Origin: Umbilicaria muhlenbergii
Lineage: Eukaryota > Ascomycota > Lecanoromycetes > Umbilicariales > Umbilicariaceae
Direction of reading: 5' to 3'
NCBI GenBank assembly: GCA_000611775.1
Contig: KK106984.1
Coordinates: forward strand, 2,579,234 to 2,643,233
DNA length: 64,000 nucleotides
Both the position numbers and the translations under genes were made by a program. Below the pieces are notes generated by a model that was given only the letters and a program-made list of their open reading frames with translations, did not search any database and was not told the origin of the DNA. This document shows, piece after piece, positions 1 to 64,000 of this stretch (its first letter is position 1; each line of letters begins with the position of its first letter).

Positions 1-632
1 CAGTGAGGATTATGCTATTTTGTGATCTAAAAATAGTAGCTGTTGTGATCAACACCTTTGCAATTTTTGCATTTTTCAATGCATTGTTGACTTTGTCTCA
101 AACTTGCATTGAGTTGAAGCTTGCTGTTGCAATTGATGTTTTTGATGTTAACAGTACTCTGTGTTCCCTTTGTGTAATCTGCTTAATCTCTTTGATTAAT
201 GCAGACTTTTGCGCCTTTTTAATCACCTCCGTCCATGGTTTATTGCTGTTTTGAGTCAACATTTGCACAAATGTTGATTTTGAGCTTTGGTGTTTTTGGG
301 TGTTTTCAGCATTTTCAGTCATACTCACTGAAAAGTTACCTGATTGAGCTGAATTTTTCATCATAAATTCAGGCCCTTGTTTTGCACTACTACTAAAGGT
401 TTCAGCTTTATCTGATGTAATTTGACTGTTTTGTATTTCCGCGTGCTGTTTTTGACTGTTTTGTGCAAATGCTGCATTTGCAACTTTTTGCTGCAGCTGT
501 TTTTATGCTTGCATTCACACTGTCTGTTTTGCGCAGTAGTAAATTCATTTTAGAATTTATGACCTGAATTTGACTTTGCAAGTGGTGATTTTGCACGTTT
601 GTGTTCAAATTTGCTGATTGTGGACTTTTCAC
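1..632 (-). pseudogene. LINE ORF1 (gag-like) fragment, runs off left edge
   Basis: Read on the minus strand, this stretch gives two frames: a Q/N/S/T-rich N-terminal part (632 down to about 408), then from about 364 a basic segment containing KPWTEVIKKAQKSALIKEI and REHRVLL, followed by VNNALKNAKIAKVLITTATI and NSIILT near position 1. This order (S/T-rich region, 'W-T-E-V' box, REHRVLL strand, later IILT strand) resembles ORF1 of fungal Tad-type non-LTR retrotransposons, an RNA-binding gag-like protein. The match is from memory of the family, not a search. In-frame TGA and TAG stops and at least one frame change break it. The reverse transcriptase ORF would lie left of the window. Upstream on this strand (about 640-1930) lies further AT-rich sequence without a clear frame, probably the 5' part of the same LINE. 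Confidence 0.45.
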
Positions 633-1930
633 ATTTTGTGAATTTTGTGACTTTGCGAGGTGGAAAATTGCCTGATTTAGGTTAAATTTTTGTGATGGGT
701 GTAATGCATTGACTAGATCTCACAGCGCAGAATTTGCTGCTAAATACAGTGATTTCATCATTTTGTGTCTCATTTTTTCACTTTTACTCTGTTCACTGTT
801 TTGCGGATTTTCACAGTTTTCCCCTGAACTTTGAATTCACACCTTCACCGGTTGACTTTCCTGTGAGGAAGTGGTGTTTTGCATTTTTTACCTTGCAATG
901 TGACTTTTTTGATTTGCCTGTGTATTTGCAAGAAGGTGAACGGGCTGTTTTAATTACTATTCATAACAAAGTAGTTTTCCTTTGTTATGAATGCCGCTGG
1001 TGTAGGTGTAGGTGTAGTGCATTAACTACTGTTTTCAGACTTCATGTCTGATGTTATATTCATTATAATGTTTTTTGATGTTTTCCTAATGTTTCAGTCC
1101 TGGTGATATCCTGAATTTACCTCAAGTTTAATATCCCTTCCTTTATAAACTCAAGCACAATCAAGAGTTTAAAGGCCTCATTTTCTATCCCTGATACTCA
1201 GAATAAGTAGCCTGTATGATCCTTAGGAATTTAAGTCTTATAAAAGCCCTTAAAATCACCTGTAGCCTGGCTTAATCTGAGCTTATTCAAATAAAAAATG
1301 ATATAGACTCACTGATCTTTACTCTTTATATATGAAATGCTTGACAAGAGTTCTTTATATCTCTTATACTCAGAATAGCGCTTTCCTTCACAGGCTTTTT
1401 TGTTAATCTGAGCTTTTTACAGTCCTTTATGTCAAACTTAAAAAGAATGACCTTTAGTATTGTAAAGCATGAAGGAAAATGTGAAAAAAGTGAAGTTTCA
1501 TGATATTTTGCAAGGTGATTGATTTAAGGTTTAGTGCTTACACCTCATCAAAATTCTCAAGAACCGTGACTTGACGTGTGTTGAATAATAATAAAGGCAG
1601 AAAGCAGTGAATAACAATGTGTTTTTAATGTTTTGCAATTTATAAAAGCAGTGTAAGATAGATTTAAATTTAATTCTTATGTGACAAATCAAGAAAAAAG
1701 GTATTGTGATTGTTGTGTTGTTGTTTTTGTGATTTTCAATCATTTTTGGTGTGAAGATTGTGACAACTTTGTGATATACTTGAATTCACTGTGCTTTCAC
1801 AACCACCGCTGACTTTGAGAATTGAAAAAAAGGGTTTAAGTCTCTGAACTGAGTAGTTTATGAGGTCTATGACAATGATATATCATATGTGTGACTTGGT
1901 TGCTTTTTGGTTTCTGTGAGAAATTTAACA
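633..1930 (-). other. Probable LINE 5' region, no clear gene
   Basis: AT-rich sequence upstream (on the minus strand) of the LINE ORF1 fragment. It holds only short frames, among them a plus-strand frame at 734-1051 and a minus-strand frame at 1531-1743, neither of which I recognise. The right limit is set at about 1930, because sequence from there to 3037 matches the gag region of the family B retrotransposon at about 16690-17850. The junction is therefore either the LINE 5' end or another breakpoint. No poly(A) or target duplication was found to decide this. Confidence 0.3.
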
Positions 1931-3037
1931 TTCAGTGATCATTTAAGTAGTTGATTTTAAGATTTTAATAAAGAATTCAGTCTTTGTATGAGTTTAACTT
2001 GCAGAGAAGAGTATTTGATTCAGTTTAATAATCTTCTTTGCATCAAGCAGTCATAAAGTCTGATTAATTCACTGACAGCACTTAATGAATTAATAAAGAT
2101 CTTCAGATCTGTCATCATCAGTGTTTAATTATCATTGAATGATGTTGTTCATTTTGTTCAGAAGTTCTCCTATTCAGTATAAATTAAAAAACTCATTCAG
2201 TTCAGTAACATATTATTAAAAATCAGCTTAAAAGGATAAGAAGTTTTTGAATTCTTAATAAAACTTATAAAATTCATCAATGATGATATATTTTTAATCT
2301 GAGTTTTTATAAATTCAGGTTAAATGTTTTAATAATTTAATAATATTTAAATAAGCTGTTCAAGATGCTGAATTCATTTGAAATCTTATATGTTTAACAG
2401 AGTCATTTTTAACTCTTGTTTTCACATATGTTATTTTCATCTGTTCAATGAAGTATTATTCATTCATTATTAATAAATAGTTTCTGATCTTTGTTATTCA
2501 TTCATTATATTTTGAATGATCACTGAAAAACATTAATGAATCAGGAAGCTTTGATAATTTAAATGATTTTTCAACTGTGAGTTGAGAGAAATTAAGTCAG
2601 AGAATGCTTATGACTGTGATTCTTTATTCAAGATATGTTATCACATCAGTTTATTCAATGACTTTTTTCTTCAATTTCTTGTTCTTATTCTTTATTCTTT
2701 CATAATTCACTTATAGTTCTTCATGTGTTTTTATAATGATGTTGATTTCATTCAAGGACTGCTCATGATCAGTGATTAATTATTAAAAAGTAATCATTGC
2801 TTTGAAGGAGTGTTTTTATAAGAGATTAATTAAAGTCTCTGCAGTTGAGATGATCAGAATCTGATTGATCAGGTTTTCATTTAAAGTGAATTGTTCATCA
2901 TTCACAGAAGTCAACAAAAACTCTTTAATTCATGAGTAAACTTCATTATCAATTTCTTTAATCATCATGATTAAGTTTTGATTTTAATTTAATTCTGATT
3001 CTGATTTTGATTTTAATTCTGATTCATTCAAGATGCT
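1931..3037 (-). mobile_element. Family B Gypsy copy 1, gag-region remnant
   Basis: About 1.1 kb here is closely similar, base for base with many transitions, to 16690-17850 of family B copy 2, which lies in the gag-coding half of that minus-strand element. Shared landmarks include TTGATTTTAAG near 1950, the CATCAAGCAGTCATAA stretch near 2041, and runs of GATTCTGATTTTGATT near 3000. It is interrupted at its gag/5'-leader junction by E1, and the sequence resumes after E1 at 9874 up to a family B LTR at 9914-10167. The left (3') half of this copy is missing, replaced by the LINE. Confidence 0.65.
3033..3037. repeat. E1 target-site duplication, left
   Basis: ATGCT, repeated at 9874-9878 directly after the right LTR of E1. 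Five base pairs is the usual Gypsy target duplication. The sequence on either side matches the uninterrupted family B leader at about 17840-17877, so the insertion is confirmed independently. Confidence 0.85.
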
Positions 3038-3265
3038 TATCATGAGTTAGTGACAATTTGAGACTCATGTAAGGCATGCGCCCTACAAGTGACTTAACAG
3101 TGTTAATGAATCACATGAAAACTCTGCACTGCTTAATCTCATCTTCATTCCTTAGTTATTAGTTTTATATAATTAGGATCATATAACCTTTATACATTTA
3201 TATCTCATGCTGTCACATACCTTAACTATACTTCCCTTTTTAGTAAGGGATGTTATAATCTTACA
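3038..3265 (+). repeat. E1 5' LTR
   Basis: 228 bp, equal in length to the 3' LTR. It begins TATCATGAG (the E2 5' LTR has TGTCATGAG, so the canonical TG end was probably lost by mutation) and ends TTACA. Contains a TATAA-like stretch (TTTTATATAATTAGG, near 3164-3178). The following bases GTTTTAATAATTTTACC occupy the primer-binding position and are shared with E2, but are too eroded to name the tRNA primer. Confidence 0.85.
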
Positions 3266-3326
3266 GTTTTAATAATTTTACCTTTCAAAGAATGATGACC
3301 TGAGATAAGATGCAAACTTAAAATCA

Positions 3327-4545
3327 ATTATGTTAAACTTCTGAAGCAGAATGAGACATGATGATGAAGAATTAACAAAATGATCATGAAACATCACTCA
3401 TTTCCTCTGACATCAGTGAAGTGAACCTCATGAGTGAAGGATCCTCAGGTGAAATGATGCACAACATTAATAACAAGATCATGCAAGTGAAATGATAATG
3501 AGATGAACTTCTTAAATAATAAGAGTTGCAGCAGCTCTGAATGAAAGTTCTGACATTAAAAATCAACCTACTTAAAGATCCTGCTACTCATGTTGATACC
3601 TCAGCTGAGAGATTCCTTGACTTTATGAACACTGAGTTCATAATAAGCAAGCACTGCACTGATGAAATGCTGTTAATACAAAATGTACAATCAAGAATTC
3701 AGGCAAAGGAGTTGCTGTTATATCATGATAAGAACATGAAAGAGCACCTGAATTGAATATCAGATGCAAGAAATATCTTTCATTTTAACTCAGCTGATTT
3801 CCCTCATGAGGAGGATAAGATAATTTATGTCATGTAATATTTAAAGAGTGAATCAAAGGAGATGTGACTGCAAGATGATGAGATTAAAGATTATTTCACT
3901 GTTATCTGAGATGATTTTATGAAATTTCTGCTCAACATTATCAAGGACCCTGTGAATCATCAGTTTCACATCACTCAACTATATAATGATGCTGTTCAAC
4001 TACTTCATCAATCAGTTTAAGCTTTCAATAATTATTTAAGCATCTTGAAAGCTCAGTTACCTTCTTACAGTGAAGAGTACATGAGAACTCACTTCTTCAC
4101 AAAATTAAAGTCTGAGGTTCATGCAGCCTTGATGAATTATCAGGACTTACTCATAACTTGAAAAAGAATCATCACTTTAACTGCACACCTGAAGAATAAT
4201 TTACATTTGAGAGGCATCATGAAATTGAAAGCAAATCCTAATACAACAATTATCTTCAGTTGCAAACCTGAGTCACTGTCAAAGCCTGCTGAGAATAAGA
4301 ATCATAAGCCTGATGAGGGCAAGGTGAAGAGCAAATGAGATAATAAATATGAAAGTGAATCAGTGAAGGCTCCTGAAACAAAGAACTTGTCACACATGAC
4401 TTGTTGAAATTGTAATCAGAAGAGACATTATTTCCCTGATTATTCACAACCTGTGAAAAACTTAAACCTGAATAAGACCCTGATTGCAGCTGTTTCAGCA
4501 TCAAAAAATGAAAACACTTCAGTGAAGGCTTTGTATCACTGAGGC
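3327..4545 (+). pseudogene. E1 gag (dead)
   Basis: Structural capsid protein of the Gypsy particle. The longest open stretch is 3541-3753. The frame continues with TGA stops through a helical capsid-like region to a C-terminal zinc knuckle at about 4396-4450, read as C-x2-C-x4-H-x4-Y. The last Cys of the normal CCHC has become Tyr, by a G-to-A change. A charged linker rich in Lys/Glu precedes the knuckle. The gag frame (position mod 3 = 1) differs from the pol frame (mod 3 = 0), so a frame change lies at about 4545-4560. E2 carries the same gag at 29854-31072. Confidence 0.75.
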
Positions 4546-4559
4546 ACTAAACAAAAGTA

Positions 4560-7500
4560 GCCTCAGAGCTTAATTTAATTATTGATGAACAAGATCTTCA
4601 CAATGATGATGTCATACTCATGCAAGCCTTATTGAACATGAGAGCTGAAGTCAATGTGATTTTGCAACATTTTGTTATTAAGCATCAATTGACTCATATG
4701 AAGAGCTTGTTGCTTTAATTTTAATTTTTAAATGATCAGAAGGCTTACTGCTTCAGTGCTTATCATGTGTGTTATCAGCTTATTGACAGTTGAGGACAGT
4801 TTCACAAATGTGAACATGTATTTTATACATTAAATAAGTCAGGATCACCTCTTATCCTTGAACTTCTCACATTAAAGACTGAACATGTGTGAATTGACTG
4901 CAGAATGAAGGCGTGACACTTTAATATTAAAAAGCAGCCTATTAAGTTACAATCATTTAATGAATTCACAAGAGAGATTCAAGATCACTTTGCTGTTTAC
5001 ATCATGATATGAGTCAGTCTGAGTGATGACGCTGCATCAGAGGTGTGCATATAAAGTGTTGAAATAACATAAGCTTTACCTGAAGAGTATGCTGATTATA
5101 TAAATGTGTTTTCAACAGAGAATGCTGACCTCCTTTCATCTCACAAGATCAGTGATCATGCAATTGACTTGAACAGCACAGATTCATCTTATGATTCTTT
5201 ATATAACCTCTTCAATACTGAGTTAAGGGTGTTATGAGAATATTTAAATGACATTTTAATGAAAGATTAAATTCATCATTTCATGAGCTCTGCAGAGGCA
5301 CTCATCCTTTTTGTTTCAAAGAAAGATAAAGGGCTGCACTTATACATTGATTATCAGAGGTTGAATAAGATGATCATCAAGAACAGGCACCTGTTACCTC
5401 TTATAAGTGAAACATTGAATCAACTTAATGAAGTTAAACTATTTATGAAGCTGAATTTGAAGAACATTTATCATCATATTTATATAAAAAAGAGTGATGA
5501 GTGAAAAACAGTGTTCTGTATGCATTATGATCACTTTGAGTATATGATCATGCCTTTCAGATTAGCAAATGTGTTGATTACATTTCAGGTTTACATCAAC
5601 TGAGTGTTGACAGAGCTTGTGAATATCTTTTGTGTTGTCTATCTAGATGACATTCTTATATATTCAGAATTATCAGTGAAGCACTGAGAGCACATTAAGC
5701 AGGTGTTAAACTGACTCTGCTGATTTCAACTTTATGTGAATCTTAAGAAGTGTGAATTCTTCATTATCAAGGTGAAATTCCTAGGGTTTATTATCACAAC
5801 TGAAGGTGTAGTGATGAATTCATGATGAGTGAGCATCATACAGAACTGATTAATATTAAGAACTTTTCAGAAAGTACAAGTCTTCCTGAGCTTTGTGAAT
5901 TTTTATAAACACTTTATTAAGTGTTATTCACAAGTTGCAGCCCCCTTGACAAATCTTATGAAAGATAGCAAGAATGAAAAGAAGTTTAAGCCTTTTAAAT
6001 TCTCACATGACACAAAGAAGGTGTTTAACTGCCTTCATGAGGCTTTTATGATGACATCTATCCTGATTCACTTCAATCTGAAGTTATGAATATGAGTGAA
6101 AACTGATGCATCAATTATTGAGCTCACTGACATCCTGTCTCAGCTGTTGAATAACAGGCAGTGACATTCAATTGCATTTTAATTAAGAAAGCTGTCTTCT
6201 TCAGAGATTTAATATGAAACTCATGATCAGGAGCTTCTTGTCATCATTATGATATTTAAACACTGACATCACTACCTCAAAGGCAGTTGTCATATCATAA
6301 AGGTATTAACTGATTATAACAATTTATGAGGATTTATGAACATGAAGGAATTGAATGATAAGTAAGCATGATGAGTAATGAAGCTCACTGCTTTTGATTT
6401 TAATATTCTGCATCAGTCTGAAAAGATCAACCCTGCTGATACATCATCAAGATGATCAGACTATGAGGATGTTAAAAAGATGAATGAAATTATGAAGAAA
6501 TTACTCTCAACACTTCAGAGAAAGTTAATCACTCTTGTGAATGTATTTTCACTTAAATATGTCTCTATTGTGAGGCAGCTGCTTGCAGGGGTGAGGAGAA
6601 TGACTGAGATTAAAAACCTCAAACTTCAGAAAAAATGCTGAAGAAGTGATGATAAAACATCTGCTCATGATGACTGTGATGTAGCTGTGAAACAGCTTAA
6701 CTCTGTCATTGAAACTGTTGATTGCAAACAATTTATTTCACATGTGATGATAAGAGATCTTGTCATTCATGAAACAACTGATGAAAGTCTGAGTTTACCC
6801 TTAAGGGATTTGATTTGAACTCTACAAAATGATGATTCATTTGTAGAAGTGACACGCAACACTGATTGTACATTAATGAAGCACAAGGTTAAAGCTGAAA
6901 GTTTCTGAAGATTTAACTCTGAAGGCCTTTTATTTCATGAGGAATAAATATATGTTCTGAAAGAAGAGTCTGTAAGAGCAGAGATCTTAAAACATCATCA
7001 TAATGATACCTTAATAGAGCATTTCAGAGTAGAAAGAATTCTTAAATTGATTGACTGTAAATATTATTGAATTGATATGAGTCAAGATGTTAAAGATTAT
7101 GTTGCATCATGTGACATCTGTCAAAGAGTGAAAGTGTTTAAACATCATCTTTATGATGAGCTACAGGTGTTGCCTCAGTCAGAAGAATCATGACAGCAAG
7201 TTATAATGAATTTTATCATTAACTTGCTGTCAAGTAAGTGCAAGAGTTGCATCTATGATGTGATCTTAATGATTATGAATCAGTATACAAAAATGGCTTG
7301 ATACATTCAAATCATGAAAATGATTATAGTAACAGAGTTGACTGACTTGTTCTATGAGGAAATAATATGCTGATTCAGTGTATTGAAAGAGGCTGTCTCT
7401 GATCAGAGATCAGTTTTCACAAGTGCTTTCTGATTAAAAATGTGCTATTATTTAAGGATGAAGCGTCAGCTAAGCATCATCTTTCACTCATAAATGAATG

Positions 7501-8280
7501 AACAGACAGAATGACAGAATTAAATCTTAAAACATTATTTTCACTGTTACTGCTCAGATGAACAAGACAACTGAATAAACTTTTTACCTCTGACAGAATT
7601 CACTTATAACAATGAAACACAAGCATCAATAAGATGCAGTTCTTTTTATGTCATGTATATTTATCATCTGAAAGTAAGATTCAAAGTTGAGAATGACTTC
7701 AGGAAAGAAGAGGTACCTGCAGTTAAAAATCAGATGAAATGATTTCATGACATATAAAAAGCACTGTCACAATGATGAGAAAATGTAGTTAATTCTCAGA
7801 CAAAATATTATAATGTCAAACATAAACTCAAGACCTATAATGTGAGAGACTTGATAATGTTATTCATGAAGAACTTATGACAGAAGCGCTTGAGCAGAAA
7901 ACTGTCTTACAAATTCATTAAATTATTTCAGATTGAAGACTTAATAAGGAAGCAGATCTACAGATTAACTTTACTGCTCATTTATCAAATTTATAATGTC
8001 TTTCACATCTCTTACTTGAAGTCATATCAGTGCAGAGCTGATGATCACTTTAAATCATTGCTGTCACCTCTGAAGCTAATTGATGATGAAGAAGAATATG
8101 AAGTCAAAGAGATTTTAAATCATCAGAAATTCAGAAATGAAATCTTGTACAAAGTGAGATGAAAGGGTTGATCAGAAGAATATGATCAATGAGTGTTAAA
8201 AAAGAACTTAAAAGGTGTGCAGAAAATGCATGCAGCCTTTAACAACAAATTAGAAGAGTGCAGGAAGAAGTGATTTAAAA
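4560..8280 (+). pseudogene. E1 pol: protease, RT, RNase H, integrase, chromodomain (dead)
   Basis: One frame holds for about 3.7 kb without a net frameshift. The RT palm is at about 5270-5670, with the catalytic YLDDILIYS box at 5640-5666 (both Asp intact). The FVNFYKHFIK and APLTNLMK boxes follow at 5895-5970, and RNase H motifs (KTDAS, ETHDQELL) at 6090-6245. The integrase zinc finger H-x-H...C-x2-C is at about 6990-7130, integrase core remnants to about 7600, and a C-terminal domain to 8030. A chromodomain at about 8090-8270 reads EEYEVKEIL...ILYKVR then TGA-K-G-TGA, where Trp is expected at both stops. Between 5283 and 6460 I count 16 TGA, 3 TAA and no TAG. Function lost; identity secure. 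Confidence 0.85.
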
Positions 8281-9645
8281 AGATTTAATTAACATCATAA
8301 AAACACTCTTTCCTGATTTTCCTCAAGAGGTTTTACAGATTTTATTAAGGCCTTATAAGTGATTTATGACAAGAGTTAAGGATGACAAGTTCACTAAAAA
8401 AGATGAATCATCAGAGAAGCACATGAGAATCATAATATTATTATCATCATTACAGCAGACCAAAGCAGGCAAAAGGAATTATTATATAAAATCAGCAAAA
8501 CACTGAAAAAGAATAATTTACTCATCATCATCATTTTCATTTTTCTTCTTATCTTCTTCATTCTTCTCTGATTTCTTTAATCCCTTTGACTTCTCAAACA
8601 GAGAGAAGTCCTCATCATCATTATCATCATCATCATCAACAATGACAGGCAAATGCTTCTAGAATAAAATGCACATTAGCTGATCATAATCATCATGTCA
8701 AGGGTGAAGAGAAGGGGATCAAACTGAATATCACATGATATTTAAGATACCTTCAAGTGTGTTGTTGCTGCACTTAATCTGCTTAAGCAGCAGAAGACTG
8801 ATCTTGATAATAAACTTCAATTTAAACAGCTTCTGATGACAGCTGATAATGCAGAGATGCACTGTAATCTTCTTGTTATAACACTTTTGACGCGCGCCTT
8901 GAGAGCAGTCAGGAGAGCAGGCAGAAGAGTGTTAATATTAACTCTGTTGATTAAATGTATCAATGTGTTTACCTTGCAGGTGAACCGCGCAGGAATTTTA
9001 AATCATCAGTGAGATACAACAGGTGAGCATGTTAAACTTATCAAAAGACAAGCTTTATGAAGATTTACACAGTATGTGCATTTAATATTCACATGAGTAT
9101 CACAAACCTGCATGATATCTTCAGTGAAATGATGACTGCATCAGAGGCAAAATAATTTAATGAGGTGCACATGAGGGCCTGTGAAGCACTTGACAATGAG
9201 TGAGTGTTATATGATGTCATGCATTAATCACACATGTGCAGAGCCTGTTTCTCTGACTTACAAGCATGATGACTGATGTTGTGATGATGTAAATGATGTG
9301 TTTTGAGAGTGCATTAATGATGTTACAGTGATGAGTCACTGCTCTGGCAAAAGTTGATGACAGAAGGCTGAGGAGTTGACAGTATTTATATTTTAAAACT
9401 TTTATTGTGATATCATCATCTGAGGCCTTGATTATGTTATCATAATGCTGTCATGTTGACACTGTCATGACTTCACTGTCATCTCTTCACTTCTCAGGGT
9501 TTTCACTGTCATGTGACAAGCTCACTTCATTATCATCTCACTTAATCAGTGCTGATGTCATGTCATTAATTCAACTGTTAATTGAGTCTTTTATCAGTCA
9601 CTCACCTTTCTGCATCAGAGGGCTGCTGCATAAAGAGGAGGTAAT
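8281..9645 (+). other. E1 long 3' region, no recognised gene
   Basis: About 1.36 kb between the chromodomain and the 3' LTR, conserved in position in E2. It contains a Ser/Phe-coding (or, on the minus strand, Asp/Glu/Lys-coding) simple-sequence stretch at about 8515-8645 made of TCATCA and TTCTTC runs. It also contains one of the few surviving CpG clusters (GACGCGCGCC near 8890). Purine-rich DNA adjoins the LTR. No known domain. Confidence 0.5.
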
Positions 9646-9873
9646 TATCATGAGTTAATGACAATTTGAAACTCATGTAGGGCATGCGCCCTACAAGTGA
9701 CTTGACAGCATTAATGAGTCACATGAAAACTCTGCACTACTTAATCTCACCTTCATTTCTTAGTTATTAGTTTTATATAATTAGAATCATATAACTTCTA
9801 TACATTTATATCTCATGCTGTCACATACCTCAACTATACTTCCCTTTTTAATAAGGGACGCTATAGTCTTACA
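9646..9873 (+). repeat. E1 3' LTR
   Basis: 228 bp, beginning TATCATGAG after the purine tract and ending GTCTTACA, followed by target duplication ATGCT (9874-9878). It differs from the 5' LTR almost only by C/T and G/A transitions. Confidence 0.85.
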
Positions 9874-9913
9874 ATGCTTCACAGCAGGAGATAAAGAAAG
9901 AGATTTAAAATAA

Positions 9914-10167
9914 TGTTAAAATTATGCAAATTATGAATTAATGCATGTGTTTTAACAGCTGACATTTAGCTACAGAGAAGAATTTTAATTTAAGAAGCAA
10001 AAGAAAGAAAGAACATAAAGATTAAAATTTTTATATATATGTTAAATTTATTAATTTAATCATTGTTAATTTATTTAATTTATTCATCATTAACCTGTTC
10101 AGTCATTCAGTTCAGTACATCATTTAAATCATTTAATTTAATTCAATGTTTAAGCATAAACCTGACA
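9914..10167 (-). repeat. Family B LTR (5' LTR of copy 1)
   Basis: 254 bp starting TGTTAAAATTATGCA and ending AAACCTGACA, homologous to the LTRs at 12244-12482 and 17878-18142. The bases immediately left (ATTTAAAATAA) match those left of 17878. This is therefore the 5' LTR of the minus-strand copy whose body lies to the left. More mutated than its relatives. Confidence 0.7.
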
Positions 10168-10938
10168 GACAATGATGAACATATTAATATAAATAACTCT
10201 GATGACTTCATTAATAATCTTGAGGCAGTCACTGCTTACAATCAAGAAGTCATTGAGCATCAGTGATTATAATTACAACACATATGACAAGAAATTGAGT
10301 TTGAGAATAATAATAAAAAGCTTTAAAAACTTAATCAACACCTGCAAAAAGATTCTTCAATTATAATAAATTTAAGAAATAACACAAGTTCATCACATAA
10401 ATTATAATGTTAAATTACAACAGACATCACACCTTCCTCTTTTTAATATTTCATTAAGACATGAGAGCCTCATTTTTACACAAAAGATGTTAAAGTTATT
10501 AAATGAAAACTTTAAAAATATTTAAATGAAATTAATCAGAGCTGAGAGCTGATGTTGAAGTAATTTTTTACTGAATGAGATTTCATCATCTGAGCAGCCT
10601 TTCACCTTGAGAAAACAGTCATGAGTGATTGATGAAAGCAAAAGAAACAGCATGATTATATTTAAATCATTTATAATAACTTTTTAAAGATGCTGAAGAA
10701 AAATTTATTCTCTGATAAAGACACAATGAATGAAATATCATCATTTTTAATGCAGTTGAATTTCACAGTCATGATATAATCATTTTTTAATATGATAAAT
10801 TATTAAAACTTTACTGCTTCCTTTCAGCTTCACATAAGAAAATCAGTAAAACACTTATTTAAAACTGCTGATGATTAAGACTTCTTCATTATATTCTGAC
10901 TGAATTATGATGTTGAGATTTAATGCAGATTGTGTCAA
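10168..10938 (+). pseudogene. Gag-like fragment 1 (E4-related)
   Basis: Repeats, about 1.24 kb upstream and with many transitions, the gag-like segment at about 11385-12170. Shared plus-strand peptides include HNQEVIKHQ-type, SQELMLK-type and MSDWWKQK-type stretches in which most Trp positions are TGA. Similarity stops near 10938. Probably the 5' part of a second E4-family element that was invaded by family B copy 1 (its LTR ends at 10167). No zinc knuckle or protease is visible, so the gag label rests on its place in E4. Confidence 0.4.
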
Positions 10939-11330
10939 GGTCATTATATATAATATGACAGTATAACATTATAATACAACACTATGATATGACATTATAA
11001 TATGACACTATGATATGACATTATAACTTAAATATAATGACTCAACACTTAGCATCTTAACATCAAGTGAAAACTCTTCACAAGAAGATGCAGAAACCTG
11101 CTTTCTCAATGATTAATTTTATCATCAAATAAATTATGTATAATCACTGCATTAACTTCATCATGATTATATTGCTTATGACACCCTGTTCAACATCATT
11201 ATGATGATCATCATACACTCAGCTTTTTACATACTGATCACTCAGTACCTTCAAGTGAACAGTCACATTAAAAGCATAAGACATGATGACATCAACATTT
11301 CAATCTCATCAGGTCAGTGAAACAGTTAAT
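10939..11330. repeat. AT-rich spacer with short tandem repeat
   Basis: About 390 bp between two gag-like fragments. From about 10960 to 11035 a motif close to ATATGACATTATA recurs several times (TATGACAGTATAACATTATAATAC, then ATATGACATTATAATATGAC units). No gene is visible. It could be an eroded leader of E4. Confidence 0.4.
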
Positions 11331-12243
11331 AATTAAACTGAGATAAACTCTTCAATTAACAAGTCTACATTATCAGTCATTGATACCTTTACTTTTGACA
11401 TCATTGATGATGATGATGAACATATCACTGCAGGTAACTCTGATAACATCATTAATGATTTTAAAGCAAACACTGCTCATAATCAGGAAGTCATCAAGCA
11501 TCAGTGATTATAATTATGACATGTATAACAAGAAATTGAGTTTGAGGACAATAAAAAAAAGCTTCAGAAGTTTAATTAACATCTGTAAGAAAATCCTTCA
11601 ATTATAATAAACTTAAAAAATAATGCAGGTTCATCACACAGATTATGATGTTAAATTATAACAGACATCACACCTCCTCCTTTTTAACATCTTATAAAGT
11701 CATGAGAGCCTCACCTCTACACAGGAGGCATCAAAGTCATTAAATGAAAACTTCAAGAATACTTAAATGAAATTAATCAGAGCTGAGAGCTGATGCTGAA
11801 GCAGTTTTTTACTGAATGAGATTTCATCATCTGAGCAGGCACCTACCTAGAGAAAACAGTCATGAGTAATTAACAGAAGTAAAAAGAGCAGCATGATTAT
11901 ATTTAAATCATTTATAACAACTTTTTAAAGATTTTAAAGAAGAACTTATCCTCTGATGAAGACATGAATGAATGAAATATCATCACCTTCAATGCTGTTG
12001 AACTTTGCAGTCATGATACAATCACCTCTTGATATAACAGATTATCAGAACTCTACTATTTCCTTTTAACTTCACATAAGAAAATTGATGAGATGTTCAT
12101 TCAAGATCACTGATAATTAAGACTTTCACATCATGTTTTAACTAAATTATGATGTTGAGATCTGATGTAGATTGCAAAACAGTCAGTGCAAGAAATCTCA
12201 ACACATTTTAACATCATCATTAATCATGAACTGTTTCAAAGCC
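11331..12243 (+). pseudogene. E4 gag N-terminal part (dead)
   Basis: Plus-strand reading frame with an open piece at 11380-11604, then a frame with TGA stops at the expected Trp positions through LTSHKKIDEMFIQDH near 12070-12115. It is directly interrupted at 12244 by family B copy 2. Its continuation is an Arg/Gly then Gln-rich stretch at 18630-18770 (near GQYNHMRYYQ), followed beyond E3 by E4 RT. That order makes it gag. The level of decay prevents defining the start codon. Confidence 0.45.
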
Positions 12244-12482
12244 TGTCAAGACTATGCAGATTATAAATTAATGCATATGTTTTAACAGGTTGACATTTAG
12301 CTTCAGAAGAGAATTTTAGTTTAAAGAGTGAAAAAAAGAAAGAGCATGAAGATTAAAGCTTTTATGTGCACATTAAACTCATTAATTTAAATTGCTGCTA
12401 ACTCAATCAGTCATTCAGTTCAGTACATTGTTCAGATCATTCAGTTCAACATTCAGTTTAATATTCAGATGTAAACTTGACA
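12244..12482 (-). repeat. Family B copy 2 3' LTR
   Basis: Begins TGTCAAGACTATGCAG and ends AAACTTGACA. It is 26 bp shorter than its partner because it lacks one unit of an internal CATTCAGATCATTCAG-type repeat. Confidence 0.75.
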
Positions 12483-12559
12483 CTACTCTTCTTTTTATTT
12501 AATGAACTTCATGAGCTGATCATCTGCTTTTATGTCTTGTTGTTAATGTTGATGACTCA

Positions 12560-15500
12560 ATCAACTTATCTGAGTACCTCTCATGAAATGCCTTTTTCAG
12601 TTCAAGTGAATGTTTGAATTCATTAATGTTGTATCAGATCTTGTTAAATGAGTATTTTTTTCATGTCACTCTGTACTGTAGTTTATTTCTTCATCAACAG
12701 CTGTCATTAATTTATTCAACTTCTCATTTTGATTCAGCCTGTTCAGTTATTACAGGTGACGGGGGTGACTCAATTTATTTAAATAAAGAATCATTCACAG
12801 CAAGTTGAAGTAAAGAGGTGTGAAATACAGAGTGTATTTTCATCAATTCAAGCAGTTCAAGTTTATATGTTTAAGTTAATACTTTCTTCTTGATTTGAAA
12901 AGGTCCTTCATTCTTGTGATTCAACTTTTTAAATGAATGAGTTGTTCAAATGTTTTTTGTTGACAATCATATTAGGTCTCTCACTTGATATGCTGATGTC
13001 AACATTTAAGTTCAGTTTGTGAAGTCTTTTTATTAAAGTTGTGCTGCTGTCATGTTCTCTTGTAACATTGCATGTAGAACCTTCATATGATTTGTTATGA
13101 AATCAGCTTTTTCCTTCAGAATTCATTCTCTTGTCAGCAGTGAAGTGATCAATCATTTAAGGTTGAAGCTCATTCAGGAGTGATATTCTTTATTCACAAA
13201 AAATGATGAAATTTTGATGAAGTCAGAATCTGCATTGTTCACTGTGAACTTAATCATTAATAATCATTTCATTCAATCATCTTGCTGATAATTCACAAAT
13301 GCTTTAAGATAGTGTTTAACATTTACATTTGCATTTTCAGACTGCCCGTCTGTCTCTGAATGAAAAGTGGTTGAAGGTTTCAATTTAATTCAGAGTCATT
13401 CACATAAGTACTTTTAAAGTAATGCTACAAATTGTGATCCTCAGTCTGATGTAATTGTCTGTGATAATTCATGAAATCTTCATACATTTTGAAGTAAGAG
13501 TTTAATAATGTATTCAGCTGACATTCCCTCATTCTTATTTGTTGAATAAAGAATATAATGTCTTTCCTTGATTAATCTGCAAATGATTATCAGGATTGCA
13601 TTAAACCCTTCACTTTTAAATAATTCAATAATCAAGTTGAGTGAAATATCTTGTCATGAATGACTTGAAATTAAAAGTGATTTTAAAGCTTCTTAATACT
13701 GCTCATTCATGTTCTTTGTTCAGCGGCAGATGTGACAATTTCAAACAAAATGACTGATCATTCAGTTCATTCAGAATTAATAGTAGAATCATGTAAATAT
13801 TTTTAATGTCTTTCAATGTTTTATATATTCTGCAATCAGTTGTTCATGTACTTCTTGAATCAGTCAGAGTTGTAACTTATTTTTATTCAGATCATTATTA
13901 ACTTCTGAGACTCATACATGTTCTTGATAAAGCAGTCAGCTGTTGTTCTCAGTGCAGTCACTGAGAGAGATCTTTGTGAAATGTCTTGCCTCAGTTCATA
14001 ATAAGCTTAGAATTTCCTAACAGAAATCATCTACTTTCACATAACAGGTAATTAATTCATTTAAAGATTCATTCAAGATCTGTTTAGCTGATTCATTCAA
14101 GATTGATTCATTCAGTTTGTTCAAAGTCTGTTCATTCAGTTTTAAAAGATGAGGAGCTTTTTCCTTTTGTTTAATAATAATGCATGAGTTTAAGCAGTAG
14201 CTCAGTAGCATGATTTAAGATTAATATCATAATCACTCATCATTCTCATTTTTCTTTAATTAATTATTTGAGCATTTAATGAGTGCATCTGCCTTTTCAT
14301 TTTCCTTGCCTGTTCAGTAGGTGATCACAAAGTTGAATTATAAGAAGAATTCAACTCATCTGACTTATTTATGAGTCAGTTTCTTGATCATCATAAAGTA
14401 CTTTAAAACTTTATGATCAGTTAAAATTTAAATTGAATTCTCTGTTTCTGCTAATTCAGTGCGTCATTCTTTTAAACTTTAAATGATAGTCAACAATTCC
14501 TTGTCATAAATTTCATAATTGCATTCAGCTGATATGAGTTTCTTAAAGAAAAATGTCATTGAATGCATTGATTTTTAATCATCTTTCTGAGACAGTACTC
14601 CTGCAGATATCAGATCAGATGAGTCACATTTAAAATAACATGTTCAAGTTCAGTTGAAGTATTATAATATTAACATGTTAATCAGTTAGTTCTTTAGTTC
14701 ACTAAACACTTGAAGACATTGTTCAGTTTACATATTAAAAAGTATGTTCTTGCCTGTTAATTTAATTAAAGGTTTTGTGATTTTAGAATATCCCTCTATG
14801 AATCATCAGTAGAAGTTACAAAAATCTAAGAATGCTTACAGCTGTTTTAAATTAATTAATACCTCTCAAGTTTTAATGACTGCTATCTTTTTAAAGTTCA
14901 CTTGAATGTCATGATGTTCTATGATTAATTTTAAGTATTAAGTTTCAATCTTGTGAAATTTGCACTTCTTGATTTTAATCTGTAAATTTGCCTTCCTCAG
15001 TCATTCTAGAACAGTTTAAACATGAGTTTAATGTTCAGACAGAGATTCTGAATAAATTAAGATATCATTCAAATATGCTGTACAGCATGTGTTCAATAGA
15101 TTGAATAATACATTATTAATAAAGTGCTGAAACATGACTGGTTCATTAATGAGTCTGAAAGGCAAGATCTTATATTTGTAAAAGTCATGCTTTATTTGAA
15201 AGATGATCAGGTCTTCAGATTCAGGATTTATTTATATGCAGTGAAATGCCTGTTGTATATTGATTTTGATGAAGTATTTTGTCTTTGAAATCTGAGTCAG
15301 GGTTTCCTCAATTAAAGATAATGAGTATCAATCTTTCTTTGTAATCAAATTCAGCTTTTGATAATTGATGCACAGTTGTAAAAAATCATCTTTCTTTCAT
15401 ATAAACAGAATTAATGAGGTCACTGATGACTGACTGACTTTAATGAAACTTTTTTATAAGTTGTCTTTTATGTAGTTCTTCATCACTACCAGTTCCTCAT

Positions 15501-16500
15501 ATGACATATTGTAAAATGATGTGTATTTAAGCTTTTACTCACCTTTTAAGATGATCTTGTGATCATAGAGTTGATGCAGAGGGAGTTCATTTGCAGTTTT
15601 TTTAAAAAAGACATCAATCAAGTCATGATATTCAGAAGGGAAAATCACCTTGATATTTAATTCACTTAACTTTAATTTAAGGTTTAATGCTTTCTTAATC
15701 TGTCAGATAAAGATAACAAAGATTTCATTATCTTTCTTCATATTTAATGTGAATAATGCTGCACTGATCATCTTGATATTAACTGCAAGTGAGGGGTTAT
15801 TACTTTTTAATGCAGAGGCAGGTTCAGGATCTGCTTTAATGATGAATTTCTTCAAGATCTGATAAGTTTTCTTCAGTTCAGATTCAATCATTCAGTTTGT
15901 TTATTCATTTGATTTCATTCATTTGGTGTTCAGTTCTTCATTCAGTTTTATTTGTTCATTCAGTTTCATTCATTCATTTGATTTCATTTATTCAGTGTTC
16001 AGTTCTTCATTCAGTGAGAAAATCACTATCTGATTCACAGGGTTGATTAAAATTCAGGTGTGATTCATTCAAGAGAGTCTCAGTATAATGTTGAGATCTT
16101 TCATGTCAACAATCATCATGAGGGTGAGTCACTGAGAATGATCACAGACCTTCATAATTGAATAAATCATGTGTATAACTCATCTCACTATCTTCTTCTG
16201 AAAGTCATGTAGAGTTCAAGGCTTTGGCAGTGATACTGCTTTAATTTCAGATCATTCAATCAGAGTCTTTGCCAGGTTAGCATTAATAAATACATATTCA
16301 GTTGACTCAGTATCAAGTAGAGCCTTGACTTATAACTTAACCTCATTCAAAGTGAGCTTGCAATTCACTTCAAATGATGTTCAGGTGAACAGCATGTCTT
16401 CATTAATCATTAATGCTGATATCATAAGAGGATTATCATTGATTTTTATCATAATTTTAATAGAAGAACACCTTTTCCTGAACTTGATTTAAAATTGAAA
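12560..16500 (-). pseudogene. Family B pol: protease, RT, RNase H, integrase, chromodomain (dead)
   Basis: A single minus-strand frame over most of the span. The protease active site is read as ALLDTEST at about 16300-16325, with the Gly of D-S/T-G replaced by Glu. RT has the box YLNDILIYS at 15049-15075; the first catalytic Asp is Asn. Integrase shows SQFVALL and FHSETDGQSENANV at about 13330-13470 and NYQQDD near 13290. A chromodomain-like segment at 12590-12750 has NKLQYRVTWKKY, with Trp partly TGA. Stops are mostly TGA. Confidence 0.8.
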
Positions 16501-17877
16501 TCAGAATCAGAATTGAATATGATTTGTTGCATGCATCTTGATGTTAAAGTCTCTTTCTTTTTGTTCTTGTTTAAACAGTTTAAGGCAAGGTGCTTTTATT
16601 TATTATATTTAAAACAACATTCTTTCTTCATCTGTTGTTCTTTGGCGGCGTCTGAGTGTGACATTCAGTTCAGTGTTTGAGGAACTGACTCAGTGATCAT
16701 TCAAATAGTTGATTTTAAGGTTTTAATAAAATATTCAGTTCTTGTATGAGTTTAACTTGTGAAGAGGTTCATCTGATTCAGTTTAATGATCTTTTTTACA
16801 TCAAGCAGTCATAAGGTCTGATTGATTCACTGACAGTACTTAATGAGTTCATAAAGATCTTTAAGTCTGTCATCATTAATGTTTAATTATCATTAAATGA
16901 TGTTATTCACCTTGTTCAGAAGTTCTCCTATTCAGTATGAATCAAGAAACTCATTCAGTTCAGTAACATATTATTGAAAATCAGCTCAAAAGGACAGGAA
17001 GTCTTTAAATTCTTAATAAAGTTTATAAAATTCATTAATGATGATATGTTTTTGATCTGAGTCTCTGTAGATTCAGGTCAAATGTTTTAATAATTTAATA
17101 ATATTTAAATAAGCTGTTCAGGATGTCAGATTCATTCAAGATCTTATGTGTTTAATAAAGTCATCTTCAACTCTTGTTTTCATGTATGTTATCTTCATCT
17201 GTTTAGTGAGATATTATTCATTCATTGTTAGTAAATAATTTCTAATCTTTATTACTCATTCATCATATTTCAAACAGTCACTGAAGAACATTAATGAATC
17301 AGAGAGCTTTAATAATCTTGATGATTCTTCAACTGTGAGTTGAGGGAAATCAGGTCAGAGGGTGCTTATAAAGGTGATTATGATTCTTCATTTAAGATAT
17401 GTTATTACATCAGCTTGTTCAGCAACTTTCTTCTTCAATTTCTTGTTCTTATTCTTCACTTCTTTATAATTCACTTGAAGTTCTTCATGTGCCTTTATAA
17501 TGATGTTGATTTCACTCAAAGACTGCTCATGATCAGTGATTAATTATCAAAGAGTAATCATTGCTTCAGAGAAATGTTCTTGTAAGAGATTAATCAAAGT
17601 CTTTACATTCAGAATGATCAAGATCTGATTGATTAAATTTTCATTTAAGGTGAAGAATTGTTCATCATTCACAGAGGTTAACAAAGACTCTTTAATTCAT
17701 GAGTAAATTACACTATTGATTTCTCTGATCATCATGATTAATTTCTGATTTTAATTTTGATTTTAATTTTAATTCTGATTCTCTGATTCTGATTTCTGAT
17801 TCTGATTCAATTTCAATCTGATTCAGAATTCATTCAGGATGCCTTATGACAAGAGATAAAAAAAGAGATTAAAATAA
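16501..17877 (-). pseudogene. Family B gag (dead)
   Basis: The 5' third of the minus-strand element, between the 5' LTR and protease. No long frame survives. The stretch at about 17740-17850 consists of GATTTTAATTCTGATT-like repeats (Asn/Gln/Lys codons on the minus strand). Assignment rests on position and on the second copy at 1931-3037. A small CpG-containing patch (GGCGGCG near 16644) survives. Confidence 0.5.
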
Positions 17878-18142
17878 TGTCAAGACTATGCAGATTATGA
17901 ATCAATGCATGTGTTTTAACAGGCTGACATTTAGTTACAGAAGAGAATTTTAGTCTAAAGAGTGAAAAGAAGAAAGAGCATGAAGATTAAAATCTTTATG
18001 TGCACATTAAGCTCATTAATTTAAATCACTGTTAACTCAATCAGTCATTCAGTTCAGTACATCATTCAGATCATTCAGTTTAATACATCATTCAGATCAT
18101 TCAATTCAATGTTTAATTTAACATTCAGATGTAAACCTGACA
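17878..18142 (-). repeat. Family B copy 2 5' LTR
   Basis: 265 bp, TGTCAAGACTATGCAG to AAACCTGACA, with two tandem CATTCAGATCATTCAG-type units near 18060-18110 that explain its greater length than the 3' LTR. Confidence 0.75.
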
Positions 18143-19028
18143 CTGCTGCTCAAACATTAAAAAGAATCATTAAAACAAAACTGACAACAACAACAAAAGT
18201 ATGATACAGATGTCATATTATGACAGAAAAGAATTCCTCACTGAATAATAAATAATTTACACTCAATTCACTCAATTCAGCTGTGAAAGAGAAAATAACT
18301 CATGAGGTTTTTATCATGAAAGTGATCACAATCAGAGTCAGAATCTCAATCATATATCAGTCACTGAAAAAACAATTATGATGACAATATAAACATTCAT
18401 GACTTCCTCATGCTGACAAGGAGACTTCATTTCAAGAAATGAAGTAAATGCATGAAGATCAGCAGGTCTCTGCATTAAATGTGAAGTCATTAATCATTGA
18501 ATAAATAATTATATGATTGAATGATCTACAGCTATCTTCACTGCAGTTAATATGAATAAATAACTCATGAATCACCTTCAATTTGCTTTATTATTAATTA
18601 TTGATGATATCTTACATCTGATATCAGGGCAACTAGAGGTAGAACTGCACATAATGATAATGAGTAATATGATGAGCAACCTCTCACAATATTCATATAT
18701 TATCAACAACAGCAGTCAGGGCAATATAATCACATGAGATATTATCAATAAGCTGTTTCTACTGACTGAATTTTATGAGACTCAAGGCAATGCATGAGGT
18801 AATGTGATTAAGTTATCAGAGTCTGTCATACTGATGATTACAGCATATGACACTGATGATTAATTTTATCACTATAAAAATTGTTTTTTTATCACATAAG
18901 ACAACACATCAGCTTCTTTTATCCTCAAGTTATCATTTTTAGTTCATGCAAACTCAAATCATTATTATGATATGAGTAAATTTTTATGAAAGAAGTCAAA
19001 ACATATTACTGCACACTGTATATTCACT
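18143..19028 (+). pseudogene. E4 gag C-terminal part (dead)
   Basis: Continuation of plus-strand E4 between two insertions. At 18630-18770 one frame shows a short Arg/Gly stretch (TRGRTAHNDNE) then a Gln/Tyr-rich segment (YYQQQQSGQYNHMRYYQ), typical of the basic, RNA-binding end of gag. The rest is AT-rich and stop-laden. TCACT at 19024-19028 is the left target duplication of E3. Confidence 0.4.
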
Positions 19029-19424
19029 TGTAACAGGTGATGTCATAGTGACTGAAGTGATATTATTATTCAACAAACTATAGGTATGATTCAATGAATT
19101 GAATGAAGTTCAATGAATTATCATGATCATATAATGATCTTAGGGTTAAGACCAAGTGAGGGAATTAGTAGTCATAAACTTAAGAGATTGCATTTAATAC
19201 ATGAGTTGAGCATGAGCTTCTAACTATGAATCTACCTGTGATTATATAAACTATAGAAGACTCATGTGCTCAGTGTACTCATCATGCTCATTATGATGAG
19301 CAAGGTGAGCAACATGATGTAACACTTTATGCTCATCACACTCAACAGATGAGCAAGGTGAGCAGTATCATGTGTACACTCACACTGCATACTTTGCTAA
19401 TATTATAGTGCAGGAGCCTTAACA
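19029..19424 (-). repeat. E3 3' LTR
   Basis: 396 bp. Internal palindromic stretches around CATCATGCTCATTATGATGAGCA (near 19278-19300, given here in part) and repeated GAGCAAGGTGAGCA (19300 and 19351) are conserved in the partner LTR. These could be promoter or structural elements. Confidence 0.85.
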
Positions 19425-19999
19425 TTAACTTTTTTCTTAAAGTTTTCATTCTTAAAAACTTAAACATCTTCATGTCTTCTTCTTGAGTGCAAAAGAAACT
19501 GAACTTCTCTCAGTGATATCATAATTTCTTCACAGGCTCAACCTCACTCCTTTCATCATGTGATCATGTAGGTGATGCATTGATGACATGAAAAATTATC
19601 ATGTGAGTGATGATTCTGAAAAGTGTGTTATTTATGTTTAAATTAAAAAGTTCTGCAATCTTTCTTTTAGTAGTGCTGACTGAGAAAAGGTGAAAGCTGA
19701 ATTAACTTCTCTGAAGGAAAAGACTTCTGCTGCTGAGGAAATAATTGCTGAGGCGTCAACTAAGTTAATTCATTTGTGTAAACAGAAAAGACTGTTGCAA
19801 CATTGTTGAAAAGACTTCATCTCTCATGAGTTCATGAACATTGAAGAGTTGAAGGCAGAGGAGAGCAAGCAAGTGAAGGCTTCAACTTTAATCACTACTT
19901 TCAAACTTTTTAACTTCTCAGTGTTGAATGACCTCTGAGGTTCAGGTTTTGTTGTCAGAACTGATATAACTTTACTGCATAATGAGTAAAATTCTTTTT

Positions 20000-22900
20000 T
20001 GATTCTCATGTGTTTCCTGCTGTGTCATACCCTTTTCACTTGATTAAGTAATGAAACTCATCATCAACTTTCTGTTGATTCAGGATTTCCTCTACCTTAA
20101 ACTCAGCATCTTAACTCTTTAAGTCAATCTCTGATGAATTCATCTGTAACAGTGTTTTCAGATCTGCTGATTTGAGTAAGAATACATGAAATACTGAGTG
20201 TATTCACATGAATGATGAAAGTTTAAGTTCATAGTTGACACTTTCTTTCTTCTTCACAATCTGAAAAGGTTTTAACTTCTTGTGATTCAACTTATTACTT
20301 AATCATGTTGTCTTGATGTTGCATTATAAAAGGTATACTTTACTCTTCTCTTCAAGAGTAAGTCTCTTATCTCTTTTCTTATTATGATATACTGCTGACT
20401 TTTCTGAGGTAAATTTTATGTTTCATTATAATTTCTTATGAAGGTTTTTTAATCAGTTCACTCATACTTTCACTTTCTGTGCTATGACTTTCAGCCCCCT
20501 CACTTCATTCATAGATGAGTTGAACTCATAATTAATATAAAATGATGATACCCTCATGAATTCTGTTGTCACTGTGTTATAAGTTAATTAAACTATCAGT
20601 AAGAGTTCTACTCAATTGATTTGTTGATAGTTAACATAGCAGTGTAAGTATTGTTTTAATGTTTAATTTAATCATTCAGTCTGCTCATCCGTCTGAGGAT
20701 GATATGCTGTGAACAGCTTATGATGAATCCCTAGTTGATTCACTAATGATTTTCAGAACTTGAAGATGAAGAGTTTATTTTTATCTAAGATTATTTCTTT
20801 CAGCAGCCTGTGATTGATTGTTATGATTCTTAAAAATGTGTATGTTAATTCTTCTGCTGATGATGACTTCTTATAAGATATGAAGTATCTGTACTTCATA
20901 AGTCAATTTATTATGACAAGTATTATATTATATAATACTTTCATCAGTGATTCCTTTGACTGTGATAGTTTTACTATGAAGTTCAATGTGATGCTTGATC
21001 ATGATCATGATGATGTTGATGATGACTTCAACAATTCATATGATTTATGTCGCTCAGCTTTGTTTTTTCAGCATGTGTCACATTTTCAAATGATCTCTTC
21101 AACTTTTTTCCTCATGCATGAGAAATAATACATTTTAATGAGTTATTTCATTGTTTTGTTGATTCCCTGATGATTATTCATTTTGCTGAAATGACTTTCT
21201 TCTATCAGTGCTTCTCTTAAGCTGACTGAGACATAAATTAAATCTTAAAAAAGTAAGAGGCCTTCTTGCTCTTTAAAGCTTTTATGATCATTAATATTCT
21301 GAAGAACCTGTTGCGCTAACTTGTCATTCTTTAACACTTTTTAAACTTGTTTCTTGAAAATGTTGTCTTCAACTTTTATTGTAAAGTTAACTTCTTAATT
21401 GTAAATTATCTTACCTTGCTCATTCTCCTGAAGAATAACTTGATTCATGATTAATTTCTCTTGCAGATAATCAGCTCATCTGCTGAGAATATTCACTTTA
21501 ACATTCTTTGATCCTTTTTAATAATGAATTTTGAAGTTGTACTGTGATAATTCTTCTGATCAATGAACCTGTCTTCAATTTAAGACTTTTGTTGTCATAA
21601 AGTATAATAGATTCTTATGATCTGAATACATCTGAACCTCATGCTTTGATTGATTAATGCATGCTTTTATAACTTCATCTGATGTGTCCTTTTTAATAAT
21701 GAATTTTGAAGTTGTACTGTGATAATTCTTCTGATCAATGAACCTGTCTTCAATTTAAGACTTTTGTTGTTGTAAAGTATAATAGATTCTTATGATCTGA
21801 GTACATTTAAACCTCATGCTTTGATCCTTTAAGATATATATGTCATTGCTTAAATATATTAACAATAGTTAACAGCTTCTTGTCATGTATCTTGTAACTC
21901 TGTTCAGCATTTAAAAGCTTTCATGAGTAGTAAGTTATTAATCACAGACATCTCTTATCATCTGATTAATTAATGCATGTTTTTATAACTTCATCTGATG
22001 TGTTCATCTTGAGCATAATAAGCTTCTCAGGGTTGAAACTCATGAGAATTAATTATAATGTGAAGTGCTTCTTCAGCTCTTCAAAGGATCTCTGTGCTTC
22101 AGTAAATTAAATAAACTTTCAGTCTTTCTTTGTTAATTTCATCAGAGATGCTGTGATTTTAAAATATTTCTCAATAAACTTCCTGTAGAAGTTTGCAAAG
22201 CTTAGAAAGGATTGTACTTCCTTAACACTTATTAAAACTGATCACTTAATCATGAAATTAATTTTTTTTAAGTTCATCTGTAAGCCTTCTGATGTGATGA
22301 TGAATTCAAGGAACTGAACTTCTTTGACATGAAAAAGACTCTTCTCAGGCTTAATTCACAGGTTGATGTTCTTTAATGCTTGTAGAACTTTCTGAACATG
22401 TTTGACATGCTGCTCTTTCATTTTTGAGTATATCAGTATGTCATTGAGGTAGATAATCATGAACTGGTTTAAATACTGTCATAAAATGTTGTTGATGAAA
22501 GCCTGAAAGGTTGCAGGGGCATTGATTAATTCAAATAACATTATCAAGTACTCATACAGCTCTGAGCATGTTTAAAATGCTGTTTTTCATTCATCACCTT
22601 CTTTTATTCATATTTGGTTGAATGCCCCTGAAATGTTGAACTTCATGAATCATTATATTCTCTGAAATCTGTCCTGCAGTTCTGACATGAGCAGTAGTGA
22701 GTAACTGTTTTTTATCATTATGTTGTTTAGTGCCCTGTAGTCAACACACAACCTCAATGATTCATCAGATTTTGAGACAAACAATATCAGATATTCAGCT
22801 GAAGACTGAGATTCTTGAATGAATCCTTTTCATAAGTTCTCCTTTAAATATTCTCATAATGCATTTAACTTCTGAGGTGACAATGAGTATATGAGTTGCT

Positions 22901-24330
22901 TCATTGATTTGCAATCTTTCATGATCTTGATTTCATGATCTCATTTTTAATGTTTCAGCAAGATGTTCTGCTTCTTTACTGCTGTAAACAGTTCTTCAAA
23001 GTCTTTGTATTCTTTAAGGATAAATAACTTGATAATAAAGTTTCAGTCATCATCAACTCATCTAGTTCACAGTATTTTTGCATCAGAATTTTTTAACTCC
23101 TCATGTGTCTCTTCTGTTGTCATAGTGAAGACTTTCACTCCTTCAGGTGATTTCAGGACTGAATATAACTTCATGAGAGTACTGTCTTTCATGAAGTATA
23201 TTTCATTCTCAGTTTAATTAATCATTGAATTAATCTTTTAAAGTCAAGATATGTTTAAAACTATATCACTTCTTGACTGCTTCATGATGTTGAAACTGAT
23301 TTTTTCTCAGTGTTGACTCAACTGAATAAATATCAGAATCATTTCTTCATTCATGAGTCTGTTGTTGTGTTTCATAAGGGTTTCATTAAACTCTTAAAGC
23401 AAGTAAGGATTTTGCTTCTTTTGAACTTCAATTTCTTTTTTCATGATGAATCATGAGTTTATAAAGTTCCCTGTATAGTCACTGTTTATTAACAGTCAGG
23501 CTGAGTGACTTTTCATTTTAATTTAAACACAAAAGTTGTTCACATCTGCTGTGACAGTGATTTCTTTAATAATCACATCTTTCAGAGACTTTAAAATAAG
23601 CATCTTCAGAGACCTCTGACCTGAAGGGTCTTCTAGTTTTTTGAATTAAAAGAAAGAAACTCTAGGTTCTTCTTCACATATTTAAAGTCTTCAGATTTAA
23701 CTTTCTTGTCTGAATATCATACTGAATTCAGCTTTAAGTATTCACTTTGAAGTTCTCAAACTTTCATCCTTAACTTCCTTGAGATGTGAGCTTCATCAAG
23801 GGTAATGTACCCTCCTTCAATGATGAACTTGAAATCTTTTGATGAAGTTTTCTTAATTATATCTTGATAATTCATGTCCTTGACTTCTCTCTTCTGAGTG
23901 AATGCATCTTTGATCATTCACAGGATACATTCTTGCAACAGACTCACATGTTCTTCATCATTCTTGAGAGACTTCTTCATGAGATTGAACACTTTCTCAT
24001 AAGTTTTCAACCACTGTTCTTCACAGGTGAATGCTCAGATGTCATCATTTTTTTTCATGAACTCTTCTGAATCTTTGAAGTCTGCTACTTTCATGAAGTC
24101 TTCTTCATCACTGAATGAAAGCATGATGTCATCACTGTTAACATAGTTTCCTTCTTGACTGAATTGATCATGTCAGTTTTGCTGTTTCTTTAAAATGGTG
24201 ATCAGGCTCACTTGAAAAGTTATAATGTAATCTTTTATTCCTTTTCATTGATGCAGGAATCATTCAGAGTTATTTTTATCACTTTGATGTATTTAACAAA
24301 CATCATCATAACATGTTGTTTAAGATATAA
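20000..24330 (-). pseudogene. E3 pol: protease to chromodomain (dead)
   Basis: RT box YLNDILIYS at 22425-22451 on the minus strand; the first Asp is Asn in a CTC-AAT context, as expected from a CpG hit. Downstream boxes include FLEFIITSEGLQMN, then FLSFANFYRKFIEKYF at about 22180-22230. A chromodomain with VEEILNQQKVDDEFHYLIK followed by TGA-KGY lies at about 20010-20135. The segment 21510-21840 contains a direct repeat of about 150 bp (21510 and 21690 neighbourhoods) inside the RNase H/integrase region. Dead through many TGA stops. Confidence 0.75.
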
Positions 24331-25250
24331 TGTTATATTCTTTCCTGCTCTTCACTTCTTGCATAGTGATGTATGTTTTTCTGAGTTGAACGGTTTTTCC
24401 TGAGACTCAACAGTCATGAGCAAAGTGTTTTAGCTTTTCACAGTTATAATAATTATTTTCATGAGTTCCTTCTTTCTTGCCTGAGCTGTTCTTTCACTGA
24501 AAATGGTTTTTTTGAACTATCATATTAATTTTCATGAGTTGAGGCCTGTAGTAGAGTTTATTATTATATTATCATTCATGATTCTTTTCAGCCCTTTGAG
24601 GTATGAGAATCTTATGACTCTTTTTTAAGCTTCATTCATAAGCTCAGTTGTTGATGATGATCAATCATTTGATCATTTCTGAGAGTGTGACAGAGTGTTT
24701 CACTCTTGAGATCTCATTCTTTATCATGTTCTTCAATCTCTTGTAATATTACGCCGTCAAAGCAATATCATCTTAATTTGTATGTGAGGTGAGTCTTTAA
24801 AAATTTGCAGCATACATGACAGCTGCTTCTTTTTGCTGAACATTGCAGATTTTTCACTTCATCATTTTCTTTTCATTAACTGTCTTGAACATTATTCTTA
24901 TCTGTTTCTTGAACTTCTTTAAGTCATGAAAGATTTCATTAGTCAGGTCATCCTGATCTTCACTTTTATTATTAAAGTAGTCTCAGAGAATAAGTTCAAA
25001 TCAGTTCAAAGTATTCAACCTTAGAAATGAAGAGATAAACAACACTTTCTCTGATTTTGAAATGAATAAAGTCTTGTTGAATTGCAGGTACATGTCAAGT
25101 TGAGTGAAAAATGAGTTTAACATTCTTCTCTCATCAAGAAACTTATCTGGTAACAGAATTTTAATTCAGATTACTTTGTTAAAAAGTTATGCTGTGACTG
25201 ATCAGCCTCTTTCAGTGAAAGCAAACATCATGAGACTGATGAGTCAGTTT
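24331..25250 (-). pseudogene. E3 gag (dead, well recognisable)
   Basis: Minus-strand gag with an unusually well kept capsid part: FNKTLFISKSEKVLFISSFL, then FELIL and NNKSEDQDDLTNEIFHDL, and KKFKKQIRIMFKTVNEKKM, at about 24850-25070. It ends with a zinc knuckle at about 24390-24440 (Y-x2-C-x4-H-x4-C, first Cys changed to Tyr). This is a Ty3/Gypsy capsid plus nucleocapsid arrangement. Confidence 0.75.
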
Positions 25251-25287
25251 GTTGCACAACTGATACCCTGTAGGTTGATGCTCAAAG

Positions 25288-25683
25288 TGTAACAGGTGAT
25301 GTCATAATGACTGAAGTGATATTATCATTCAATGAACTATAAGTATGATTCAATGAATTGAATGAAATTCAATGAACTATCATGATCATATAATGATCTT
25401 AAGGTTAAGACCAAGTGAGGGAATTAATAATCATAAATTTAAGAGATTGCATTTAATACATGAGTTGAGCATGAGCTTCTAACTATAGATCTACCTGTGA
25501 TTATATAAACTATAAGAGACTCATGTGCTCAATGTGCTCATCATGTTCATCATGATGAGCAAGGTGAGCAACATGATGTAACACTTCATGCTCATCACAC
25601 TCAACAAGTGAGCAAGGTGAGCAGTATCATGTGTATGCTTGCATTATATACTTTGTTAATATTATAATGCGGGAGCCTTAACA
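25288..25683 (-). repeat. E3 5' LTR
   Basis: 396 bp, same length as the left LTR. The inner flank, read on the minus strand after the LTR, is CTTTGAGCATCAACC, the primer-binding position. No tRNA could be named. Confidence 0.85.
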
Positions 25684-25688
25684 TCACT

Positions 25689-28600
25689 GCTGATGAAAAA
25701 AACATGTTGAAGAATGTTTTACATATAAATAACTTCATCATTACTGATCACTTTATAAAGTTGATGAATTTAATGATTGATATAAAAAAATATGCCCTTC
25801 AGATGAACTCATTACAGTATAACAGAGGTAATAATGTGTATGACACATTATCACTTGAATATCATAAGTACACAGACATATTTTAAGCAGCTGAGAAGCA
25901 ATCTCTGCTTGAGAAAAATTCACATGATCATGTCATTAACTTAAAACTGAGGCAGCAACCTTCATTCAGAAAGTTGTATTTAATGTCTTTAATTAAACTT
26001 AATATACTGAAGGTATATCTAGATGATGTTATGAAGATAAATATAATTTGTAAATTAATATCACCTGCAGCTTTACCTGTCATGTTTGTATTAAAATCAG
26101 ATGACAGCTTATGACTAGTCATTAATTATAAGCACTTGAATGATATTATCATTAAAAATCACTACTCATTATCACTTATATCAGATATGTTGAATCATTT
26201 ACAGAGAGTCAAGAAATTCATGAAGTTGAACTGCAAGAATGCATATAATTGAGTACAGATTAAAGTTGAAGATGAGTGAAAGACAGCTTTCTGAACATGA
26301 TTCAATCTGTATAAATATCTCATTATATTTTTTAATTTCATAAATGCTCCTGTTATGTTTTAAATCATTATTAATAAGGCTCTTGATGAGTTTCTTGATA
26401 TAATTTACATGATTTATTTAAATAATATCCTGATCTTCAGCAAAGATGAATCTGAGCATGAGAAGCATGTATGACAAGTATTAACTGCATTATAATGTCA
26501 TGATCTTCATCTTAAGATCAGCAAATGCTCATTTAATGCAATGAAAGTGAACTTTCTAGGGTTTAAAATCAATATTAAAGGCATACATATGAGTTCAGAA
26601 AGGATTCATGCTGTTGAAGAATAACTACCCTCAGAAAACATTCATAAATTGTAAATCTTTTTAAGCTTTGCAAATTTCTTCTGAAAATTCATAAAAGATT
26701 ATTTTTGTGTAACAGCACTGCTGTTAAATCTTCTGAAAACAGGAAAGAATAAAAAGAAGACTGAGAATACATTATTCTCTCCTCTTCAGTCTTAATGAAT
26801 TATTATTAAAAGAAAGCAGAACAGCCTGATCTTATTATAAAAATTTAATATAAAGTATTCAGCATGTAATTTGCAAGTTAAAGAAGAGTTATAACAAGAA
26901 AACATCATATCTGTCTCTTTTTCACTTTCAGAAGCTGCATTGAAAGTGTTTAATGCTTTGAAGAAAACCTTCATGAGTGCTTCATTACTACATTACTTCA
27001 ATGAAAATAAACTCATGAAGGTTGAAACAGACGTCTCTGAATTCATAATTAATAAAATCTTGACACAACCCTTCAAGGTCAATGATCAATTGCATTAATT
27101 ATTAATTATTTACTACAGTAAGAAGCTGCTAAATATCAAGATCTGATATGATACAAATGAACAAAAGCTCCTTGTCATCATAAAAGTCATGCATCATTGA
27201 CAGCACTACTGTCAGGGTGTTAAATATTAAATTATCATACTGACTGATCATGCAAATCTCATTTGATTTATGACTACTTTAAACCTCACATGAAGGTAGC
27301 TTAAATGAGCTGAAAAGCTTACTGAATATAATTTTAAAGTCACATATCAAGAAGACAAGAAGAACCCTGCTGATGATTTATTAAAACAACTTGATTATGA
27401 ACTGTTAAAGACTGTCAGTACCTCAATTACTGCTGAAATAATACAACAGTTCTTTCATTTAGAAAGCAAGGATTATAAGTTAATGCAGAAGAAATTATAT
27501 ACACTTATCATAATGACACTGCAGTCAAGACACTCAGTATAATAAAAATTATAACAAGAGAATGTTGTACCTGTCACAATGAATATTATTAATATGATGA
27601 ACACTGAAGATGATGATCTCATCAGAACAGTAGCAGTGTGAAATTTATTTACTTAAGAAGAAGCAAGTCATAATGAATTACAGTTAAAACACTCAGTACA
27701 ACAAAGATTATAATAAAAGAATGTCATATCTGTCATAATGAATAATATCAGTATGATGAATACTGAAGTTGACAGCATGATTGAAACATCAGTAATTCAT
27801 GATCTACATGCTCAAGAAGCAAGCCGTGATGAAAATATTAATACAAAGAATACTGAAGTTAATGACATAATTAAAACATCAGCAGTTCATGACCTACATG
27901 CTTAAGAAGCAAGTCATGATGAATATATTAATATGATGAATACTGAAACTGATGATATAATTAAAACATCAGCAGTTTATGATCTACATGCTCAAGAAGC
28001 AAGCTGTGACTGAATAAAAAAATTTAAGTATGCAGAACCTGAGCAGCACTTAATTAAAGATAATGCAGCAAGCACTGTAATTATAAACAGTGATGCAAGT
28101 CATGTTCTTATTAATTTTTAAATTGAGGATAATGCTTCTTCTGTTGATATTGTTAAAGTGCTTCAGCTCATGTCTACTCACTCATCTTTAAATGAGGAGA
28201 TAACAACTTATATAAGAATGTTTATTAAACAACTTAAACATATGATTCATACTGAACAGTTAAAAAATGAGCTTAAGTAAGCTGTTTATACAGCACTCAC
28301 ATGAACAAATAAAATTTTATGCAGATGCACAGCAGCTTTAAAATCAAATTATAATAACTCAAGAGCAGTTATGACAGGTTAATAAGACATATGCAGATTA
28401 TTATAATCAGTGCTGAATGAAGATAACATTCAAAGAAGGTGATTTAATACTGATTAATGAAAAAAATGTGTCAATGAACAAGCAGATAAAGAAACTGCAT
28501 TGAAAAAAAAACTCAACTCATTCAAAATATGATGTGTGATAAGTTAATCATCATATGAACTTGATCTTTCAGAGGATTAAAATATCTATAACATGTTCAA

Positions 28601-29352
28601 CATCACTTTATTGAAGTCATTTCAAGACACATGTCATGTGTTTTCTGCATTAACAGGAAAAGACCTACTACTTAATCTTGATGAGTAAGAAGTTGAAGCA
28701 ATTATAAATAATTAAGTTCATGACAACAGGCTTTAATACCTCATTAAATGAAAGCTGACAGATTAAATGTGAGATGACACATGAAAATCAACACACTTTA
28801 TTCACAATGTAAAGACAAAAATGTGAAAATTTCATGTTGATAATCTTGATAAGCTGAAATTCAGATGAGCTGTATAATGTGATCATTAAAAACTTTATCA
28901 GCTTTGTTAATTTAATCTCTTATGACAAAGACTGTGCTTTACAACAAGAATATGACAAAAGCTATGACAATTATATTACTTTTTATGAGAAACACTATGA
29001 GTCACATGTGCATGATACAGATGTTGAAATGAGAAAATAATTTCATTATTAATTATTACTTCATCATCTCATCTTTTTCTTCATTATTTGATGAAGCCTC
29101 TGACCTCATCTCTTCAACATGATATTATTCACAGAGTTCAATGTACTCTTGATGATGATGAGATTAATGAGTGTTGAGGACACAGAGAGCATGAGCAGTG
29201 CTTTTTAATAAAACAGTAAGAGCTTAAATGAGCTTTTTAAGATTATTAAATTAACACATTTCAACCTCAAGGAAGTCAAGAAACTCATGTTGAAAAGCAG
29301 TTATAAAAAGCATAAAAGATGCTGATAATAATTAATAAAAAGCAGCAGCAGG
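25689..29352 (+). pseudogene. E4 pol remnant: RT, RNase H, integrase C-terminus, chromodomain
   Basis: Plus-strand Gypsy pol. RT starts near 25960 (VYLDDVMK, then SLISDMLNHLQRVKKFMKLN). The catalytic box at 26415-26441 reads YLNNILIFS, with both Asp lost. Connection and RNase H boxes lie at 26550-27350 (FLSFANFF, VETDVSEF, NPADDLL). Then come an in-frame 90-bp repeat array (27761-28030), an integrase C-terminal domain at about 28330-28610 (FKEGDLILINEKN, KKLHWKKN-like) and a chromodomain-like segment with VEAIINN and YLIK near 28690-28760. I could not find the H2C2 finger or the D,D-35-E core between 27400 and 28200, so the integrase seems internally deleted. No LTRs were found. The 3' side is cut by the E6 LTR at 29353. 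Confidence 0.65.
27761..28030 (+). repeat. In-frame 90-bp tandem repeats in E4
   Basis: Three units of exactly 90 bp start at 27761, 27851 and 27941. Each encodes about 30 residues like NTEVDSMIETSVIHDLHAQEA. A degenerate earlier unit lies near 27603-27690. Acidic and short-motif rich, between RNase H and integrase C-terminal parts. Confidence 0.7.
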
Positions 29353-29564
29353 TGTAAGTGTATTACTGTGAAGTAATATTTTAATTAAGAAATTATGAAG
29401 TTATGTGATAATAATGACTTAAGCTTATAGTTGATGATTCACAATAATATGATATTGCTAATAGGTAGAGAATTATTGTTAAAAAAGAAAGTGAAACATG
29501 CTTTAACCTCATTATATATTCCTTCTGAAGTTAATCAGTTTAAGAAAAATCTCATGAAGCAATC
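29353..29564 (-). repeat. E6 LTR A, left piece (split by E2)
   Basis: First 212 bp of the 733-bp LTR, matching 50682-50893. It is cut by E2 at target duplication CAATC (29560-29564) and resumes at 36498. Confidence 0.8.
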
Positions 29565-29792
29565 TGTCATGAGTTAATGACAATTTAAGAAGCATGTAGG
29601 GCATGTGTTCTACAAGTGACTTAACAGTGTTAATGAGTCACATGAAAACTCTGCACTGCTTAATCTCACCTTCATTCCTTAGTTATTAGTTTTATATAAT
29701 TAGGATCATATAACCTCTATACATTTATATCTCATGCTGTCATATACCTCAATTATACTTCCCTTTCTAGTAAGGGACGCTATAATTTTACA
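29565..29792 (+). repeat. E2 5' LTR
   Basis: 228 bp, TGTCATGAG to TTTTACA. Differs from the E1 LTRs almost only by transitions. Confidence 0.85.
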
Positions 29793-29853
29793 GTTTTAAT
29801 AATTTTACCTTTTAAAGAGTGATGACCTGAGATAAGATGCAGACTTGAAATCA

Positions 29854-31072
29854 ACTACATCAAACTTCTGAAGCAGAATGAGACATGATGATGAAGAATC
29901 AGCAAAATGATCATGAAATGTCACTCATTTTCTCTGACATCAGTGAAGTGAACCTCATGAGCAGAGGATCCTCAGGTGAAACAGTGCACAACATTAATGA
30001 TGAGATCATGCAAGTGAAACAATAATGAGATGAACTTTTTAAGTAACAAGAGCTGCAGCAGCTCTGAATGAAAGTTTTAACATTAAAAATCAACTTACTC
30101 AAAGATCCTGCTACTCATGTTGATACCTCAGCTGAGAGATTCCTTGACTTTATGAATGCTGAGTTCATAACAAGTAAGTGCTGCATCAATGAAATACTGC
30201 TAATATGAAATGTATAATCAAGAATTCAGGCAAAGGAGTTGCTGTTATATCATGATAAAAACATGAAAAAGCATCTGAATTGAATGTGAGATGCAAGAAA
30301 TACCTTCTGTTTTAACTCAACTGATTTCCCTCATGAGGAAGATAAGGTGATTTATGTCATGCAATATTTAAAGAGTGAATCAAAGGAGGTGTGACTGTGA
30401 GATGATGAGATTAAAAATTATTTCATTGTTACCTGAGATGATTTTATGAAATTCTTGCTCAACATTATTGAGAACCCTGTGAATCATCAGCTTCACATCA
30501 CTCAGCTGTATAATAATGCTGTTCAACTACCTCATTAATCAGTTTAAGCTTTCAATAGTTATTTAAGCACCTTGAAAGCTCAGTTACCTCTCTACAGTGA
30601 AGAGCACATGAGGACTCACTTCTTCACAAAATTGAAACCTGAGGTTCATGCAGCCTTGATGAATTATCAGGACTTACTCACAACTTGAAAGAAAATCATC
30701 ACCTTAATCACACACCTGAAGAATAATTTATGTTTGAGAGATGTCATGAAATCAAAAGCAAATTTTAATATGACAGTTACCTTCAGCTGTAAACTTGAAT
30801 CATCATTAAAGCCTGCAGAGAATAAGGATCATAAGCTTGATGAGAGCAAGATGAAGAGCAAGTGAGATAATAAACATGAAAGTGAATTAATGAAGGCTCC
30901 TGAAACAAAGGACTTGTCACACATGACTTATTAAAATTGTAATCAGAAGAGACATTATTCCTCTGATTATTCACAGCCTGTGAAAAACTCAGACTTGAAT
31001 AAGACCCTGATTACAGCTGTTTCAGCACCAAAAAATGAAAATGCTTCAGTGAAGGCTTCACATCACTGAAGT
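29854..31072 (+). pseudogene. E2 gag (dead)
   Basis: Colinear with E1 gag (3327-4545). The zinc knuckle at about 30923-30977 shows NCNQKRHY with the first Cys region degraded (TGT to TAT) and the last Cys changed to Tyr, so it is more decayed than E1. Confidence 0.7.
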
Positions 31073-31086
31073 GCTGAACAAAAGTA

Positions 31087-34000
31087 GCCTCAGAGCTTAA
31101 TTTAATTGTTGATGAATAAGTTCTTCACAATGATGATGTCATACTCATGCAAGCCTTATTGAACATGAGAGCTGAAGTCAATGTGATTTTGCAACATTTC
31201 ATTATTGAGCATCAATTGACTCATATGAAGGGCTTGTTGCTTCAATCTTAATTTTTAAATGATCAGAAGGCTTACTGCTTCAGTGCTTATCATGTGCATT
31301 ATCAGCTTACTGACAGTTGAGGATAATTTCATGAATGTGAACATGTGTTCTACACATTGAATAAGTCAGGATCACCCCTTATCCTTAAACTCTTTATATT
31401 AAAGACTGAACATGTGTGAATCAACTGCAGAATGAAGGTGTGACACTTCAACATTAAAAAGCAGCCTATCAAGTTACAGTCATCTGATGAATTCATAAGA
31501 GAGATTCAAGACCACTCTGCTGTTTATGCTGTGATATGAGTCAGTTCAAGTGATGACGCTGCATCAAAGGTGCACATATAAAGTGCTGAAATAACATAAG
31601 CTTTACCTGAGGAGTACACTGATTATGCAGATGTGTTTTTAACAAAAAATGCTGATCTCCTTTCACCTCACAAGATCAGTGATCATGCAATTGACTTGAA
31701 TGACACAGATTCATCTTATGATCCTTTGTATAACCTCTTCAATACTGAATTAGAGGTGCTACAAGAATACTTGAATGACATCTTAATGAAAGATTGAATT
31801 CATCATTTCATGAGCTCTGCAAGAGCACTCATCCTTTTTGTTTTAAAAAAAGATGAAGAACTGCAGTTATGTGTTGATTATTAAGGATTGAATAAGATGA
31901 TTATCAAGAACAGGCACCTGTTACCTCTTATAAGTGAAATGTTAAATCAGCTTAATGAAGTCAAGCTATTTATGAAGCTAAATTTAAAGAACACCTATCA
32001 TCATATTTGCATCAAGGAGAGTGATGAGTGAAAAACAATGTTTCACACTCATTACAGTCACTTTAAGTATATGATCATGTCTTTCAGATTGACAAATGCA
32101 CTGATTACATTTCAGGCTTACATCAACTGAGTGTTGACAGAGCTTGTGAATGTCTTTTGTGTTGTTTATTTAAATGACATTCTTATATATTCAAGATCAT
32201 CAGTGAAACACTGAGAGCATATTAAATAAATGTTAGACTGACTTCAGTGATTTCAACTTTATGTGAACTCTAAGAAGTGTGAATTCTTCATTATCAAGGT
32301 GAAATTCCTAAGGTTTATTATCACAACTGAAGGTGTAGTGATGAATTCATGATGAGTGAACATCATACAGGACTGATCAGTATTAAGGACTTTTCAAAAA
32401 GTACAAGTCTTTCTGAGCTTTGCAAACTTTTATAAACACTTTATTAAGCATTATTCATAAGTTGCAGCCTCCTTGACAAACCTTATGAAAGGTAGCAAGA
32501 ATGAAAAGAAGTTTAAGCCTTTTGAATTCTCAAATGATGCAAAGAAGGTGTTTAACCGCCTTCATGAAGTCTTTATGACAGTGCTCATCCTGATTCACTT
32601 TGACTCAAAGTTATGAATACAGGTGAAAACTGATGCATTAATCATTAAGCTCAGTGGCATCCTGTCTCAGCTGTTGAATAACAGAAAGTGATATTCAGTT
32701 GCATTTTAATTGAGAAAGCTGTCTTCTTCAGAGATTTAATACAAAACTCATGATCAGGAGCTCCTTGTCATCATTATGATGTTTAAACACTGATGACACT
32801 ACCTCAAAGGCAGTTGTCATATCATAGAGGTATTGACTGATCATAACAATTTACAAGAATTTATGAACATGAAGGAATTAAATGACAGGCAAGCATGATG
32901 AGTAATGAAGTTCACTGCTTTTGATTTCAATATCCTGCATCAGTCTGAAAAGATCAACCTCACTGATGTATTGTCAAGGTGATCAGACTATGAGGATGTT
33001 GAAGAGATGAGTGAAATTATGAAGAAATTATTCTCAATACTTCAGAGAAAGTTAATCACTCTTGTGAATATATTCTCACTCAGATATGCTCTTATTGTGA
33101 GGCAGTTGCTTGCAGAGGTGAAGAGAATGACTGAGATTAAAAATCTTAAACTTCAAAAAAAATGCTGAAGAAGTGACAGCAAAACATCTGCTCATGATGA
33201 TTACAACATAACTGTGAAACAGCTTAACTCTGTCACTGAAATTGTTGATTGCAAACAACTCATTTCACATGTGATGATAAGAGATCTTGTTATTCATGAA
33301 ACAACTGATGAAAGCCTGAGTTTACTCTTAAGAGATTTGATTCAAACTCTACAAAATGATGATTTATTTGTAGAGGTGATGTGCAACACTGACTGTACAT
33401 CAGTGAAGTGTAAGGTTAAAGCTGAAAGTCTCTGAAGAGTTGACTCTGAAGATCTTTTATTTCATGAGGAATAAATATACATTCCTGAAGAAGAGTCTGT
33501 GAGAGCAGAGATCTTGAAACATCATCATGATGATGCCTTGACAGAGCATTTCAGAGTAGAAAGAACTTTTGAATTAATTAATTACAAATATTATTAAATT
33601 GATATGAGCTGAGATGTCAAAGATTATGTTGCATCATGTGACATCTGTCAAAGGGTGAAAGTGCTTAAACATCATCTCTATAATGAGCTACAGGTGCTGC
33701 CTCAGTCAGAAGAATCATGACAGCAAGTCATAATGAATTTTATCACTGACTTATCATCAAGTAAGTGCAGAGGTTGCATGTATGATGTGATTTTAATGAT
33801 TATGAATCAGTATATGAAAATGACTCAGTATATTCAAATCATGAAAATGATTATGACAATAAAGTTGACTGACTTGTTTTATGAGAAAATAATATGCTGA
33901 TTTAATGTACTGAAAGAGGCTGTCTTTGATTAAGAATCAATTTTCACAAGTGCTTTCTGATCAGAAATGTGCTACTATTTAAGAATGAAGTATTAATTAA

Positions 34001-34800
34001 GCACTGCCTTTCACCTGCAAATGAATGAACAGACAGAACAGCAGAATCAAACCTTAAAACATTATCTTCACTGTTATTGCTCAGATGAACAAGACAACTG
34101 AATGAATCTTTTACCTCTGACAGAATTCACTTACAATAATGAAATGCAGACATCAATAAAGTGCAGCTCTTTTTATGTCATGTATGCTTATCATTCAGAA
34201 GTAAGATTTGAAGTTGAGAATGACTTCAGAAAAGAGAAGGTACCTGCAGTTAAAAACTGAGTGAAATGATTTCATGACATACAGAAAGCACTGTCACAAT
34301 GATGAGAAAATATAATTAATTCTCAGACAAAATATTATAATGTTAAACATAAACTCAAGACTTATAATGTGAGAGACTTGATAATGTTATTCATGAAGAA
34401 CTTATGACAGAAGTGCTTAAGCAGGAAATTATCTCACAAATTCATTAAATCATTTCAAATTGAAGACTTAATAAGGAAGCAGGTCTACAGATTAACTTTA
34501 TCATTCATTTATTAAATTTATAATATCTTTCATGTCTCTTACCTGAAGTCATATCAGTGCAGAGTCAATGATGACTTTAAATCATTACTGCCGCCTTCAG
34601 AGCTAATTGATGATGAAGAAGAATATGAAGTTGAAGAGATTTTAAATCATCAGAAATTCAGGAATGAAATCTTGTACAAAGTGAGATGAAAGAGTTGATC
34701 AGAAGAATATGATCAATGAGTGTTAAAAAAAACTTAAAAGGTGTGCAGGAAATGCATGTAACTGTTAATAATAAATTAGAAGAGCGCAGGAAGAAGTGAT
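31087..34800 (+). pseudogene. E2 pol: RT, RNase H, integrase, chromodomain (dead)
   Basis: Colinear with E1 pol. The RT box at 32167-32193 is YLNDILIYS (Asp to Asn, whereas E1 keeps YLDD). The integrase zinc finger is at about 33515-33660 (HHHDDALTEHF...CDICQRVK). The chromodomain at 34617-34790 has EEYEVEEILNHQKFRNEILY. A one-base deletion in an A-run near 34734 breaks the frame right after the chromodomain. The open piece 33214-33432 falls between RNase H and integrase. Confidence 0.8.
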
Positions 34801-35975
34801 TTAAAAAGACTTAATTAACATGATAAGAACACTTTTTCCTGATTTTCCTCAAGAGGTTTTACAGGTTTTATTAAGGCCTTATAAGTGATCTACAGCAACA
34901 GTCAAGAATGACAAGTTCATTAAAGAAGATGAATCATCAGGAAAGCACATGAGAATCATAATATTATTATTATCATCATCACAGCAGATCAAAGCAGGCA
35001 AAAGGAATTATTATATAAAATCAGCAAAATGTCAGCAAAGAATAATTTATTCATCATCATCATTTTCATTTTTCTTTTCATCTTCTTCATTCTTCTTCAG
35101 TTCCTTTGATCTCTTTAATTCCTCAAATGAAGAGAAGTCCTCATCATCATTGTCATCATCATCATCAACAATGACAGGCAAACACTTTTAAAATAAAATG
35201 CATGTTAACAGATCATAATCATCACATTAAGAGTGAAGAGAAGAGGATTAAACTGAATATCACATGATATTCAGAATATCTTTAAGTGCATTGTTGCTGC
35301 ACTTAAGCTGCTCAAGCAGCAGAAGATTGATCTCAACAACAGATTTCAATTTAAACAGCTTCTGATGATGACTGATAACATGAAGATGCATCATAATCTT
35401 CTTGTTATAACACTTTTAACGCGCCTTGAGAGTGATCAGGAGAGCAGGTGAAGGAGTGTTAATATTAACTTTATTAATCAAGTGTATCAAGGTGTTAATC
35501 TTGCAGGTGAAATGCACAGGAACTTTAAATCATCAGTGATGTATAATAAATGAGCAGGTTAAACTTATTAAAAGATAAGCTTTATGTAAATTTATGTAAT
35601 ATGCGCACTTGACATTTGACCTGACGTCACATACTTGAGTCATGTCATTCATGAAGTGATGAGAACAACAGAGACAGAAAGGTTTGATAAGACATGCATG
35701 AGATTCAATGAAGCACTTAACAATGAGTGAGTGTTATATAATAACTCACATTAGAAGTGCATCTGCAGAGTCAGCTTCTCTGACTTATAAGCATAATGAC
35801 TGATGTTGTGATGATGAAGATGATGCATTTTGAGGGTGCACTGATGATGTTATGATGATGAGTCACTGCTCTGACAAAAGTTGATGACAGAAGACTGAGG
35901 AGTTGACAGTATTTATACTTCAAAGCTCTTATTGTGATATCATCACTTAAAGCCTTGATTATGCTATTATAATGT

Positions 35976-36159
35976 TGTCATGTTTACACTGTCATGACTT
36001 CACTGCTATCTCTTCACTCCTCAGGGTTTTCACTGTCACATGATAAGCTCATTTCACTTTCATTTCATGTCATGTTTACACTGTCATGACTTCACTGCTA
36101 TCTCTTCACTCCTCAGGGTTTTCACTGTCACATGATAAGCTCATTTCACTTTCATTTCA
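35976..36159. repeat. 92-bp tandem duplication in E2
   Basis: Units 35976-36067 and 36068-36159, almost identical, both containing TGTCATGTTTACACTGTCAT and CTCCTCAGGGTTTTCACTG. Absent from E1 (single copy near 9449-9540). It accounts for the full E1/E2 length difference. Confidence 0.9.
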
Positions 36160-36264
36160 CTTAATCAGTGCTGACATCATGTCATTAATTCAACTGTTAA
36201 CTGAGTTTTTTATCAGCCACTCACCTTTCTGCGCTGAAGGGTCACTGCATAGACGGGAGGCAAT

Positions 36265-36492
36265 TATCATGAGTTAATGACAATTCAAAACTCATGTAGA
36301 GCATGTGCTCTACAAGTGACTTGACAGCATTAGCAAGTCACATGAAAACTTTGCATTATTTAATCTCACCTTCATTCCTTAATTATTAGTTTTATATAAT
36401 TAAGATCATATAACCTTTATACATTTATATTTCACACTGTCACATACCTCAATTATACTTCCCTTTCTAGTAAGGGATATTATAGTTTTACA
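36265..36492 (+). repeat. E2 3' LTR
   Basis: 228 bp, preceded by purine tract AGACGGGAGG and followed by target duplication CAATC. Confidence 0.85.
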
Positions 36493-36497
36493 CAATC

Positions 36498-37018
36498 ACC
36501 TTAATAAAACTGCCTTCATGAGGTGTCATCAATGATGTTAACTCCTTTAATCACTTTCATGAAGTGCTGAGAGTAATATTCATTAATTGAGTTCTCTTAT
36601 GAGATTAATTCATGTGAAGCAGTCACCTCAGTGAAGCTGTCTTCACAAGTTCATTGTTAAATCACATTTTCATGAGATGTCATCAATGATGTTGACTCCT
36701 CTGATCATTTTCATGAAGTGCTGAAAATGATGTCCTTTGACTGAGCTCCTTTGTAAGATTAATTCATATGAAGCAGTCACCTCAATGAAGCTGCTTTCAC
36801 AAGTTCATTGTTGAATCACATCTTCATAAGGTGTCATCAATGATGTTGACTTCTCTGATCATTTTCATGAAGTGTTGAGAGTGAAATTCATTGACTGAGT
36901 TCTCTTATGAGGTTGATTCATTAATGAAAGTTATCTTCACAAGGCTGCACTGTTATTAAATATAATCTTTTCTATCCTGAATTAGCATCTGATGAGTTTC
37001 ATACATTAAATGCTCACA
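36498..37018 (-). repeat. E6 LTR A, right piece with 154-bp tandem units
   Basis: Remaining 521 bp of LTR A. It consists mainly of about 154-bp units each carrying GAAGCAGTCACCTCA-, CATCAATGATGTTGACT- and TTTTCATGAAGTG-type blocks. It ends AATGCTCACA and is followed by the E6 purine tract. Confidence 0.8.
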
Positions 37019-37034
37019 TTGCCCCGTCCCCTTT

Positions 37035-38300
37035 AAAGGCTCATGCTCTCATGAGTATGATGATGTTCACAGTTGCAAGCCTTCACTGAGAAGCACTTCA
37101 TAATGCATTAATAATAATTAAAAAAAAATGACCCTGTAGATCAGAAGAAAAAATTTTAAAATTATAAAAAAAAATATGTTGTGAAGCTCATTAAAACTCA
37201 ATGAGAAAAAGAGTCTCCCTTCACAAGATGTTTGTGAAGTTATAATTGATTTATACACTGACTCAGTGTTTATGATGATTATTACTCATTTGTGAGCCTG
37301 TTCAGCTGTTCATGAGGTCATTCAGATTCACTTTGTCAAGCATCATAAATGATTTTATGCAGATCATAAGGTCAGAGTTTTCACTGTTAATAATCTTCAC
37401 AACTTCAATCTTCTCACCCTCATCAGGTAAGTTCATGATAATGATTTTTATGATACTTTTTATAATGTTTTGCTCTTCATGATGCTTGCATTCATGATGC
37501 TTGCATTCATGATGCTTGTATTCATGATGCTTGCCTTCATGATGCTTTTTTGTTAACAGTGATACAGCTCATCATGCTTCACATCAGTCATATAATTAAC
37601 ATTTTTAAGCAAATCATCTGTGATTCCTGTTTATTTCCTTCATTCATGCAGGCCTTTAACTCAGTCTCATGTAATCATACCTTTCATGAGGTAACCCTTC
37701 ATGAAGAGACTCAGCTTCATGATTGCATCATTTCACAGTAGCTTGTTCAGCTCACTGATCATGAGTAAAATCATGAAGTGATTTGTAAGTGACCTTCATG
37801 ATCACTTTTCATGAGAACACTTCATGACTGACCTTCATGATAATAATCATGAAGATTAAAGACATTCTTTCTCAGGCCTGTGAATCATGTGTTGCTGTCA
37901 TCACAGGCTGTGATTTTAATCATTTTAAGGATTATTTCCTCTTCCCTCACACTGTAAAGTGCATGAAGTATCATTGACACACAGACAAGATCTGTGTCTT
38001 CTTATGTATAACTTTGTGATGCATTTTCATGAAGTACTTTTGTTAATTATTTACAGCCTCATCTTTGTCATCTTCAACCTCATCATCTTCCTCATGAGAA
38101 CTGAGTTCACCTTCATCTTCATCTTCACTCTCAGTCAACTCTGACCCTGAGGGTCACAAGGAGGCGTGCAAGATGTGTAAACAGAAAAAACATTAAATGA
38201 GCAGAGCTCATAAAATTATCATGACTGCTGTTTAAACTCAACATCTCTGTGAAGGTGAAGACTCATGAGCTTCACTGAAGAGAAATACTGCTGTGATAAA
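37035..38300 (-). pseudogene. E6 pol C-terminal extension (dead)
   Basis: Between the 3' LTR and the chromodomain, minus-strand frames show an acidic run (ESEDEDEGELSSHEEDDE, about 38090-38140) and a His/Glu/Cys/Lys repeat coded by five copies of a 15-bp unit (TTCATGATGCTTGCA on plus) at about 37473-37550. No catalytic domain recognised. Plus-strand open frames at 37550 and 37959 are probably shadows. Confidence 0.4.
37473..37550. repeat. 15-bp minisatellite in E6
   Basis: About five direct units of TTCATGATGCTTGCA with single-base variants (GTA, CCT). Length is a multiple of three per unit, so the reading frame is kept. Confidence 0.75.
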
Positions 38301-38579
38301 CTGATGATGATTAAGATGTTTAAGTTCTTTTAAAGGTAAATATCAGCTCCTGTGAGGATTTATCTCTCACAGAACTTTAACTTTAAGTCAGATCTCTTCA
38401 TAATGTTAAAAATTAATAAGTCTTGATAAGTTAAAGTCAGCATGACTCATTCCTTCATGAGTTTTCAAGCTTTGTGAAGTGATTTCACTTTCAATCCTTC
38501 AGTAGCTTAATGCTTTGATGAGCAGAAAAGATCTTAACCCTTTGCTTAATTCCTTCATGAATATGTATCAGCATTAATT

Positions 38580-40677
38580 ATGACTCATGAAGTCTCAAGA
38601 AAGTTCTCATAAAACTTTTTAATTAACTTCTTAAAGTTGCAGATGTTATCTGCAGGCTTTTAAATAATCTCTGAGGATTTCTTTCACATAATGTGATATT
38701 GTAGAACAGGTTTATCCTCAGAGTTGATCATAATTCATGAGGTGATTATAATCTCAATCTTTCACTCCCTTTCAGCTGAGTTCTTCATGAGGTGAAGTGA
38801 TTTAAACTCTGATGTATTCTCACCTGCTCATGATTTATGATCATGAAGCAGGTTAACATGAAACACATTATGAATATGAAGTTCCTCTGATAATTTCAGC
38901 TGATAAGCAACATTTTCAATCTTCTTTATAATCTGAAAGAGTTCATAACACTGTCAATTCAGCTTTCATGAGAATCACTTCAAAGTTATATTCTTAACTT
39001 TTAATCAGATCAACTGTTCAACTCTGTAAATCACATCAAGATGAGACTGATTGTAGTGCTTAACTTGATACTCTTAAAACTTCACAAGAGTTCTGCAGAC
39101 TTTTATTCAAGTCTTATGAAGATGCTTCATAAGCTGCTCAGCTTCAGTGATAATTTCTTTAACTGCAGAGTACTTCATGAGTTCCTCTGCAATGAGCATA
39201 TCTGATTTAAGTATGAAGCTGTAGATGACCTCAAATGATGTTTTTTCAATAAAAGAGTGTAGACTTGCATTGTATGTAAACTCAATTAATATTAAAAGTG
39301 AGGCTCAATTGTCCTGTTGATAATTGACATAACTTTATAAGTACTGTTTCAGCATGCTATTCTGCTGTTCAGTCTGCTCATCAGTTTATGAATGAAAGGA
39401 AGTGCTCAACTGATGATTAATCTTCAACATGAACATCAAGTTGACTCAGAGTCATGAGGTAAAAATAGATTCATGATCTGAGATTAAAGCTTAAATGACT
39501 TCATGTAATTTAACAATCTCTCTAATAAAGATTTTCATGAGTTGATCAGCAGTTCAGTCCTTTCTGACTGAGATATAATGTGCCATTTTTAAGAATTTGC
39601 ACATCATCATTAATATGACATTGTACACATCCTCATAAGCGTGACTCTCTGAAAGATTAATTATGAAGTTTAAAGTGAGTACCTCTCAGGATTCCTTCAG
39701 AATAAATATGAGTTGTAATAATTTAAGTTGTTTTTCATGAATGACTCTTGCTCTCTGACAGACAAGACAAGAATTGCAGTATTTCTGAATTTACTTTCAC
39801 ATGTTCAGTCAGTAGTACTTTGCACATATCAGAGTAAAGATTTTCTCTGTCATGAGGTGACTTGCAAGTGACTCATCATGATGCTTCTTAATAATCTCAA
39901 GTTGTAATGACTTCATATGAGGTATATAAAGCATTAAGTTAAAATATAAAAGATCATCCCTTCATGATTAAAGTGAATGAGAACTTGACATTCTTGAATT
40001 AACTTCATGAGCAGTGATCTGTTTCAGCATATACTTCATGAGAGAGTTGATCTGCAAGAATTCAGGTAACATTTTAATGAGAGAGATGTTAATCTCTTCA
40101 TAAGATTCTTCATTTAAAACAGCCTCAGAGACCTGTTTCTGTTGATTTCACTGCTGAGAACTCATTGTGCCTGCAATTAATACCTCATAAAGATGTACCT
40201 CCTGAGTTAATAAATCATTCTTAAATTTAATTGAAATTAAAATTACTGTCAGGAACAGCATCTGTTGTAACATTAAAGCATTTTCAGTCTGATTCTCTTC
40301 TTTCACTTCATGTTAATGATCAGGTCTTCATGAAGGGCTGTTAATAAAATTCAGATTTCTCTTTCAATAGATGATAATAAAATCATAAGTGAATAAAGTT
40401 AATGCTCACTGAACCTGTCTTCATGAGAGCTTATGAGTAATCATGAAGCTTCACAAGCTTAAATAATCTGATAACATCTTAACTGAATGAGTGAATCCTT
40501 CTAAATAGTATTGTTAATGATGAAAACTTTCAACTATTGTGAGCAGTTCTTCATCATGAGTTTCATACTTTCATTTCATGAGTATCATTTTTCATGAGAA
40601 ATAGACTGTAACTCTTCACTTATTAAAATGCTTTTGTGAGAAAATGCTTGAGATCACATACCTTGAAGCATTTATTT
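38580..40677 (-). pseudogene. E6 RNase H/integrase/chromodomain (dead)
   Basis: Minus-strand integrase core with MAHYISVRKD and TADQLMKIFIREIVKLHEV at about 39470-39600, then FHS-TGA-TDEQTEQQNSML at about 39350-39410 and NYQQDN near 39320. The C-terminal domain has IHNVFHVNLLHDH at about 38840-38890. The chromodomain at about 38590-38760 has VLQYHIM then TGA-KK. The zinc-finger part is around 39770-39880 and degraded RNase H sequence runs up to the E5 insertion. Confidence 0.7.
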
Positions 40678-40884
40678 TGTTACAGTTAATTATTTCACTT
40701 CATAAACAAGTCTGAAATTGTTGCAAGAGGTAAATTATTTGAACTTAAAAAAATACAAAGAAGAAAGCAGTCTTGTGAGTGCAGTCATGACATAAATATT
40801 AAGATGTTAAGACACACTAATCTCAATTTAATTTAATGTCAAGTAACTCAATATCTGTTAATGTTAATTAATCATGTTGTAACA
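40678..40884 (-). repeat. E5 3' LTR
   Basis: 207 bp, with short inverted ends TGTTACA/TGTAACA. Partner at 47783-47989 is the same length. Confidence 0.8.
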
Positions 40885-41049
40885 TCATCCTTCTTCAGAC
40901 AGGAGGATTGTTCTCAGTTTTCATCTTAAACTTTTCATCTTGATTATCTTTTAAGTTCTTTATTGACTGTCTTATTATCTTCATTCATCAGATTCAGCTC
41001 TTTATTTGACTTGTAAATATTTAATTAAACTTGTAGCCTCCTTGATGGC

Positions 41050-44000
41050 TCAGCCTCATTCAGATAAGAGTCATGATAATTTTTTACCTTTTAAGATGAC
41101 CCTATAAAGTCATTAACATCATATCATTCAGAGTTTGAATTATATCCCTCTCAAGTCACTTGATATTGCAAGACATTGTTGTGAATTCAGCTTGCTAAGA
41201 TTTTTTTCACTGTGTACTCAGGCTGATCATTAACTTCAGTTGATGACTTTAAGTTTTAAATTTAATTCAACATTAAATCATCTGCCGCCTTCCTTAAATG
41301 ATCAACATAAAAGATGTTGTTCATCTTCATGTGTTTAAGTAGCTTCAGAACATAAGAGTGATTTTTCATGCTGTAAATCTGATAAAGGTCTGCTGCTTAA
41401 TAATTCAACTTTAAGTTAAGTTTTTCAGTGATTCAACTCTTTTAAGTAACATAAACTTAATCTCTGATGAAGAAGTTTAATTTCCTTTAATGTTTATTTG
41501 CTTGATCTGTCATCTTATTTTAAGCCTGTTTCAGGTTGCTCTTTACTCATTTTACAGCATCATATGTTCTGATGATAAAGGTTTAAGTCTTCTCACATGT
41601 GAGCTGCTCTCTCACTGTGTTCAAGGATTGCATTCACTCTTTTTAATGAAAGTGTAGATAAGAGGTCTGTTTCAGCTTCAACTCATAAAGTGACATGCCT
41701 GTGAACTCATGAGTGAGAATCACTTAAGTGAAGTTCATTATTAATAAAAGGTCTGATTAGTTGTTCTGAAAGTAATTCACAAAGAGATGAAGCTGTTGAT
41801 TAATGTACTGATTTAATACCTCAGTGCTTTCATCAGTCTGTGAGTGATACATTGTTGAAAGCTTTTGCTTTACCCTCATAAGCTTGCAGAGTTCATTCAT
41901 GAATGCTGAAATGAATTGAAAACCTCAGTCTGATGTTGTTATCTCAGGTGTTTCATAGATCCTTCAGATGTACTCATAATATAATTGTACAACTTAAGCT
42001 GTCATACATTAACTGTCTTCTGACATGACAGTGAGAAGGCCCTTTTTTTAAAGTAATTAATAATAATAAATATGTTGTCAAAGCCTTTCTTGTCTCATAA
42101 AAAGAATTTAAAGTTGAATGAGATATGCTGTTAGCACTTATCTTTAATTAATAACAGATGAAGTAAGCCTGAGGTCTTATCTTAAGGTACATGCATTCAG
42201 CAGCATGTTCAGCAGTTTAAAATAAAAATAAAACAGTCATTTGACAGACCTGATCAGTAGTACTGAGCTGATAACAGCTTTGTCATCTTAATCTTGCCTG
42301 AGTGCATCATCACTGATGTTGAGTGAGCCTCATTAATTAAATGAGTTTGCAAAGTGTTCATATTCAGCATCATGAGCTTTTTAAATCATATAAGAAGGCT
42401 GTTTTAAAGCTTTTAATCTCATTTCTTCTTTCTTGTCATCTGATGATACTGGTTCAATGATTCATGAGAGTGATTAACTTGCAGAATCTGATTCATCAGC
42501 TGATAAGAATTTTTCACTTATTTAGCCTCATTCAGTGAATTATTCTCAACATTCATTGAATCCTCACCTATTGCAGTTATTATGCAATTAAAATTTAAAA
42601 ATAATTATGTTCATGCAGTGATGTTTTTTTCTTTTTGAGTGATCAATTCATCATGTTTTCTTATTAAAACATCAACAATGATGTTGACTGTTCCTGAGTG
42701 ATAAGTAATCTTGAAGTTGTAGTTTATCACAATATCAGCTCATTTAGCCTGTCATGAATTAAGCAATCACTTAATGATAAAATACTTCAGACTATGATGA
42801 TCTGTAATTGCAACAAAAGGAACTGCTTGTAAACTTAATAACATGTCACATCATTCTTGAAGAGCTTTAACAACTGTTAACATCTTTTTGTCATGAATCT
42901 CATATCACATTTCCTCAGGTGACATTGTCTTTGAGAAGTAAATTATAAGTTTTCACTTATCATCTTTCTGTTGCTGAGTGAGCACTTTTATAACAACTCT
43001 GCTGCTAACGTCTGTCTTTATTCAAGTTTTCAAATAAGGTGAGTAGTGAGCTCAAACAGCATCTGATAACACAAGCTTTTTTATCTTCTTAAAAGCTTGA
43101 ATTTTCAGCTCTTTTAAGAGGTGTCAGGCTCCTTTTGTGATCAACTTTATTAACAGATGTACAACTCAACCTTATTTTTTCAATGAGTAATGATAGAAGT
43201 TGCAGAATCTCAGGAAGAATTGAATTTTTTTAATTAATTTCAATAACAGTCAGTTCTTGATGACAGAAACTTTGTCTGAGTTCATTATAATACCTTTAAT
43301 GCTGATGATGAAGCTCAAAAACTTGATAAATTGAATGCTGAACTTGTTCTTTTTTATATTCACTTATAAGCTTGCTTTTTTAAGATGTTGAAGTACCTTT
43401 TTGACTTGAGTGTCATGTTTCAATAAATTCTCTGAATAGATCAAGATATCATTCACATAAGTTGTACAGAAATTGTTCAGGTAATTAAACAAGACATCAT
43501 TAATGTATTTTTAAAAGAAGGCAGGTTTATTGTAAAGATTGAATGATAAAATCTTATATTTGTAGAATCTGTACCTTATTCAAAAGATGATTAAATCCTC
43601 AACAGACTTCTTCATCTGTATTTAATAAAATGCTTGCTTAACATTTAACTTGATAAAAATCTTTATTTTAATCAGTCATGCTAAGATCTCCTCAATTAAA
43701 GGCAAAGAGTACTTATCCTTCTTAATGATTATATTGAGCTTTCAATAATTAACATAAAAACATCACCCCCCTTCAGGTTTCTTTGCAAAGAGAATTAATG
43801 AAGTGTAGAGAGCATCACTGAGAATTATAAAACTCTTCTTCAGATGATCCTTCAGGTAAGTTTTAATCAACTTTAACTGTTTTAAGAACATACTGTACAA
43901 AGGGCTTAAAGTCAGATTGTTTTCATCTTTCAAGATGATATTATGATTTACTTTATTCTTATGTAAAAAGAGCTGATTTAACACTTTCTTGTTAAAGGCC

Positions 44001-44198
44001 TTTGTAAACTTTTAATACTGAGGTAGCTTCTCTTTTATGATTTAATTTAATTTTATTTTATTTTACAGTAGAGAGCTGAGGATTTGTCAGTTCTTTATTA
44101 AGTAATTGACCTCATGAATGTTAATGATGTTAATAACAACCTCTTCTTTTTTAACATTGCATAGGAAGTTTCCTGCTTTCAGAAGTATAATATTCACT
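41050..44198 (-). pseudogene. E5 pol: RT to chromodomain (dead)
   Basis: The RT N-terminal region is intact over 73 codons (43763-43984) with NHNIILKDENN and SLILFAKKPEGG. The catalytic box at 43433-43459 reads YVNDILIYS (Asp to Asn in a GTG-AAT context). The integrase core at about 41790-41960 has FQFISAFMNELCKL and YHSQTDESTEVLNQYI. The chromodomain at about 41080-41225 has EYTVKKILASWIHNNVLQYQ (Trp kept as TGG here), then further Trp positions as TGA. Stops are mostly TGA. Confidence 0.8.
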
Positions 44199-45318
44199 CA
44201 TTCACAATTTGGCAGCCCGCTCAAAAATAAGGTTTTAATTAATAATACTTTATGCACTCAGAGCACTCTCTGAGCAGTAAATGAGCTCATACAAATTTTA
44301 CACTTTAAATAACTATTATACCTTTATGAATAATAAGAAACTTTTTATTGAAAAGTTTTAAATCTCTTTATTCTGTACACTTTACAAACTAAAGATTTCT
44401 TCATAAGTTTTAATTTGCAATAGTTATGAATTAAAAAACTTTTAACTAATTATAAATATATTAGCATATTAAATAACTATTGCGCTTTTATACTTATGAT
44501 ATAACTTTCAATTTATAAGTTGTAGAGAATAAGCTGTTTAAGAGTTTTCTTATACAAAGTTTCTTTTTATGTGTTATTGTTGTTGAGTTATTCAAAAAGT
44601 CATTAAAAGTCTATTTATTAATATTGTGATTTTCATCACTGAAAGTTTAAAATCAATGTAACTTTTTAACAACAACAGTTATAAAAAAACTTTAAATTAT
44701 AAAACTGTTTAATAGCTTCTTCTCTACAACTTATAAACTAAAAGTTATATCATAAGTATAAAAGCGCAATAGTTATTCAAAGTATGTGACTTTTTTTAAA
44801 AGATTTCTCGCTATTGAAAACTTGAATTAAATATAACTTAACAACAACAGCAGTTATAAAGAAACTTTTAATTTAACATTAATAAAGAATACTATTTTTT
44901 ATAATTTATGCATTGAAAGTTTCATCATATCTGTTGAGGTGCAAAAGTTATTAAAGTGTGTAAATTTTTAAGAGGCGAAAATCTTGAAGTTCTTTAAATA
45001 GTCAGAACTCAACACTTATACAGTGCTTTCAGACTCAACAAATCATGATTTTTTATTGCAGAAAAGTGAATTTTAGCAAAAGTTTACTTATTATAAATTT
45101 TACTGTTATTATAACACTGTGTGTGTACTTGTTTAAACAATTGTTTTAATAACTGTTTTTTTATCACAAAATTTTGATGTTCCGCTCAAGATTTAAGGTT
45201 GAGCTCAAAGTGCTCAGAGGGTGCTAAGAGTGACTGTTAGCTGAGACATGAGATCAGAAGCTCAGAGCGCTCAAAGTGTTAAAAATTAACTCAGAGTTAA
45301 CTTGCTAAATTGCTGATG
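44199..45318. mobile_element. Short DNA element (DE), copy 1, with internal hairpin
   Basis: 1,120 bp, homologous to 57959-58925. Ends are imperfect inverted repeats: left CATTCACAATTTGGCAG, right end reads on the minus strand CATCAGCAATTTAGCAA. Flanked by CT on both sides (44197-44198, 45319-45320). Removing the element with one CT restores a continuous E5 pol frame. No transposase frame, so non-autonomous. An internal inverted repeat of about 69 bp (44472-44540 against 44708-44777) would fold into a long hairpin. Confidence 0.75.
44472..44777. repeat. Internal inverted repeat of DE copy 1
   Basis: Arm 44472-44540 (AATAACTATTGCGCTTTTAT...) is the reverse complement, with few mismatches, of 44708-44777 (...AAAGCGCAATAGTTATT). 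The loop is about 167 nt. Copy 2 has lost the right arm. Confidence 0.85.
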
Positions 45319-45324
45319 CTTCTT

Positions 45325-47560
45325 GATAAAGAGAAGGTTCATGATTTTTTAACTTCTTCACATTTAATGAACCTTGACCTTCATTCATTAAATTATTCAT
45401 GTGATTCATTGAATCTTTTTTTTCATTCAGCTGTTTTTTCATCTTATTGATGTTAATCTGCTGCTGAGCTCTTCATGTCTTTGATTGTGCTCACAATTGT
45501 AGAACTGACTTTTTAAAAAGTTCAATGAGCTTTTCCTTTCATTCATTTAATCTCATTGAATGTTCAGTATTCTCAGAGTTAACTTCATTAAGTGCTTTTA
45601 TGATTTCATCTCTTTCTGCTCTCTTTAAGATCTGAGTTGATGTTACTGCTTCATGCAAGTGATCTTAATGATCAACATCTGCTTAATGTTCTGATTTGAC
45701 TTCTGATAGCTGTAATTTTCATCTTGATATCATTAAGTTCTTGCTTACCTGATATTGAGTCTCCTCAGGTCAAATCAGCTTTCAATTGAAATAATCAATT
45801 AAGACTCAGGTCTTTTCAAATTATTTCTTCTTAATCAGAACATCATGTCTGCTGATATCACAAAATAAAAAATGAGTAAGAATTTATCTTCTGTTGATCA
45901 CTAAGTTTGCTGTAAATGCTCTGAAGATCATCTCAGCATTTTAATTATTATAATCTGTTAAGAAAATTAACCTCTGTGCTGTTCTGATGTATAACTGCAG
46001 ATGCTTTTTCACAAATTTAAAGTGCTTCTTGTGAATGAAAGTCTTCTCAGCAGCTTTAATGTTTAGCAGAGCTGCTACTCTTATGATTAAACTGTTGACT
46101 GCAAGTTGATAATTTCAAGTCAATGATGATTCTTTTAAAATATTTAACATCTTCATCTTGCTTATCTTTGCTCCCTTCATTGACTTTAGGGTGAAGACTT
46201 CACTTAAAGTAGTTTATTTTTTAAATCTGAATGATTAAACTTTACAGCCTTTGTCTCAGTCTTCTTTAACTTATTAAAATAATTCCTCACTAGGTGTTCT
46301 TTCTTATTGCATGTATAATAAATTATGTTGATTAACATTGACTTGATTGCTTCTCATGTGATGACAGTGATTATGATGATTATCTTTTTTTTAAATTTAA
46401 AAGTTGATTATTTTCTCTGCAGCTTCTGTTGATCCTTTCATTTCTTAATTCTTTCATTAATCTTGACAAGATCTCTCATGAACTATTGAGTCTTTTTACA
46501 GTAAGCATCAAATGACATGTTTTCATCAACAACATAAATTTCCATTTGAACTCATAATGAGTCATACAGTTTATTGTGAATTTCCTCTTTTCATTGATTC
46601 ATTGACATCTTCACTGAATTCATTAATCATAAGAACTTTAACTGAAACACATTAAAGTTCTTAAGATAAAGCATCTTGAACTTCTTCAGCTGCTTTCATG
46701 CCTTCAAGTGATGATCTGAATCCTTGAAGATATTCTTCAAATATTAAATAACTTTTTCAACATAAATCTCTCTTCCTGACTGAGCCTTCAATCATGAATA
46801 AAGATGCTCAGCAGCCTTGCTGTTAACTCACATCTTGATGTAATTCACTCTGACATGTTTAACTTCATCTTAATCTGACTGATTGAATCAATCATTATTA
46901 ATTTGTAACTTACTCTTCATCTGATCATTTTATACCTGAAACATGAGCTTAAAATCATCATTCAGAATTGATGAATCTGAAAACTTCACTGAACACTTCT
47001 TCATTGTGTCATTTAAGTTTAATTTAAATGTGCCTTCTCTTGGCTGCTCTGCTTCAGGGTTGTTAAGTTGTCAGGTTAACTTCAACACATTTTATTTTAA
47101 TTCTTATTTCTCAGTTATTAACTTCTTTATTTAAAAGTTTTTTTAATTATTTTGTTCTTCTAGATTTTTAATCTGTGCCTTGTATGAATCTCTCTAATTT
47201 AGTGTCTTCAACACTAGATGACAGGTGTTCTCTGAGTCATGTGTTGCTCATCATTATAAATTTTCAGAGGTCACCTCACTTTAAAAGTTCATCTTCATGA
47301 TGTTTATTATTTTTAATCTCTCATGATCATCTGGCTGTTCTTCAGTCAAGGATAATCTTTCAGATTAAAGAAAAGTTTCTTCCTCTTGATGTGATTTAAT
47401 CATGATTTCTTCAATGCTTCAGACATCTACTCTTAATGCTGAGATTATTCAGTTCAGAACCTTGCTCTTTTAACTGCCTTTACTGCAGTTGTCTGTGCTT
47501 ATAAATAAATCTTTTCATTTATTGACTTCTTGCAGTTACCTGTCATCATGACAGAGTACT
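45325..47560 (-). pseudogene. E5 gag (dead)
   Basis: Minus-strand frame starting near 47555 (MTGNCKKSINEKIYL) and running with TGA stops where Trp is likely, to a degraded zinc knuckle at about 46290-46340 (Y-x2-C-x4-H, TCNKKEHLVRNY; Cys residues replaced by Tyr). The downstream part to 45325 is Glu/Lys/Leu rich and may form a coiled coil. Confidence 0.55.
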
Positions 47561-47782
47561 TCTTAATCATTCATTGTTTACTTCTCACAGGACTTGAGAA
47601 TTGATTATTAATAATTAATTAATGAATTTAAAATGTTTTAAAAACCTCCTGATCACTTAATAAACTGTGAGTTAAGATGTTTGATGATGTTAAGGAATAA
47701 TTTTTTTTATCAACACATGTATTTATCTCAGCTGATATTCTGTCACCTTCAGAGGTTGAAAAGAGTGTGGGTACTTTTTTAA

Positions 47783-47989
47783 TGTTACAGTTAACTATTT
47801 CACTTCATAAGCAGGCCTGAAACTGTTGCAAGAGATGAGTTATTTAAATTTAAAAAAGTACAAAGAAGAAAGCAGTCTTGTGAGTGCAGTCATGACATAA
47901 ATGTTAAGATGTCAAGACACACTAATTTTAATTTAATTTAACATCAAGTAACTCAATATTTGTCAGTGTCAGTTGATCATATCATAACA
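47783..47989 (-). repeat. E5 5' LTR
   Basis: 207 bp. The minus-strand flank TTAAAAAAGTACCCACAC lies in the primer-binding position. Confidence 0.8.
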
Positions 47990-47994
47990 CATTT

Positions 47995-49640
47995 CAAGCT
48001 GTATTGATAATGTGATGTTGAAATGTTGCAGGAATGAAGCAGTAGTGAAAGTTCACATAAGAACTTTAAAAACAGTCTGTGCTTTTAAAGACAGAAAGCT
48101 TGCCCTTCATGAGATTAACTTCTTTTTTAATTTTGCATTAAACTCTTTCATGATCTTCATGAGAGGTGCAGTGATACATGAGAAGCTCTGTATGAACCTT
48201 TAATAAAAATTCATAAAGTTTAAAAATGTTTACACTTCATACATACTTTCTGACTCTGATCAGTTAATAATGATGAATATGTGATTCATCTTCATTTCAA
48301 CCCCTGTATCTGTGATAACATATCTCAAGAAGGGCACACGCTTCACATTAAATAAATATTTAAAAAGCTTTGTGAATAATTCTGCTGTGAGTAAAGTTTT
48401 CAAGATAATTTAAACCTGCTGTTCATGCTGACTCTCTTTCATTGAGTAAATTAGTATATCATTCAGGAATACAATCATGAAGATGTTTAAATATTCATGA
48501 AGAACTTCATGAATATAAGACTGAAAACTCACAGAAGCATTGATAAGCCTGAAAAACATAATTAAATATTCATACAACTTATATCAGGTATGAAATGCTG
48601 TCTTTTACTCATCATTCTCATATATATGAATGTGATAATAAGTGTTTTTGATATCAATCTTTATAAAGATCTGAGCATGACAGACATGATTCATGATCTC
48701 ATTAATTAATGATAGAGGGTATCAGTTCTTTTAAGTAATAATATTTAACCTCTGATAATTCACACAGAGCTGCAAGCCTTCATCATTTTTAAATATAAAA
48801 AGCATTAATGCTTTCATGAAAGATCATGACAGCTGAATAAATCTGTTCATGAAGTTGATATTTAAATACTTCTGTAGTACAGTCAACTCCTTCATGAAAA
48901 GATTGTACATAAGATTAAAAGATGATGTTGTTTTCTTCAACAGATTAATTGAGTGATCTTCTTTGTAATGAGAAGACAGAGTTTTCACTTAAGTTTTTAA
49001 AAAAACCTTCATGAAGCTCTTGTAAACTTCAGAAATCAAATTCATGAAGTTTTTTAATTTATTAAAATTTATCACCTGTAATCTCTGCATTATGTAATTC
49101 ATCTTAAGGTCTCAGAGTTTTCTCACAAGGCCTTTTATGATGATTTTTTTCAACAGTGAAGTTGTTAAAAAGTTCTCTGCATCTGACCTTCACTGCATTG
49201 TAAGATTGATGAAGTCAACCTTCAGATTATTTCACTGTAATCATGATAATCTTAAGATCACTGACATCTTTAAGTCAGCAGAAGTAAAAGATTCATGAAT
49301 TTATTTTCAGACTCTGAAAGAGTCCTGAACCTTTATTACTTCATGATAAATAAAATAAGTCTGCAAGGTATTTCCTTCAGTATGATGAAGTGATAACATC
49401 TTAAAGACTAAAGATAAGCCCTTCACAATATCCTTATAAAGGAGATTGAGGTCATTAACACTGTTAAGAACAGCTGAAAGTGATTTTTCTGCAAGATGTA
49501 CTGTGAGTCATAATCACATCTTCATTTTAAATGATGCACTCTTCTTTGATCTTGACTTCACAGTGATCTTCATGATAGCCTCAGAGGCTGCTGTGACATA
49601 ATTACTGCTGTTAATTGAACTGATTGACAGAGTCTTGCTC
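47995..49640 (-). pseudogene. E6 protease/RT (dead)
   Basis: Minus-strand RT upstream of the E5 insertion. The catalytic box at 48443-48469 reads FLNDILIYS (Asp to Asn in CTG-AAT context). Nearby lie IDIKNTYYHIHIYENDE and YLIMFFRLINASVSF at about 48530-48680 and VPFLRYVITDTGVEM near 48290-48340. The region toward 49640 should contain protease but no DSG motif was identified. Confidence 0.7.
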
Positions 49641-50670
49641 ACAGTGTTGTTTAACTTCTTCTTAAGACAGTTCAGTTTCTTATGTTCATGCTTATCACAG
49701 TAATTGCAGTCTTCATTAAAAAATACTCTTTATGAAGGTTCTGAATCACATGATGTAATGATAATAAATGTTATAAATTTGTGATTTTTCTGCTTCATGA
49801 AGTTCACAGAGATACTTCTGATGAAGTCATTATTTATAATTATTATCTACAAGTGAGTTTCAGTTCTGATGCTGAGATGAAGTTTCTTCATGAGTGTAAT
49901 CAAATCTTCATGAGAGTTTAAAAACACAGAGTGTTCATGAATCTTCTGCTTCATGATATGATTTAAGCCTTTGAAGAAGATCATTAACTGAATTTAATAA
50001 TAATTCTTCATCTTATTTTTTATTTAAATTAGAAGTTCATCTGACCTGTGAAGATACTCATCATCAGATTCATTGCTCAACTTGTGACAGTTTATTTAAT
50101 TCATTTATGTGTTATACATCTGATTATCATGATTTTTTAAAAGAGACTTTAAAAAGTTCTTTTAACTTTCTCAGATATCTTTCAAGCTCTTTTCTTCATG
50201 ATGTGTGATTCATCATTTTATAATTTTGTAGTTTAAATATTGATCTGACTCTTCAAGGTGAAGCTTCACAGAGAGGTGCTTAATTTGATGTACATACTGC
50301 TGAAAGTGAGGATAGTCCTTTGTATAATAAAGGTTTTCATCTTTGACTCACTTTTTGTAGCAGATGTGTTTCAGAGTTGAAGATAAATCTGATGTGAATC
50401 ATTTATGAGTTTTAAACTCAGTCTGTTTAGTATGTTTCTTCTCACTCATGAGTTGAATCTTCACAAGTTGAATTTTAATATTTATCATGATAAACTCCTC
50501 AGAGAATGTAGAAGTGACAGATTATGACTGAAAGTCAAGAATGATAAAATCATCATTAATCATTACTTATGAAGTTTCTGAAGTGATTTGTGAAATTATT
50601 ATAAAGGCTGATTAAGGAGCTCATGAGTTTTCAATCATTCTTGTCAGACAGCATTCTTACAATAAATTGA
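49641..50670 (-). pseudogene. E6 gag (dead, zinc knuckle kept)
   Basis: Minus-strand gag with an intact CCHC knuckle at about 49670-49715: CNYCDKHEHKKLNC (C-x2-C-x4-H-x4-C). Upstream is a capsid-like region with many TGA stops. The primer-binding position beside LTR B reads GTTTTATTATTTCAATTT on the minus strand, resembling that of E1/E2. Confidence 0.6.
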
Positions 50671-50681
50671 AATAATAAAAC

Positions 50682-51414
50682 TGTAAGCATATTATCATGA
50701 GGTGATATCTTAACTAAGAAATTATAAAGTTATGTGACAATAATGACTTAAACTTATAATTGATGATTCATAATAATATGATATTGTTAGTAGGTAGAGA
50801 ATTATTATTAAAAAAGAAAATAAAACACACTTTGACCTCATTATATATTTCTTTTGAAGTTAATCAATCTGAGGAAGATCTCATGAAGCAGTCATCTCAA
50901 TGAAGTTATCTTCATGAGACATCATTAATGATGTTAACTTCTTTAATCACTTTCATGAAGTGCTGAGAGTAATATTCATTAACTGAGTTCTCTTATGAGG
51001 TTGATTTATGTGAAGCAGTCACCTTAATGAAGCTGTCTTCACAAGTTCATTATTAAATCACATCTTTATGAAATGTCATCAATGATGTTGACTCCTCTGA
51101 TCATTTTCATGAAGTGTCAAGAGTGATGTCCTTTGACTGAGCTCTCTTATGAGGTTAATTCATGTGAAGCAGTCACCTTGATGAAGCTGCCTTCACAAGT
51201 TCATTGTTAAATCACACCTCTGTGAGATGTCATCAATGATGTTGACTCCTCTGATCATTTTCATGAAGTGTCAGAAGTGAGATTCATTAGCTGAGTTCTT
51301 TTATGAGGTTGATTCATTAATGAAAGTTACCTTCACAAGGCTGCACTGTTGTTAAACATAATCTTTCTTATCCTGAACTAGCACCTGATGAGTTCTGTAC
51401 ATCAGATGCTTACA
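50682..51414 (-). repeat. E6 LTR B (5' LTR)
   Basis: 733 bp, identical in length to LTR A. Units start near 50885 (shortened, about 129 bp), 51014 and 51168 (154 bp each). It ends GATGCTTACA against the NLR pseudogene. Less mutated at its right end than LTR A. Confidence 0.8.
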
Positions 51415-51883
51415 TTAACCCTGAACCTGAATGTCCTCTGCATCCTCCAGTGGTTGCAACCTATAGGAAGAGAGAAGCTGAGGGATTCACCTTTAAATCA
51501 TTATGTATGAGTGAGAGCTGTGCACTTATCACTCAACTTGTTGAGTGTTATTCACTGACAACTATCGTGATTGACGCGCTCAACAAATGTGACTCAGGAA
51601 AATGACTGAATCTGCTGAAGATGTTGAAAGCAATCCTTCAAGAGTCCTCAGGCTTAATGAAGATCTTTGTGTTGAGTCGTGATGACCAGAACATAGTGTG
51701 CCACCTGCAAGAGTACCCTAATCTTAAGTTAGTGTCTGATAGAAACATGGATGATATTGCATCATTTGTTAAAGCTGAAACCCAAGACCTCATTAAGAGA
51801 AGAGAACTACTCTGTTTCAGTATCAACAAAGAGGATTTGAAGGAGGAAATCATTGATCAGGTCATGAAAGGTGCTAGCAGCAT

Positions 51884-51943
51884 GTAAGTGTTACATCAGG
51901 ACCTCAAGCCTTGTCTGATGTGCTAACACTTCTAATGAACCAG
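51884..51943 (+). other. Spliceosomal intron in the NLR pseudogene
   Basis: 60 nt, GTAAGTG donor, branch-site-like TGCTAACAC at 51921-51929 and CAG acceptor. Splicing joins AT|G TTC CGC TGG, giving ...GASSM-FRWASLQ..., which matches the usual continuation in this NLR family. Size and branch motif are typical of filamentous ascomycetes. Confidence 0.85.
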
Positions 51944-52733
51944 GTTCCGCTGGGCAAGCTTGCAATTGCAAAGCTTGTGTGAAATGAAAACTGATGAAGC
52001 TATTCAAGAGAGGATTGGGTGACTGCCACCTAAATTGAAAGACCTTTATCTTGAGCAATATGAGAAGGCCACCAAGTACGCAGCCGAGGCTGATCACCAA
52101 ATCACAAGAAATGCATTCAGTTGGCTCATCTGTGCTCAAAGGAGATTGAACTCAACAGAATTCCTTACCGCGCTATCAATGACTCCAGGGCGACATTTCA
52201 GTCAAGTAACTATAGATCAGGTCCTGGATATGTGCTGCAACATGATAATCTTTGACAAGGCTCTAGATACATTTTGATTCGCACATCTATCAGTCAGGGA
52301 GTTGTTAGAAAAGCGGCCAGAATTCAGTAACACAGCAACAAACTCCTTGGCTGCAGAGATATACCTCTCTGAGCTGCTAAGCGCTGTTGGCAATCCAAAG
52401 ACGGAAAGGTTGCTCTCAAAACAGGGACAGCCTTTAAGCGACTCAAAGTGTTCACATATTCTAAGCCCGTATTCAACTATATACTGGGCTAGGCATTGTC
52501 AATTGGCAGCTGAACAAGGACTAACGGTTCACTCAGCCGCTTGTTTCTTGATTTCTTGTCTCATGCACTAGATCCAACGCCAGCATTTGTCCTCTGAATT
52601 AGTCAACTTCGAAAAAAAGTGAGCCTTGAAGGAATTGATCAGGAATTGAAAAGTCAATTAAAGGATACTAAAGCTTCACCAACTACAACACTCTTTGTTG
52701 CATGCTCTTTCAATTTCTCCAAAATAATACAAG

Positions 52734-52744
52734 ATCAGATTACT
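52734..52744. repeat. MULE target-site duplication, left (11 bp)
   Basis: ATCAGATTACT, repeated perfectly at 57652-57662. MULEs make 8-11 bp duplications. Deleting 52745-57662 gives a continuous NLR reading frame across the joint (QDQIT | T...). Confidence 0.95.
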
Positions 52745-53120
52745 GGCCTGTCTCAGGGCCGTCACACCTGGGTAGCCACGCCAAAGTGAATTCAGCTACT
52801 CAGCGCCTCCATGCCAGGGTGATCCAGCCGGCTCACATACTAAATTGCTAGCGAAAAACTAGACTCTGCTAGGCAGCTGGTGTCGCCACACCGCCTCAAA
52901 TTTTCGAACTTATTTTCCAGCCATGGTTTTCGGCCATGGTTTTCGGCCATATGGAACGCTTTTTGGACGTTATACAGGTAGGTGAATGGAACACATAACA
53001 TAGAACTAATAGCTTATAGAGATGTCCGCCTCGCCGCCTCGCCGCCTCGCCGCCGCCACCCCCTCACTGCCGCCACCCTACATAACAGCTGGCTCGTCAA
53101 TGCCGCTGTCGCCAACTATC

Positions 53121-53136
53121 ACCCCCCCCCCCCCCC
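53121..53136. repeat. Poly-C run
   Basis: Fifteen consecutive C in the MULE 3' noncoding part. With the nine-G run at 53510-53518 it shows that CpC/GpG survives here, in contrast to the rest of the window. Confidence 0.9.
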
Positions 53137-53188
53137 AAAATCTGAGTAGGCCTCAGCCAACGAAGTGCTGCCCAAATTTCAGCTCGGC

Positions 53189-56100
53189 TTACTCAAACTC
53201 GGAGGCCTTGATCTGGGAGATCTGCTCCTTCCAGCCTGCCTTCTCAAGACCTCACCGGTGTTGCTCAGCGCTCTTTGCCTGCTCCTTCACCTTCTTCTCA
53301 CTCTCCTTCACCTGCTTCTTGCCCTGCTTCTCTTTCTCCTTCGCCTGCTTCTTCTCCTGCTGCTCCTTCTCCTTCGTCTGCTTCTTTGCCTGCCTGCCTT
53401 TCTTCCTCTCTTCTTTCTCGAGCGCGTCCTTTATGCGTTGAAGCTCGCGGGCGTTCTGTGACGCGAGCTTCCTACTTGGTTCCTTTGCCCCGGAGGATTG
53501 CCTTGTGAAGGGGGGGGGCTCACTGTCACTGGAAGAGGAGGAGGAGGACTCAGAGGACTCAGAAGAAGGGTGAAGAGGCTCCTGCTCATTGTCAGAGGTG
53601 GAGTTCAGAGGAGGCTGAGGATGCTCAGAGGAAGGGAGGAAGCCCTGCTCAGCTGGGGAAAGAGGGGTGAACAGGCTGAAGAGGTTGCTGGGGAGTGAGA
53701 GGAAGGGCTGCCCAGGGGTGGAAAGAGAAGGAGGAACCTCAGGAAAGGAAGAGGAGGGTTGACTGAGGGTGGAAGCCCCACTAGCCTTCATTGAGGAGAG
53801 GTTTTGAAAGCCATCCTCACCGCTGTCCTCACCACTGTCCTCGCCGCTGGCCTCACCGCTGGCCTCACCGCTGGTGTTGTTCTTTGCCTCACCGCTGGCC
53901 TCACTGTCTCTGCTGTCTTCCTCCTTGATGTCCTGTCTCTGGCTCTGGCTCCGCTGCTGAGAGTACACCCACTGTCAGGGAGACTCAGGAAGAGACCAGT
54001 CACTGTCACTGTCATGTTGCTGGGGCTGGGGCTGGCTTTTAGGCTGGACTCCAAGGAAGATAACACTATCATCATCAACAGGTGGCAAGGGCTGGCTCCT
54101 GGGCTGGACTTTCATGAAGATGACACTGTTGTCAGCAGTGTCATCATTGTGGGGGTCCCTGGTACTGCTCAGGGCTTGTTGCTGGTCCAATTCCTGCTGC
54201 TGAAAGAACCTTGCCGCCCTCTCCCTGTTCAGCTCAACCTGTCTCTGTGCCCTGGCAGCGTCTCATTCCTTCACCTCCTCTTCTTCTTGAGAGGTCATGG
54301 CCCGCTTCCTGGTGCTCCGTTTGGCCTTGTACTGGCAGTGAGTTGAAGGAGGAAGGGGAGCTGGAAGCTCTAGGGGTAGAGCAGCATCCCTAACCCCTTT
54401 GGCCTGGAATCTCTCAGTGACTCAGGCTGTCACTGTGCTTAGGACAGTAGCAAACTCCCTTTGCTGCAGGACATCAAGTGAGTCAATGGCGTCAATGGAT
54501 TGTATGGCTGTTAATGTTATTAATTCTCATTCATTGTCTCAGAGACAGTCTCCATGTCCTCAATCAAAGGCTTTCTGTCAAAGATGAGTCTCCAAGGCCT
54601 CATCAGGGGTTAGGGCCCGGTTAAACATCATCACTCAGTCTGGAGGAGCCACAGCGGGGCTGTCAATGAGTCAACAGGGGTGGAGAAGAGACAGGGGCAG
54701 TGGGATTCCTTCTTCCACTGCTGCAAACATTCAATGGTGACACAGTAGGCCATATCTCAGGGGTAAAGCGCATGCTGACAAGCAACTAGGACTCTCTGAC
54801 TTTGGCTCAACCTCTGAACCGCTTGCCCTGTCCTTTAAGACGCCGTTACAGAGATGTTCAACCCACACTTTGATCTTCTCCCACTCAGGGCTAAGAAAGT
54901 TGAGGACGTAATGGGTGGTTCAAAAAAGGTAGTGCTTGAAGCCTGCTTGATCAAGCAATCTGAGAGTGGTGTGACAGCTTTTGTCTTCCTCTCTGACCAA
55001 TGTACAGCTCAGGGCAGCGATTTCCTGAGTCAGATGAGCGCAGGCTTCAGAGAGAGACAGCTGTTGATGCAGATTCTTCTTGTTCTTGTGGTGACTGCTC
55101 TCCCCACACTGGGTTGAGTGAACCTCAAGGTTAGGGTAGGTTTGAGTGTATGCTCTGACAAATTGATGCTCCTTGCTGAATCAATTCTTGTTCAAGTACT
55201 CCTTCTCCTTGTCTTGCACGTTTGAAAGCAAGGCTGCCTGATTAACGCGGAGGGTATTCAGATCAGAAGACTTGATGTACACTCATATGAAGTCAGCAAT
55301 TTCTCTCTGCTGAGCTTCAGTATACCGCCCTGCCTGGAGCAGTCTTAGCTTCATGTTTTCAGCAGCGTGCTGCTCACAAAGCTGAAGAATTACCCCCCCT
55401 TCATTAGGGTTTCCACCGGCCTGGACTTGAGCAGTCTCCTTTTGAGCCATATGAGCAATGAGACCTTTCACCTGGTCTCTGACAAGAACTTGAGGCTTAG
55501 AGCAATTGTTGTACCAGTATAAGTTGTCCATACATTCATCCATATAGTTGAAAGCCTCCGCTGACTCAGAAAGCATAAAGGAATAGCCAAAATTGAAGGA
55601 TTTTCCAGTATTATGTATTCCCACAACGCTTGAAAGGGGCATACAAAGCTGATTGATGTTGAATGTAGCATCAGTAATTGCCACAAAGCCTCTGATGAAC
55701 CTCTGAGCTAGGGTTATCTGCTCTGAAGAGCAAAAAAACACCTGCTCCACCACCCGTTTTGTCTGCTCACCAGTTGCCGGATCTACCACATACTTCACCT
55801 TAATGCGGACATGGAAACCCTCCATTTCCAGGCTTTGAATAAGCAAATCCACCTGCTGCTGCTGCGAGAGCTTCCCTTGAGATCAAATCAAGTTATAGAA
55901 ATCCTTGTTTTCTATAGAAAGACCTTCCTGGTAAAGCATTTGACTGAAGGCGCGGTGAGACTGTCCTGCAGCGCGGTGGGTTATAGCCCTAGCTACCATC
56001 AGGGCAAAATCAGGGTGTCAGGGCTTTGTCAGGTGGTGGCTGAATGAGTTCAGCATAAGGGGGTGATTATGAGTATTGTTGGTAATGCCTATAAGCCACA

Positions 56101-57425
56101 CTCTCTCATCAGGGTTGGATGGAACCGCACAGTAGGAGGCATAAACAGCATATGAGCTGTGAGCATTCAGTGTACAGAACTCACCAGGTGCTAGTTCAGA
56201 ATAGGAAAGGTTATGCTTAGCAACAGCACAGCCTTGTGAAGGTAACTTTTATTAGTGAATCAACCTCACAAGAGAACTCAGTCAATGAATCTCACTCTCA
56301 GCACTTTATGAAAGTGGTCAGAGGAGTTAATATCATTGATGACACCTCATGAAGGTGTGATTTAACAATGAACTTGTGAAGGCAGCTTCATCAAGGTGAC
56401 TGCTTCATGTGAATCAACCTCATAAAGAAACTTAGTTAATGAATCTTATTCCTGACACTTTATGAAAGTGATCAAAGGAGTCAACATCATTGATGACACC
56501 TTATGAAGATGTGATGTAACAATGAACTTGTGAAGATAGCTTCATTGAGGTGATTACTTCACATGAATCAACCTCACAAGAGAGCTCAGTCAAAGAACAT
56601 CATTCTCAGCACTTCATAAAAATGATTAAAGGAGTTAACATCATTGATGACATCTCATGAAAATGTGATTCAACAATGAACTTATGAAGACAGCTTCACT
56701 GAGGTGACTGCTTCACATGAATTAATCTCATAAAGAAACTCAGTTAATGAATATTATTCTTGACACTTCATGAAAGTGATTAAAGAAGTTAACATCATTG
56801 ATGATGTCTCATGAAGATAACTTTATTACAGTGATTGCTTCATGAGACCTTCCTCAGACTGATTAACTTTAAAAAGAATATATAATGAGGTCAGAGCATG
56901 TTTTATTTTCTTTTTTAATAATAATTCTCTACCTACTAACAATATCATACTATTGTGAATCATCAACCTTAAGTTTAAATCATTATTGTCACATAACTTT
57001 ATAATTCCTTAGTTAAAATATCACCTCATGATAATATGCTTACATGAGTAGTCTTTTTAATTTGTTTTTATCTCTCTTTTTTATTCTTCTTTTATTAAAT
57101 TTTAAGAATTCTTTGTCTCCTTGTTATGATGCATGCATTTAAGTTAAATTCTCTTCTCAGTCATACTTTTCACTACAAGAACAAAGCTTTGATTAAAAGC
57201 TCAGTTTGTAAAATGCTTCTTAACCTCTTCACAGTCACTCACCTGCTCATTAAAGTTAAAGTGTAAAAGATGAGAGACAGAAAGCTGCTCAAGTACTTTA
57301 AAAAAAGTGTCAATGTTCTCAGAGACAACAAAGGCTGAGGCTTGCATACTGATGATGAAATCTGAGTGTAAAAGAGCTGTATTTATTATCTGAATAATGT
57401 TATGAGAGGCTTTCAAAACCCTCAA
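53189..57425 (-). pseudogene. MULE transposase, interrupted by solo LTR
   Basis: Would cut and paste the MULE in the nucleus. One minus-strand frame runs from ATG at 57425 to TAA at 53189-53191, the solo LTR (892 bp with its duplication) being removed without a frame change. N-terminal WRKY/GCM1-FAR1-like finger: WLKC-type Cys near 57150, YASYC near 56130, NNTHNHP near 56085. MULE catalytic domain: ITDATFNI (first Asp, about 55670), VLVRDQVKGL (second Asp, about 55478), C-x2-H in LCEQHAAEN near 55370. The C-terminal half is hydrophilic: two DDSVIFLGVQP-type motifs (about 54060-54160), SGEASGED repeats, a Ser/Glu run, then a KEKEQQEKKQ coiled coil (53255-53420). From 56157 to 53192 I count 16 stops, all TGA. 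Right of the LTR, stops include several TAA. Confidence 0.9.
56158..57044 (+). mobile_element. Solo LTR of E6 family inside the MULE transposase
   Basis: 887 bp, the reverse complement of LTRs A/B in orientation, TGTGAGCATT...GCTTACA on plus. It is 154 bp longer than A and B, exactly one additional tandem unit. Flanked by TGAGC (56153-56157) and TGAGT (57045-57049), a 5-bp duplication with one C/T difference. Removing the LTR and one flank joins transposase codons in frame (KDYS | YAVYASYC). Its left end is less mutated than its right. Confidence 0.85.
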
Positions 57426-57958
57426 GTTTTATATAATAAACTGCTTTATTTTCATTCCCTTGAAATACATCTGTTCTTGAATTTTCTTGCAGTCTGATCA
57501 TCTTCTTTAAGCTCTTCATGACAGTTGAGCATGCACAGGCATCATTCACCTGTCATTAAATTTTGATGTGATGATGATACCTCATGTGACTTACACTTTA
57601 CTGAGTTGAGTCTTGTGTGACTACTCAGGTGTGACAGCTCTGAGACAGGTCATCAGATTACTACATAAACTTTTCAATCAAACTTTATTAATAATTACAG
57701 TTTGACTTCTCTACAGGTGACTGTGAATCACAGCAGTTATGAAGTTGTTTCAATGTTGATATCTGAAGAGCATATAGAAATCACAAAGAATGTAATCAAG
57801 ACAGCAGCAGAGAACTAAAAAAGTGAAAAGAAAATCATGACACTTCTACTTGACTGACAAGAAGCAGACATTCAGATTATAAAAGATGTGATTAAAGCAA
57901 CAGCAAGAAACAAATATAATGAAAAAAAAATCATGATACTTTTACTTAACTGATGAGG

Positions 57959-58925
57959 CATCCGCAACTTGGCAGCCCGCTCAAAAATAAGGTTTTAGTT
58001 AATAGTACTTTATGTGCTCAGAGCACTCTCTGAGCAGTAAATGAGCTCATACAAATTTTACACTTTAAATAACTATTATACCTTTATGAATAATAAGAAA
58101 CTTTTTATTGAAAAGTTTTAAATCTCTTTATTCTGTACACTTTACAAACTAAAGATTTCTTCATAAGTTTTAATTTGCAATAGTTATGAATTAAAAAACT
58201 TTTAACTAATTATAAATATATTAGCATATTGAATAACTATTGCGCTTTTATACTTATAATATAACTTTCAGTTTATAAGTTGTAGAGAATAAGCTGTTTA
58301 AGAGTTTTCTTATACAAAGTTTCTTTTTATGTGTTGTTGTTGTTGAGTTATTCAAAAAGTCATTAAAAGTCTATTTATTAATTTGAAAGATTTTTCGCTG
58401 TTGAAAACTTGAATTAAATATAACTTAACTTGAATTAAATATAACTTAACAACAACTGCAGTTATGAAGAAACTTTTAATTTAACATTAATAGATAATAC
58501 TGTTTTTTATAATTTATGCATTGAAAGTTTCTTCATATCTGTTGAGGTGCAAAAGTTATTAAAGTGTGTAAATTTTTAAGTGATGAAAATCTTGAAGTTC
58601 TTTAAATATTCAGAACTCAACACTTATACAGTGCTTTCAGACTCAACAAATCATGATTTTTTATTGCAGAAAAGTGAATTTTAGCAAAAGTTTACTTATT
58701 ATAAGTTTTACTGTTATTATAACACTGTGTGTGTACTTGTTTAAACAATTGTTTTAATAATGTTTTTTTATCACAAAATTTTGATGTTCCGCTCAAGATT
58801 TAAGGTTGAGCTCAAAGTGCTCAGAGGGTGCTAAGAGTGACTGTTAGCTGAGATATGAGATCAGAAGCTCAGAGCGCTCAAAGTGCTAAAAATTAACTCA
58901 GAGTTAACTTGCTAAATTGCTGATG
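57959..58925. mobile_element. Short DNA element (DE), copy 2, in the NLR
   Basis: 967 bp, same orientation as 44199-45318. Ends CATCCGCAACTTGGCAG and, on the minus strand, CATCAGCAATTTAGCAA (13 of 17 matching). It has lost about 172 bp covering the right arm of the internal hairpin and gained a duplicate of CTTGAATTAAATATAACTTA near 58410-58448. Flanked by GG (57957-57958) and AG (58926-58927). Deleting the element with one dinucleotide restores the NLR frame through TGA-TGA-GGA-GCA-GAC. Confidence 0.7.
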
Positions 58926-59480
58926 AGAGCAGACATTCAGATCACAAAAGATGTGATTACTGCAGCTGCAATAAATGAGCAGGAGGAAGTCTTGCAACTT
59001 GTTAATAAACAGCTTAAAATTCTGTCTTTTAAAGAGAGATGAGTTTCAATCACTCAGTTTTATAATGCAGCAAAGACTGAAGATGTGAATACAATCTGAA
59101 GATTATTAATATTTGAAATTAAACCTGACCTTAAAAGCTTTAAAAATGTATCACCTTTTTGAATAGCAGCAGCAAATGAGAACCTTGTGATAATCAAAAT
59201 ACTGCTTAATACACAAGTGATCAACATTAATTTAAAAAGCACAGCTAGATGAGCTTCTGTATTTTAAGCATCAGCAAAGAATCATGAACATATTCTGAGT
59301 CTGCTGTTAAAAGCAAAGGTAAATTCTAGCTTTGCAGATGAAGATGATCAAACATCAATTTCAATAATCAAGCAGAGTAAGCATGACAAGGTTGTAAATA
59401 TGTTAAGCAGTAAATGAGTTATTGAAGATGAAAACTTCCTCTTTTACCCTAATATGCAAAAGCAGATATAACAAAAGATA

Positions 59481-60159
59481 ATAACACAGTATCATTATAA
59501 TTTACTTAAAAACTCTTGTTTCTGACTCACATTATACTCATCAAGATCACTACTATGGCTCTGACAGGTTTAAATATGACAGTGAGCTTAAAAGATAAGA
59601 GGGCAGAGGCAGAGGTTAAAAAACATTCATAATGAATCTTACCTCAGTTAACTCAGACCTCATTCTGAAAAGATTTGTTAACATGCATCACTCTGACAAA
59701 ATCATGAAGTTAACTTGTTCAAATAACTTTTCTTCATAAGGTCTGAGTGTGTTATTGGCAAATATGCTCTGAAATCACTTCACTTAAAGTAATTTAATTT
59801 AATGCAGTGCTCAGATATATCTCCTGTGAATATTTAAGAAATACATGTAAATTACTGAAACACTTATAAAATAAAAAACATATGAGTCATCTACAGAGAA
59901 ACATAAGCTTAAATCATAATCACAAGTCATGTAAGTGCATTATATGAGCAGCTGCAAAGATTTATATTCTTTATTATTAATTTCACCTGACCTCAACTTT
60001 TAACATTTAAGAAAGCAAAGTCTTTAAACTTCTGTAAAAAGAAATGCTCTCTTGAGTCTGATTAAGCCTCACTTATGTCATGTCAGAGTCAGTGTCAGTA
60101 TGTTTAAATAATGTTTTAAACATACTGACATTTTTATTCTCCTCTTCCTCATTCAAGTT
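59481..60159. other. AT-rich stretch, nothing recognised
   Basis: Downstream of the NLR ankyrin region. Short stop-laden frames only. A minus-strand reading leads into the unit at 60160 (SVKSFINLNEEEENKNVSMF), so part of it may belong to that unidentified gene. Confidence 0.4.
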
Positions 60160-61047
60160 GATGAATGACTTAACACTTATCAGACGCTTTGAGGATCTGT
60201 GATTAAAAATCTCATGACAGTGAGCTTGTGATCTTGTGTTATATTAGTCAACTGTAGCTCCTCAAGTTTAATAATTCAAGTGATACTTGCTTGTTGATTC
60301 AACATCTTGTGCTGCAGTTGAAGGAGAAGTTCTCACTGATATTCTTTTATCATTAAGAGCCTGATCAGTCTTGAGTGCAGCATTAATCACACTCAGAGCA
60401 TGAAGCTGAGCCTCTGTGAAAAGAGATGAAGAAGAGAAGAAGAAAAGAGTTTATCATGATGATTTTGAAATAATAATGAAAAGCTTTTAAGTGAACAGTC
60501 CTGCTATGATCTTGATGTCATTATCAGAGTCATCATCAAGGTTGATAACATTGTCATTCAACTTCAGAGTGATAATCTTGTTCATGAGCTCTCAGTTCAA
60601 GCTGATGAATGACTCAACACTTATCAGACACTTCAAGAATTCATGATTAAAAATCTCACAGCAGTGAGCTTGTGATCTTGTGTTATATTAGTCAACTGTA
60701 GCTCCTCAAGTTTAATAATTCAAGTGATACTTGCTTGTTGATTCAACATCTTGTGCTGCAGTTGAAGGAGAAGTTCTCACTGATATTCTTTTATCATTAA
60801 GAGCCTGATCAGTCTTGAGTGCAGCATTAATCACACTCAGAGCATGAAGCTGAGCCTCTGTGAAAAGAGATGAAGAAGAGAAGAAGAAAAGAGTTTATCA
60901 TGATGATTTTGAAATAATAATGAAAAGCTTTTAAGTGAACAGTCCTGCTATGATCTTGATGTCATTATCAGAGTCATCATCAAGGTTGATAACATTGTCA
61001 TTCAACTTCAGAGTGATAATCTTGTTCATGAATTCTTTGAGAGTAAA
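60160..61047. repeat. 444-bp tandem duplication
   Basis: Units 60160-60603 and 60604-61047. The first about 70 bp differ, the remainder is practically identical, so the duplication is recent compared with U2 or has been homogenised. Confidence 0.9.
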
Positions 61048-61480
61048 TTTGCTCTTCATCTTGAACTTAATGAAAACAGTTAAATATGACTTTTCTGTTG
61101 ACTGAGGATTCTGCTTACTTTATTAAATGTTATAATGATAATCATGTTCTTTACTCATTAACATTCTTGTAATCTTGTCTTCAATACTCTCAGTGACTTT
61201 AACTTTGCATCAAGATTTCAAGAATTGTATGACTTTTCTCCTCTGAACTCTTCACATAAGGTGCTTCAATTGTTGAGGTTCATCAGTGCAGCAACAACAT
61301 TCATCACATGATTCTCTGTGTATGAGAGTTTGATAATGCCTTGCAGCAACAAGTGCCTGATATGAGCTCAGATGAGGCTGATGTAGTGTTGAATGAAATG
61401 CATTTATAAATGATTGATCCTCACAACATAACAGAATGCATTAATGTTAATGACATTAAAAACATTCTGTAGATCATGAG
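60160..61480 (-). pseudogene. Unidentified minus-strand coding-like unit U1 with 444-bp tandem duplication
   Basis: Minus-strand frames with TGA at likely Trp positions: RHLLLQGIIKLSYTENHVMN and VVAALMNLNN at about 61270-61340, LKSLRVLKTRLQEC near 61170-61200, then NVINLDDDSDNDIKII and SSSLFTEAQLHALSVINAAL. The last part is repeated because 60160-60603 is duplicated at 60604-61047 (444 bp = 148 codons, in frame). A diverged relative, U2, lies at 62145-63002. I do not recognise the protein. Coding character is inferred from repeat conservation and codon-sized duplication. Confidence 0.45.
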
Positions 61481-61663
61481 GTAAGATGTGAGAATTTTTC
61501 TTTAAAGTTAACATATTGTGAGGTGATGTCTTGAAATAGAATATAAAGTTGAATATTTAAATTTTGTAGATGATAAAAGTTGCTTTTCAATGATAAATAA
61601 GATTTTCATGACATGCTATTAATGATGAGAGATTTGTTAAGAATGTTGATTGCATTTGTTGAG

Positions 61664-61837
61664 AATGCTGACAGTGTTGTGAGGTGAAGTAATTAAGTGA
61701 AGTAACAGGAAAAAGTAGAATGTGTGATTTTATATATTAATGAATATAAAAATGCTGACAGTGTTGTGAGGTGAAGTAATTAAGTGAAGTAACAGAGAAA
61801 AACAGAATGCATGATTTTACACATTAATGAATATGCA
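61664..61837. repeat. 87-bp tandem duplication
   Basis: Units 61664-61750 and 61751-61837, both starting AATGCTGACAGTGTTGTGAG and containing GTGAAGTAATTAAGTGAAGT. 87 bp is a multiple of three. Lies between units U1 and U2. Confidence 0.85.
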
Positions 61838-62144
61838 CTCTGAAGTGACATAACATCCTGAAAAGGTAAGGGATGAAATTGATGAGGCTCATATACATTT
61901 ATTTAACTCAGTTATCAGCTTGTATTATCATCCTCACACTCCTCAATGTTTTGATCAGTGTTACTTCAATTCAGCGCTCTTCAAAATCCCCTCAATTCAG
62001 TGTCAGTTAATCATGAATGCATCATTCAGTTCAACTAATCATTCAGCTGCTGCTAAAATTAGTCAGTGTCATATTTCTCATGACATTGACTGTGTTTTAA
62101 GCATATTGACAGCCTCATCCTTCACCCCCCTCTTCAAGTCAACA

Positions 62145-63002
62145 GATGATTTAACATTTATTGAACACTTTAAGAATCTGTGATTAAAAATCTCATGATA
62201 ATGAGTTTATGATTTTATGTTATGTTAATCAACTGTAGCTCCTCAAGTTTAATAGCTCAAGTGATACTTGCTTATAAATTCAACACCTTGTGCTGCAGCT
62301 GAGGAAGAAATTCTTATTAACACTTTTTTATCACTGAGAGCCTGATCAGTCCTGAGTGCAGCATTAATTACATTTAAAGCATGAAGCTGAGCCTCTGTGA
62401 GAAGAGATGAAGAAGAGAAGAGAGAGAAAATTTGTAATAATAATTTTAAGATAATAATAAGAAGCTTTTAAGCAGATGATTCTGTTATGATCTTAATATC
62501 ATTATCAGAGTCATCATCAAGGTTGATAACATTATTGTTTAACTTCAGAGTGATAATCTTGTTCATGACTTATTTAAAGATCAATGTACTTCTTATCTTA
62601 AATTTAATGAAATCAGTTAAGCAGGAGTCTTCTGTTGACTGAGAATATTATTTATTTTATTAAGTGTGATAATGATAATCATGTTCTTCATTTATTAACA
62701 TCCTTGTAATCTTGTCTTCAACACACTCAGTGACTTTAACTTTGCATTAAGATTTTAAGAATTATATGACTTTCCTTCTTTAAACTTGTCATATAAAATG
62801 CTTCACTTATTCAGGTCTGTCAGTGCAGCAACAGCATTCATCACATGATTCTTCATGTACAAAAGCTTGACAATGCCTTGCAGCAACAGATGCTTAATAT
62901 GAGCTCAGATGAAGCTTGCATAATGTTAAATGTAATGCATTTGCAGATGAGTGATCCTCACAACATAACAAGATGCATCAATGTCAATGACATTAAAAAA
63001 GT
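62145..63002 (-). pseudogene. Unidentified unit U2, diverged copy of U1
   Basis: Homologous to 60604-61480 without the tandem duplication. Minus-strand peptides include HALNVINAALRTDQALSDKK, NVINLDDDSDNDIKIITESS and KITRMLINEEHDYHYH. The plus-strand open frame at 61920-62180 overlaps its right side and is probably a shadow; the minus strand continues there as KDEAVNMLKTQSMS. Confidence 0.45.
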
Positions 63003-63457
63003 TTCATGAGTCATGAGAGACTTGATCAGGGTTCTTGTTTAACTTTGATTATTTCAGCATGATGAACAAGGCCTGATCTTGAGTTTTTTACAGCATTGAA
63101 TATAAGTTTGATTTAGAATGAGATGATATGCATATGTTGATGACAATCTGATGATTTCATGAAAGGTCAAAGTTGAATGTGATGATTCAGTTCAGCTATT
63201 TGAGGGCTCAGTTTATCAGCTTTGACCAGGTGACTCAACATCAATAAACTTAATATATTAAATATTCAGTTTTTCAGTGATGTGTTTTATGAATCATTTA
63301 TCATTCATTACTTTGTATTATACCTGTAAGTATATTAGTGTGTGAACAATAGTGATGCACAAGCAGTACTTTCATACATCACTGATGTAATATTAAGCCC
63401 TCATAAAGATAGTGTGAATTATTATTCTTTTAAGATTTTATGATGAGTTCTACTTAT
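63003..63457. other. AT-rich spacer, nothing recognised
   Basis: About 450 bp with no frame longer than a few dozen codons and no repeat shared with the rest of the window that I could see. Confidence 0.4.
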
Positions 63458-64000
63458 TTAGCAATGTAGAACACTGTCTATAGTATCACATTTATTAACA
63501 TCACAGTGATTCAAGCTTGAATCAATTATAAAAACATTAATTTGTGCAGAGTCATACCTAGAATAATCACCTTTTATCATTTTCAATATCATCAGCCTCT
63601 TCAAGCTTGAATCAATTATAAAAACATTAATTTGTGCAGAGTCATACCTAGAATAATCACCTTTTATCATTTTCAACATCATCAGCCTCTTCATCACTCA
63701 ACTCTTTGAATAATTCATTGTATGCTTCATCATATGACTCATCCTCTGAAATATCATCTCTGAGCAAGCTTAACAAGATCTCATTTTTCAACAGTATAAC
63801 TTTATCAACTGTGACTGCCTCATCATTACCTGTGTCTTTGAGGTCAGATTCAGCCTCAATAATATTCACAGCTGATACAGTTCTCTTCATTCTCTTAATC
63901 TTATTAAATCTTTCTCTCAGCTTAATCTTGATTGCAAATCATCACCTCACAGAGACTTGTTTCACTTTGATTATTGCATCTCAAATATTCATAAAGCTGA
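63458..64000 (-). pseudogene. Unidentified acidic reading frame, runs off right edge
   Basis: Minus strand. A basic segment (KIKLRERFNKIKRMKRTVSA, about 63880-63930) is followed by an acidic open piece 63657-63890 (NNIIEAESDL-type, DDISEDESYDEAYNELFKEL, DEEADDVENDK). It then enters a 90-bp tandem duplication, which is open in a second frame (KMIKGDYSRYDSAQINVFII, 63458-63697). Frame change or intron unknown. No family recognised. Confidence 0.35.
63511..63690. repeat. 90-bp tandem duplication
   Basis: Units 63511-63600 and 63601-63690, TCAAGCTTGAATCAATTAT to CATCATCAGCCTCT, differing at very few bases. Exactly 30 codons, frame-preserving. Confidence 0.9.

Follow-up and report, generated by a model that had tools for sequence, protein, structure and literature searches.

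The choice of target in RIP is usually described by the dinucleotide. In Neurospora-type RIP, which is RID-dependent and directed at CpA, C:G to T:A transitions fall mainly in repeats, as appears to be the case in the genome studied here, which also has RID- and DIM-2-like genes. A survey published in 2025, which covered 1,239 fungal genomes, reports that RIP-like defences have a preference for CpA in common (PMC12543289). CpG is strongly mutated, as it is here, in Tuber (CpG with CpA) and in Aspergillus nidulans (CpG and CpA), and the available parts of both reports tabulate dinucleotides (PMC4352252, PMC2621366). A three-base target that includes CpG, again a shared feature, is described for the TpCpG hypermutation of Microbotryum and other Pucciniomycotina (PMC5381629). 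Cladonia rangiformis, also a lichen fungus with RIP, has RID and DIM-2 homologues and low-GC repeat compartments like those found here, and the words CpG, CCA, dinucleotide, and trinucleotide are absent from its text (PMC12542154). Six RIP or methylation terms are absent from the main text of the Umbilicaria pustulata transposon paper (PMC8773270), while the accessible part of a DIM-2 structure paper notes that sequence-context effects await study (PMC11315935). Our literature searches found no C-S-A (S = C or G) or C-N-A rule.

Here we analyze a stretch of 64,000 nucleotides from Umbilicaria muhlenbergii (hereafter, the window). Protein similarity places the host among lichen fungi close to Umbilicaria/Lasallia. 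We propose, with a probability of about 70%, that a RIP-like, repeat-directed process has hypermutated the repeats of this lichen fungus from C to T on both strands, and that it recognizes its target by the two bases that follow the cytosine. The target would be A at +2 with G or C at +1, i.e. C-S-A, or more broadly CpNpA.

Base composition of the window and of genome samples

Over the whole window, observed/expected ratios (O/E) are 0.10 for CpG, 0.57 for CpC, 1.44 for CpA, 1.20 for CpT, and 0.63 for TpA. No tRNA genes and no Rfam families at gathering score are found in the window. The intervals used for composition are:

2001..51300, no strand: AT-rich repeat-derived sequence depleted in C-S-A, first part
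56301..64000, no strand: AT-rich repeat-derived sequence depleted in C-S-A, second part
2461..2640, no strand: sample in which the original prediction counted C followed by A 26 times, by T 18 times, by C once, and by G 0 times; our recount is identical

Counted together (57,000 bases), the two AT-rich parts have an O/E of 0.04 for CpG and 0.45 for CpC. The earlier statement that CpG and CpC are nearly gone captures a real loss, but is too coarse, as CCT is at a normal level (1047 sites, O/E 1.10). Specifically, CCA is nearly gone (35 sites, O/E 0.04), CCG shares its loss with CpG (O/E 0.05), and CCC is partly depleted (O/E 0.35), i.e. the loss of CpC is mostly a loss of CCA and CCG, and partly of CCC. 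Outside CpC, CGA reaches an O/E of 0.00 and CTA of 0.22.

The depletion appears mainly in repeats. Of 16 genome samples, the 12 with GC > 0.42 are normal (O/E of 1.16 for CCA, 1.00 for CGA, and 0.90 for CpG) and 4 are AT-rich and affected, with the GC of repeats at about 31%. A single-copy Copia element (L065) is unmutated 3.3 kb from a heavily mutated one (L075). The rule is present in multi-copy repeats and absent from the sampled GC-normal DNA and from this one single-copy Copia, which may have been spared by its youth rather than by its single-copy state. Without a relative at the DNA level, L065 is unusable as a mutation reference.

Sequence context of C-to-T changes in aligned copies

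Alignment of one pair of Copia copies (L066 to L070) reveals 319 C>T changes among 1317 C, compared with 23 A>G among 1678 A and 7 transversions, so that C:G to T:A transitions lie far above other changes. The contexts with high rates are CCA (88/102), CGA (42/54), CTA (23/49), and CAA (30/131), and those with low rates include CCC (4/57), CCT (18/112), and CTC (6/100). Within each of the four CpN classes, the rate is higher where A stands at +2: CCA exceeds other CpC (36/215; Fisher P = 1e-33), CGA other CpG (55/150; P = 2e-7), CTA other CpT (31/345; P = 7e-10), and CAA other CpA (14/271; P = 5e-7). In logistic fits to two Copia comparisons, the log-odds spread is 2.4–2.9 at +1 and +2, with G and C ranking above T, and T above A, at +1, and with A dominant at +2. 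The spread is at most 0.94 at any other position, and 5' context was rejected as a determinant on this basis. In young copies the contexts rank CGA ≥ CCA > CGT > CTA > rest, and the 5' side carries little weight.

CpA, the context that defines RIP, is a poor target (44/402 changed in the same pair, compared with 88/102 for CCA), an observation that sits uneasily with a RIP-like process. The original prediction of C-to-T mutation in repeats outside a CpA preference is thus upheld, but its rule of CpG plus CpC is not. Mutated sites also lie on the same strand as their neighbors no more often than resampled sites do in four copy comparisons; strand tracts were accordingly discarded, and their lack likewise speaks against the RIP-like reading.

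We also considered that CpC and CpG were already missing from the ancestors of these elements. Moderately low CpG in MULE relatives (O/E of 0.52 in L014) would agree with this. In the Copia family, however, the mild copy L067 has O/E of 0.94 for CpG, 1.18 for CpC, 1.42 for CCA, and 1.15 for CGA, compared with 0.26 for CCA and 0.00 for CGA in the heavily mutated L070, and changes are polarized, with C>T far above T>C. Mild copies that hold CCA and CGA refute an ancestral bias for this family, and we regard the idea as highly improbable overall.

The same pattern is seen beyond Copia, in repeats within the window:

1..1914, + strand: moderately mutated member of repeat family 1 (unclassified), of which 28 copies were aligned
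1932..3031, + strand: member of a second repeat family, 84% identical to a copy at 16690-17816
3040..9540, + strand: retrotransposon copy, heavily mutated; 87% identical copy at 29567-36067
5316-5795: reverse-transcriptase match (PF00078) within the 3040-9540 retrotransposon, with 5 TGA
22302..22775, - strand (contig 2601535-2602008): reverse-transcriptase match (PF00078), with 5 TGA and 2 TAA
29567..36067, + strand: second copy of the 3040-9540 retrotransposon

Using three references, corrected rates in family 1 are 0.50–0.52 for CCA, 0.39–0.64 for CGA (a context that offers only a handful of sites in each copy, no more than 9 with L026 as reference), and 0.05–0.06 for CCC, and CCA exceeds the remaining CpC contexts in every one of 27 copies. 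Family 1, the second family after Copia, and the window's own repeat pairs follow the same +1/+2 rule. Those pairs, some of which overlap, contain 711 CAA sites with unchanged flanks, of which 307 differ, one copy having C and the other T. CpA is hit weakly and late, not spared.

CpG sites and the MULE region

The behavior of CpG bears on whether two processes overlap, as the original prediction had suggested, i.e. a decay of CpG (e.g. through CG methylation maintained by DNMT5) together with a distinct process acting on CCA and CTA. CGT, CGG, and CGC are also mutated well above CCC, which is compatible with such an overlap and suggests that CpG attracts some mutation in its own right, a point against the single +1/+2 rule; a DNMT5-like gene is also present. 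However, CpG itself obeys the A at +2: in mild copies, 55/115 VCGA sites have changed compared with 45/320 VCGB, and with flanks unchanged the counts are 66/66 for CGA compared with 9/16 for CGC and 4/9 for CGG, and so a second process is not needed. Losses of CGA and CCA also increase together over copies.

The composition of one lightly mutated element is relevant here:

51346..51414, + strand: MULE region, left inverted repeat (the more mutated arm)
51415..56157, - strand: lightly mutated MULE region, GC 0.49 (O/E of 0.35 for CpG, 0.21 for CGA, and 0.99 for CCA)
55283..55882, - strand: open frame with MULE transposase domain (PF10551)
56158..56226, - strand: MULE region, right inverted repeat

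The low CpG of this region beside its normal CCA suggests a CpG-only process and runs counter to the +1/+2 rule. Comparison with L014 weakens that suggestion: CGA (10/25), CGT (6/15), CCA (11/49), and CCC (2/53) fit one rule, from which CAT (7/21) departs, the two elements being only about 71% identical. Another relative (L015) has too few sites for the CpG-only question. We therefore consider two separate processes rather improbable, although a minor CpG-only component may exist. A genome search finds no full-length close copy of this lightly hit region.

The original prediction also held that five differences between the MULE inverted repeats all fall at CpC or CpG, with a lightly mutated left end and a mutated right end. 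The first 55 aligned columns of the two arms, compared by eye, differ by C/T at six sites, of which three are CpC (CCT, CCT, and CCA) and three are CpT (CTA, CTT, and CTA), with none at CpG, although no coordinates were originally given and these arms are perhaps not the ends that were meant. The left arm is the more mutated, as 5 of the 6 derived bases lie there, the reverse of what was proposed. The further claim that no CpA had changed agrees with these arms and fails in old copies, as the CAA counts above reveal.

Candidate enzymes and comparison with known systems

The suggested search for RID/Dim-2-type methyltransferases was productive: by protein similarity, the genome has RID-like (L010), DIM-2-like (L009), and DNMT5-like genes. 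The change would be the work of a RID- or DIM-2-class C5-methyltransferase, acting either directly or via deamination of 5mC, and target recognition by this enzyme would set the +1/+2 rule. An enzyme of one of these types probably sets the target; our guess gives the RID-like gene even odds, takes the DIM-2-like gene as a possible candidate, and leaves another enzyme as improbable. In Neurospora DIM-2, R1175 is the arginine that intercalates into DNA (PMC11315935). Phenylalanine takes its place in L009, as it does in the six relatives closest to L009 among the homologues listed. Among 121 sequences (120 listed homologues and L009), the motif was found in 55, with F in 19, L in 17, I in 11, R in 5, and others in 3. 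This column varies widely, and nothing was drawn from the target loop residue as an explanation.

The DIM-2-like gene is also compatible with a slow vegetative decay, whereby a DIM-2-type heterochromatin methyltransferase marks C-N-A in repeats, the 5mC being deaminated in the course of growth, with no dedicated RIP event in a sexual stage. Dim2 of Zymoseptoria increases C>T changes in repeats in mitosis, and among CG sites it prefers to methylate CGA and CGC. The mutations there lie at CpA, however, and CpG is not highly mutated, according to the available text, which is the opposite of what we find (PMC8016269). Damage is graded across copies, as such decay predicts, but repeated rounds of RIP would be equally expected to produce this. 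We view vegetative decay as unlikely, if less so than two overlapping processes.

Returning to the RIP-like reading, we tentatively suggest, at somewhat under even odds, that one RID- or DIM-2-class enzyme in this lichen lineage recognizes the pair of bases that follows the cytosine, giving a true three-base RIP target that is invisible to dinucleotide indices and that other lichen-forming fungi may share. Standard RIP measures based on two bases miss mutation of this kind because its target, mainly CGA and CCA, is chosen by the two bases after C (ranges 0.47–1.18 and 1.01–2.08). Should the rule be set by an enzyme of the RID or DIM-2 type, comparison with CpA-preferring relatives makes the choice of cytosine directly testable.

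Among known systems, Neurospora-type RIP differs from the pattern reported here, which has no CpA preference, an A at +2 with G or C at +1, and a TpA that is low (0.63) rather than raised. Plain decay of methylated CpG does not match either, as the third base matters (CCA 108/119 with flanks unchanged, beside the CGA and CGC counts above). In Tuber and Aspergillus nidulans, CpA accompanies CpG, whereas here CCA is hit as strongly as CGA and CpA only weakly. Repeats in Cladonia rangiformis peak near 16% GC in the part of that study available (PMC12542154), well below those of the present genome. Finally, TpCpG hypermutation differs in that here the C of CGA is mutated and that of TCG is not (TCGB 3/116 in mild copies), in that non-CpG sites such as CCA are mutated too, and in that the host is an ascomycete.

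Sequence context of mutation in the window

The original prediction held that RIP-like C-to-T mutation is aimed at CpG and CpC rather than CpA, and its both-strand count of the bases following cytosine in 2461-2640 (A 26, T 18, C 1, and G 0) was exact on a recount. Observed/expected (O/E) ratios for the whole window, i.e. CpG 0.10, CpC 0.57, CpA 1.44, and TpA 0.63, agree with loss of CpG and CpC, but CpC is not a uniform target: in the 57 kb of AT-rich sequence, the O/E is 0.04 for CCA (35 sites) vs 1.10 for CCT (1047 sites), with TCA at 2.47 (5201 sites). The AT-rich O/E of CGA is 0.00 and that of CTA 0.22, and the C/(C+T) share is 0.007 for YCA and 0.001 for YGA vs 0.29 for YCT and 0.30 for YCC. 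In the GC-rich MULE region, the O/E of CCA is 0.99. Repeats remain near 31% GC, probably because only some cytosines occupy good targets.

Kilobases 44001 and 58001, those of an AT-rich repeat pair (44199-45318 / 57959-58925, identity 86-97%), have the top TpA/ApT of the window (1.18 and 1.10) and, unlike the remaining window, the smallest CpA excess. The pair is possibly of a different element type or history.

Among 34 repeat pairs within the window (each at least 200 bp, some overlapping, so that counts are not independent), the share of C/T differences peaks at +2 = A in every CpN class (CAA 307/711, CTA 123/213, CCA 15/17, and CGA 2/2). Since CGA and CCA sites have been exhausted, the remaining differences are mostly at CpA and CpT (542 and 526, vs 207 at CpC and 17 at CpG); CpA is therefore a weak, late target rather than an immune one.

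Stops within 55 RVT_2 matches are TGA 231, TAA 97, and TAG 4, and within the first 60 of 150 RVT_1 matches listed TGA 289, TAA 46, and TAG 7. This TGA excess fits CGA>TGA and TGG>TGA, which it supports rather than proves, because base composition also favours TGA.

C>T rates in aligned copies

Real Copia copies were aligned, with lightly mutated copies as references. From L066 to L070, C>T totals 319/1317, A>G 23/1678, and transversions 7.

C>T by context in Copia copies. The last three columns are flank-filtered, i.e. only sites with the next two bases unchanged in the target.
Context	L066 to L070	L067 to L070	L066 (milder)	L068 (milder)
CGA	42/54	66/66	38/86	47/84
CGT	25/62	37/44	14/72	12/74
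CGG	18/46	4/9
CGC	12/42	9/16
CCA	88/102	108/119	35/125	45/124
CCG	14/46	0/5	0/46	0/40
CCT	18/112	21/91	5/106	5/105
CCC	4/57	2/17	0/57	0/57
CTA	23/49	27/52	4/52	5/52
CTG	12/109
CTT	13/136
CTC	6/100
CAA	30/131	17/111
CAT	6/102
CAC	3/60
CAG	5/109

Logistic fits over positions -5 to +5 place the context effect at +1 and +2. In 7 more copies (74-77% identity) the leading contexts are unchanged, but general divergence blurs the signal (A>G also 0.11): CGA 0.50, CCA 0.46, CTA 0.36, CGG 0.32, CAA 0.28, and CCC 0.13.

A second repeat was analyzed with three references in turn, and ranges span all three:

Window 1-1914: family 1, unclassified repeat, 28 copies

Rates are CCA 0.497-0.523, CGA 0.394-0.641, other CGN 0.204-0.335, CTA 0.216-0.288, CCT 0.100-0.151, CAA 0.093-0.128, and CCC 0.048-0.056. 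With L026 as reference, CCA exceeds other CpC, and CTA other CpT, in 27/27 copies, CGA exceeds other CpG in 26/27, and CAA other CpA in 25/27.

Genomic distribution and methyltransferase genes

Sixteen genome samples of 3 kb each were compared. Taken together, the 12 with GC > 0.42 have normal O/E values (CpG 0.90, CCA 1.16, and CGA 1.00). The other 4 show depletion; in three of them GC does not exceed 0.36, and in the fourth, L051, it is 0.387 (CpG 0.19, CCA 0.15, and CGA 0.00). One Copia locus is unmutated (CpG 0.96, CCA 1.14):

G000:C3:351355-355074: L065, Copia reverse-transcriptase region, long open frame, normal composition

L065 has no relative at the DNA level in the genome and may have escaped simply through young age; another Copia, 3.3 kb away, is heavily mutated (L075; CpG 0.18, CCA 0.29).

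The window MULE, for which no close full-length copy was found in the genome, is lightly mutated; against a relative about 71% identical (L014), its region gives CGA 10/25, CGT 6/15, CAT 7/21, CCA 11/49, CCC 2/53, and CAC 0/31. Tandem-repeat units of 154 bp flank it in inverted orientation (50682-51414 and 56158-57044), and related units occur at 36493-37018.

The process works like RIP, and it is most simply explained as RIP-like mutation in which one putative enzyme reads +1 and +2; the main rival is that methylated C-N-A sites deaminate slowly during vegetative growth. A PF00145 profile search of the genome (34.8 Mb, seven contigs), in which the window spans G000:C4:2579234-2643233, gave four places:

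L009: DIM-2-like, PF00145; chain 9bap, E 4e-173
L010: RID-like, frame with PCQ and EQT motifs
L011: DNMT5-like; chain 7r76, there called Rad8, E 8e-64
G000:C1:6525876-6529178: L012, broken relative of L011, frames interrupted

L012 is perhaps a mutated duplicate. The RID-like frame, with 69% identity to a RID-like protein of Lasallia pustulata, carries EQT, which we take to be the mark of RID/Masc1; its one in-frame TAA looks likely to lie within a putative intron. The DIM-2-like protein, which has a BAH match slightly below cut-off, shares 83% identity with an Umbilicaria vellea protein (coverage 81%) and 78% with an L. pustulata protein. These similarities to RID-like and DIM-2-like proteins identify the host as a lichen fungus, probably a member of the Umbilicariaceae. 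Chain 9bap is probably Neurospora DIM-2, to judge from PMC11315935, where Arg1175 of that enzyme is described as intercalating into DNA. At this position the target-recognition loop of L009 has a phenylalanine, common to six close relatives, in a column variable among homologues.

Comparison with known systems

We found no C-S-A rule (S, G or C) in a search of open-licence papers. A kingdom-wide fungal survey used k-mer counts and concluded in favour of CpA; it assigns strong signatures to 130 species, all from four classes other than Lecanoromycetes (PMC12543289). Other surveys give dinucleotide tables (PMC4352252, PMC2621366). A preference for CpA was tested for and did not appear, which places the process described here outside CpA-type RIP. 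In the TCG/CGA pair, the mutated C is the one before GA; the counts in mild Copia copies are VCGA 55/115, TCGA 30/88, VCGB 45/320, and TCGB 3/116 (V, not T; B, not A). Microbotryum makes the opposite choice of C, from TpCpG to TpTpG, as described in PMC5381629.
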